DNA from: a virus
DNA: 35,457 nucleotides
Direction: 5' to 3' (one strand)
Virus record (IMG/VR): IMGVR_UViG_3300047095_000401
Span: 1-35,457 of that record
In this document: positions 1 to 35,457 of the stretch, one piece after another
Layout of the letters: every line of letters begins with the position of its first letter
Position numbering within the stretch: position 1 is the stretch's first letter
The notes under the pieces: generated by a model
The model's input: the letters and a program-made list of their open reading frames with translations, nothing else
Databases searched by the model: none
Told to the model about the DNA's origin: nothing
Program-made: the position numbers and the translations under genes

Positions 1-141
1 ATCTGGGTCTTCGTTTGGTCGCCTTGCAGTCAAGATTGTTTCTGGTTTCTTTCCGCGGGTGTGAACAAACATCGTTTCACGAACCTTCTGCCAGTGTTCA
101 AAGTTCTTTGGTCGATATTTTGAATCGGACAGAAAAGAAGA
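1..141. repeat. Terminal overlap, left copy (circular closure)
   Basis: These bases recur at the right end of the window with a single difference (G127 versus A35443). The difference is synonymous in the portal gene (TCC/TCT, Ser). Open coding across the join shows that the repeat is an overlap of a circular or circularly permuted molecule. A length of 141 also equals a common maximum assembler k-mer, so it is probably an assembly overlap rather than a biological terminal repeat. Confidence 0.9.
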
Positions 142-162
142 AATGTTTTCAATTGTTATCAT
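1..162 (-). CDS. Portal protein, N-terminal part (continues at right end of window)
   Basis: Reading the minus strand from the ATG at 160-162, the frame is open through the terminal overlap and joins the large portal frame at the right end. It adds 30 residues (MITIENISSFLSDSKYRPKN and ten more) before the internal Met that would otherwise look like the start. The full protein is therefore about 639 aa. The start lies one base after the TGA stop of the upstream Cys-rich tail gene (TGA-C-ATG), a tight coupling expected inside a structural operon. The bases after the overlap, 142-162, exist only here, so this piece decides the true start. Confidence 0.85.
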   Translation of the reverse strand, partial: MITIENISSFLSDSKYRPKNFEHWQKVRETMFVHTRGKKPETILTARRPNEDPD

Positions 163-163
163 G

Positions 164-1252
164 TCAACAAGTTAGATTTTTGGTGCAATTGCAATATTCA
201 AAATTCATTTCAGTGAACCAACGAGTTCCAGTGTCATTGTTCTTTGAAACTTCACCTTGAAATTGATATTCTTTTGAATCAACATAAACATCACGGCCCG
301 CAACAACTGAAACAACCAGTCGCATGAACCTTTGCGGCAAAGGGAATGATCGCAAAAGCCATGTTTCACACACTTCACTTGATGTTGTCTTCTTTGATGA
401 AGAAATGATGTTTTTTGTGATTTGAAAATTCGTTTGTTCAAAGACTGCCGGAACACGCATCTGGTTTGAATAAACAAAAGGTGAACCGCCCAAAGTATTT
501 GCGAACTGGTTTCCGTAATACATGCCGAAACAATCAGTTGTTGAATAAAGTGAAGACAACAAAACAGACCTTTTTTCACCAGAAAGACAAGGTTCAAGTT
601 TGAAGGGTTCAGAACAAAAACAATCAATGTTCGCAGGGTTCAAAGGGTTTTGAATTTTACCTGAAGTCTTTGTGAAACAAAACTTGAAATAAAAACAAGG
701 TTCAAGACCTTCTTGCTTCATCAAGTTTGCAATTGCTTCAAAATTGAAACGAATCATTTGAATTGACTTCTTTGTGATTGTTCCGTCGTAGTTGACAATT
801 TCAAACTTTCCGACATACCAATTTTGAACAACATCAGACCATGAAGTTTCATCAACTGAAATCAACTGGTCTGAACAACAAGAACGAATTTCAAAATATG
901 CCGCTGATTGTCTGGTGTCAAGTGTTCCGTCTGAAGACCAACCGTCTGAAACACCGCCAGTGACAATCAAAGGTTGTTGAAACTGAAAATCAAACTGGTC
1001 ACCGAGTTGAAAGGGAATGAAGAAAGGTGTGTCATTTCCGCAACATTCTGCATTCCATGTGTCACCGCAATCGCAAAGACCGATTCCGTTATTTACGATC
1101 AGTGTTGAACAATCATCAGAACCGCACAAGGTTGAAATTTCACCGCAAAGAAGTCTGGTTTCTGCATCAATTGTGCATGTGAAATCAGTCAAGTCACAAT
1201 ACGCAATTGAATCTGAAACTGGTGAAATGTAAGAATCAAAAAGGTCTGCCAT
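164..1252 (-). CDS. Cys-rich tail-tip or fibre protein, 362 aa
   Basis: I do not recognise a domain. The protein has about 21 cysteines in 362 residues, several paired (CDCGDTWNAECCG near residue 60, RSCC near 123, CNC near the C-terminus), with many Ser, Thr, aromatic and beta-prone stretches. There is no signal peptide or membrane segment. It is the last gene of the tail block, after the 933-aa Cys-rich protein and directly before portal. Position and composition suggest an exposed tail-tip, fibre or baseplate component stabilised by disulfides or metal; that role is inferred. The start ATG is preceded by an A/T-rich leader containing CCCTTAAA, a motif seen before several genes here. Confidence 0.6.
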   Translation of the reverse strand: MADLFDSYISPVSDSIAYCDLTDFTCTIDAETRLLCGEISTLCGSDDCSTLIVNNGIGLCDCGDTWNAECCGNDTPFFIPFQLGDQFDFQFQQPLIVTGGVSDGWSSDGTLDTRQSAAYFEIRSCCSDQLISVDETSWSDVVQNWYVGKFEIVNYDGTITKKSIQMIRFNFEAIANLMKQEGLEPCFYFKFCFTKTSGKIQNPLNPANIDCFCSEPFKLEPCLSGEKRSVLLSSLYSTTDCFGMYYGNQFANTLGGSPFVYSNQMRVPAVFEQTNFQITKNIISSSKKTTSSEVCETWLLRSFPLPQRFMRLVVSVVAGRDVYVDSKEYQFQGEVSKNNDTGTRWFTEMNFEYCNCTKNLTC

Positions 1253-1261
1253 GTTGCAAAT

Positions 1262-4063
1262 TTAAGGGTTTGACTTTGACCAATAACCGCAAAGTTCATA
1301 AGAAAGTCCGGGTGTCAATGTTGAAGGGTCAATCAATGCAGTTGCTTCATAAGTCAAACCAGAAGGTGAATAAGTCAAGTCAAGTGAAATGACATTCAAT
1401 TGTTGCGGCAAATTGAATGCAGTGTCTTCTGATTCTTTGACATTTGAAGTGTTTCCGCCCGGTGTGATGTTCGCAAAGAAGGCAAAGTTTCCGCTTTCAT
1501 TTGCAGTGTATGTTGCACGAATCTGGTCACAATTGTCAGGACAAAAGACACCGTCAATTGTTGACCAGACACCGCCTGAAAGACATTCAAATTGAAAACC
1601 AAAAATCTTCTGGTCAAAACCTGAATTTGTAGGTTCATTTTCAATTGCAAGAACACGAAACCCTTTTACATAATTGATTTCAAAAGGTGTCCCGTAAATA
1701 CTTGAAAAATCCATTCGAAGAATGTATTCGTAAATGATTTCTGAACCTCGCCAGTCATTCGTCACACCCAAAGTTGTCACATAAGGTGAACCCAGAACAC
1801 CAGCGGGTGTGCGGTTTATGAATGTTGAAGTGTTTGCAGTGAATACATTTGAACCAGAAAACGGACTTGATTCAAACCCGACACGCCTTGTGAATTCAGA
1901 AACAATGTCTGAACCTGAATCTTGAACAATCAAGTTTCCGGGGTTGTTCCAGTTGCCCGGATACCCGACAATACGATTTGAAGTTTCTTGATTGAACATG
2001 AAGAATGTTGTTTTTCCAGAAACCGGAAAATCTGGTTGTCTGAAGTAAACATTCAAAGACAATGAAACAATGTAATCGAGCCAGTTAATCGACCTTCCGA
2101 AACAATCTTTCAATGTACCTTCACCAAATGTGACAACATGCTGAATTCGTTCTTTTGCAACTGGTCTGATACAATTTGAAATGTTTCCAAGAAATATCTG
2201 ATTCCAACCAGAAGTCGTTTCAATTTGACAATTTTCACAATCTGGTTCAGGAACATTTGTGACTTTCAAAGGGTCTGAAATGAAAGAATTGACCATGTCG
2301 TTTTTCGAATAAACAACTGCGAAAATTCTGTATTGATGTGAAACATTCAGACCAGTTCCGATGAATGCAGTCACTTCGTAATCGTCACCGCCCAGTGCGG
2401 TCACTGAAGAAGGCGATTCAAGTAAATTGTCAAGAACACTGATAACGGCATTGTTCACAATTTGACTTCTTGAATTGTTGTAATTCTGCAAGAAATCAAC
2501 TGAATTGTCAGTTGTTGATTCATCAAACAAATTGAAGAAGACACATTGAATGTCGCCATAAACATTTGGAATGTTGATGTAAAACTTCACTTCAGTCTTC
2601 TGAATTGTTGAAAGTGTTGAAACTGGGTTTCCGTTTCTTTCAAAAATGAACAACGGGTCTGTAAATTCTGACGGCCCGTTGTTCAAACCTTTATTGAAAA
2701 ATCTTGAAGTCCAGTTGATTGAATGTGTGTTGTAGCATGTGAATTCGCTGCCGTTTGGGTTCAATTTATTCGGGTCATGAACCCAGAACAATGAACACAA
2801 CTTTCTTTGTGAATTGTAAACTGAAGGGAATGTGTTCACAAGCGGACCAGTCAAGGCGGGAACTGGTGCAAGAACATGGTTTCTTCGCCATTTTGGTGCA
2901 TTGTTGAACACTGCCGCCGAAATCCAGTCTTCAAGGTCTGAAATCATGAACATTGTCAACCTTACTTCAAACGATGTTGAAGTAACAACTTGAATTTCGA
3001 CAATCCAGTTTTTTTGATTTGGTGTGTTGGTTGTTGCACCGTAAAGTGACATCGGAAACCAACCAGAACCAATCATTGAACTGAACAATTCAATGTAATA
3101 CCCTGAAGGCGGTGCAGCGTTTATCGGACCGCCATACTTTGTTGAATAATTGCAAGTTACGGCCCAAATTATCGGGTTGAAGAAAAGTTCAAAGTTGTCA
3201 CCAATTCCGTGTGCGTATGTGAATCTGAAACTGACTTGTTTTTGTTCACCGATTGCAGATTGATTGAACACCGCTTCATTGTCACATGCAGTCGACCATG
3301 TTCCAAGACATTTGCCTTCAGCGTTTATGTCAACACCAGTGCAACAAAGACACGGACAAGGTTCACCGCATGGTTCGCCACCAGCGTCTGTCGCTTGACC
3401 GGTGACCGGAATCAAGAATTCAGTTCCGCATAAGTCAATGACAATGTCGCAATCAAGAATTTGACAAGGTTCTTCAGGTGTCCATGATAAATTTGCGCAG
3501 TCAGTGTCGGCACCGCCGGGGTCTGGTGCAAGTCTTAAAGTTCTCGGAACAATTCCGGCACATGCAGTGTTGTCAATGTCGAAATTGTTTGAACAAAGTG
3601 TTGAATTGTTTGAAATACAAATCTGAAAATTTGCAGATGTGTCACCAAAAGGAACAACACCAAAATCAATTGAAGAAGGTGTGATTGTTGGCGGTAGTGC
3701 CGGATAACCAAAAGAAAACAAATGTGATTCAGAACCGTGTTCTGCCGATACTGGTTGAATGTTCAAAACATCTTCAACATTGCCAGAACCCGCACAAATT
3801 TGAATTTCAATGTCAACAAAATCGCCCGCATTGACGTTGTAAGGAAACGAAGGCGGGTTGAAGTTTATTGAAATAATTGAAGAAGTGAAACTTCCAGTTG
3901 TATGAATCAAATTGATTCCGGTCAATGTCATCTTTTGTGTGAAGACATTCGTGATTCTGCAAGTAATATTGCAACAACAACCTGAATAAATTGTGTTCGT
4001 GAATGCACCGGGTGTGCCTTGTTCACTCAAACAATTGTTAAAATCCCAACGCGGATTCGCCAT
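1262..4063 (-). CDS. Large Cys-rich tail protein with Ig-like domain, 933 aa
   Basis: This is the second-largest gene of the window, and the protein has about 32 cysteines. Residues ~125-225 read SSIDFGVVPFGDTSANFQIC and onward to a VTGQA strand, the pattern of an ASPM/SPD-2/Hydin-type Ig-like domain, common in Bacteroidota surface proteins. A cluster of eight or so Cys follows (GEPCGEPCPCLCCTG). The rest is beta-rich, with repeated Ser/Thr/Asn segments and many PF/PFY turns. It lies downstream of the tape measure and hub-like genes, so a tail-tip or receptor-binding role is likely but inferred. No depolymerase motif was recognised. Confidence 0.65.
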   Translation of the reverse strand: MANPRWDFNNCLSEQGTPGAFTNTIYSGCCCNITCRITNVFTQKMTLTGINLIHTTGSFTSSIISINFNPPSFPYNVNAGDFVDIEIQICAGSGNVEDVLNIQPVSAEHGSESHLFSFGYPALPPTITPSSIDFGVVPFGDTSANFQICISNNSTLCSNNFDIDNTACAGIVPRTLRLAPDPGGADTDCANLSWTPEEPCQILDCDIVIDLCGTEFLIPVTGQATDAGGEPCGEPCPCLCCTGVDINAEGKCLGTWSTACDNEAVFNQSAIGEQKQVSFRFTYAHGIGDNFELFFNPIIWAVTCNYSTKYGGPINAAPPSGYYIELFSSMIGSGWFPMSLYGATTNTPNQKNWIVEIQVVTSTSFEVRLTMFMISDLEDWISAAVFNNAPKWRRNHVLAPVPALTGPLVNTFPSVYNSQRKLCSLFWVHDPNKLNPNGSEFTCYNTHSINWTSRFFNKGLNNGPSEFTDPLFIFERNGNPVSTLSTIQKTEVKFYINIPNVYGDIQCVFFNLFDESTTDNSVDFLQNYNNSRSQIVNNAVISVLDNLLESPSSVTALGGDDYEVTAFIGTGLNVSHQYRIFAVVYSKNDMVNSFISDPLKVTNVPEPDCENCQIETTSGWNQIFLGNISNCIRPVAKERIQHVVTFGEGTLKDCFGRSINWLDYIVSLSLNVYFRQPDFPVSGKTTFFMFNQETSNRIVGYPGNWNNPGNLIVQDSGSDIVSEFTRRVGFESSPFSGSNVFTANTSTFINRTPAGVLGSPYVTTLGVTNDWRGSEIIYEYILRMDFSSIYGTPFEINYVKGFRVLAIENEPTNSGFDQKIFGFQFECLSGGVWSTIDGVFCPDNCDQIRATYTANESGNFAFFANITPGGNTSNVKESEDTAFNLPQQLNVISLDLTYSPSGLTYEATALIDPSTLTPGLSYELCGYWSKSNP

Positions 4064-4083
4064 GTTTTTGATTTTTCACAAAT

Positions 4084-5838
4084 TTACACAATACCTTGAA
4101 CTGACATTGTTCTGTCAGAAAAATTGATTTTGACTTCTTTGATTCGCCCGTAAACAATTGAACCATTCTTCGGCAGTCTGATTGTTTTTGACCAGTCAAA
4201 AGAAGTCAGGTCTGAACATTCAAATTCAAATGTGAAGTTGAAATTGAATTGTGTTGCAGAAGGGTTGCGAGGGTCGTCAATGTAGTGAAACAAAGAATAA
4301 AGATTGTTTGTGTTGTTTTCCTTGAACCAAAACGGATAATTGAAACGGTCGTCTGGGTCAACATTAATGCCGTCAACAAGAACTGGTCCGCCAGTGAATG
4401 TGTCTGAATAATTGTTTTTTACGGTTGAAAATTCCCGGTCAACGCCGTCCCAGATTAAAAACTTGTAATTGAACCCACAATGATTGTTCAACATCATTGC
4501 TTTCTTGTTCTGGTTTGCAAATTGACCGCCAAAAATCAGAAGAAGAAGACCGCCTTGAAATGCTTCAAGAATTTCAAAGATCGTACCTTCATTGTCAACA
4601 TCGTCAGACCTGAATCGTGCCGGTGACAAAGGTAAAGACACATTCAATTGACCAGTTTGTGTCGGGTTGTATGGAACATTGAAATCAACAATGTCATTGA
4701 ATCGCAACTTTGCTTCATTCCCAATGATGTCAAGTGCATCAACATTGTATTCAAATCGACCAAAAGCCCAGCGTTCTCGGTCAATCCATGAAAAACACAC
4801 TTGATTGTCAATGATTCTTGAAGTGTTCAACAATTGTTCTGCATCAATCCATTCAGTTGTCGAATTGAAGTAATCTTTTCGTTCAAAAACCAGTGTTCCG
4901 CCTACGATTGCGTAATCGCCATTGAAGACTGGTTTCAGAACATTGTCAAGAAATGTTTCCATTGTTTCAATCGGCCAGTTTTCTGAAATCAAATCTTGAC
5001 CAATGATTGAAGACGGTTTTCCCTTTTCAACTGATGCCGCCCAAAGTGCCGTGTTGTAATAAATTGAAGAAGGGTCTGTCAAAATTGATGAACTGAAGTT
5101 CAAACCACATTGCGCACAACCAATTTTCAGGAATTCGCGCAACAAAACAGAAGGGTGTTTCCGGTTGCATGTGTCAAAGAAACCGACTGCATCGTCAATC
5201 AAGTCTTGAATCAAATCAACGGTGTTCGCTGGGTTGATTTGGGAATCGTCACAATCGTCTTGTGTGCAATCTGTCAAAGGCAAAAAACAGACAATTGAAC
5301 ACAAAACATAAATGACTGATGCGATCACAATAATGACAAGAACAAAAGGCAAAAGAACCGTTGACACAACAAAACCCAGAATTGAAAGAAGAATCGCACC
5401 AATGATGTGCAAAAATTTGGGGCGACCTTCAATGCAATACAACAAGTTGATGAATGTTGAAGAACTTCCGGGTTTGGGAATGACTTTCGACTGAAGGCAA
5501 TTATACGCAAGGTCTTCTTCAATGACTGATGCAGTGATTGAACAATCTGGTTCGCACCAGTCAATTGCATCGCCCCGAATGATACCTTCAAAAACTGGTT
5601 CAGAACAACAATCGTCATAAATTTTGACATCAACCTTCAGACCGTACCCGTTCACTGGGTCAATCAATGCAGTCTTCAAAATTTGGTAACCGTCATCGAA
5701 GAACACCAGTTCTGAACTGAAAGACTTTGCAGTTCGTCCAAAGTTGTCGTTTCTTCGAAGTGTGACTTCAAAGTTTTCAGTTCCGTCAATTCTGCCAGTC
5801 AGAAGAACATTGTTCAACTTGATTTTCATTGAATTCAT
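4084..5838 (-). CDS. Tail hub/baseplate-like protein with internal membrane hairpin, 584 aa
   Basis: The gene overlaps the tape-measure stop by ATGA and so belongs to the tail operon; M4 could be the real start. Residues 1-115 are beta-rich ([19 protein letters not shown]) and resemble the N-terminal part of siphophage tail hub or Dit-like proteins, but only weakly. Residues ~143-188 form a continuous hydrophobic stretch long enough for two membrane helices, flanked by paired Cys (DWCEPDC before, TDCTQDDC after) and then IGCAQCG near residue 235. The C-terminal half is soluble and beta-rich. A membrane-inserting hub is inferred from this layout. No lysozyme or peptidase motif is visible. Confidence 0.6.
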
Positions 5839-8800
5839 CGCGCCTTGTTTCTGATTCTGTTTTGTTTGTATTGAACTGAAGTGACAATTCCGTTGATGCC
5901 GTTTTCATCAATTGAAAGGTTCAGACCTTTTTGTTCTTTGATTGCCTTTTCAATTCTTTCAAGTCTGTTTTCCATTGTTTTCGTTTGAAGTGTCTGGTGT
6001 CTTTCAATGTTCATGTTCAAGTAAGGGTCACGACCTTTGTGAATTGCTTCAAACAAGGGTCGATATTTTCTTGTTTTTTCTTTGGTGAATACAAATTCAC
6101 CTTTGTGAACAACACCAGCGGGTTCGTACTTTGAACCTTCACCAGTGAAACCACCTTCAGCAAATGAACCGGCCGCTGATTGTGCTTGCGCTTTTGCTGC
6201 GACCAGTCCCGCTGCAAGTGCAATCAATGTCGCTGCAATTGTGAAAGGTGCTGCGGCACCGCCTTCAGCCGCTGCCTTTGCAATCGCAACTGATGAATTT
6301 GCAACAAGTTCAATCGCTGCAAGTGCTTGTTGCGCCCTAACGAATTTCGCACGTTTTTCTTGAAGTTTGGTCAATCTGTCTTCTTCTGCCTGAAGAAGTT
6401 CTGCATTCCCTTTTTCAGCGATTTCTCGTGCCTTTTCAATTCTCTTTTCTTGTGCTGAAATTTGAATTTCTGTTTGTTGAATCGCAGCATCAAGAATCGC
6501 ATTTGTCAATTCTTTGGTTTTTTCAATGATTTCATCAATGCCTTCTTTGATTGCTTCTTTTCTTTTTTCTGCATTCAGTTCTTCTTCAGTCAAGGTTTCG
6601 TCTTCAATGTCTTGAATTTTGTCTGCGGTGTCTTGTCTGATTTTAAGAATGTCAAGTGCGGCTTGTTGTTCAATGACTTTTCTTTCTTCTGGAATCAGTG
6701 CCGCATTTTTCAGTTCTTCATCACGTTGCTTTTCAATTTTCTGAATCAAAAGTGTTTCTTCTTCATTGATGCCTTGTTTCAGTTCATCAAGTCGGCTTTG
6801 AATTTGTTCCCTTATTGAAGTTCGTTCTTTTTCAGATGTTGCCTTTTGAAACTGGTCACGAAGAAACTGAAGTTGTCTTTCTGATTCACTTTGAAATTCT
6901 TCATTTTGCTGAAGTTTTCTGTCAAGTTCAATCTGGTCAAGTTCTGCATTTGATTTTGAACGGCGTTCTTGTTCTTGCTTCACAAGTTCACTGATTTGTT
7001 TTTCAGTGTCATTTGTCACTTTGAGTTTTTGAAGTCTTCTGATTTCTTCAAATTGTGCTTCAATGGTTGTTGTCAGAAGACCTTCAGATCGTGCCTTGTT
7101 TATTCTTTCAGTCAGTTCTTCATCAATTGCCTTTTTTCGTTCATCTGAAAGAAGTTTCAATCTGTTTTTTTGTTCATCAAAGGTGACCGCATCAACAACT
7201 TCAATCTTCTGGGTTGAAACTTCACGATTCAAGACTTCAATTTGTCTGGTCAAGTCTTGAAGAAGTTCCCTTCTTTTTTTGCCAACATCTTCGCCCGATT
7301 TTGCAGTCTGTTTGTCACTTTTCTGAACATTTGCACCGGCTTGTGCAATTCTTTCTGAAAGTGCATCAATCGCTTCGGTTGTTGAATTCAATTGTTCTTC
7401 AGTTGCTTTGATTTGAGCATCAAGCGCACCCTTCAAAATATTCTGATTTGCAGCGGCTTGTTTTTCATTTGCTTCAAGTTCTGAAGAAATCAAAGGTGTT
7501 TCAGTTGAAAATTGCCTTTTTGCTTTGTCTTCTTCTGCCTTTTTCTGACGATCTGCTTCGGCTTTTCTGGTCTTTGCTAACTGGTCTTCGAGATTCAATT
7601 GTTGTTTTGTCAATTCAATGATTTGATTTTCTGCCGCTTTTGCGAATGCGGCTTGTTTTATCGAATTGACTAAATCTTGATAAGTTTGGTCAAGTTCTTT
7701 AACAAATTTCTTTTCATCATTGATGTTCTTCAGTGTTGTTCCGTATTGATTGTTTAACTGGTCAACCAGTTTCTTTCTTTCACTTGAACCAGTGTTTGTC
7801 TTCTTGATTTCTTTCACCAATTTGTCAAGTTCTGAAACTTGCTTTGCGGATTCTGAATTCGCTTCACTTTGAGCGGTTGCCAGTGCCGATTGTTTGTCAA
7901 TCAATTTTTCAGTTTCAACAACAACTTCTTCTTCCGCTTCACCAAAGTCAATCAAGAATGCCGCTGCGGTTGCAAGTCCAGTTGCAAGAAGACCAATCGG
8001 ATTTGTTTTCAAAATGGTTGAAAACGCAGTTGTTGTTGCAGTTGCAATTCTGGTCGCTGCCGAATAAAGACCAGTTGAAGTTGTCAAGGTATTCAATGAA
8101 ATCGTTGTCGCTCGTGTCCAGAATGCACGAAGTCTTTGAACCGCTACCTGAAGTTGTTCTTGAATGATTAAGGCACGAATTCGTACTTGATAAATCAATT
8201 CCGCCTGAATTGCCGCATTCCTTTGACCAACATAAAAGGCAATCGCACCGCCCAGAAGGGTCAATGTTCTTCCGTAATCTTGAAGAAATTGCGGAATCGC
8301 TTTGAACCCTTCAATCAATGCGAATGCCGCATCAAGTGTTGTTTCAAACACTGGTAAAAGTCCGTTTCCGATTGACCTTTGCAATTGCTCAAAACCGCCA
8401 ATGACATTTGAAATTCTTCCGGCAGTTGACTTTGAAAGTTTTTCAGTCAGTCCGTCAAATCTTCCGCCTTCAGAAGTCAAAGACTTGAAACCTTCTTCAA
8501 GGTTCTTGAATGAAATTTGACCTTCTGAACCCAGTTTTTTGACTTGTGAAACATCGACACCGAGTTGTTTTGCAAATTCATCAAGAATCGGAATTCCGGC
8601 TTCAGTCAATTGATTGATGTCTTCTGCGTAAAGTGTTCCTTGTGTTCTTGCTTTTCCGTAAATGACTGCAAGTTCATTGAAGTTTTTGCCAGTTGCCGCA
8701 GACACATCGCCGATTCTTTCAAGGGTTGTTGTCAGATTTTCAACTGGTTCACCAAATGCAAGTAACGCTTTGCCCGCTTGATTCACTTCATCTGGTGTGA

Positions 8801-9140
8801 AAGGTGTCTTGATTGCAAATTCTTCAAGGTCTGCGAACACTTGTTTTGCCTTTTCAGAAGAACCGAGAAATGTTTCAAGTGAAATGTTCACGGCTTCATA
8901 ACTTTGAACCGCATTCAATGCACCCTTTCCAAAGTCAATCGCAGATGCCGCAACTGAAATTCCGCCAAAGGCCGCAGCCGCACCAGTCAAAGTCTTTCGA
9001 AGTCCTGAAATCTGGTTTTCCGCACCTTTGGTTGCAGTTCCGATGTTTCCCAGACCAGACTTGATCGCTTCAAGTTCCCTTCGTAGTTGTCCAGTGTCCG
9101 CCTGAAGTCTGAACAAAACATTTTTGACATTGTCCGCCAT
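5835..9140 (-). CDS. Tape measure protein, 1101 aa
   Basis: The N-terminal region contains a typical phage tape-measure domain (residues ~90-250: [57 protein letters not shown]). Hydrophobic stretches at ~290-310 and ~370-395 follow, then a very long Gln/Glu/Lys coiled coil (~430-920). An Ala-rich hydrophobic segment (~930-985) precedes a basic C-terminus. The protein sets tail length and probably helps DNA pass through the cell envelope. At about 1.5 angstroms per residue it would suggest a tail near 165 nm, an estimate only. The chaperone genes lie just upstream, as in siphophages. Confidence 0.95.
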
Positions 9141-9142
9141 TT

Positions 9143-9442
9143 TTATTTCAATTTTTCAAGTTGTTGATTCCTTTCATCAATAATTCTGAAGTAAGTTGAA
9201 ATTGTCTGGTAATATTCATCGACAGACAACGATTCAAGTGCTTTCATTTCAGTGACCTTGTTTTCACACATTATTTGATTCACGTAGTTGATTTGGTCAA
9301 TGTATTTTCCGATTTCAACCGACGCAAAAGACGATTGAACCTTTCTTTTGCCGGAAGTGTTGTCTTCAAAAAGTCTTGAATATCTTGAACGGATATTTCC
9401 GAAGATTTGATTGTGAACATGAACGCCTTTTGCAAAAAAAAA
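9143..9442 (-). CDS. Candidate -1 frameshift extension of the tail assembly chaperone (gpGT-like)
   Basis: The minus-strand frame that is -1 relative to the upstream chaperone gene is open from 9496 down to a TAA at 9143-9145, just before the tape measure. A ribosome slipping at the T9 run (9434-9442) would make a fusion of about 247 aa ending in [20 protein letters not shown] and a short helical tail. In lambda-like siphophages a G/GT pair made by -1 slippage sits exactly here. Alternatively the last part is a separate 42-aa gene starting at ATG 9269-9271. The zero frame beyond T9 also looks like protein, so the slip could be elsewhere in the overlap. Confidence 0.5.
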
Positions 9443-9885
9443 TCTTGAAGTTTTGGGTCTGAAGTCAACTTGTCTTTCTTCTTTTGTTTCCAGATTTCAC
9501 TGAATTCAGATTCGTCTTCACCTTGAATGACGAAATAACAAGTTGCAAGTTCAATCAAGGTTTCTTGTTCACCGATGTAATTCAATCGAAATTCAAGTTC
9601 TGCAAGTATGTTGAACAATTCAACAATGTTGCCGTTGTTTGCATTCCGTTTCATTGATTCAATCAGAATCAACATCTGGTCTTTTGTCAGGTTCATTTCT
9701 GAAAACCTTGTTGCGACTTCTGCGGCAATCGCCCGTTTCGCAGACATGGTCAAAGGGTTCATGAATTCGTACCATTTGAACCCTTCTGAATCGGTGAAAA
9801 CGTGTTTCAAGGGAATTTTTGAACCAGTTTCTTCTTTTGCAGAAAGAACCGAATCTTTTGTCTTTTTCCATTTTCCGAAAATCAT
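9280..9885 (-). CDS. Tail assembly chaperone (gpG-like), 201 aa
   Basis: The frame extends further upstream, but the ATG at 9883-9885 is preferred because it overlaps the stop of the preceding 44-aa gene as ATGA. The protein starts MIFGKWKKTKDSVLSAKEET and is helical and charged, with MNPLTMSAKRAIAAEVATRF near residue 40. It has no catalytic motif. Its position between terminase and tape measure, its length and its overlap with an open -1 frame fit the gpG-type tail tube assembly chaperone. The identification rests on position and frame layout rather than on sequence recognition. Confidence 0.65.
   Translation of the reverse strand: MIFGKWKKTKDSVLSAKEETGSKIPLKHVFTDSEGFKWYEFMNPLTMSAKRAIAAEVATRFSEMNLTKDQMLILIESMKRNANNGNIVELFNILAELEFRLNYIGEQETLIELATCYFVIQGEDESEFSEIWKQKKKDKLTSDPKLQDFFLQKAFMFTIKSSEISVQDIQDFLKTTLPAKERFNRLLRRLKSENTLTKSTT
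9434..9442 (-). promoter_or_regulatory. Slippery T9 run (candidate -1 frameshift site)
   Basis: On the coding strand the sequence is GAT TTT TTT TTG, giving a perfect T_TTT_TTT heptamer in the zero frame of the chaperone gene. A -1 slip enters the open frame that ends just before the tape measure. A sequencing error in the homopolymer is the main alternative. Confidence 0.5.
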
Positions 9886-10016
9886 TTTTTCTTCTTTGTT
9901 TTGGTGTTTGCCTTCTTGATTTTGTTCAATGATGCAGTGCAAATTGCATACGCTGACGATTTGTCTTTGCCTTGTTTCATGACATCAACAACACATCTTT
10001 CAAGTTTTTTCGGCAT
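9882..10016 (-). CDS. Small conserved phage protein, 44 aa
   Basis: The product starts MPKKLERCVVDVMKQGKDKS and continues SAYAICTASLNKIKK, ending in a lysine run (KTKKKK). Short proteins with the pattern MP-x-LE-x-CV ... AY-x-IC-x-S are, as I recall, frequent in phage genomes near head and packaging genes; no function is known to me. The stop overlaps the next start as ATGA, which supports translation of both genes. The basic C-terminus suggests DNA or acidic-protein binding, an inference. Confidence 0.75.
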   Translation of the reverse strand: MPKKLERCVVDVMKQGKDKSSAYAICTASLNKIKKANTKTKKKK

Positions 10017-10047
10017 TGTTTCAAGTTTTATTTGACTTCAAAAATAA

Positions 10048-11325
10048 TCATTTCAACTTTATGAAGTCGTGGTGAAAAGTCCAAAGAAAATACCTGAAAC
10101 AATCAAGAAGGTGTGTCAACTTTGAATCTTTTGACTTGTCAATGTCGCCATTTTCATCGGCTTCAACATGCTGAAGATCGTTGATAAGGTATTGACATGA
10201 AGAATCAATCTGAATGTCTGGGTGTCTTTGAAGAATTGAATTCAACAAAACCCTTGAATTCTTGATTGAAGGGTTGAATGACGGAACCCTGAATGCGGAC
10301 CGTGGCAAATCAAGTTCGTCACGAATTATTGTGTAATAATTCACAACACCTTTTGTCATTGCAGAACGATTTGAACCAGATGCGTCACCAGTGACAATGA
10401 AAAACTGGTCACCGAATTCAGTTCTGATTGCTTCACAAAGTTTGTAGATGTCTGAATTCCGCAACCTGAATTCTTTGAACACACGAATCTTGTCTTTGAA
10501 TGATTGACCAGCGATGCAAGTAATCGGGTCAACATTGAAGTCAAACGACAAAATAATTGGTTCACCTTTCTGAATTTCAACATTTGGTTTGACCGTCTTG
10601 AACTTGTTGAACCCGTATGCGAAGGGTCTGTCAACATCAACAACGTCCCAGTTCCCTTCGACAAACACTTGTCTTGTGACATCGTCAAGGTTCTTCATTG
10701 CTTCAATGTATTCTTCCGGAAGGTCTGGGTTGTCAGACATCAATGCACGTTTGTAGAAATATGAAGGTTGAAGTTCATTGTTCAGTGAAGGGTTGTGAAA
10801 AAGGTCTTTTGTCCAGTTTTGTGAAGGGTTGCATGTCATTAAAATCAATCTGGGCGGTTGCCTTATTCCCTTCGGCATGATGTGACGGCCGACACGAAGT
10901 TTGCATTTTTCAAAGGTCTTCTTCTGAATTTCTTGACATTCTTCAATCAGAAAGAAGTTTGTTTCAAGTCCGTCAAATCTGGTCAAGTTCTTGTCTTGAC
11001 TGAAGTTTTCAGGAAAAAATTCAAGTGTTGAACCATTTGTGAAGGTCACAACATGGTCTGTCTGGTGATAATTTTGAATGAATGCCTTCGGGCAAAGTTT
11101 GAAGAAGGTCGGAATTGTTGTTCTTTTCAGTGTTGGCAATGATTCCCGAATGACATGTGACCTTGAATTCGGGAACACCTTCGCAAGTGTAATCAATGTC
11201 GCAAGTGAAACATAAGACTTCCCGCCACCAGCGGCACCGCCAAACAAAAGACATTCAAACTTGAATGAAAAGACCGCTTCAATGAATTCAAGTTGTTTCG
11301 GGTGCGGACTGAAGACAATGTTCAT
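10048..11325 (-). CDS. terL: Terminase large subunit, 425 aa
   Basis: This is the ATPase-nuclease motor that packages DNA through the portal. Walker A is GGAAGGGKS (residues 29-37). Walker B is FFLIEE (124-129), with the catalytic Glu at 128/129, and a coupling motif TCNPS lies at 164-168. The C-terminal RNase H-like nuclease shows its acidic residues in SFDFNVD (Asp262), VTGDASG (Asp314) and THLLDCFRY (Asp408). The length is normal for the family. The start overlaps the preceding small gene as ATGA, placing it in a packaging operon behind TerS. Confidence 0.97.
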   Translation of the reverse strand: MNIVFSPHPKQLEFIEAVFSFKFECLLFGGAAGGGKSYVSLATLITLAKVFPNSRSHVIRESLPTLKRTTIPTFFKLCPKAFIQNYHQTDHVVTFTNGSTLEFFPENFSQDKNLTRFDGLETNFFLIEECQEIQKKTFEKCKLRVGRHIMPKGIRQPPRLILMTCNPSQNWTKDLFHNPSLNNELQPSYFYKRALMSDNPDLPEEYIEAMKNLDDVTRQVFVEGNWDVVDVDRPFAYGFNKFKTVKPNVEIQKGEPIILSFDFNVDPITCIAGQSFKDKIRVFKEFRLRNSDIYKLCEAIRTEFGDQFFIVTGDASGSNRSAMTKGVVNYYTIIRDELDLPRSAFRVPSFNPSIKNSRVLLNSILQRHPDIQIDSSCQYLINDLQHVEADENGDIDKSKDSKLTHLLDCFRYFLWTFHHDFIKLK

Positions 11326-11525
11326 TGAAATTTGGCTTTGTTGACAACATACCTTCTGACATTGTTCAGAAATTCAAATTGATTGTCGAGTTCATCAAAG
11401 TCGAATTCCGCTTGTTTGACCGTTTCAAGTCTTTGTTTCAAATGATTCAACACTTCTTCACTGGTTGCAAATTGCTGAAAAAGTCTGTCTGCGAATCTTT
11501 CAATGTCTTGTTCAAGGTAGTTCAT
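11322..11525 (-). CDS. Small helical protein before TerL, 67 aa
   Basis: The frame is open up to a GTG at 11621, but that would overlap the preceding gene by 110 bp. The ATG at 11523-11525 (MNYLEQDIERFADRLFQQFA) leaves a 14-bp overlap and is preferred. The protein is acidic and wholly helical (HLKQRLETVKQAEFDFDELD), possibly a short coiled coil. No family was recognised. Its stop overlaps the TerL start, so it is translationally coupled to packaging. Confidence 0.6.
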   Translation of the reverse strand: MNYLEQDIERFADRLFQQFATSEEVLNHLKQRLETVKQAEFDFDELDNQFEFLNNVRRYVVNKAKFQ

Positions 11526-11769
11526 ATTTTCCGAAGAATGGTTTGTCAGATGTTGATTTGTTGCCTTTGCAAGACCAAAGTTGTCTCGCCCAGTAATTCG
11601 GTGTCGTTTCATCATTTGCACCTTTTATCTTTTCAGACCTTGCACAATATGAATCGCCTGCGGGTGTTCCGGGTTTTATTCGATAACCTTTTGCACCAAA
11701 GTTGATCGTTTTGCCTTTGACTTCAACTTTGTACTTTTTGCCTTTTGCTTGTGACCTTTGAATTTTCAT
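11512..11769 (-). CDS. Small conserved phage protein, 85 aa
   Basis: It begins with a basic segment (MKIQRSQAKGKKYKVEVKGK) and then has GAKGYRIKPGTPAGDSYCAR, followed by a WARQLWSCKGNKS motif. Proteins with the pattern FGAKGY-x-IKPGT ... YCARS ... W-x-C-x-GKKS are familiar small phage proteins, often close to terminase and head genes; I know no proven role. Two conserved Cys and the basic charge would suit nucleic-acid or metal binding, which is inference. It sits between TerS and TerL. Confidence 0.8.
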   Translation of the reverse strand: MKIQRSQAKGKKYKVEVKGKTINFGAKGYRIKPGTPAGDSYCARSEKIKGANDETTPNYWARQLWSCKGNKSTSDKPFFGKYELP

Positions 11770-11780
11770 GTTCTGGGTTT

Positions 11781-12284
11781 TTATGTGAATTCAATGACTT
11801 GTTCGCCAATTTTGAAGACTTGCTTTTCACCTGAAAGGTCAACACTGAAGGTTTCATTCCAGTTCGCTGGGTCTGTATTCTTCAATGCGAAAATGACTGC
11901 CGTCACATTTGGCGGAATGAATTTGTTCTTCTTCTTGACACGTTTGCCAGACAATTGACCAGTCTTTGAAAAAAGTTCTTCAACTTCAGTTTCTTCAATC
12001 CAGAAACCTGAAATCAACTTTGAAAGGTTGTCTTCTGCCTTTTCGCGAATGCCTTCACGACCGATTTTTGAATGCTTTTCTTTTGCCTTTTTGTAAAGTT
12101 CAGAAAATTCAGCATTCTGGTCACAATAATTCCAGAAGGTTCGTTGCGAAATTCCAACTTCATGACAACATGATTCAATTGTGACTTGTCCAGAAGAATA
12201 AAGTTCGCAGATTCGTTGAACCTTGTCAAGTTTGTCTTCAGTTTTTGATTGTGTTCTGTCTTGCTTTGGTTTTTTCATGTTCAT
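11781..12284 (-). CDS. terS: Terminase small subunit, 167 aa
   Basis: Residues ~15-65 form a helix-turn-helix (RICELYSSGQVTIESCCHEV followed by GISQRTFWNYCDQNAEFSEL). An oligomerisation region and the segment KFIPPNVTAVIFALKNTDPA, typical of this small-terminase family, follow. TerS recognises the packaging site and recruits TerL, encoded shortly downstream. Start choice: ATG 12282-12284 follows an A-rich leader (CAAAAA); ATG 12297-12299 (MSNQKMNMKK) is possible, while the longer frame begins with TTG. It overlaps the end of a 45-aa membrane protein gene in another frame. Confidence 0.85.
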   Translation of the reverse strand: MNMKKPKQDRTQSKTEDKLDKVQRICELYSSGQVTIESCCHEVGISQRTFWNYCDQNAEFSELYKKAKEKHSKIGREGIREKAEDNLSKLISGFWIEETEVEELFSKTGQLSGKRVKKKNKFIPPNVTAVIFALKNTDPANWNETFSVDLSGEKQVFKIGEQVIEFT

Positions 12285-12375
12285 TTTTTGATTCGACATT
12301 GAATGCAATTGCAATCGGAATCAGAATCGACAACAACCAAAACAGAATGAACAACAAGACATGTTTCTTTTTCAT
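12238..12375 (-). CDS. Small membrane protein, 45 aa
   Basis: The product is MKKKHVLLFILFWLLSILIP followed by IAIAFN and a charged tail (ESKNEHEKTKARQ). It has one N-terminal membrane helix or an uncleaved signal. The ATG overlaps the stop of the winged-helix gene as ATGA, and the 3' half overlaps the TerS start. Function is unknown; size and shape would fit an envelope-acting accessory peptide. The coupling supports expression, but the gene is short. Confidence 0.6.
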   Translation of the reverse strand: MKKKHVLLFILFWLLSILIPIAIAFNVESKNEHEKTKARQNTIKN

Positions 12376-12764
12376 GAAAACAAGGTTGTTTGAATTGTTT
12401 TTGACCGCATTTGACGGACCGTTTCTTCTGCAACTTCACGAATTCTTCTGATTGCATTCTCGCGTGAAATTAACGATTCAATCCAGTCTTCAATTTCTTC
12501 TGGTGTGTTTGCTACGTAGTAACCTTTTGAAGTTGCAATCAGTCCAGCGATCAAGTCATTTGTTCTGATATATTGAATCATTTTTCTGATTCTGACCGTG
12601 TCAAAGTTCAGGTTCAGTGTTTTGTTGATTCCGTCACGTATTTGTTCACCAGTGACAATGTTCTGTTTCCCTTTTCGGTGTTCAAATCTTCTGACAATGG
12701 TTTCAACAACGTATCTTTCTTCATTTGTCAATTCATGTGTGTATTCTTCAAAGTGTTTAATCAT
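12372..12764 (-). CDS. Winged-helix-like DNA-binding protein, 130 aa
   Basis: The central segment (IVTGEQIRDGINKTLNLNFD, then VRIRKMIQYIRTNDLIAGLI and TSKGYYVANTPEEI) has the helix-turn-helix and wing pattern of phage winged-helix proteins. The C-terminal part is an Arg-rich helix (ENAIRRIREVAEETVRQMRS). It lies at the boundary between replication and packaging genes, so it could regulate late genes or assist packaging; both are inferred. Confidence 0.7.
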   Translation of the reverse strand: MIKHFEEYTHELTNEERYVVETIVRRFEHRKGKQNIVTGEQIRDGINKTLNLNFDTVRIRKMIQYIRTNDLIAGLIATSKGYYVANTPEEIEDWIESLISRENAIRRIREVAEETVRQMRSKTIQTTLFS

Positions 12765-12768
12765 GATT

Positions 12769-12936
12769 TTATGTGTTTTTGATTTGCGATTTCAGGTTTT
12801 CTTTCTTTTTTGTCCAGACTTCAATCTGTTTTTCAATCAGTCTTTTTGAAGATTCAAGTCTTTCGATGTGTGCTTCAGCATATTGAAGTGCATTCTGAAG
12901 ACTGGTTTGCGTTTGAAACAATTTTGACAACTTCAT
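12769..12936 (-). CDS. Small coiled-coil protein, 55 aa
   Basis: The frame can be read from a TTG at 12954, but the ATG at 12934-12936 follows the upstream stop directly (TGAAATG) and is preferred. The product (MKLSKLFQTQTSLQNALQYA, then a Glu/Lys heptad-like stretch) is predicted to be a single coiled coil. No family was recognised. It lies between a small membrane protein and a winged-helix protein. Confidence 0.65.
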   Translation of the reverse strand: MKLSKLFQTQTSLQNALQYAEAHIERLESSKRLIEKQIEVWTKKKENLKSQIKNT

Positions 12937-12937
12937 T

Positions 12938-13186
12938 TCAATTTCTGATGTCAAAGTTCTTCAAAAAGTCTTCTTCTTCTTTGAACTGGTTGAACTTCTT
13001 TGTCACGTATGAAGTTTTGATTTTCAAGAACAAGAATGAAATTGCGGCACCAGTTCCAGTGTAAGTCAAGAACATTGCAAGAATGAACTTCAGGAATGAA
13101 TAAATGAATGCAAGAACAAGAATGACTGCAACAATCGGCACCGACCAAATGATTGCGATTTTTTCAATTGAAGAAAGTGTTTTCAT
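12938..13186 (-). CDS. Small two-helix membrane protein, 82 aa
   Basis: The start at ATG 13184-13186 (MKTLSSIEKIAIIWSVPIVA) is preferred over the longer frame, which would lie inside the ssb gene; a 23-bp overlap with ssb remains. Hydrophobic segments at ~11-40 and ~43-54 are followed by a charged cytoplasmic-type tail (KTSYVTKKFNQFKEEEDFLK). It resembles a holin in size and topology, but it sits in the replication block and a better holin candidate lies beside the endolysin. Function is unknown. Confidence 0.65.
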   Translation of the reverse strand: MKTLSSIEKIAIIWSVPIVAVILVLAFIYSFLKFILAMFLTYTGTGAAISFLFLKIKTSYVTKKFNQFKEEEDFLKNFDIRN

Positions 13187-13517
13187 GTTCAATTTGCTTT
13201 TCAATTTTTTCAAAGATATTGATGTTTTCGGCAATGACTGAAATTGATTGTTTTTGTGTTCCGTCATTTGATGCAAAGGTTGAAATTTCAAGTTTGCCTT
13301 CAACATGTATTTTCATGCCTTTTTTGATGAATTTCTTCGTGAATTCCGCACCTTTTCCAAAATGCACAACCTTGAACCATGTTGTTTTTGTTTCGTAGTT
13401 GTCGTTGACCTTTCGTTTTTCATTGACTGCAATTGAAAATGATGCAAGACTTGAATTCTGGGTCTGTTTGAATTCTGGGTCTGAACCCACGTTTCCGATT
13501 AAAAAAACTTTGTTCAT
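13164..13517 (-). CDS. ssb: Single-stranded DNA-binding protein, 117 aa
   Basis: It opens with MNKVFLIGNVGSDPEFKQTQ and continues through SLASFSIAVNEKR, TTWFKVVHFGKGAEF and KKGMKIHVEGKLE, the OB-fold signature of bacterial and phage SSB. The OB fold covers about residues 1-102. The usual long Gly/Pro-rich acidic tail is reduced to a short tail ending HENTFFN; this terminal FF-like motif could still contact host partners (inference). It is in one operon with the replisome organizer and RecT. Confidence 0.95.
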   Translation of the reverse strand: MNKVFLIGNVGSDPEFKQTQNSSLASFSIAVNEKRKVNDNYETKTTWFKVVHFGKGAEFTKKFIKKGMKIHVEGKLEISTFASNDGTQKQSISVIAENINIFEKIEKQIEHENTFFN

Positions 13518-13519
13518 GT

Positions 13520-13777
13520 TTATACGAGTTTTAAGGGTTTTACGATGTTTTTGTCTGGTGTCAAGATTTGACTTTGTTGAACAATCAAGTTGTTCTTCAT
13601 CAACCAGTCTGAAAATGAAAGTTTCAAAGGGTGAACCGCTTGTTCAATGACTTTGCCTTCTTCGTCTGTCTTGAAATTGCCTTCTTCGTCTTTTGCGTGT
13701 TCAATTCTGCATTCTCGAATGTATTCCCTTTGAAGAAGAAACAAAAGTGAATTTCCGGGGTTGATTTCTTTTTTCAT
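13520..13777 (-). CDS. Hypothetical protein, 85 aa
   Basis: The product begins MKKEINPGNSLLFLLQREYI, has an acidic loop (HAKDEEGNFKTDEEGKVIEQ) and ends LTPDKNIVKPLKLV. I recognise no family. The gene sits two bases upstream of ssb and overlaps the preceding gene as ATGA, so it is co-expressed with the replication block. A role in replication is only positional. Confidence 0.7.
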   Translation of the reverse strand: MKKEINPGNSLLFLLQREYIRECRIEHAKDEEGNFKTDEEGKVIEQAVHPLKLSFSDWLMKNNLIVQQSQILTPDKNIVKPLKLV

Positions 13778-14019
13778 GTGTTTTTGATTTTGAACTTGTT
13801 GATGTAGTATGTCAAACCGTCTTTCGGTTTTGTTCTTGAAGAACCGTTCAACAATTGTGAAAATTTGCCTTCTTCAAAAGCATAAATGATTTCGGCCTTT
13901 TCAAGTTCCATAAGTTCCGCAACATGCCGAAGTGCTTTTCTTCCGACTTCAGTCTTCAGGTTGAAAATTTCAGGGTGCATTTGTTCAATTACCGCTGCGA
14001 ATTGTTGAACTGGTGTCAT
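13774..14019 (-). CDS. Hypothetical helical protein, 81 aa
   Basis: The product starts MTPVQQFAAVIEQMHPEIFN and is helical and mildly acidic, with a Lys-rich end (TYYINKFKIKNT). ATGA overlaps on both sides tie it to the genes before and after. No motif or family was recognised; the operon position between a replication-associated protein and ssb is the only clue. Confidence 0.7.
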   Translation of the reverse strand: MTPVQQFAAVIEQMHPEIFNLKTEVGRKALRHVAELMELEKAEIIYAFEEGKFSQLLNGSSRTKPKDGLTYYINKFKIKNT

Positions 14020-14906
14020 TTCTTTATCAGTTTGAATGAAGGTCTGATTTCATCAATCAAAACCTTCAGGTCTTGACCAGATGTTTTCAGACTTGAAAAG
14101 TAATCACGAATCGCCAGTTCGTAACACTTGTTCAAGATTAAATTTTCAAACCCGATGTGTTGAACACCAGATTCAATTGCATTCTTGATTGATTTGATTT
14201 CACGAACCCTTTCAAGTGTTTCAGAAGGTTGATTGAACACATGATTTTTTGCCGATTGCTCTGCCCGTTTTTTGATTTCAACCTTGTCTTCTTTGGTCAA
14301 GTTGATGAAACAAAAGTCTTCTGACAGAACTTCATAAATTGAAGCGACTCGGTAGTGTTTCAGGTCAAGTGAATTTGTCTGTTTGTAGGTTTGCCAAAGT
14401 TTCAGAATGATTGTGTCAACGAATTCCCAGAACAATTGAAGTTTTCTTTCAGGCGAAATTGAATTTTCTTCAGTTTGTTGAATTTGTTTCAAGTTTTGTC
14501 TGTATTCAGTGATCGCTGAATTTCGTTGTTTTCGATACGATTCCATGATTTCCGCAACGTACATCGCACTGAAGTTTTGAAAGTGTTGAACTTCAACATC
14601 AAGTTTTTTTGAAACTGCAAGTCTGAATGCGAGACACAATTCATCTGGTGTGAATGAACCCAGTTCATTTTTGACAAACTGAATCAAGACCGCTTTTTGA
14701 AGGTCTGAAGGTATGTTTTCCGCCTTCAGACCGATAAGTGTGAAAATGTACCTGAATGCTTGTCTTATTGGTTCATCGTCAACAAGATTTTTCATGTTGA
14801 TTCCTGAAGTTGCAGTTCTGACGATTTCTTGACCGTTAGAAGTTGCGAATTGCATTCTCGAAATCAGGTTTTCCGGTTCTTGTGTTACTTGAATTTGATT
14901 TGTCAT
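14016..14906 (-). CDS. Replication-region protein of unknown function, 296 aa
   Basis: A helical soluble protein (FRYIFTLIGLKAENIPSDLQ, then FTPDELCLAFRLAVSKKLDV, HFQNFSAMYVAEIMESYRKQ). No Walker motif is visible, so it is not an obvious helicase loader ATPase. Its start lies 71 bp inside the 3' end of the replisome-organizer-like gene in another frame; the ATG at 14904-14906 follows an A-rich stretch and is kept. The pairing with that gene suggests a loader or accessory factor for replication initiation, which is inference from order alone. Confidence 0.7.
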   Translation of the reverse strand: MTNQIQVTQEPENLISRMQFATSNGQEIVRTATSGINMKNLVDDEPIRQAFRYIFTLIGLKAENIPSDLQKAVLIQFVKNELGSFTPDELCLAFRLAVSKKLDVEVQHFQNFSAMYVAEIMESYRKQRNSAITEYRQNLKQIQQTEENSISPERKLQLFWEFVDTIILKLWQTYKQTNSLDLKHYRVASIYEVLSEDFCFINLTKEDKVEIKKRAEQSAKNHVFNQPSETLERVREIKSIKNAIESGVQHIGFENLILNKCYELAIRDYFSSLKTSGQDLKVLIDEIRPSFKLIKK

Positions 14907-15645
14907 GATTTGCGTTTTTTAACCAGTTTTTCAGTGTTAAATTTACAGAAGAATACTTCTTCACCAAAGGTTTGTAGTTTTCCATTGAATCGAGAACAAG
15001 CGTGATTTTTTCAAAAGTGTATTCAAGAAGAAGTCTTTCAACTTCATCATTTGTCATTTGACTTGACAATTTTGCGACATTTGGGCAATTCTTTTGAATG
15101 TATTCATTCACTGGGTTGAACTGATTCAAACCTTCACCTTCTTCATTAAAAAAATATTTATTTTTTTTATTGACTTTTGACTTTGACTTTGAAAGGGTTG
15201 AATTTTGGTTGTCTGTTTGGTTAACCAAATTTTGAACCAAACCTTCAACACCTTGCTTGTCTTTCTTCTTCAGGTTTGGGTTGCCGCCTTTCTTACCAAC
15301 TTCACGCCTGACTTGACGAAGGTGTTCATCGTTGACCATTCTTTTTGAATAAAAACGACCTTCTTCGTCTTGCTTTATGATTCCAAAAGAAGTCAATTCT
15401 TGAAACACTTTTCGGAACTTTTTCGGACTGATTCCGGACAACTTTTGAATTCCTTTTGTGTCCAAAACAAGACCATTCAGAATCAAAAAACCACGATCAG
15501 AAGAAAGTGACATGTGACAAAGTAAGTCAATCCAAACGCCTCGCGTTTCTGGTGAACACAATCGAAGTGAAGTGTCTGTCAACCAGTCTGCCGGATAAAA
15601 ATTGAAATAAGGCAATCTTTCCGACGAATTCATTGATGTTTTCAT
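14836..15645 (-). CDS. Replisome-organizer / DUF1376-like replication protein, 269 aa
   Basis: The N-terminal ~100 residues (YFNFYPADWLTDTSLRLCSP then RGVWIDLLCHM) match the pattern of DUF1376 and phage replisome-organizer N-domains, a winged-helix fold. A Lys/Ser/Asn linker (~125-165) and a C-terminal helical region (EEGEGLNQFNPVNEYIQKN, VNLTLKNWLKNANHD) of DnaD-like layout follow. Such proteins bind the origin and help load the host helicase. In line with this, no phage polymerase or helicase is seen. The start overlaps the preceding gene as ATGA; M5 is an alternative. Confidence 0.8.
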   Translation of the reverse strand: MKTSMNSSERLPYFNFYPADWLTDTSLRLCSPETRGVWIDLLCHMSLSSDRGFLILNGLVLDTKGIQKLSGISPKKFRKVFQELTSFGIIKQDEEGRFYSKRMVNDEHLRQVRREVGKKGGNPNLKKKDKQGVEGLVQNLVNQTDNQNSTLSKSKSKVNKKNKYFFNEEGEGLNQFNPVNEYIQKNCPNVAKLSSQMTNDEVERLLLEYTFEKITLVLDSMENYKPLVKKYSSVNLTLKNWLKNANHDKSNSSNTRTGKPDFENAIRNF

Positions 15646-16043
15646 GACTTCAATGTGTTTTGAAGTTCAATGAACCTTTTGTCACGTCGCTTACGTTTTC
15701 CAGAAATGACATTGTGAACAAACACTTGATTGAAGTCTTCATGAAGTTTTGAAAAGGTGCAAACATTCTTGAAGTTCTTCAAGATTTGAATTCTTATTTC
15801 TTCACGTTCAACATCTGAAATCTGGTCTTGAAGGCATTCTTCAAACTTTGGTTCATTCAAAAGAACCTTGACAAAGTTGACAATGTATTCTTGTCGTGAA
15901 ACACTGGTTCGTCCTGAAAAGGCATTTGTCAGTGAAATGTAATTGACAACAATTTTGTTTTCATTCATGACTTTGCAAAACCTTTTGATTGAACCGAACC
16001 TTTTCTTGATTGCCTTTTTCAGTTCTTGAATGTCATTTTTCAT
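15642..16043 (-). CDS. Tandem HTH-like protein, 133 aa
   Basis: The ATG at 16041-16043 (MKNDIQELKKAIKKRFGSIK) is chosen; the longer frame would extend into recT. Two similar helical blocks are visible: FGSIKRFCKVMNENKIVVNY ending NAFSGR, and FKNVCTFSKLHEDFNQVFVH ending VISGKRKRR. Each has the spacing of a Cro/XRE-type helix-turn-helix, and the second ends in a basic patch. It is probably DNA binding, perhaps regulating or bending DNA at the replication genes; the target is unknown. The gene overlaps recT by 11 bp. Confidence 0.65.
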   Translation of the reverse strand: MKNDIQELKKAIKKRFGSIKRFCKVMNENKIVVNYISLTNAFSGRTSVSRQEYIVNFVKVLLNEPKFEECLQDQISDVEREEIRIQILKNFKNVCTFSKLHEDFNQVFVHNVISGKRKRRDKRFIELQNTLKS

Positions 16044-17085
16044 CTTGCAAAGAATAAAGGTGTTGAAGTTTTTCATTTGCCCGTTTCAAAATCTCGGTGT
16101 CATGTTCATTGAATGTCAAGTCAATGATTTCTTCAATGACTGAAGTTTCTTCAATAAGGTCAAAATAATACTGACGACGGTTTGAAAGTTCTTGTGAAGG
16201 TTGAATGACTGGTTCTGGTTCTGGTTGAATGACTGGTTCTGAAACTGGTTCTTGAATGACTTCAACATGAACAACTTCTTCAACCTTCAATTCATTCTTC
16301 TTTGAAGTCATTGCATTTTTGAATGAAGATTCAGCATGAAGGTCTTCGTTGTTTTTCCAGATTTCAACCAGTTCTTGAACTGACTTTGAATTTCTGATAA
16401 GTTCAAGAAGTGTTCTGATTCTGATTGCATTCTTTGCGGCCGATTTCGCTTCATCAACCGATTCAATGATGTTCAGACCTTCAACTTTTGATTCTTTCTT
16501 CTTTCTTTCAGGTTTGATTGATTCAACAACAACCGCTTCAGTTTCAATTGTTGCAAGTTCTTCAGATGTGTACGGCATTCCGCCCAGTTCATCAGAAAAA
16601 CAAAGTCTGAACCCTTGCGCCATTGCGACCTTCTTTATCATTGTGAAAGGTTTGTTTTTCCAGAAGTCCGTAATTGAACCGTCCCGTCTGCGACCTACGT
16701 ATTCAATGTAATACACATCGTGAACAAACGGAAATTCAAAGTCTTTTCTGTGAATTGTAATGATTGCACGAAGGTCTGAATTCATGAAGTTGTTTCTGTC
16801 AATTGAACCTTCTGTTGTCACATTCCAACCTGAAAGAAGACCAGACCTTTCGGCCCGTTTAATGTAGGTCTCGAAACCAACAATAACACTGAACTTGTCA
16901 CCGTATTTGTTTGCGTAAATTTCACGTTTGAAAGGGTTCAATTCAAATGATTGTGCAATTTCAATGAATTGTTCAACTTCTGAATTTGTCAGATTTGACG
17001 CAAGATTCATCGTGTGCAAATACTTCTTGATTTTGTCAACATCAAAGGTTGACTGAACTGGTTTTTCGATTTTTGTTGTTGTCAT
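16033..17085 (-). CDS. recT: RecT/Redbeta-family ssDNA annealing protein, 350 aa
   Basis: The core (ELNPFKREIYANKYGDKFSV, then IVGFETYIKRAERSGLLSGW, about residues 48-88) carries the NPF-K-EIYA and VG--TYI--A-R-G patterns of the RecT/Bet family. WKNKPFTMIKKVAMAQGFRL (~143-162) is the conserved C-terminal part of the core. A Lys-rich stretch and an acidic, Pro-rich repeat (EPVIQPEPEPVIQP) follow before a helical tail, making it longer than lambda Bet (261 aa). It anneals single strands in recombination and circularisation. No partner exonuclease was found. A promoter candidate lies just upstream. Confidence 0.93.
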   Translation of the reverse strand: MTTTKIEKPVQSTFDVDKIKKYLHTMNLASNLTNSEVEQFIEIAQSFELNPFKREIYANKYGDKFSVIVGFETYIKRAERSGLLSGWNVTTEGSIDRNNFMNSDLRAIITIHRKDFEFPFVHDVYYIEYVGRRRDGSITDFWKNKPFTMIKKVAMAQGFRLCFSDELGGMPYTSEELATIETEAVVVESIKPERKKKESKVEGLNIIESVDEAKSAAKNAIRIRTLLELIRNSKSVQELVEIWKNNEDLHAESSFKNAMTSKKNELKVEEVVHVEVIQEPVSEPVIQPEPEPVIQPSQELSNRRQYYFDLIEETSVIEEIIDLTFNEHDTEILKRANEKLQHLYSLQDEK

Positions 17086-17109
17086 GGTTTTGATTTGCTT
17101 TTGATTTTA

Positions 17110-17139
17110 CAAAATTAACTGAAATTTTATTTCTTCAAA
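17110..17139 (-). promoter_or_regulatory. Bacteroidota-type promoter candidate before recT
   Basis: On the minus strand TTTG (17136-17139) is followed after 18 bp by TAATTTTG (17110-17117), matching TTTG-N18/19-TAnnTTTG. It overlaps the stop of the preceding gene and lies about 25 bp before the recT ATG. It would start the replication, packaging and tail transcript. Confidence 0.5.
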
Positions 17140-17606
17140 GTTATTTCAACGGTAGTTTTTGAAGACTTCACTGGCGGTGCAACATCAATCATTTCACCAG
17201 TGTTCGGGTCTGCGATTGAAGTTCTGGTCTTCAAGGTCTTCAGAAGTGTTTCAAATTCCTTTTTGCTTTGTGTCGCAATGTCTTCTTCTTGCTTCAGCAA
17301 AGACCAGTGTTGAACATGTGAAAAATCGTATTTCACTGCGGTTTCTTTGTGTTTGAATGTCACACCAGATTTCACAACACCAGTTTTCGCTTCTGGTCCG
17401 TAAAGGTCAAGTTCATCAATCGCCTTTTCTCGAAGGTCGGCTTTTGCAGTTTCAAGAACTTGCGAAAGAAATTCAATTCTTGCAAGAAGTGTCAAGGTGT
17501 CAATGTTGCCTTCTTCATTCAATTGAATGATTTCAGTTGCGAATTTTGCGGCATTTGTTTTTGAAAGTTCAGTGTCAATCTGAACCATTGTTGAAAGTGT
17601 GTTCAT
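17127..17606 (-). CDS. Hypothetical phage protein beside RecT, 159 aa
   Basis: The first half is helical (ARIEFLSQVLETAKADLREK), then comes GVVKSGVTFKHKETAVKYDF and a helix KKEFETLLKTLKT. The end is SSKTTVEITLKK. I do not recognise the family. Its position immediately before recT would fit a recombination accessory protein, but no nuclease or nuclease-inhibitor motif is visible. The leader contains the AACCCTTAAA motif seen before several other genes. Confidence 0.75.
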   Translation of the reverse strand: MNTLSTMVQIDTELSKTNAAKFATEIIQLNEEGNIDTLTLLARIEFLSQVLETAKADLREKAIDELDLYGPEAKTGVVKSGVTFKHKETAVKYDFSHVQHWSLLKQEEDIATQSKKEFETLLKTLKTRTSIADPNTGEMIDVAPPVKSSKTTVEITLKK

Positions 17607-17608
17607 GT

Positions 17609-17842
17609 TTATGAATTTAAGGGTTGAATTTTTGATGAAATTGAATCGACCAGAATTGAACCCAGAAAACTGACTTCAATGTTCTTGACGAAATACTTTA
17701 TGAACAAGGCATCAATGTCGCCAACATTTGACCTGAAGATTTCATGCGAAAAAACCTTGTTTTTGTTCAGTTGAAAAATGACAAAGTCAATTTCAGTGTC
17801 ATTCAACTGGGCGAAGAAGTTTCTGAAAATTATTGTTTCCAT
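17609..17842 (-). CDS. Hypothetical protein, 77 aa
   Basis: The product begins METIIFRNFFAQLNDTEIDF and ends SISSKIQPLNS. It is rich in Phe and Ile, with no clear membrane segment and no recognised motif. It overlaps the preceding membrane-anchored gene by 13 bp and ends two bases before the next gene, so it is part of the early operon that starts at the promoter near 19.0 kb. Confidence 0.65.
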   Translation of the reverse strand: METIIFRNFFAQLNDTEIDFVIFQLNKNKVFSHEIFRSNVGDIDALFIKYFVKNIEVSFLGSILVDSISSKIQPLNS

Positions 17843-18474
17843 GCCAGAAAAATTGAAAGAATAAGAACTGCAATTGCGGGAATGCTTACGGCAATAATCG
17901 GCAAAATTTGAATGAAGAATTCAGGTGTCAAGTAATTCTTGACTTCTGGTTCAAGGTCACTTGAAGAAAAGTGTTTTTCAATTTCCGAAATTGCTTCACC
18001 AAATGTTTCAAAATGCCTTGAAAAGACAATTTCAAACTGGTTTGATCGTTCCAGAACACCGACAACTTGATTGTTCATGTGAAAGAACCTGACAAGTCCG
18101 GCATCTGGGTTGTCCAAAGGCAAATGACGAGCATTCAATGACAAGAATTCACGACCGCCTTCAGTGTAGATGAAATGTATCAAGTTTTCCATTCTGCCGT
18201 TGTAAGTCCGTAAAAAAGGGTTTTTCGTCTTGAATTCTTTTCCAGTTGCAGTCTTCAAAATTGAAACTGACTGGTGTTGACCTTCAGCATGAAAAAGAAG
18301 ACCGAAACCAATGTTTTCAATGTCTTCATCTTTTGGAATTCCGAAACCTTCAAACTTTTCAATGTTTCTGATTTTCATTTCAACCTGAAATGATTCAAAA
18401 CACTTTTTGAAGTCAATGAAAGTTTGTTCAGATGTTGAACCGTTGTGTTTTTGTTCAATTTGTAGTTTATACAT
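17830..18474 (-). CDS. C-terminally anchored early protein, 214 aa
   Basis: The ATG at 18472-18474 (MYKLQIEQKHNGSTSEQTFI) gives an 8-bp overlap with the preceding gene and is preferred over the longer frame. The body is soluble (KNPFLRTYNGRMENLIHFIY, FLSLNARHLPLDNPDAGLVR). The last ~27 residues form one membrane helix (ILPIIAVSIPAIAVLILSIF) with a short basic end. A tail-anchored inner-membrane protein made early could act in superinfection exclusion or host takeover, but this is speculation. No family was recognised. Confidence 0.7.
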   Translation of the reverse strand: MYKLQIEQKHNGSTSEQTFIDFKKCFESFQVEMKIRNIEKFEGFGIPKDEDIENIGFGLLFHAEGQHQSVSILKTATGKEFKTKNPFLRTYNGRMENLIHFIYTEGGREFLSLNARHLPLDNPDAGLVRFFHMNNQVVGVLERSNQFEIVFSRHFETFGEAISEIEKHFSSSDLEPEVKNYLTPEFFIQILPIIAVSIPAIAVLILSIFLAWKQ

Positions 18475-18781
18475 GATTTTGCGATTTTTGATTGTCAATG
18501 ATTATTTTGAATGATTCAAGTTGTTCACCAGTTAGAATGATCGCTGAAGTGTTCTGGAATGTCAGACCATACGACCAAAGGTTTTCAACCATGTCTTTGA
18601 AGTTGTCTGAATAAAGATTTCTTGCAATGTGTGTCAAGTAATCTTTTGCAGAATCAACTGAATCAAATTCTTGAAAACAGACCAGTGAACCAGAAACAAA
18701 GACTTCATTCAAAAGACCAAATGACTTCACCGAAGCGAAATCATTTGGTGTTGATGCGAACGATTTTACGATTGCCTTCAT
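18467..18781 (-). CDS. Hypothetical early protein, 104 aa
   Basis: The product starts MKAIVKSFASTPNDFASVKS and ends IIIDNQKSQNHV. It is a small alpha/beta soluble protein with no motif I recognise. It sits two bases after the first gene of the early unit that begins at the 19.0-kb promoter and overlaps the next gene slightly. Confidence 0.7.
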   Translation of the reverse strand: MKAIVKSFASTPNDFASVKSFGLLNEVFVSGSLVCFQEFDSVDSAKDYLTHIARNLYSDNFKDMVENLWSYGLTFQNTSAIILTGEQLESFKIIIDNQKSQNHV

Positions 18782-18783
18782 AA

Positions 18784-18981
18784 TTAGTCAAGAATAACTT
18801 CATTTGAAGAAACACTGATGTCAAAACAAACTTCTTGTTTTGTTTCAATGTGTTCGAAACATGCTAACGTTACATCGTCATTTTCATGTTGAAAACCAGT
18901 GAAAGTCAAATTTTCATGTTCAGAAAATTGTGTCTTGATGTTGTATTCAGTACCCTTGAAAAGAAATTGAATGTTTTTCAT
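18784..18981 (-). CDS. Hypothetical early protein, 65 aa
   Basis: The frame is open further upstream, but that part encodes the promoter at 19008-19036, so the ATG at 18979-18981 (MKNIQFLFKGTEYNIKTQFS) is the start. The rest is acidic and beta-rich (HENDDVTLACFEHIETKQEV). It is the first gene of an early transcription unit. No homologue was recognised. Confidence 0.7.
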   Translation of the reverse strand: MKNIQFLFKGTEYNIKTQFSEHENLTFTGFQHENDDVTLACFEHIETKQEVCFDISVSSNEVILD

Positions 18982-19007
18982 GATGTTTTTGAGTTTGTTT
19001 GTTTCTG

Positions 19008-19036
19008 CAAATGTAAAAAGATTTTGATTCATGCAA
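19008..19036 (-). promoter_or_regulatory. Early promoter, copy 1
   Basis: Minus strand: TTG (19034-19036), 18-bp spacer, TACATTTG (19008-19015). The flank upstream (TTTCAAAAGATGTTGCATGA) matches the two other early promoters closely. It lies 27 bp before the start of the 65-aa gene. Confidence 0.75.
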
Positions 19037-19069
19037 CATCTTTTGAAATTTTTTTTCAGAAAAAACACT

Positions 19070-19381
19070 TCAGTTCAGTTTTGCATATCGCCAAAGGTCG
19101 GCAGAAATCACGAGAAAATGGTCTTCAGGAACACAATTCAGACTGATGTAATTGTGAAGAAAACCGAACCTTTCAGAATCGAATTCTTCATTTTTGGTTG
19201 CTTTTTCAAGTTCTTCAAGAAGGTCAACAATGTAAATTTCTTCGATTGACAAGTCAATTTTTCGCTTCAGTTCTGGAACATAAATTTCAAGACCTTTTTC
19301 ACCAAAGGTTCTGACAACTTCAAAGGTTCTGAAGTTCAATTCTTGAAGAATGTTCATTTTGTGTTTGACAATTATTTTCAT
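19070..19381 (-). CDS. Hypothetical early protein, 103 aa
   Basis: The product contains EVVRTFGEKGLEIYVPELKR and SIEEIYIVDLLEELEKATKN, an acidic alpha/beta protein with no motif I recognise. A second Met (MNILQELNF) eight residues in could be the start. It is the last gene of the unit carrying the glycosyltransferase and PP-loop genes and is followed by the copy-1 early promoter. Confidence 0.65.
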   Translation of the reverse strand: MKIIVKHKMNILQELNFRTFEVVRTFGEKGLEIYVPELKRKIDLSIEEIYIVDLLEELEKATKNEEFDSERFGFLHNYISLNCVPEDHFLVISADLWRYAKLN

Positions 19382-19423
19382 GATTTTTGATTTTTTGTAA
19401 AAAATTAAGTTTGAAAAAATGAT

Positions 19424-20275
19424 TCATTCATTTTCACAAAACCCAGAATCGCAGGTGTCATATTGGTCGAATTCAATTGTTAGTTGCTTTTTGAAATTTT
19501 TTATTTGTTCGTAAGAAACATCTGAACGCCATGTTCCAGATTTGTTTTTTTCATTTTTTTCAGCACAAAGAAACCAGTTCATTTTGTTGGAGTGTTTTTC
19601 AAACATTCTGTGTAATAAAATCGGGTTTCGGTGAAAACAACCCACGCAATTGTTAAATTCAGCAAATCGAACTGGTTTGTCTTTCCAAAACTTTTCAATT
19701 TCGTCTTTGAAAGTTCTTTTTTCAATCAAAGGGAATGTCGGTTTTTGCCACGGTATCTGTTTCCATTTATTTCGTCCGTCTTTCAACTTTTCAGTTGTCC
19801 ATTTATATGATAAAAAGCCGTTTTCATCTGTTTTTTCAATCATTGTTTGCATTCTGCTTGTTTCATTTGCTCTGAAACCGATTCGCATTTCAACTGGTTC
19901 TTCAAAATTATCGAGCCAGAATTTGAACATTGGTTCAATTTTCAAAAAAGTCGTGCAATATCTGTGAAGTTTATTCGGCAACCAACCGCCTTTTTTTTGA
20001 ATTATTTGGTCATAAGTTTCGCCAGAAACAATTTTTATTTCTTGACCGATAAATTGTTCAAGGTCTAAAATTGTATAAATGATTAAATCGTCTTCAAGTG
20101 TTCCAACAAAAGGTTTTTGAATTCTGTCTTCAACAATTTGGCGAATTTTCGAATCTGGAAAAAGACAATTCTTGTCTTCAGTTCTTACCAAAGAAAAAAG
20201 ATTAAGGTCGGCTAAATAATTAGCAGCGATAAAAGAAGAAGTTTTTCCGCCAGAAACAGAATTGATTGTTTTCAT
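19424..20275 (-). CDS. PAPS-reductase-like PP-loop protein, 283 aa
   Basis: SGGKTSS (residues 8-14) is the PP-loop that binds ATP-type nucleotides. RYCTTFLKIEP (~105-115) is the second signature of the PAPS reductase/DndC-like superfamily. C-terminal Cys (C210-x2-C213, C237, C275-x4-C280) could hold an Fe-S cluster or metal. Members reduce or activate sulfur or adenylate substrates; phage copies are of unknown substrate. It lies three genes after the TAGT-like glycosyltransferase, so a part in nucleic-acid modification is possible (inference). By eye the gene is more A/T-rich in codon choice than its neighbours, hinting at recent acquisition. Confidence 0.8.
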   Translation of the reverse strand: MKTINSVSGGKTSSFIAANYLADLNLFSLVRTEDKNCLFPDSKIRQIVEDRIQKPFVGTLEDDLIIYTILDLEQFIGQEIKIVSGETYDQIIQKKGGWLPNKLHRYCTTFLKIEPMFKFWLDNFEEPVEMRIGFRANETSRMQTMIEKTDENGFLSYKWTTEKLKDGRNKWKQIPWQKPTFPLIEKRTFKDEIEKFWKDKPVRFAEFNNCVGCFHRNPILLHRMFEKHSNKMNWFLCAEKNEKNKSGTWRSDVSYEQIKNFKKQLTIEFDQYDTCDSGFCENE

Positions 20276-20463
20276 GATTTTAAGATTTTGATTTCAACTG
20301 GTGTGATTGCAAAGACTTCAAGAAAGTCAAAGAAGTCTTGACATTCTTCAGAAGTCATTTGTCTGGTTGTTTGAACTTCACCGCCTTCAAGTTTGAAAAC
20401 GATCTGAAACAATTCAGGTTCAAAGATTGATGTCTGGTGTGTCTTGTTTTTTGTGCTTTTCAT
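20272..20463 (-). CDS. Hypothetical protein, 63 aa
   Basis: The product starts MKSTKNKTHQTSIFEPELFQ and ends AITPVEIKILKS. The ATG at 20461-20463 is preferred over a TTG one codon earlier. It overlaps the glycosyltransferase 3' end by 44 bp in another frame, and its stop overlaps the PP-loop start as ATGA. No function was recognised; the overlaps suggest co-expression with both. Confidence 0.65.
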   Translation of the reverse strand: MKSTKNKTHQTSIFEPELFQIVFKLEGGEVQTTRQMTSEECQDFFDFLEVFAITPVEIKILKS

Positions 20464-21304
20464 CAAGAATCAAAGGTGTTGTGTTCAACCACGAAATTGA
20501 ATGATGAATTCTCGGGTTTGAACTTGACATCATTGCAACTTTAACTGATGAAGGTTGCATGATTACGGTTGTGAAAGACTTGCAGTAAGTCCCGAAACGC
20601 AAATATGCTTCCGTCATTCCAGAATTCTGCGATTGTGTTGCAGTCTGAACCAGTGAAACCATTGGAACCGTACCAAACAATTCACCACGACTTCCGAGTG
20701 TTGTGTATGTGTTCACATCTTCATTGATTGAACCAACAAACTGAAATTCACGATCAGTTGAACAAATGAATGAATTCATACATTTTCGCAACAAGGGTCT
20801 TTTCTGAACATACGGGTTTTCGATGCCGCCGATGAAGTCACCGCCTTGTGCAAAGGCAATTGATTTGAAAGGTGTTGACTTGAAGAATTCAAGATGAAGG
20901 TCAAAGACTTCATCAAGATTCATTCTTTTGTCAACCAGAAGTTTTTTGCCGTCTGGTGAAATGTATCTGAATTCAAATGACACGTAATCGTCATCGAGTT
21001 GAATGAAAAACTTCAGGTCAAGTTCTTTTGCAATCTGAAAACACGCATTTCGTGCGTAAACAATCGTTTTGCGATCTTCAAAGTTGTTCCCTTCATCAAA
21101 GGTTTCTGAAATCTTCAGTTTGTCAAACACCTTCACATTGTCAATACCAAAGTTGTCAATGTACTTCTGAAGGGTTTTGTCTTCATTGTCAACGATGAAA
21201 TAAATTCGACCAGTGTAATTGCATTTTTTCAAGGTCTTCAAGGTCTTGACTTTGTCAGGTCGTCCATGTGTCAAGATGAAAACGGCAAAAGATTCATTCT
21301 TCAT
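20420..21304 (-). CDS. TET-associated-type glycosyltransferase (TAGT-like), 294 aa
   Basis: The start at ATG 21302-21304 (MKNESFAVFILTHGRPDKVK) is preferred because the longer frame lies within the upstream gene. The fold shows ILTHGRP (residues ~10-16), a metal-binding acidic motif QLDDDYV (102-108), and AQGGDFIGG, CMNSFICSTDREFQFVG and NEDVNTYTTLGSRGELF (194-210), with IHH (266-268) near the end. This pattern fits the phage TAGT/GREB1-related family proposed to glycosylate oxidised pyrimidines in DNA. I see no TET/JBP dioxygenase or DNA methyltransferase here. The substrate (DNA, nucleotide or protein) is therefore open. Confidence 0.75.
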   Translation of the reverse strand: MKNESFAVFILTHGRPDKVKTLKTLKKCNYTGRIYFIVDNEDKTLQKYIDNFGIDNVKVFDKLKISETFDEGNNFEDRKTIVYARNACFQIAKELDLKFFIQLDDDYVSFEFRYISPDGKKLLVDKRMNLDEVFDLHLEFFKSTPFKSIAFAQGGDFIGGIENPYVQKRPLLRKCMNSFICSTDREFQFVGSINEDVNTYTTLGSRGELFGTVPMVSLVQTATQSQNSGMTEAYLRFGTYCKSFTTVIMQPSSVKVAMMSSSNPRIHHSISWLNTTPLILDEKHKKQDTPDINL

Positions 21305-21695
21305 TGTCAATGTATTCTTCAAGATATTGTTTTTTGAGTTCTTCACAAAGTTTGACAAAACCGTGTTGAATTGCCTTTTCAAAATCAATGATAACGAGTG
21401 CCGACTTTTCAAAAAGTCTTTGTGTTTCTGGTGAAGAATGTGCGTAATAATCTGCAATTTTTTCATAATTGAAAACCAGATGTCTTCTTGCGGCATCAAT
21501 CAGAAACCTTTTTTCTTCAAAACTGATGTTTGATTGTTCAATTTCACGAATCAGTCTTTGTGTCTTTGACTTGTCAACAAGTTCAATGATGTGCGGTTTT
21601 CTGTTTTTGGGTTCATAAACTGGTGCTTGAATGTTCTTTGTGTACTTGACCGAGTTCGGGTCAACTTCTTCACCAAAAAGATTGATTTGCTTCAT
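21294..21695 (-). CDS. Conserved partner of the TAGT-like gene, 133 aa
   Basis: The product starts MKQINLFGEEVDPNSVKYTK and then has PVYEPKNRKPHIIELVDKSK, IADYYAHSSPETQRLFEKSA and LVIIDFEKAIQHGFVKLCEE. It is helical and acidic. I have an unverified recollection of the pattern EPKN-KPH--ELVD ... FNYEKIADYYAH in phage proteins next to glycosyltransferases or DNA-modification genes. It overlaps the glycosyltransferase by 11 bp, so the two are coupled. A possible adaptor or DNA-binding partner; the function is unproven. Confidence 0.7.
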   Translation of the reverse strand: MKQINLFGEEVDPNSVKYTKNIQAPVYEPKNRKPHIIELVDKSKTQRLIREIEQSNISFEEKRFLIDAARRHLVFNYEKIADYYAHSSPETQRLFEKSALVIIDFEKAIQHGFVKLCEELKKQYLEEYIDNEE

Positions 21696-21709
21696 GTTTT
21701 TTTTATGCT

Positions 21710-21734
21710 AAAAAAGGGCGGTTGTTAGCCGCCC
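21710..21734 (-). terminator. Rho-independent terminator or attenuator before the TAGT unit
   Basis: Minus strand: GGGCGG stem (pairing 21729-21734 with 21716-21721), 7-nt loop, then T6. It follows the 73-aa gene and stands only ~15 bp before the start of the 133-aa gene, with no promoter visible between, so read-through may feed that gene. Confidence 0.8.
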
Positions 21735-21755
21735 AGATTGTTTTTATTTATTGAA

Positions 21756-21977
21756 TCAGAATAAGTCAGTCAGAAGGTTCACATTTGTGGTTGTGACGTT
21801 TTTCCAAAGTGTAATGATGAAAAACTGATGTTTTATACGCACAACCGTTTCAGTTGATTCAATTGAAATGTCTTTCAAAGGAACTGAAATGAATTCAGGT
21901 GTTGTCAAATAAAGCAATGATTCGGAAACTTCTGGTTTGTATTGCTTCGGAATTTGATTCAGAATTGAAGTGTTCAT
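21756..21977 (-). CDS. Hypothetical early protein, 73 aa
   Basis: The product starts MNTSILNQIPKQYKPEVSES and ends TTTNVNLLTDLF; the second half is beta-rich (VVRIKHQFFIITLWKNV). No membrane helix is certain and no family was recognised. It is the last gene of the early unit starting at the 22.5-kb promoter and is followed by a strong hairpin terminator. Confidence 0.65.
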   Translation of the reverse strand: MNTSILNQIPKQYKPEVSESLLYLTTPEFISVPLKDISIESTETVVRIKHQFFIITLWKNVTTTNVNLLTDLF

Positions 21978-21997
21978 GATGTTGTGTGTTTGATTGA

Positions 21998-22165
21998 TTA
22001 AAAATGAAGAAATTGACTGACAAGTGTTTCAAGTGTTTCACCAGTTAGTTGACCGTTGAAAAGAATTTTCAAGTCCAAATCAACACCTTCAAGTGTTGCA
22101 TCAATGACAAGTTCTTCAGCGGTGTAAAATTGTTTTGTGTAAAACGGGCAGTTCAATGAAAACAT
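21998..22165 (-). CDS. Hypothetical early protein, 55 aa
   Basis: The ATG at 22163-22165 (MFSLNCPFYTKQFYTAEELV) is preferred over a TTG nine codons upstream. The product is small, acidic and probably alpha/beta. It is the middle gene of a three-gene early unit. No motif was recognised. Confidence 0.6.
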   Translation of the reverse strand: MFSLNCPFYTKQFYTAEELVIDATLEGVDLDLKILFNGQLTGETLETLVSQFLHF

Positions 22166-22201
22166 GATTTCTGATTTTTTAAGGTTTGACAATTAGCGAT
22201 C

Positions 22202-22468
22202 TTATTTTGTAGGGTATTGAATGTCGTCTGATTTGAATTCAATTGAAGAAACTTCAATTGATTCTTCAAGAAAAGAAAGAATCAATTCATCAATGATGTC
22301 ATTCAATTCGTCTTTGAAAAGAATCATGTCATTGCCAAAGATGTAAAGTGTTCCGTCAAGTGCGTAATCGAAGTCAAAGTTGTACTTCTGGTCTTCAATT
22401 AGTGCCTGAACCAGTTTTGCGGCGCGGAAAGATTTTCTTTCATTTGAAATTGTAAGTGTTGCAGTCAT
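22202..22468 (-). CDS. Hypothetical early protein, 88 aa
   Basis: The product starts MTATLTISNERKSFRAAKLV and has acidic helical segments (LNDIIDELILSFLEESIEVS). It is soluble and no family was recognised. It is the first gene after the copy-2 early promoter. Small acidic early proteins of this kind often act on host enzymes, but nothing here shows a target. Confidence 0.7.
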   Translation of the reverse strand: MTATLTISNERKSFRAAKLVQALIEDQKYNFDFDYALDGTLYIFGNDMILFKDELNDIIDELILSFLEESIEVSSIEFKSDDIQYPTK

Positions 22469-22500
22469 GATGTTGTGTTTTTAAGATTGATTTGCTTCAA

Positions 22501-22530
22501 CAAATGTATTGAAGTTTTTTATTCATGCAA
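22501..22530 (-). promoter_or_regulatory. Early promoter, copy 2
   Basis: Minus strand: TTG (22528-22530), 19-bp spacer, TACATTTG (22501-22508). The core GTGTTGCATGAAT is shared with copy 1. It lies about 33 bp before the start of the 88-aa gene. Confidence 0.75.
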
Positions 22531-22592
22531 CACTTTATGAAAAATAATTTCATTTTGATGTTGATTTTTCTTGAACTGGTTTGTTTTTGGGC

Positions 22593-22620
22593 AAAAAAAA
22601 GGGCGGTTGTTGACCGCCCT
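22593..22620 (-). terminator. Rho-independent terminator
   Basis: Minus strand: AGGGCGGT stem, 5-nt loop, ACCGCCCT, then T8. It lies after the 174-aa gene and before the copy-2 early promoter. Stem and loop are nearly the same as those of the hairpin at 21.7 kb. Confidence 0.9.
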
Positions 22621-22639
22621 GACATTGAATTTCTGGTTT

Positions 22640-23164
22640 TTAGAAAGTCCAGTCATAATGATAATCGCATGAACCAAACAAGATTCGTATTTTTGAATAA
22701 ACTTTTTTTGACTTTGTCACACCTTCAATGACTTTTCTCGGCCAGACATCGCCTTCGTAGATTTGTTCCAACAATTCAGGGTTGTTCTTCTGAAGATATG
22801 CCGGAATTGATGCAGAAGGTATTGAATCAATGAATTCTTGTGTGAATGTGATTTCATTGCCGACTTGATACCAACCGCCACGGCGGTATTCAACTGAATA
22901 AAATTGACCAGTTTGTTCATGAATCCAGTTTTGATGTCCGATTTGACAATTTTGTGACTTGTCTGCGATTGTGTTCAATATTTCAAGAACAACCTTTTTG
23001 CCGCAACTTGAAACTGAATGAATCAGAACAACATCACGATCAGTCCATGACATGATTGTTGCGAATTCTCCAGCAACCGGAACCGATTCATTGTTTGACA
23101 TTAACCAGTTGAAGAATGAACCGGCTTGTGAAAGTTTTTGTGTTTGTTTGAATGTTGTTTTCAT
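22640..23164 (-). CDS. Early protein of unknown function, 174 aa
   Basis: The frame is open further upstream, but the ATG at 23162-23164 (MKTTFKQTQKLSQAGSFFNW) lies just after the copy-3 promoter and is the start. The body has paired aromatic and Gly-rich segments (GQFYSVEYRRGGWYQVGNEI) and two Cys near SVSSCGKK and KSQNCQ. It is soluble and no family was recognised. It is a single-gene transcription unit, the first after the late terminator, so probably among the earliest genes expressed. Confidence 0.7.
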   Translation of the reverse strand: MKTTFKQTQKLSQAGSFFNWLMSNNESVPVAGEFATIMSWTDRDVVLIHSVSSCGKKVVLEILNTIADKSQNCQIGHQNWIHEQTGQFYSVEYRRGGWYQVGNEITFTQEFIDSIPSASIPAYLQKNNPELLEQIYEGDVWPRKVIEGVTKSKKVYSKIRILFGSCDYHYDWTF

Positions 23165-23195
23165 GATGTTTTGTTTTTGATTGATTTGCATGTGA

Positions 23196-23225
23196 CAAAG
23201 GTGCGTGTTTTTTTGATATAAACAA
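23196..23225 (-). promoter_or_regulatory. Early promoter, copy 3
   Basis: Minus strand: TTG (23223-23225), 19-bp spacer, CACCTTTG (23196-23203), one mismatch from TAnnTTTG. The upstream element TTTTTCAAAAGGTGTTG matches the other two copies. It lies about 30 bp before the 174-aa gene. Confidence 0.65.
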
Positions 23226-23300
23226 CACCTTTTGAAAAATAATTTCAATTTATTTTTCTTTTTCCTGAATCTGAATCAGTTAGCGATGTGAAATTTCATA

Positions 23301-23325
23301 AAAAAACCCTGAATCGCTTCAGGGT
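23301..23325 (-). terminator. Rho-independent terminator ending the late transcript
   Basis: Minus strand: ACCCTGAA stem (8 bp), 4-nt loop, TTCAGGGT, then a T6 tract. It lies between the last late gene and the first early promoter and so separates the two halves of the circular transcription map. Confidence 0.9.
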
Positions 23326-23331
23326 CTTATC

Positions 23332-23379
23332 GCAAATCGTCACAAATGAATCAAACAACACTTGAATCGATTTGCAAAT
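23332..23379. promoter_or_regulatory. Inverted repeats between late genes and terminator
   Basis: GCAAATCG (23332-23339) recurs inverted as CGATTTGC (23368-23375), and ATTTGCAAAT (23370-23379) is a perfect palindrome. They lie in the longest stretch without a gene in the window (23165-23411). An operator or origin element is possible; nothing proves it. Confidence 0.35.
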
Positions 23380-23411
23380 ATATGAAAACACCTTTCATGA
23401 AGGCGGAAATT

Positions 23412-23837
23412 TCAAGAATTGACCTTTCTTTCACTGATTGCCAGAACAACATGACTGACTGAAACAACTGCCAAAAACACCGGCCACGAAAAACCAGTCA
23501 AAGGTTTTGACCAGATGAAGACTGAAAGTGTTACCCAGACATTCATGCAATACAGACAACCGCCCAAAGGTTTTGACATGAACCTGAAAAGATTTCGGTC
23601 TTTCTTCAACCATGCAAGAACCTTTGTTGACCAGAACCCGAAAATTTGTTCAGGTTGAATCAAGAAGTCAATGAACAATGAAATCAAACCCGCAGCCGAA
23701 CCAACAACAACACCAGTGAAAACCGGTCCCGCTGTTTGACCAGTCAGAATTGCAACTGCAAAACCAAACATGAACCCGATTGAAATGAACCCAAACTGAT
23801 TGATTGAATCTTTTACTTTTGAAATTGAACTTTTCAT
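23412..23837 (-). CDS. Membrane protein of DUF1360-like pattern, 141 aa
   Basis: The ATG at 23835-23837 (MKSSISKVKDSINQFGFISI) is preferred; a longer frame would overlap the preceding gene. Three or four membrane helices are visible (~16-33, ~36-60, ~100-110, ~115-135). Between them lies KPLGGCLYCMNVWVTLSVFI, the CxxC-x-x-W pattern of small phage and bacterial membrane proteins of the DUF1360 type. It is the last late gene before a strong terminator. Function is unknown; the location suggests a lysis- or exclusion-related membrane role (inference). Confidence 0.7.
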   Translation of the reverse strand: MKSSISKVKDSINQFGFISIGFMFGFAVAILTGQTAGPVFTGVVVGSAAGLISLFIDFLIQPEQIFGFWSTKVLAWLKKDRNLFRFMSKPLGGCLYCMNVWVTLSVFIWSKPLTGFSWPVFLAVVSVSHVVLAISERKVNS

Positions 23838-23847
23838 TTTTTGAATT

Positions 23848-24150
23848 TTAGCATGTTGGAACAAGACCAGAAACTTCAAATGAACATGCACCGTCATCGC
23901 TGGTCAAATACATCAAACCAGAAACACCGTATGTGTTGATTTTTATTTTTATGGTTGTTGTTGAATTTTCATTGAATGTAAAAGGTATTTGAATCGCTTC
24001 ACCAAATGAAAATGTGAAGGTTTGTTCAAAGTAACCTGAATTCGACCAGATTTGGAATGTGTAATCGTCACCGAAAGGTGCATTGATTCCGAAATCAATT
24101 GTTTGATTTGGTGTGAAACAACCGATGTGTTTTGTGCAACCGCAATTCAT
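23848..24150 (-). CDS. Small Cys-rich virion-type protein, 100 aa
   Basis: The product starts MNCGCTKHIGCFTPNQTIDF, is beta-rich in the middle (YFEQTFTFSFGEAIQIPFTF) and ends SFEVSGLVPTC. Its Cys at both ends match the style of the large tail proteins of this phage. It lies after the neck genes. It may be a small decoration or tail component; no family was recognised. A TATCTTTG box lies ~14 bp before its start but lacks a good upstream element. Confidence 0.6.
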   Translation of the reverse strand: MNCGCTKHIGCFTPNQTIDFGINAPFGDDYTFQIWSNSGYFEQTFTFSFGEAIQIPFTFNENSTTTIKIKINTYGVSGLMYLTSDDGACSFEVSGLVPTC

Positions 24151-24177
24151 GATGTTTTTTTTTCAAAGATATAAATT

Positions 24178-24738
24178 TCAACAAGAAGGTGTTGAACAAG
24201 GGTTTTGACAATATGCTTCAAGTGACATGTCACGATCGCCAACAAGGTCAAAATCAAATGCAATGAAGGTCAAGTTTTTTGAAAAGGGTTTCGCCTTCTT
24301 TGATTCTTCTTGAACAACTGCAATTGAATCAATCAATGACTGAACTGGTTGAACTGAAACATTTGCAAAGGTTGAAGTTGAATTCAGGTCTGCGTTCAAA
24401 ACACCGAACCTGACTGATTCTTCAAGACAAATCGGGTCTGCGTTCTTCAGACATGCAACAACACGAAGTTCGTACCTTATTCGATAGAAATTCTGCATTT
24501 GTGCAAACTTCTTTGACATGCTTGTTTCAGAAAATTCAATTTTCCCTGAATTTCTGGTTCTGATGTAAAAATACGAATCTTCATGGTCTGTCAGTCCTGC
24601 GAAAACGTATTCATTTTGTGTCTGGTCTCGTTTCAAAACACGACCTTCTTCATCAATGATCGCAAGAAAGACTGACTTTTTCAGTTCTGGGTTTGTTTCT
24701 TGAATTGAAGAAACAATGTTTTCAAGGTGTTCTGTCAT
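24178..24738 (-). CDS. Neck/tail-terminator candidate, 186 aa
   Basis: The product starts MTEHLENIVSSIQETNPELK, has an alpha/beta body (YFYIRTRNSGKIEFSETSMS, YRIRYELRVVACLKNADPIC) and a Cys-rich end (AYCQNPCSTPSC). Its start overlaps the gp10-like gene as ATGA, and head-tail connector and tail-terminator genes commonly occur in that order. The assignment is from order and size only. Confidence 0.5.
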   Translation of the reverse strand: MTEHLENIVSSIQETNPELKKSVFLAIIDEEGRVLKRDQTQNEYVFAGLTDHEDSYFYIRTRNSGKIEFSETSMSKKFAQMQNFYRIRYELRVVACLKNADPICLEESVRFGVLNADLNSTSTFANVSVQPVQSLIDSIAVVQEESKKAKPFSKNLTFIAFDFDLVGDRDMSLEAYCQNPCSTPSC

Positions 24739-25184
24739 AAAAGTTTCACAATTTTGTCAAGTTCTGCATTGAAAAGGTCTTGAATGTATTCTTCTGTTTC
24801 TTCACGTTCATCGCGCGAAGGTGTGAAGATTTTCTTCTTTCTTCTGTCTTCTTGACCTTTTGCTTTTGCAAAGTCTTTGTCGTTAATCACAACAAGAAAG
24901 ACTTCATTTTGTGACTTCACAACCTGAATTGAATCACGAAGTTCACCAGTGAATTCAAGGTCAACATTTGAAGTCTGTCTTCCGAAGTCTTTTCTTTTCT
25001 GAATCCACGCCTTTGATTTGTATTTTCCGATTTTCCTTTCACCAGAATCAAGACCGTCATTGAAAATTCTTGCCTTCATCAAACCTTCAAGATTTTTGCC
25101 GCCCAGAAGAAGAAAATCAACTTTCTTCTGGTTCAATCTGGTTGCAATGAATTGAATTCTGTTTTTCAACTGGTCAAGGTTCAT
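24735..25184 (-). CDS. HK97 gp10-like neck protein, 149 aa
   Basis: The basic N-terminal half has GLMKARIFNDGLDSGERKIG, then LEFTGELRDSIQVVKSQNEV and NDKDFAKAKGQEDRRKKKIF, and ends with PSRDEREETEEYIQDLF. The order GEL--SI ... hydrophobic strand ... A-GQE-R ... P-R is that of gp10-like tail-completion or neck proteins, which link the connector to the tail. It overlaps the spanin gene and the next neck gene by ATGA-type overlaps. The family assignment is by pattern and moderately sure. Confidence 0.6.
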   Translation of the reverse strand: MNLDQLKNRIQFIATRLNQKKVDFLLLGGKNLEGLMKARIFNDGLDSGERKIGKYKSKAWIQKRKDFGRQTSNVDLEFTGELRDSIQVVKSQNEVFLVVINDKDFAKAKGQEDRRKKKIFTPSRDEREETEEYIQDLFNAELDKIVKLL

Positions 25185-25579
25185 CGTAATTTCATGAAAA
25201 TTGAATAAGACAAAAACACAATTGTTGTCAAAATGATTGCCAGAACAACAAAAAACCAGTTCGTTTCTTTTGAAGGTTTGTTTGTGATTGTCTGAACAAC
25301 CTTTTCAACACGAATCGTGTCTGACGGGCATTTTGTTGAAACGAAAATTGAATCATTCACCTTCACAAGTTTGGTTTCAATTCTGGTCTTCAGGTCACGA
25401 ATGTAAACCGTATCGGTTCCGACATCTTGAATCAAGGTGTCAAAAGACCTTGTTGAAGTCACAATCAAGGTGTCTTTGAAGAATGTTTCCGTTTCAAAAG
25501 GAAACCTTTCACGACATTTCTTTTCAGTCACACAACCAGAAAACAAAACAACCAAAAGAAAAAAGGCAAAGTGTTTCAT
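25181..25579 (-). CDS. Unimolecular spanin candidate, 132 aa
   Basis: The ATG at 25577-25579 overlaps the preceding stop as ATGA and gives MKHFAFFLLVVLFSGCVTEK, a lipoprotein signal with lipobox LFSGC (Cys16). A periplasmic Lys/Thr/Asp region of about 85 residues follows, then a C-terminal membrane helix (NWFFVVLAIILTTIVFLSYS). An outer-membrane lipid anchor plus an inner-membrane helix in one protein is the layout of u-spanins such as phage T1 gp11, which fuse the two membranes in the last step of lysis. Holin and amidase genes lie nearby. Confidence 0.75.
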   Translation of the reverse strand: MKHFAFFLLVVLFSGCVTEKKCRERFPFETETFFKDTLIVTSTRSFDTLIQDVGTDTVYIRDLKTRIETKLVKVNDSIFVSTKCPSDTIRVEKVVQTITNKPSKETNWFFVVLAIILTTIVFLSYSIFMKLR

Positions 25580-26076
25580 GAATTCACAATTGACTTGATT
25601 TCTGAAAACATTGAAGACCATGCAGAATACGAATTGACCGCATATTTCAACGAAAGATAAATCATGAACCCAAATGTCAAAGACAAACATTCAAGGTCAA
25701 GATTCGCTTGAACTGGTTCTTGATTTTTGATTTCAGGAATTGAAATGATTTCACTTGCAAGTCTGGTGTCGCCTTTTTGAAGAAAGGTGTTGTCGCATGG
25801 TTTGATTGTGTCAAATGCAGTCAAAACAACTTCTTTTTCATGCTTCACTTCACCTTTCGTGATTGCCTGAAAAGTTTCTTTGTTTGCCTGAACAATTGCA
25901 GTGTCAATTCTTGATGAATCAAGACACAAGTTTGTTTCTGGGTCTTGCGTATGAATCAACAAGTGTTTGTCTGGGTGGTTTTTACAAAAACCCTTTGAAC
26001 TGCATTGTTGAATGTTTTGATGTCTAATTGTTATCACGGTGTCGTGTGTTTCAGGTTTGTTCTTCATTGTCTTCAT
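25576..26076 (-). CDS. Hypothetical protein of the lysis region, 166 aa
   Basis: The ATG at 26074-26076 (MKTMKNKPETHDTVITIRHQ) or the one three codons later is the likely start. A Cys/His-containing segment (NIQQCSSKGFCKNHPDKHLL) is followed by a soluble middle part and a hydrophobic C-terminal stretch (LTFGFMIYLSLKYAV) that could touch the membrane. It lies between holin candidate and spanin and overlaps both. The repeated Cys/His could bind metal. No family was recognised. Confidence 0.65.
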   Translation of the reverse strand: MKTMKNKPETHDTVITIRHQNIQQCSSKGFCKNHPDKHLLIHTQDPETNLCLDSSRIDTAIVQANKETFQAITKGEVKHEKEVVLTAFDTIKPCDNTFLQKGDTRLASEIISIPEIKNQEPVQANLDLECLSLTFGFMIYLSLKYAVNSYSAWSSMFSEIKSIVNS

Positions 26077-26272
26077 TTTTAGGTTTTGGAATGTAACCAG
26101 CGGCAATCAACGCACCGATTATCGCTGCCAGTGTTTCAACTTCAATCTTCTTGAAAATAAGAAGAAGAACTGAAACCAGAACAAGCAATGAACCAATTGT
26201 TGACCGCCAGTGTTTCATGACAACGGTCAAGATTTTTTTTAACTTATTTACCTTTTTGGTTGTCATGGTCAA
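26051..26272 (-). CDS. Holin candidate, 73 aa
   Basis: A basic N-terminus (MTMTTKKVNKLKKILTVVMK) is followed by two hydrophobic segments (TIGSLLVLVSVLLLIFKKI and TLAAIIGALIAAGYI) and a charged tail (PKPKNEDNEEQT). Size, two-helix topology and position between endolysin and spanin fit a class II holin, which permeabilises the inner membrane at the end of the cycle. M3 could be an alternative start, allowing a dual-start antiholin, though this is speculative. Confidence 0.65.
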   Translation of the reverse strand: MTMTTKKVNKLKKILTVVMKHWRSTIGSLLVLVSVLLLIFKKIEVETLAAIIGALIAAGYIPKPKNEDNEEQT

Positions 26273-26328
26273 AGTTTACATTTTTGAACCTAAAAAGTTT
26301 CTGATTTTTGAAACAAAACTTTCTTGTG

Positions 26329-26418
26329 TCACTTTGGTCTTCGTATTGGTCTTTGTTGTCCAGCGGGGCGTTTCGGTCCGCAATTGCAACCGAATGAAAG
26401 AATTGACATTGTTTTCAT
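26329..26418 (-). CDS. Very small Cys/Pro/Arg-rich peptide, 29 aa
   Basis: The product begins MKTMSILSFGCNCGPKRPAG and ends in a basic Pro/Arg tail (QQRPIRRPK). It starts shortly after the stop of the 316-aa gene with an A/T-rich leader. The CNC motif also occurs in the 316-aa and 362-aa virion proteins. Because it is so short the call is tentative; the composition is far from random for this A/T-rich genome. Confidence 0.5.
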   Translation of the reverse strand: MKTMSILSFGCNCGPKRPAGQQRPIRRPK

Positions 26419-26431
26419 GATATTTGAATTT

Positions 26432-27382
26432 TTAAGGTAAACCGTAAACAAATCGTGACTGATTGCAAACAACACAAACATCGTCAAGTCTGGTGAACAA
26501 TGAAGGCAAAGACTGAATTGTTGTTTGAAAGTGTTGGTCGTATTGCTTTTGAAATTCTTCAAGCATGAATTCACACTTTTCAGAATCAAGAAGTGTGACT
26601 GAATTCAGTCGGTCAGTCGTCATTGCTTCTTTCACGATTTCAATTCCCGCTTTGTAAAGAATCGGAAATCTGATTTTTTGTGCAAGAATACATGCAATTT
26701 CATCTGAAGAACATTCTGCAACTGCATGAACAACCAGACCAAATGAAGTTGAAGAAGTGCTTTGACCATTCCAACCGTTTGAAGTCAAGAATCGACTTTT
26801 TGCGGTTGAACAATTGCAAGAAGACTTGACCTTCGTGTTCAAAGTGTGAATTGAAGTGTTGTCTGTCAAAACATAAACTTCTGCCGTGTCTGAAATGTAA
26901 TTCGGGAAAATTTCTGCAAACCCGTCTGAATCAGTTGTGAAAGGGAATTGATTTGTGAAAATTCCGTCTTCAATCAGAATGTTTCCTGAAAAGTTTGTTT
27001 CTTGAATTCTTATTTGAACTGATTGAATTCTGATTCGCAACATTCTTGATTCACGAGTTCTGATTCGAACACCTTTGTCAAATGCTGAAGGTGTCAAGTA
27101 GTTCACTGGTGTTGACCATTCACCGACCTTCAATTCATCAATCAATGAATTCATTCTGAAGTAAGGTGTTGCAAACCTTGAAATTTCGTCAAGAACCAGT
27201 TGTGTCGCAAAGGCAATCTTTGACTGAATCAAATTGATTCCAGATGTGAAACCAGAATCGGCAATGTCAGCGGCAAAACGAAGATTGATGCCTTCAAGGT
27301 CGTCAATATAAAGACCTGACTTCGGGGTTGAAGTTGAAACACACTTCAGACCGATGAAATTTTCAAAACAACTTGTCGCCAT
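26432..27382 (-). CDS. Virion-associated Cys-containing protein, 316 aa
   Basis: The ATG at 27380-27382 (MATSCFENFIGLKCVSTSTP) is preferred over a TTG two codons earlier; it overlaps the amidase 3' end by 20 bp. It has a helical region with FATQLVLDEISRFATPYFRM, Arg-rich strands (RIRTRESRMLRIRIQSVQIR), a CNC motif near residue 190 and a VCVVC pair near the end. No family was recognised. Its place between endolysin and neck genes suggests a head-tail connector or tail protein (inference). Confidence 0.6.
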   Translation of the reverse strand: MATSCFENFIGLKCVSTSTPKSGLYIDDLEGINLRFAADIADSGFTSGINLIQSKIAFATQLVLDEISRFATPYFRMNSLIDELKVGEWSTPVNYLTPSAFDKGVRIRTRESRMLRIRIQSVQIRIQETNFSGNILIEDGIFTNQFPFTTDSDGFAEIFPNYISDTAEVYVLTDNTSIHTLNTKVKSSCNCSTAKSRFLTSNGWNGQSTSSTSFGLVVHAVAECSSDEIACILAQKIRFPILYKAGIEIVKEAMTTDRLNSVTLLDSEKCEFMLEEFQKQYDQHFQTTIQSLPSLFTRLDDVCVVCNQSRFVYGLP

Positions 27383-27875
27383 ATCCAAAAGGGTCGTTTT
27401 TGTAAATGTTTTTATCTTTCACACCAATTGACTTCAAGAAGTCCGGAACCCAGAATGACGGACAAGCCTTGTTGTCGAACTGGTTGTGTCCAGCGATCAA
27501 AACATTTGGGTTGTAGTCAAGAACTTCTTTAATAATCAAAGTCAGTGTTTTTGTTTGTTCAATGTTCAGTGTGTTTTTTGGTTTCAATTGTGAATCAAGA
27601 CCGCCAACGTACACAACATGTCTTGAAATTGAATTGATGCCTTTGACACCGTTTGTGATTTCTGAATCTTGAATCCAAAGGTCACCGTTGTGTTCAACAT
27701 ACCGATGTCGTTTTCCGTCAATCTGAATCAAATCAGAATAACCGACCTTTTTCCAACCACGACCAACTGGTTGCGGTGAAGTATGCCACGACAAGACTTG
27801 TTCTGGTGTGATGTTTTGACCTTCTTTTGTTGCAGTGCAATGAATCACGAAGTATTTGAAGGGTCTGATTTGCAT
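27363..27875 (-). CDS. N-acetylmuramoyl-L-alanine amidase (endolysin), 170 aa
   Basis: This is an Amidase_2/PGRP-fold enzyme like T7 lysozyme that cuts the bond between muramic acid and L-alanine in peptidoglycan. Zinc ligands are visible as VIHCTAT (His12), AGHNQFDNKACPSFWVP (His130 and Cys138), and the catalytic Tyr is in VGYSDLI (Tyr46). There is no signal peptide, so export depends on a holin; a candidate lies two genes downstream. The length is that of the bare catalytic domain without a cell-wall-binding domain. Confidence 0.93.
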   Translation of the reverse strand: MQIRPFKYFVIHCTATKEGQNITPEQVLSWHTSPQPVGRGWKKVGYSDLIQIDGKRHRYVEHNGDLWIQDSEITNGVKGINSISRHVVYVGGLDSQLKPKNTLNIEQTKTLTLIIKEVLDYNPNVLIAGHNQFDNKACPSFWVPDFLKSIGVKDKNIYKNDPFGYGDKLF

Positions 27876-27880
27876 TGTTT

Positions 27881-28300
27881 TCAGATTGAAGAATTCTTTT
27901 CGTTTTCAGTTTCCTTTTCAATTGCTTTTTTTTGACCAATGAAGAAGACATCGAATTTTTCATGCTTTGTCAATTGGTCAACAAACAAAGAACTTGATTC
28001 GTTCTTGATGTGCGTTTTCAATTGTTCAAGACCTTGTTCAATGAAAACATCTGATTTTCTTCTGAAGTGTCCAGATGTGACAAAGAAAATCAAACCCTTT
28101 TTTTCAGAAACAAGTTTCAACCAGTTTGCTTTTGTAACCTTCAGACCTTGTCTTTTCTCGAATTTTGTAACTTCTTCAAGTTCTGAATCAGATGTTGCGA
28201 CCATAAAAAGATCGTAAACATTGATTGACCTTTCGAGAAAATGAACTGATTTTGACAATTCACTTGATGTGTTGTTCAATAACTGGTTGCGAACAATCAT
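27881..28300 (-). CDS. Hypothetical protein, 139 aa
   Basis: The product has an N-terminal region MIVRNQLLNNTSSELSKSVH, a middle part FEKRQGLKVTKANWLKLVSE with a hydrophobic strand (GLIFFVTSG), and a Lys/Glu-rich end (KKAIEKETENEKN). No motif was recognised. Its start shares an A with the preceding stop (TAATG), so the two genes are coupled. It precedes the endolysin by five bases. Confidence 0.65.
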   Translation of the reverse strand: MIVRNQLLNNTSSELSKSVHFLERSINVYDLFMVATSDSELEEVTKFEKRQGLKVTKANWLKLVSEKKGLIFFVTSGHFRRKSDVFIEQGLEQLKTHIKNESSSLFVDQLTKHEKFDVFFIGQKKAIEKETENEKNSSI

Positions 28301-28632
28301 TATTTCTTGAATTTTGAACCTGAACCCATGCCTTTCGGCAATTGATAAACAACTTTCGCTGGTCTTGCATTGTTTACACTTACAATTTCACCGGTTCGGC
28401 CTTTTGCAACTGAACCAGAATTGACTTGTGCAACTTTCTTTGACATCAAACTTGACTTTGACTGAATTTCGCTTTTGACATCTTTTGAAGGTTTCTTCGG
28501 GTCAGTCTTCGGGTCAGTCTTCGGGTCAGTCTTTGGGTCTGTTTTTGGGTCTGTTTTTGGTGTTGTTGTTCCGTCTTTTGAAGGTGTTGACGGGTTTGTT
28601 GTTGTTCCAGTTTTGTCAATTGTTCCAATCAT
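28300..28632 (-). CDS. Low-complexity repeat protein, 110 aa
   Basis: The N-terminal third is Thr/Pro/Lys-rich with tandem TDPK units (about residues 25-46) and is surely disordered. The C-terminal half (SSLMSKKVAQVNSGSVAKGR, VNNARPAKVVYQLPKGMGSG) is basic and may fold. It is the first gene after the terminator behind the tail-tube candidate, followed by amidase and holin. Perhaps a linker-type virion or lysis accessory protein; function is unknown. Confidence 0.65.
   Translation of the reverse strand: MIGTIDKTGTTTNPSTPSKDGTTTPKTDPKTDPKTDPKTDPKTDPKKPSKDVKSEIQSKSSLMSKKVAQVNSGSVAKGRTGEIVSVNNARPAKVVYQLPKGMGSGSKFKK
28499..28558. repeat. Five tandem 12-bp units inside the TDPK gene
   Basis: Plus strand: GGGTCAGTCTTC twice, GGGTCAGTCTTT once, GGGTCTGTTTTT twice, each unit coding for Thr-Asp-Pro-Lys. 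The units keep the reading frame, so copy number can change without a frameshift. Confidence 0.9.
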
Positions 28633-28659
28633 GACTTGTGTTTTTTAGTTTTTGTAAAA

Positions 28660-28704
28660 ATAAAAGAAAAAATCGGCTGAAAAGACAAATTCTTTCAGCC
28701 GATT
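28660..28704 (-). terminator. Strong rho-independent terminator after the tail-tube candidate
   Basis: A perfect 12-bp stem AATCGGCTGAAA/TTTCAGCCGATT (28671-28682 with 28693-28704) with a 10-nt loop is followed on the minus strand by TTTTTTCTTTT. It ends or attenuates the capsid/tail-tube transcript before the lysis and neck genes. Confidence 0.9.
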
Positions 28705-28735
28705 CAAACAAACTACATGAACAAGAACAAAGGTA

Positions 28736-29278
28736 TTAAATTCCGTCAAGATTGACTGCAACACCGCAAGGTGCGAGAATCGAAGTCCACGAAATTGTTC
28801 CGTCAAAGAAGATTGAACCAGTGTTGTTGTCTTCGATAACTTGGTCAACTTCAATCTGGAATGAAGAAATCGGTCCGTAGAAATACCCGTCACATGTGTA
28901 GTATCCGAACTGGTAATTGGTTGCATTCAACTGAATTGTGTTCCAGAACGTAATGTCAGCACATGAAGCGGCATCTGAATTGTAATCTTGAAAGGTCACG
29001 GTCTTTTCACCGCCAACAACCGCTTCGGTTCCGCATGAAGAAATTCTTTTCTTCGTGAAAGTTCCTTTGGGTTTTTGACCAACAATAAGACCAGTCAGAA
29101 CAACATCATTGCTTGCGATTGCCGCAATCCATTCTGCACGATCTTCAATGTCAGTGAATTCGTAATCACATTTGATGAATGCCAGTTTTGAAATACCGCC
29201 ATTCCGTAAGGTAACACCGCAGCCACCGGAATAACTTACCGGCAAGGCGGGTGCGCATGTTGATGGACAAAGTGCCAT
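28736..29278 (-). CDS. Probable major tail protein, 180 aa
   Basis: The product starts MALCPSTCAPALPVSYSGGC and is beta-rich with about eight Cys. Mid-region segments are LAFIKCDYEFTDIEDRAEWI and KRISSCGTEAVVGGEKTVTF. It follows the major capsid gene, has the same 23-bp leader before its ATG and is followed by a strong terminator, all signs of a highly expressed structural gene. Major tail tube protein is the best fit; a head decoration protein is the alternative. The identification is by context. Confidence 0.6.
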   Translation of the reverse strand: MALCPSTCAPALPVSYSGGCGVTLRNGGISKLAFIKCDYEFTDIEDRAEWIAAIASNDVVLTGLIVGQKPKGTFTKKRISSCGTEAVVGGEKTVTFQDYNSDAASCADITFWNTIQLNATNYQFGYYTCDGYFYGPISSFQIEVDQVIEDNNTGSIFFDGTISWTSILAPCGVAVNLDGI

Positions 29279-29279
29279 G

Positions 29280-29302
29280 TTTTTGAGTTTTTAAGGGTTG
29301 AA
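29280..29302 (-). promoter_or_regulatory. Leader repeat before the major tail protein candidate
   Basis: A 23-bp block (plus strand contains GAGTTTTTAAGGGTTGAA) that is identical to the block before the major capsid gene and stands a few bases before the ATG. It is probably a translation-initiation leader for abundant virion proteins. Confidence 0.6.
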
Positions 29303-29313
29303 CATTCAGTTAA

Positions 29314-30336
29314 TTAGTCGCAAACGGCAATTGTTGAACAATCTTTGAAATTGAAAGTGTAATTCACACCAGTGTTCACATCTGTCGCAGCAAAGGCATT
29401 TGAAGGAATGAAGAACAAACCCCAGTTCAAAGACAATTTGATTGACCATTCATCAGCACAATCATCGTAGTGAACCTTCAGGTCGTATGTCAAATTGGTG
29501 AAAGGGTCTGTGATTGTTCCGTGTTCAAACACATCATTGCGTTTTGCATAAGTGTCAACATACTTGTTCCATGTCACCAATTGAACCGCATTCGGTGCAA
29601 TGACAACGAATTCGTTTGCTCCGATAACTGATTCAACAAATCTGTCATTGAAATACATGTAATCGGTCCAGCGTGCTAAATCAACACCGAATGAATTGCA
29701 ACATGCAATTTGTTGTGTTTTTGCATACAAATCAAAGTTACCTGAACCGATAATCATCGGCGCACCAGATGAACCAACAAGTTCGTATTCATGACGAATC
29801 TGTGAAGCGGCAATTGAACGCGGTGCATTTGATGTGTCTTCAAACAACTTGATTGACTTCTGGGTTGTCCCGTCAGCAAATTTTCCGAAATTGGTCGATT
29901 GTTGGGTCAAAAGTTGTTTGTCAAGTGCAACATTGATTGCATTCATTTGCGACATGATAACATTTGACACATAAACTGAATCGGCTTCGCACAATTTCCG
30001 CATTTCATCTTCAGAAAATTTCATTCCTTTGGTTTCAATGCAATTGTCAATTTCAAAAATTGTTTGCTTTGGTGCGATTTCTTGTTCAGTTTCACAAGAA
30101 TTTGTGCAAGTCAGATTGACATCGTCATCGGTTCCGCGTTGAATGTAGTCAATCTGAACCAGTCTTGACTTTCCGTTTGTGGGAACTTGAATCGCTTGAA
30201 AACCTGAACGATTTTCTTCTGACATCAGTGCATCAAGATACCCGACTTTGTCGCGTTTCAATGCCGGTGCATTTTGTCCGGCAACATCTGACAAATTTTG
30301 TTGTAGTTTTTGGCAAAGACCTTCTGTAAAAGCCAT
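29314..30336 (-). CDS. Major capsid protein, 340 aa
   Basis: The product starts MAFTEGLCQKLQQNLSDVAG. Downstream are KFSEDEMRKLCEADSVYVSN, SQMNAINVALDKQLLTQQST, APMIIGSGNFDLYAKTQQIA and AKRNDVFEHGTITDPFTNLT, the layout of Bacteroidota-phage major capsid proteins with a long helix followed by beta domains (HK97-type fold presumed). About ten Cys are present, unusual for a capsid protein. The scaffold gene lies directly upstream behind a 171-bp gap with hairpins, and the gene has the 23-bp leader. Position and size make this the best MCP candidate. Confidence 0.8.
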   Translation of the reverse strand: MAFTEGLCQKLQQNLSDVAGQNAPALKRDKVGYLDALMSEENRSGFQAIQVPTNGKSRLVQIDYIQRGTDDDVNLTCTNSCETEQEIAPKQTIFEIDNCIETKGMKFSEDEMRKLCEADSVYVSNVIMSQMNAINVALDKQLLTQQSTNFGKFADGTTQKSIKLFEDTSNAPRSIAASQIRHEYELVGSSGAPMIIGSGNFDLYAKTQQIACCNSFGVDLARWTDYMYFNDRFVESVIGANEFVVIAPNAVQLVTWNKYVDTYAKRNDVFEHGTITDPFTNLTYDLKVHYDDCADEWSIKLSLNWGLFFIPSNAFAATDVNTGVNYTFNFKDCSTIAVCD

Positions 30337-30338
30337 TT

Positions 30339-30361
30339 TTTTTGAGTTTTTAAGGGTTGAA
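30339..30361 (-). promoter_or_regulatory. Leader repeat before the major capsid gene
   Basis: The second copy of the 23-bp leader block. The coding-strand form holds TTCAACCCTTAAAAACTC just before the A-rich run and the ATG. Confidence 0.6.
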
Positions 30362-30394
30362 AAAAAGTGAATTGTTCAGTGTGAAAAACACAAA

Positions 30395-30479
30395 ACCCAA
30401 AAACAAAGAATCAAAAATTGATTTTCCGTTTTTGGGTCGGTTCCCACGATTGTCATTTTTGGTTTGACAAACCCAGAAA
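30395..30479 (-). promoter_or_regulatory. Hairpin cluster between scaffold and capsid genes
   Basis: ACCCAAAAAC (30395-30404) pairs with GTTTTTGGGT (30428-30437), with a nested AATCAA/TTGATT stem. TTGTCA (30450-30455) pairs with TGACAA (30465-30470). The segment 30428-30437 could also pair with 30471-30479 (ACCCAGAAA), so alternative structures are possible. The stretch has no gene and may act as an attenuator, mRNA stabiliser or processing site. Confidence 0.5.
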
Positions 30480-30507
30480 TTCGGTTTTACGGCACCGCTG
30501 CCCGATT

Positions 30508-31326
30508 TTATTCTTGACCAAACACTTTCATTGACTTCAATGCTTCAGCATTTTGTTGTGCTTTTGCAAGTCCGACAAGTTTGTACTTTGGTTCATCATT
30601 TTGAATCTGCGGTTGTCCAGTCAACACTGGTTTTTGTGCTGAAGGCGTGCCGTTTGATTGTTTAATGACATTCAAAGACTGAAGGTGTGTGTCAAGAACT
30701 TCTTCAAAGGTAAGAATTTTCGTTCCGTCTGAATTCAAAGGGTTCAAATTTTGCTTTGTTTTTATCAAAATTGAATTTGAACCTTCATCAAAATCAAGAT
30801 TGTAATTCGAATCAAGGTAGTTTTTCACTGCCGGAATGACAACATCTGGTGAAACAATCAAATTCTTCTTTGAAAGAATTGATGAAAGAATTGATTCGCG
30901 TTTGAATGTCTTGATTGCGTTCTTCACTTCTGAATCTTTTGCCGGAATGATTTCTTCAACCAGTTTTTTGTTTTCATTGGTCAATTCAATCAACTTTTGT
31001 TGAAGTTCTTCCGCACCAGAAGAAGTTGACTTGATCGTTTTATCGAAGGCAATGTCAACAATTTCATCGAACTTCTTGTCTTTGATTTCATCTGGTGTCA
31101 AGTTGAACTTCTTCTTCAGTTTGTGTTCAATCTTTGACAATTGTTCGCCACGAATTTCGTCTTTTATTGGTTGAATGAAGTCTGAATCATTCTTCAAGAC
31201 TTCTTTTTGACCAGACTTAAATTGTGACACGATTTCGTCAATGTTCAGTTCTTCATCTGAAGTCAGTTTTTGAATTGATTCATTGTTGATGCCGATTTTT
31301 TTCAGAAAGGTTTCAATGTGCTTCAT
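30508..31326 (-). CDS. Scaffold protein candidate, 272 aa
   Basis: A highly charged, Lys/Glu-rich and largely helical protein with a coiled-coil segment (AEELQQKLIELTNENKKLVE, ~105-125) and a Gln/Pro-rich end (QKPVLTGQPQIQNDEPKYKL). It has no Cys, unlike the virion proteins around it, which fits a protein that leaves the procapsid. Position directly before the capsid gene supports scaffold; no protease motif is visible here. Confidence 0.75.
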   Translation of the reverse strand: MKHIETFLKKIGINNESIQKLTSDEELNIDEIVSQFKSGQKEVLKNDSDFIQPIKDEIRGEQLSKIEHKLKKKFNLTPDEIKDKKFDEIVDIAFDKTIKSTSSGAEELQQKLIELTNENKKLVEEIIPAKDSEVKNAIKTFKRESILSSILSKKNLIVSPDVVIPAVKNYLDSNYNLDFDEGSNSILIKTKQNLNPLNSDGTKILTFEEVLDTHLQSLNVIKQSNGTPSAQKPVLTGQPQIQNDEPKYKLVGLAKAQQNAEALKSMKVFGQE

Positions 31327-31328
31327 GC

Positions 31329-31568
31329 TTATTTGATTTTTGATTTTCGTGTTTTCGGAACAACAACTTCTTCTTGAATTGAATGTTCTGGTTCAGGTTC
31401 AGGTTCACCAACTGGTGAAGAAACATTGAACTTGATTTGTTTTTTCGGCATGTCTTGAAGAACATCAAAGTTCTTTGCGTGACCGCCTTTCTTCAGTTGC
31501 TCGTAAGCGATTTTTGTGATTTCAGAAACTTTCCCAGTTCTGACATTCTGAACTTTTATTTTTTCCAT
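31329..31568 (-). CDS. Small head-region protein, 79 aa
   Basis: The product starts MEKIKVQNVRTGKVSEITKI, then has AYEQLKKGGHAKNFDVLQDM, a Pro/Glu repeat (GEPEPEPEHS) and a basic end (KTRKSKIK). Short proteins of this layout often lie between portal and scaffold genes in phages with small gene clusters. Function is unknown. The gene ends two bases before the scaffold start. Confidence 0.65.
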   Translation of the reverse strand: MEKIKVQNVRTGKVSEITKIAYEQLKKGGHAKNFDVLQDMPKKQIKFNVSSPVGEPEPEPEHSIQEEVVVPKTRKSKIK

Positions 31569-31592
31569 TTGTGAAATGTTTGATTGACAAAT

Positions 31593-31799
31593 TTATTGAT
31601 TTTTTTCAAAACGAGTTGTGACTTCGTTCCATTGGTCTGGGTCGAGCATTGAACCAAACCATTCAAATGCAAAAGGGTCTGGTTCATTTTTGAAGTCTTG
31701 TGCAATGATTGAATAAATTTCAGTTAAAGTTTCAAGATCGTTGTTTTCGACCGCTTCTTCTGTTATTTCAGAAAGTTCTTGTCTTTGTTTGCTTGTCAT
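31593..31799 (-). CDS. Small acidic head-region protein, 68 aa
   Basis: The product starts MTSKQRQELSEITEEAVENN and ends FGSMLDPDQWNEVTTRFEKNQ. It is acidic and helical and overlaps the MuF-like gene stop as ATGA. It might be an immunity or chaperone partner for the zincin domain of that protein, because it is directly coupled, but a structural role is just as possible. No family was recognised. Confidence 0.6.
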   Translation of the reverse strand: MTSKQRQELSEITEEAVENNDLETLTEIYSIIAQDFKNEPDPFAFEWFGSMLDPDQWNEVTTRFEKNQ

Positions 31800-33559
31800 T
31801 TGTATTGAATAATCGTGTCAATGTCAATTTTGTATTCTTTGACCAAATCTTTGAAGAAGTCAAAGGTCTTCTTGTGATATTTTTCAAACCATTCAGGTGC
31901 ATAAACGTATGCGGAAAACGATTCAGTCCAGAATTCAGACCAGTTTGTTTCACCGTAACTTGTTGGTGCGTCTGTCAATCTGATTTGTCTTTGTCTTGCA
32001 AAAGAAGTCAAGATGTCTCGCTTCTTTGGGTCAACATTGTTGTGAATCAAATGCGCGAATTCATGTGTGATTGTTGGTGCGATGTTGTTGTCTTTCAATT
32101 CAGACATTGAAAAAATTCCGTAAATCTTGTCACCTTCTGTGAATTTATACCCGTTTCGAATGATGTCACCTTTTGCATTCAAATACAAAGAATCATTTTC
32201 TTTCAAAAACCTTTCTCGGTCTTCATAAAGAGAATTCAACTGGTTTGAATAATTCTTTTTTAAGATTGTATCGTTTTTGTAAGTCTTCACTGAAAGACCA
32301 GCGGTTTTGCCGCTTGAAGCGTAATAAGTACACATTCCGCCAGTTCCGTCCGTAAGTCTGGGAACATTACTCGCAAACACTTTGGGTTTGTTGATGAAAA
32401 GGTTCTTACTTTTCAAAGGTGCTGCGGCTTCGCTGGGTGTCAACAATCCAATCGGAACACTTCCAGAATTTGAAAATTTTGCCGCAGAATCGGCATCGGC
32501 AACAATTTCAAAGAACTTCTTGTTGAATTCTGGTGTTTGACTTGAAACAAAGAATTCTTCATTCAGTTGTTCTTGATTTGAAACATTTTCTTGTTTTTTC
32601 TTGTTGGTCTTGACTTTTTTCTTGACTTCAGAAATCTGGTCTTCAACTTTGGTTTCAGTTTCATTTTCATCGTCAATCTGGTCTTCTTCAAGTCTTTTCT
32701 TTTGTGAAGGTGTCAACTTGAAAGGAATTGCAGAATGACGGCAATTGTAACCGCCACGAAATGTTGCAAAGTTTTCTTTGTTTGTTCCTGAAATCATGCC
32801 TGAACCATTGTTTGTCGCCCACGAAATTTCGGAATCAAGGTCTGATTTCTGAAGAATTCTTTTCTTCACCCAACGAACACACTGACTTCTTGAATCTTCA
32901 ATCAACGAACCCACGTATCTGAAGGCATCAAGTTCAAATTCTTCTGCAATTCTTGAATTGATTTGACCTTCAAACTGATTCAAGGCATCGCGCGAAACTT
33001 GTTTGACATATCTTGAATAAAGTCCGTCGACATTTGGGTTTCCGAGAATGTAGTTTGTCAAGTATTGTTCAAGTTCAGACTTTGAAGTTCCGGCAACAAT
33101 ATTCTGAAAAAGACCTTGTCTGACTGGTTCAATGAAGTTTGTGTTCACACCAGAACCCGTCAAACCTTCAAGTGTTGATTCAACCGCTTGTTTTTGAACT
33201 GGTGAAATCAAATCTTCAAGTTCATCAACTGAAAGTTCATTGACATCTTTCTGAACATCAAAATTGAATTGTTTGATTGTTTCAAAGTTTCGAAGGTATT
33301 CTGAAATCGCAGAAGGCATGTCAGAACCCTGAATCGCATCAATGATTGTTTTATCAATCATTGAAACAAGGTCAATGTTTTTGTCGTCAAAATCAATTTT
33401 TCCGCCTGAAGTGTTCATCTTGTCAATCAACTTCTTCACCGCACCGAAAATTCTTTGGTTTGTTGGTGTCAGTTTGTTGAACAACTTTTGTTCAGCGGTC
33501 TGAATTGTCTTGTCTTTCTTTGAAATTATTTCAATGATTTCATCTGAAAATTCCGCCAT
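31796..33559 (-). CDS. MuF-like minor head protein fused to a zincin metallopeptidase domain, 587 aa
   Basis: Residues ~110-285 are an SPP1 gp7/Mu F-type head morphogenesis domain (LEQYLTNYILGN, QVSRDALNQFEGQINSRIAE, RYVGSLIEDSRSQCVRWVKK, FRGGYNCRHSAIPF). An acidic, Lys-rich linker (~290-335) follows. Residues ~335-587 form a second domain with TITHEFAHLIHNN: HExxH at 499-503, and WSEFWTESFSAY downstream offering Glu546 as third zinc ligand. MuF proteins sit at the portal and are known to carry toxin or effector domains. Maturation protease or injected effector are both possible. The stop/start overlaps on each side place it between portal and head genes. Confidence 0.85.
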   Translation of the reverse strand: MAEFSDEIIEIISKKDKTIQTAEQKLFNKLTPTNQRIFGAVKKLIDKMNTSGGKIDFDDKNIDLVSMIDKTIIDAIQGSDMPSAISEYLRNFETIKQFNFDVQKDVNELSVDELEDLISPVQKQAVESTLEGLTGSGVNTNFIEPVRQGLFQNIVAGTSKSELEQYLTNYILGNPNVDGLYSRYVKQVSRDALNQFEGQINSRIAEEFELDAFRYVGSLIEDSRSQCVRWVKKRILQKSDLDSEISWATNNGSGMISGTNKENFATFRGGYNCRHSAIPFKLTPSQKKRLEEDQIDDENETETKVEDQISEVKKKVKTNKKKQENVSNQEQLNEEFFVSSQTPEFNKKFFEIVADADSAAKFSNSGSVPIGLLTPSEAAAPLKSKNLFINKPKVFASNVPRLTDGTGGMCTYYASSGKTAGLSVKTYKNDTILKKNYSNQLNSLYEDRERFLKENDSLYLNAKGDIIRNGYKFTEGDKIYGIFSMSELKDNNIAPTITHEFAHLIHNNVDPKKRDILTSFARQRQIRLTDAPTSYGETNWSEFWTESFSAYVYAPEWFEKYHKKTFDFFKDLVKEYKIDIDTIIQYK

Positions 33560-35457
33560 TAAAGTGCATTTTGTTGAACTGATATTTCAATCGGGTTGCC
33601 GAGAATTTGTTCCGCCTTTTCGCCTTCAATTCCATAAATTTCACGCAACAACGCAAGTGCCGCACTTCTTTGGGTCAAACCTTGTGCAACTGATTCTTGA
33701 ATCTGAAGAATGCCTTGAACACCGCCGACTGAACCCTTCAGGTTTGCTTGTGCTTCGGCTTGTTGCCTTTGAAGTTCAGTGTCTTGACCAAACCCTGAAA
33801 CATCAATGATCGTTTTCGGAATGTACGAATCAATGACTGGTTTCATTGCAGTGTCAAGTGCATTGAACAATTCTGAAAGACCTTGTTCAAGAAATTCAGT
33901 TCCGTTTGATGCAACGAGATTAGTCATGGTTTTGTAGGCGTACAAAGACTTCAGAAGGTCTTCTTTCTTGATTGTTCCAGATGCAAGAAGGGTCTGTTTG
34001 TCTTTCACACTTAAATTGAACAAAGGGTCGTACGAAACCAGAACTTCAACCATTCTGGTCACGGCCTTGTTTCCTGAAAACCTTTTCTTTGCAAGGTCTT
34101 TTGTTGATTCAACCAGAAATGCGACTGGTGCGTTCTTGTCAGTCAATTTTGTGATTTCAGAAATCAAGTCTTCTTCAGTCTTCATTGAAAACGAAATCGG
34201 CTTCACAATGACTGGTTCTTTTGGTTGAATGACATTTCTGTACGATTCAATGAACATCAAAGACTTGAAAATGATTTCATCAAAAATGTTGTTTGAAATC
34301 TTTGTCAGTTGTGAAAATGAATCTTCACGGTCAATCTGTTTTGCAGTCCCGCTTTGTGCTTCATCAATTGTTGTCAAGTGAAGTGATTCTTCCGCCTTTT
34401 TTAACAATGTTTCCCACGCTTGACCAGAATACTGAATGATATCGACTGGCGGTGAAATGAATTTCAACATTGCTTCAGATGAAGAATTGTTTTCTTTTAG
34501 AATTCCGTCACCTTTTTCACGAATATACACACCAAAAGGTGACCTTGAAATGACACGACCAGAACCTTTGCAAACGCCACATCGTTCATGTTCATCTGAT
34601 TCATGATTGTAAACAATTCCGTCTCGACAACCTTTTGCTGAACAAGTTTCTGCAATTTCTTCACGATACGGGAATGCTGAAGTTGTCATGACGGCCGTCC
34701 AGTCTGAATACTGACGAATCGCTTCATTTGCAAAGGGAACAAATGCCGAAAAATAACTTTCAAAAAAGTCTTCGTCGGTAAGGTCACCGCCCAGAATAAT
34801 TGCCGGAACTTGACCAATTTGGTGCATGTATATCAATTCAGTTTCAAATCTGGTATTTTGACCAGTGCCGACCTGAAAGTGACGAAAATACGCATCATTC
34901 GTCAAAGTGTAATAAACAAGACCAGTGTTTGTCTTCTTTCCATTTGACAAGACTTCAACAAATTCATCTGGTGAACGCCAACAAATCAAATTCGGTTCAA
35001 AAACCTTGATGTGTTCAGACATAATCAACAAAGGTGAAACATCGACCTTCACTGAAGGGTTGAAAAGACCTTCACCAGACGGAACCCAGACCAGAAAACC
35101 GTTCGGGTCTTCAATCATTCTTCTGACAACATACTTCTGAATGAATGAATAAAAGAATTGACCTTCAAACTTTCTGGTGTTCAAGTATTCATTCAATTCA
35201 TCTGAAACACTTATTGAAAAATTCGCATTCTGAAAAATACGAAACAACTTGTCAATTGCACGATTCATTGAGCCTTTTGTAATTGGTTCGTAAATCATAA
35301 GACGATATTTCTGAACATCTGGGTCTTCGTTTGGTCGCCTTGCAGTCAAGATTGTTTCTGGTTTCTTTCCGCGGGTGTGAACAAACATCGTTTCACGAAC
35401 CTTCTGCCAGTGTTCAAAGTTCTTTGGTCGATATTTTGAATCAGACAGAAAAGAAGA
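33559..35457 (-). CDS. Portal protein, main part, about 639 aa in full
   Basis: This is the dodecameric channel through which TerL packages DNA. The frame leaves the window at the right edge and continues at the left end (ATG at 160-162), so the internal Met at 35388 is not the start. Features (internal-Met numbering): MNRAIDKLFRIFQNANFSIS near 41, an SYFSAFVPFANEAIRQYSDW helix ~211-230, and a C-terminal helical part with QRQQAEAQANLKGSVGGVQG. An insertion carries CSAKGC and CGVCKGSG (Cys249, 254, 270, 273), a zinc-ribbon pattern resembling the DnaJ CxxCxGxG motif. The stop overlaps the MuF-like start (TAATG). Confidence 0.88.
   Translation of the reverse strand, partial: SSFLSDSKYRPKNFEHWQKVRETMFVHTRGKKPETILTARRPNEDPDVQKYRLMIYEPITKGSMNRAIDKLFRIFQNANFSISVSDELNEYLNTRKFEGQFFYSFIQKYVVRRMIEDPNGFLVWVPSGEGLFNPSVKVDVSPLLIMSEHIKVFEPNLICWRSPDEFVEVLSNGKKTNTGLVYYTLTNDAYFRHFQVGTGQNTRFETELIYMHQIGQVPAIILGGDLTDEDFFESYFSAFVPFANEAIRQYSDWTAVMTTSAFPYREEIAETCSAKGCRDGIVYNHESDEHERCGVCKGSGRVISRSPFGVYIREKGDGILKENNSSSEAMLKFISPPVDIIQYSGQAWETLLKKAEESLHLTTIDEAQSGTAKQIDREDSFSQLTKISNNIFDEIIFKSLMFIESYRNVIQPKEPVIVKPISFSMKTEEDLISEITKLTDKNAPVAFLVESTKDLAKKRFSGNKAVTRMVEVLVSYDPLFNLSVKDKQTLLASGTIKKEDLLKSLYAYKTMTNLVASNGTEFLEQGLSELFNALDTAMKPVIDSYIPKTIIDVSGFGQDTELQRQQAEAQANLKGSVGGVQGILQIQESVAQGLTQRSAALALLREIYGIEGEKAEQILGNPIEISVQQNAL
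35317..35457. repeat. Terminal overlap, right copy (circular closure)
   Basis: Copy of bases 1-141, differing only at 35443 (A instead of G). It should be counted once when the genome is closed. Confidence 0.9.

Follow-up and report, generated by a model that had tools for sequence, protein, structure and literature searches.

The stretch of DNA analysed here (the window: IMGVR_UViG_3300047095_000401, 35,457 nt) begins and ends with 141 bases that are ~99% identical. Because these terminal bases repeat each other, positions 1..35457 probably represent a complete phage genome, terminally redundant or circular. Nearly all of its genes were found on the minus strand, among them those of the terminase large subunit (10048..11325, minus strand, PF04466) and of a 340-aa structural protein without family match (29314..30336, minus strand), which by inference is probably the major capsid protein. 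The composition of the window was extreme (TAG 0.05, GAG 0.08 and TA 0.19 of expectation). Relatives were gathered using the 340-aa capsid-like protein as query, and the sister phage L124 was retrieved through its terminase large subunit (96% identity). With respect to cultured relatives, the capsid protein had no match and the terminase showed <30% identity among the matches listed. The window was searched for tRNAs as a clue to the host and none were found. Genome scans gave matches in four genomes of the class Bacteroidia, including one MAG encoding a capsid-like protein with 42% identity, the other matches being few and weak; Bacteroidota are the probable hosts of this phage family.

An island specific to the window at 19.4-23.2 kb contained several genes of interest, all on the minus strand. 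A PAPS-reductase-like protein (19424..20275) resembled phrog_424, with weak similarity to SspD/DndC; it was found in no relative of extreme composition and had one partial match (33%) in L148, a member of the branch with normal composition. It was followed by a TET-associated glycosyltransferase (20420..21499; PF20691, E 5e-33), a possible contribution of the phage to DNA modification, and by a ParB-like gene (21294..21695), the usual partner of such glycosyltransferases. A 202-aa protein (22640..23248) matched nothing in Pfam, PHROG, NCBIfam or PADLOC and had no homologue in the relatives searched. Out of 22 records tested (the window and 21 relatives), the PF20691 gene was detected in the window only, the sister contigs ending short of it, and scans with the glycosyltransferase, the PAPS-reductase-like protein or a 318-aa protein recovered no contig covering the island from the metagenome of the sister. 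Neither a C5-methyltransferase (PF00145) nor a TET_JBP dioxygenase (PF12851) was found in the window, and Pfam scans of most of its ORFs, including every one of adequate size, revealed no methyltransferase domain.

Exact counts over the whole window showed that GATC was present only in contact with CpG, all 27 copies reading CGATC or GATCG (348..33811, starting at 348, 1097, 4579, 5323, 7087, 7550, 9063, 10176, 11704, 12549, 14511, 15495, 18044, 18539, 20401, 20752, 21073, 22198, 23038, 24234, 24658, 27495, 28210, 29140, 31033, 31736 and 33808). The same was true for the 15 copies of GGCC, each one CGGCC or GGCCG (295..34696, starting at 295, 2673, 3161, 4973, 6171, 8970, 10887, 13894, 16438, 16852, 22740, 23482, 28398, 34063 and 34693), and for the 10 copies of GGWCC (2844..29669, starting at 2844, 3126, 4385, 10297, 12416, 17395, 23725, 26375, 28872 and 29665), whereas AGCT and CCWGG were completely absent. 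These counts bore out the initial annotation, made by eye, which had claimed that every GATC and GGCC copy overlaps a CpG, had reported the same for about nine GGWCC copies and had found neither AGCT nor CCWGG; the GATC positions that it quoted (348, 1097, 4579, 9063, 24234 and 33808 in our count) were correct within one base. Its list of unrestricted palindromes stood for GAATTC, CAATTG and GANTC, to which CATG and TGCA can be added, but not for GTAC, which was partly restricted by the same CpG rule (7 copies seen and 43 expected without CpG, 14 and 20.5 with it).

As the initial annotation had proposed, the palindromes were counted against a codon-preserving null, consisting of 300 synonymous shuffles of the 48 genes in which proteins and codon usage were preserved. 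GATC outside CpG was observed 0 times, compared with 67.5 expected and a shuffle minimum of 46, and no copies were observed either of non-CpG GGCC (20 expected, minimum 10), non-CpG GGWCC (13 expected, minimum 3), AGCT (38 expected, minimum 23) or CCWGG (19 expected, minimum 10). In the same shuffles the forms contacting CpG were near expectation (GATC 25 vs 37, GGCC 15 vs 12, GGWCC 9 vs 8). Unprotected sites at expected levels, or the same pattern in synonymous shuffles, would have spoken against the rule, and neither occurred. A second null based on flank frequencies, which is conservative because these frequencies already contain the effect, gave probabilities of 1e-11 for GATC (27 copies), 4.5e-4 for GGCC and 0.04 for GGWCC that all copies touch CpG. 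The CpG-conditional avoidance is thus a product neither of chance nor of codon usage.

The exemption was general, and dozens of restriction-enzyme targets were almost gone from the phage genome save for their CpG-touching copies. The same rule was found in GCWGC, ACNGT, CCNGG, RGCY and the 3-mer GAG, and in a matrix of 45 avoided words beginning with G, occurrence reached 0.72 of expectation within CpG but only 0.13 elsewhere. CpG alone rescued the avoided words, the other 15 of the 16 flank dinucleotide combinations giving 0.05-0.41, and the rescue was seen in all four NCG contexts (ACG, CCG, GCG and TCG; 0.48-0.81). The CpG had to overlap the site itself, since CGGATC and CGGAG, in which the inner site is untouched, were not rescued. 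When non-nested GATC, GGCC, GGWCC and GCWGC sites were pooled, 0 copies were observed vs 121 expected without CpG and 67 vs 70 with an edge CpG. A CpG inside a degenerate site had the same effect, as ACWGT was absent (0/49, seen/expected) and ACSGT was not (41/44), and likewise CCWGG (0/19) and CCSGG (10/11); the internal-CpG forms of ACNGT (41/44), CCNGG (10/11) and GCNGC (40/21) were at or above expectation, and none of their W forms was found outside CpG contact.

Some words did not follow the rule. Several that contain CpG were nonetheless depleted (ATCGAT 0/10, AACGTT 1/17, TCGA 63/159, ACGT 27/106), an edge CpG gave no rescue to BccI and FokI sites (0/6 each, small numbers), and in the sister L124 GATC was missing even with CpG (0/17); all these cases would require CpG-insensitive enzymes. 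Nor can CpG account for the deep depletion of TA and TAG. A greedy inference of degenerate avoided motifs was also tried and discarded, as its output blended motifs and could not be resolved into the targets of individual enzymes.

The comparison with related phages, also proposed in the initial annotation, showed that many sites were avoided in other relatives too, with the CpG-touching copies lost along with the rest. CpG-touching copies amounted to 248 seen/277 expected in the window, compared with 2/215 in L118, 2/117 in L104 and 0/112 in L090, where copies outside CpG stood at 9/280, 3/91 and 2/131, respectively. The window's rule was obeyed by the sister phage (L124+L177; outside CpG 6/427, CpG-touching 85/134) and by the short contig L179 (2/48 and 19/27), and among the relatives compared the exemption was limited to these. 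The absence of AGCT and CTAG, considered as a trait of the window, was rejected, because both were at 0-2 copies in nearly the whole compositionally extreme clade. What is specific to the lineage of the window is the CpG exemption, not the absence of AGCT and CTAG.

The explanation that fits best, and which we consider quite likely, is that the DNA is modified at CpG throughout and thereby resists several host enzymes. Virion DNA would bear a mark at CpG cytosines, probably at all CpG, and in the bacterium restriction enzymes would fail on recognition sequences containing a marked cytosine, while sites without one would be cut on entry. Mutants without unprotected sites would survive, so that such sites would be purged almost completely and CpG-touching sites would stay near their neutral frequency. 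The mark would most simply be 5-methylcytosine made by a host CpG methyltransferase, the likeliest source, and selection would come from restriction enzymes of Types II and IIS in Bacteroidota hosts. A host enzyme is favoured over a phage function because the window has no detectable C5-methyltransferase or TET. The initial annotation had already suggested that a CpG mark shields overlapping sites and that unprotected ones were purged, and each of its predictions testable at the sequence level agreed with our results, the mark itself being putative.

A considerably less probable alternative is that the phage makes the mark, the 19.4-23.2 kb island with its TET-associated glycosyltransferase producing a bulky CpG hypermodification that would block even methylation-indifferent enzymes. 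The restriction of the PF20691 gene to the window among the records tested is consistent with this, and so is the fact that GATC and GGCC are among the shielded sites, since plain CpG methylation does not stop their prototype enzymes, DpnII and HaeIII. However, no C5-methyltransferase or TET was found that could supply a hydroxymethyl acceptor, and the PF20691 gene travels with a ParB-like gene, located nearby in 69 of 80 other phages, with no TET among the recurrent neighbours inspected by eye nor in five of those records that were searched. Moreover, most PF20691 phages with enough signal lacked the exemption (L063 0/33, L023 0/28, L026 0/23, L048 7/54), although L058 (27/30) may share it, so the glycosyltransferase is not supported as maker of the CpG mark.

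It is very improbable that no modification exists and that host enzymes simply need particular flanks (DGATCH, DGGCCH, etc.), the CpG-flanked copies being non-substrates. For each site taken alone this would yield the observed counts, but it must hold identically for GATC, GGCC, GGWCC, GCWGC, RGCY, GAG and others, must also cover the internal CpG of ACNGT and CCNGG, and relatives avoiding GAG, GGNCC or GATC mostly avoid the CpG-flanked copies too. Hardly credible is a sequence-specific mutational process that removes words unless CpG is present, without nuclease selection: restriction avoidance seldom depletes trinucleotides (here TAG and GAG), and the dinucleotide lost differs between lineages, but the total loss of discrete 4-5 bp motifs (GATC, CCWGG, CTNAG, ACWGT) while CATG, TGCA, AATT and GANTC remain at or above expectation resembles site-specific cleavage. 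Just as implausible is an artefact of composition or codon usage, with few GATC and GGCC in a short genome and CpG alongside by chance, which the extreme composition and the absence or near absence of AGCT and CTAG from nearly all extreme relatives might suggest but which is refuted by the shuffles, every one regaining at least 46 unprotected GATC, by the rescue matrix and by the relatives of similar composition, most showing no exemption under the same procedure.

Phages combining TET, C5-methyltransferase and glycosyltransferase genes are a known group with PF20691 neighbourhoods. The window shares the TET-associated glycosyltransferase with these hypermodified phages, but neither TET nor C5-methyltransferase was found in it and a ParB-like gene adjoins instead. 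SP-beta-like phages carry cytosine methyltransferases and protect themselves through marks at restriction sites; self-protection through cytosine marks would be common to both, although no such gene was found in the window and the mark appears to lie at CpG instead of the sites that the enzymes recognise. In vitro treatment with a CpG methyltransferase of the M.SssI type was reported to confer resistance to overlapping restriction (PMC7653180), the same blocking of overlapping sites as proposed here, whereas in the window it is read from the trace that evolution would have left in a natural phage, in which no M.SssI-like gene was identified. As in the survey of restriction-site avoidance in phages by Rusinov et al. 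2018 (PMC6286503), sites were under-represented or absent relative to a null, with counter-selection by host restriction-modification as the most likely cause, but in the window the avoidance is conditional for each single site, those with a CpG cytosine being exempt; in a term search of that survey neither CpG nor site overlap came up, modification being treated as all-or-none. In T4-type hydroxymethylcytosine phages a cytosine mark, putative in the window, likewise relieves selection against restriction sites, but every cytosine is modified and avoidance is largely gone (among coliphages, those encoding a hydroxymethylase avoid only 2.4% of the host's sites and relatives lacking the gene 55.8%, PMC6286503), whereas in the window only CpG appears marked and avoidance elsewhere is complete.

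A wider reading, which may equally well hold or fail, is that sequence alone discloses the methylation pattern of a phage, each lineage having purged a large and different set of words whose surviving exceptions reveal the protected contexts, and unprotected lineages dropping whole dinucleotides; of this, the CpG case alone was tested thoroughly. CTGG was kept almost only inside CCWGG in L118 and L151, and TCAG mostly inside TTCAG in L085 and L112; the protected contexts would be CpG in the window lineage, CCWGG in the former two and TTCAG in the latter. Dinucleotides were depleted to 0.03 (CG), 0.10 (AG) and 0.19 (CA) of expectation in other lineages. A rescue by TT and AA was also seen in other lineages, and it may in part reflect word autocorrelation.

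If true, the window would constitute a natural, site-by-site record of how partial DNA modification relieves restriction, so that the debated extent to which modification releases phages from site avoidance could be addressed by comparison within a genome, with close relatives as controls. The marked cytosines of an uncultured phage and their sequence context would be inferable without chemical data, and the pattern would indicate that a host population which meets many restriction enzymes has a CpG methyltransferase.

Exact counting in the window, which is 35,457 bases long with a 141-base terminal repeat, found 27 GATC, 15 GGCC and 10 GGWCC sites, all in contact with a CpG, and no copy of AGCT, CCWGG or CTAG. 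The initial annotation had proposed, from the sequence alone, CpG contact at every copy of the first three sites and absence of AGCT and CCWGG; both claims were borne out, with almost identical numbers. Nearly all the genes lie on the minus strand, and their products include tape-measure, terminase, RecT, replication and portal-like proteins.

When synonymous codons were shuffled among 48 window genes, keeping proteins and codon usage (300 shuffles), the unprotected sites were below every shuffle: GATC, GGCC and GGWCC away from CpG (67.5, 20 and 13 expected; shuffle minima 46, 10 and 3), AGCT (38 expected, minimum 23) and CCWGG (19 expected, minimum 10) were all observed zero times. The CpG-touching copies in these genes numbered 25 against 37 expected for GATC, 15 against 12 for GGCC and 9 against 8 for GGWCC. 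A separate flank-frequency null gave P = 1e-11 for GATC alone. GAATTC (67) and CAATTG (64) were well above expectation (shuffle means of about 38 each, coding sequence).

About 70 recognition sequences were split by CpG contact; their summed totals include nested and duplicate sites and are illustrative only. GATC, GGCC, GGWCC and GCWGC, which do not overlap by definition, together showed 0/121 copies (observed/expected) without CpG and 67/70 with an edge CpG. Degenerate sites obeyed the same rule internally, with A/T-centred forms absent away from CpG and G/C-centred forms kept: ACWGT 0/49 versus ACSGT 41/44, CCWGG 0/19 versus CCSGG 10/11, and GCWGC 0/27 away from CpG versus GCSGC 40/21. AGCT (0/38) and CTNAG (0/66), whose edges are unable to touch a CpG, were absent, and CATG, TGCA, AATT, GANTC, TCNGA and several Type IIS sites were at or above expectation.

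For all 3-5-mers below 0.3 of expectation, rescue was scored for every pairing of the word's first base with the base before it (16 in all), and C before G was the only rescuing one: 45 words stood at 0.72 of expectation in CpG versus 0.13 outside it, and the remaining combinations at 0.05-0.41. Rescue occurred with any base 5' of the CpG (A 0.48, C 0.81, G 0.78, T 0.71) and needed overlap with the avoided word itself, since CGGATC and CGGAG, whose inner GATC and GAG are untouched, were not rescued. ATCGAT and AACGTT were depleted despite containing CpG, as were TCGA and ACGT in part, and BccI and FokI sites showed no rescue (small numbers); enzymes indifferent to the putative mark could account for these cases. 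Strong loss of TA and TAG is clade-wide (TAG 66 in the window, both strands) and the window's TAG/TpA depletion is not explicable by CpG. Nearly all members of the compositionally extreme clade have no AGCT or CTAG, or hardly any.

More than 100 related viral contigs, collected with capsid-like, terminase and portal proteins, mostly shared extreme short-word depletion and mostly lacked the CpG rule. CpG-touching copies of sites avoided outside CpG (some listed sites being nested) were kept in the window (248/277), the sister phage L124+L177 (85/134) and the short contig L179 (19/27), and lost in L118 (2/215), L104 (2/117), L090 (0/112), L112 (0/97) and L085 (2/91). The exemption is therefore not made by the method, as identical counting shows none in most relatives. 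In the sister phage GATC was lost even with CpG, which an enzyme insensitive to the putative mark could likewise explain, and L084 and a few other relatives had the exemption for RGCY/GGCC only. L058, a phage outside the capsid-related set that carries a PF20691 glycosyltransferase gene, had GGNCC mainly at CpG (27 versus 29.5 expected, and 2 versus 46 outside; nested sites).

Extreme, lineage-specific dinucleotide loss was seen in related phages (L084-L129, L142-L154, L177-L235), with AG at 0.10 of expectation in L125, CA at 0.19 in L226, CG at 0.03-0.06 in L154, L199, L209 and L210, and TA at 0.17-0.19 in the window and L124. In L118 (L167, L168) and L151 (L170, L171), CTGG/CAGG was nearly absent except inside CCWGG, itself above expectation (56 versus 19 and 105 versus 22, respectively), suggesting that CCWGG methylation may protect there. 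In L085 (L157, L158) and L112 (L165, L166), TCAG was largely confined to TTCAG (in L085, 186 versus 83 expected, and 31 versus 109 for TCAG elsewhere), which suggests another putative protected context.

Regarding the source of the putative mark, the window had no match to a C5-methyltransferase at E 0.01 or to TET even at E 10, and Pfam scans of most of its ORFs revealed no methyltransferase of any kind. The one gene suggestive of modification is a TET-associated glycosyltransferase (PF20691, 20420-21499). It lies in an island (about 19.4-23.2 kb), and searches of the nearest relatives recovered none of that island's main genes. On account of the glycosyltransferase, synthesis of the mark by the phage itself is the main rival to a host origin. 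However, a ParB-like gene lies near this glycosyltransferase in 69 of 80 other phages, among whose recurrent neighbours no TET stood out (five records searched, no match), and the exemption is absent in most carriers with enough signal. Together these observations favour a host CpG methyltransferase as the source. The pairing of glycosyltransferase and ParB-like genes (20420-21695 in the window) recurs in at least 69 viral contigs, with no TET noted in them, and a PAPS-reductase-like gene (19424-20275), of a kind common in unrelated phages, is weakly similar to SspD/DndC sulfur-transfer proteins. Among 22 clade records, just one C5-methyltransferase turned up, in G006 (L155/L156, relative L104); in this phage the CpG rule does not hold and GATC is nearly absent. 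The nearest cellular sequence came from an uncultured Bacteroidia MAG, with 42% identity in the capsid-like protein.

Restriction-site avoidance is a well-known phenomenon. One survey put avoidance at 2.4% of sites in coliphages whose cytosines are hydroxymethylated and at 55.8% in relatives lacking the enzyme; its text, searched by term, gave no hit for CpG or site overlap (PMC6286503). Cytosine methylases, among them a CpG methylase, are reported to shield phage DNA in vitro from cognate and overlapping restriction (PMC7653180). No paper describing an evolutionary footprint of CpG-exempt avoidance was found in a literature coverage that is incomplete and does not prove novelty. Our results confirm the CpG-exempt avoidance first noticed in the initial annotation, and CpG modification is its best-supported reading: such a mark would shield overlapping sites from restriction enzymes, and the unshielded sites would have been purged.

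Follow-up and report, generated by a model that had tools for sequence, protein, structure and literature searches.

An obligate pair of a TAGT glycosyltransferase and a small partner protein in phages and prophages: a putative replication-targeted DNA glycosyltransferase

With which partners does a phage glycosyltransferase of the TAGT family work, and on what does it act, if no enzyme that would prepare a modified base can be seen beside it? This question is raised by a locus in a virus record of 35,457 bases, which was analysed over its whole length and is called the window here. A preliminary description, made by reading the letters of the window, had proposed that four overlapping genes, coding for proteins of 133, 294, 63 and 283 amino acids, form one unit. 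All four open reading frames are indeed present on the minus strand, with the lengths, positions and overlaps claimed. The features of the locus are as follows.

21710-21734, minus strand: hairpin GGGCGG-CTAACAA-CCGCCC followed by six T, resembling an intrinsic terminator (read from the sequence)
21294-21695, minus strand: X, 133 aa, obligate TAGT partner with a conserved helical domain at about residues 18-115
21675-21689, minus strand: putative beta-sliding-clamp-binding motif QINLF, residues 3-7 of X, then a variable linker of 9-12 residues
21294-21304, minus strand: 11-nt overlap ATGAAGAATGA of the X stop and the TAGT start (read from the sequence)
20420-21304, minus strand: TAGT (PF20691), GT-A glycosyltransferase, 294 aa; Pfam E 2.7e-33, phrog_842 E 4.7e-62
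20272-20463, minus strand: 63-aa open reading frame, an orphan outside the unit; its sole phmmer match among 86 loci is itself
19424-20275, minus strand: PP-loop (PAPS-reductase/DndC-like) protein, 283 aa, an independent passenger; phrog_424 E 3.1e-16

The overlaps amount to 11 nt between X and TAGT, 44 nt between TAGT and the 63-aa frame, and 4 nt between the latter and the PP-loop gene. The one that joins the X stop to the TAGT start probably couples the translation of the two genes; short overlaps are usual at this junction in the relatives, where the commonest gap is -10, followed by -1, -4 and -7. The terminator-like hairpin upstream of X would set X and TAGT off from the upstream gene. 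The pair sits among early and replication-type genes of the window.

The TAGT protein

The 294-aa protein had been recognised as a TAGT by its motifs, and profile and structure comparisons had been proposed as a check. Both agree with the assignment. The protein falls into PF20691 with 116.1 bits against a curated cut-off of 27.5, as well as into the PHROGs family phrog_842, and it carries the named motifs, i.e. LTHGRP, DDD (residues 104-106), NEDVNTYT (194-201) and IHH (266-268, within RIHH at 265-268). Among 39 TAGT relatives there is little or no variation at the DDD, NED and RIHH positions, D105, D106, N194, D196, R265, H267 and H268 being strictly invariant, and judged by these residues the GT-A active site of the window protein is intact. 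The predicted structure (mean pLDDT 87) matches the GT-A enzymes TarP, GpgS, SpsA and GalNAc-T2 in the PDB (E 1e-4 to 1e-3). The model confirms a GT-A fold with no close structural relative; the matches have low TM values (about 0.35-0.47) and are of a kind shared by GT-A folds in general. Sequence profiles of TAGT, X and the PP-loop protein gave no significant match in the PDB.

The TAGT of T6 belongs to the same two families (PF20691, E 1e-8; phrog_842, E 5e-78). When the TAGT profile was compared by hhalign with the T6 protein as a lone sequence, no useful result was obtained; it is Pfam and PHROGs that put both proteins in one family.

Two other gene arrangements were seen among the relatives. 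In four prophage loci (L098, L108, L114 and L120) two or three TAGT genes stand in tandem behind one X, and a simple pattern search finds all three motifs in just one copy per locus; non-catalytic copies may be retained in such loci. In a Clostridiales prophage (L119:6300-7745) TAGT lies in one frame with an N-terminal P-loop kinase-like domain, which weakly matches phrog_800 and guanylate kinase and makes this gene a possible kinase-TAGT fusion.

The partner X and the two downstream genes

The 133-aa protein, called X here, had been described as a coupled partner of the TAGT, with the advice to survey the gene neighbourhood of its family. The survey supports the partnership far more strongly than the sequence alone could tell. 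A forward scan of 2.9 million viral contigs found TAGT relatives at 80 loci; five annotated phages and the locus of the window itself bring the set to 86. A homologue of X lies directly upstream of TAGT in 85 of these 86 loci, the exception being a contig that starts inside the TAGT gene. In nearly all of them the end of X and the start of TAGT are no more than a few bases apart or overlap, an overlap of about 10 nt being the most frequent case. The reverse scan, in which X alone was compared with 84,980 bacterial and archaeal genomes, is the stronger test: 35 prophage loci from many phyla were found, TAGT follows directly downstream in 34, and the remaining contig stops just past X. A profile scan with TAGT found X upstream in 74 of 74 testable loci. 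The viral locus sets overlap in part, and over all fetched loci there are 134 distinct X sequences. In other words, TAGT adjoins X in every testable locus. A Porphyromonas phage has a TAGT of only 25% identity, yet a divergent ParB-X is found upstream of it (X E 1.4e-10).

When the neighbouring open reading frames were clustered, X and TAGT turned up in 118-120 of 120 loci, and the same-strand family that ranks after them reached 44. The distances of X and TAGT are correlated as well (Mantel r 0.54, 0 of 5000 permutations). X and TAGT are an obligate pair, and the functional unit consists of the first two genes only. The linkage, the overlap and the correlated distances suggest that the two proteins may form a physical complex. 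No relatives of X or TAGT were found among plasmids.

The proposal of one four-gene unit thus stands for X and TAGT and fails for the 63-aa and PP-loop genes. The former was discarded as a member of the system for its lack of conservation, since phmmer retrieves it alone among the 86 loci. The PP-loop protein has the SGGKTSS motif attributed to it and seven cysteines in total, of which five, and not six as had been counted, are C-terminal. Comparison with PAPS reductase and DndC profiles had been proposed; the first gave a match (phrog_424), whereas with the DndC model TIGR03183, which has a cut-off of 290 bits, the score is no higher than 15.6. Within the PP-loop family SGGKTSS is invariant, C107, C210, C213, C275 and C280 each reach 95% conservation or more, and C210/C213 and C275/C280 form invariant pairs.

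These conserved cysteine pairs, together with the overlap of the genes in the window phage, speak for joint action of TAGT, its partner and the PP-loop enzyme, the latter preparing the base by sulfur or redox chemistry. However, neither X nor TAGT is found near any of the 61 fetched PP-loop relatives, and a PP-loop gene occurs in only 3 of 80 TAGT loci, at a distance of 1-4 kb. The PP-loop relatives in other phages sit among replication genes, and no Dnd-type partner was seen among the neighbours of the 61. The TpA content of the PP-loop gene is also unlike that of the pair: observed over expected TpA is 29/93.6 in the PP-loop gene (ratio 0.31, with six TTA codons), 8/40.9 in X and 15/83.2 in TAGT, and the weaker depletion suggests a more recent acquisition. 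We therefore rejected the PP-loop gene as a member of the system, contrary to the preliminary description, and joint action is the least probable of the explanations weighed here.

Two forms of X and a putative clamp motif

The core of X comprises about 110 residues. When 40 diverse sequences are compared, 19 columns are invariant, among them R71, H72, E96 and D104. Its AlphaFold model is helical, with pLDDT above 90 for residues of about 31-90. A Foldseek search found no significant match in the PDB (best E 1.9), and a fold search in a viral library gave only two significant matches (41-59% identity), which are probably members of the same family.

Around this core X occurs in two forms. In one, seen in 58 distinct sequences, X makes up the C-terminal portion of a longer protein, and the examined ones carry a ParB-type N-terminal domain. 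The E. coli representative of this longer form is YnaK, encoded by the Rac prophage; its ParB domain most resembles that of phage ParB-DNA-methyltransferases (phrog_498, E 1.9e-51). The ParB-less form, as in the window, starts with M-K-Q-x-N-[LM]-F-G and continues with a variable linker, usually of 9-12 residues. The clamp motif contained in this start is present in 67 of 72 distinct ParB-less X proteins as compared with 0 of 58 ParB-X proteins at the corresponding place and a background rate near the start of 1.4% in 4,506 other open reading frames, counts that are to be read with the relatedness, i.e. non-independence, of the X sequences and the shortness of clamp motifs in mind. One of the five ParB-less proteins that have no motif is a broken copy. 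Q and F are invariant among the motif-bearing X proteins and the linker beyond them varies; such constancy next to a linker that drifts is a sign of selection.

The canonical bacterial clamp-binding motif is Q-phi-x-[L/M]-[F/L] (PMC11139829), and UmuC has the clamp motif QLNLF, the Asn of which contacts the clamp (PMC3716654). QINLF of X lies at the N-terminus ahead of the variable linker, matches the canonical consensus and is nearly identical to the UmuC motif, from which we infer that it is a putative binding motif for the clamp (DnaN). A possible second sliding-clamp-binding motif, QTTLF, is seen near the C-terminus (residue 125) of a 130-aa protein of the window (phrog_2113, 12372-12764, minus strand). 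The archaeal virus HHTV-2 carries the ParB form of X. Its host is expected to have PCNA and not a beta clamp, and we count this in favour of the reading set out next.

The reading we prefer, with a probability of roughly 0.6, is that X and TAGT make up a replication-targeted, two-subunit DNA glycosyltransferase in which X is the adaptor. TAGT would be the catalyst, in which the GT-A fold provides a metal and nucleotide-sugar site (DDD and HH) and a catalytic region (NED). The helical core of X would bind TAGT, and its N-terminus would bring the complex to DNA, the presumed acceptor. In the window phage QINLF would dock on the beta sliding clamp of the host, so that new phage DNA would be modified behind the fork, and in most prophage relatives the ParB domain would replace the clamp peptide as the targeting end. 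It was established by computation that the pairing is obligate, that the active site is intact and that ParB domain and clamp motif alternate.

What the pair may modify

The preliminary description saw neither a dioxygenase nor a methyltransferase in the genome, and our searches bear this out. They covered 36 X-TAGT records including the window, many of them possibly fragments. A C5-methyltransferase (PF00145) was found in 0 of the 36, with positive controls; an N6/N4-methyltransferase (PF01555) is absent from the window and present in 1 of the 36. Tet_JBP (PF12851) was likewise found in 0 of the 36, but this absence is weaker because the search had no working positive control. The thymidylate-synthase/hydroxymethylase family (PF00303), detected in the T6 control, has a single positive among the 36, a 191-kb Vibrio phage; the window and the 34 further records gave no match. 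In phage phi jlb1, a complete genome of 54 genes, there is no annotated candidate for an acceptor-making enzyme. Without enzymes for hmC or hmU, TAGT cannot, within the reach of these searches, rely on the known phage-encoded routes. Either the acceptor is a canonical or host-made base, or X adds some chemistry, or the target is other than DNA. Under the preferred reading, given that no hydroxymethyl-making enzyme was found, the sugar would go onto a base, canonical or supplied by the host, or onto a group in whose formation X takes part.

About eight distinct loci (L029, L089, L091, L210, L013, L018, L019 and L020) have a member of a SAM-methyltransferase family (Methyltransf_23/11, not a recognised DNA-methyltransferase profile) beside or between X and TAGT. 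It is absent from the window, and it could be an optional third gene that perhaps methylates the transferred sugar.

If X itself made the acceptor, e.g. an oxidised or activated base to which TAGT then adds the sugar, the two genes would be a minimal two-step pathway. It is conspicuous that X is obligate while no other acceptor-making enzyme was found, and that its 19 invariant columns are striking for an adaptor. An all-helical protein of this size with no known enzyme fold is nevertheless a poor candidate for an enzyme; moreover, the Porphyromonas homologue has Phe in place of the invariant His and yet stands beside a TAGT that retains DDD and HH, and the exchange of ParB domain and clamp peptide is what one would expect of a targeting subunit. 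We consider this pathway unlikely, although it is the foremost of the alternatives.

The restriction-site pattern, which had been thought to fit base modification, argues against a blanket protection. In the window CCWGG (CCAGG plus CCTGG) occurs 0 times against about 27 expected, AGCT 0 times against 12, GATC 27 times against 98 and CGATCG once against 7, and GAATTC is slightly overrepresented (67 sites, 54 expected). The avoidance of CCWGG, GATC and AGCT suggests that the virion DNA is not broadly protected, and a modification may be incomplete or have a different function. We count this avoidance against the preferred reading, together with the failure to find an acceptor-making enzyme and with the lack of a recognisable fold in X, for which binding to TAGT is deduced from the linkage.

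The whole window is also depleted in TpA (642 observed against 3,403 expected, odds 0.19); the depletion is seen in every kilobase and across codon boundaries, and CA/TG is raised to 1.44. We discarded it as a footprint of modification, since the TpA odds average 0.79 in X-TAGT loci (0.55 in the nearest relatives) and go down to 0.47 in loci with the PP-loop gene only. Either a TA-to-CA/TG mutational bias or strong selection could be its cause.

Both the avoided restriction sites and the lack of a visible base acceptor pathway would be in accordance with glycosylation of a protein on or near DNA, e.g. a replication, packaging or host chromatin protein. GREB1, which databases name as a TAGT relative, reportedly glycosylates a protein, PGAP names the E. 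coli TAGT gene 'GREB1-related protein', and the best structural neighbours of TAGT include the protein glycosyltransferases GalNAc-T2, COLGALT1 and glycogenin. These structural matches are, however, the weak, generic GT-A matches noted above, and the DNA-targeting modules as well as the T6 precedent favour DNA. A protein target thus seems improbable to us and is ranked behind an enzymatic X.

The module has matches in 1,595 of 5,426 complete E. coli genomes, 887 of them over at least 80% of its length. In the Rac prophage of K-12 MG1655 ynaK keeps the ParB part alone, X being lost and no TAGT detectable, so that this standard laboratory strain has no more than a remnant of the module. ATCC 8739 has an intact-looking copy of the pair, both reading frames being open. 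In Rac-type prophages the pair lies between the lysis genes and the terminase, and the same slot holds unrelated cargo in related prophages, which weakens the terminase neighbour as proof of DNA modification. The slot would suit a moron that keeps other phages out by adding sugar to a structure on the cell surface. But no membrane-targeting feature was noticed in either form of X-TAGT, the ParB domains and clamp motifs favour DNA, and the window pair has early and replication-type neighbours, so that such a role is very improbable.

The DNA-directed reading can be compared with several known systems. TAGT, reportedly defined by Iyer et al. in 2013, is a known family; of the X subunit, the obligate linkage and the two targeting forms we found no description in the searchable literature, a scope outside which the founding 2013 paper falls. 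A literature search on the function of ynaK and ydaY, on DNA modification in HHTV-2 and on a ParB-TAGT link also yielded nothing specific. E. coli Rac YnaK-YdaY is the same two-gene module as that of the window, but with ParB-X instead of the clamp-motif X. The phage ParB-DNA-methyltransferases (phrog_498) share with YnaK a ParB-type N-terminal module on a DNA-modifying protein. Unlike them, ParB-X has no methyltransferase domain, its place being taken by X and a separate TAGT, and in the window X the clamp motif replaces the ParB domain. With the TET/JBP-associated glycosyltransferases of base J type the pair shares a TAGT domain predicted to glycosylate DNA bases, whereas the obligate X and the absence of a C5 methylase and of TET/JBP (the latter by an uncontrolled model) from the window and the 35 other records set it apart. 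The likeness to PAPS reductase and DndC is limited to the PP-loop protein, which shares SGGKTSS with them and remains far below the DndC cut-off.

A further parallel is T-even glucosylation, in which the T6 enzyme of the same Pfam and PHROG family makes gentiobiosyl-hmC (PMC13216743). The T4 alpha-GT binds the T4 sliding clamp and co-purifies with gp45 (PMC13216743), which sets a precedent for a sliding clamp that brings such an enzyme to phage DNA, as proposed here. The differences are that T6 has a dCMP hydroxymethylase and an alpha-GT to make the acceptor, none of which was found in the window, that no X was detected in 50 kb around the T6 TAGT, and that X-TAGT has its clamp link on a subunit of its own, where it suits the clamp of the host instead of one from the phage as in T4.

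Taken more broadly, X-TAGT could be a self-sufficient class of DNA hypermodification, i.e. a two-gene system that adds sugar to DNA without a hydroxylating, methylating or hydroxymethylating enzyme, is steered to replicating DNA by ParB or the host clamp, and is common among tailed phages and prophages, with E. coli at one end of the host range and haloarchaea at the other. We put this forward tentatively, at rather less than even odds. According to a 2026 study of phage glucosyltransferases, TAGT is solitary in 288 of 753 phage genomes, which lack any known acceptor pathway; the study regarded these enzymes as potentially novel transferases (PMC13216743). A large subset of such 'solitary' TAGTs in fact has a dedicated partner, X, which offers a concrete and testable route for TAGT to reach DNA. 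As the pair is present in about a third of the sequenced E. coli, including ATCC 8739, the question of its target is answerable in laboratory strains.
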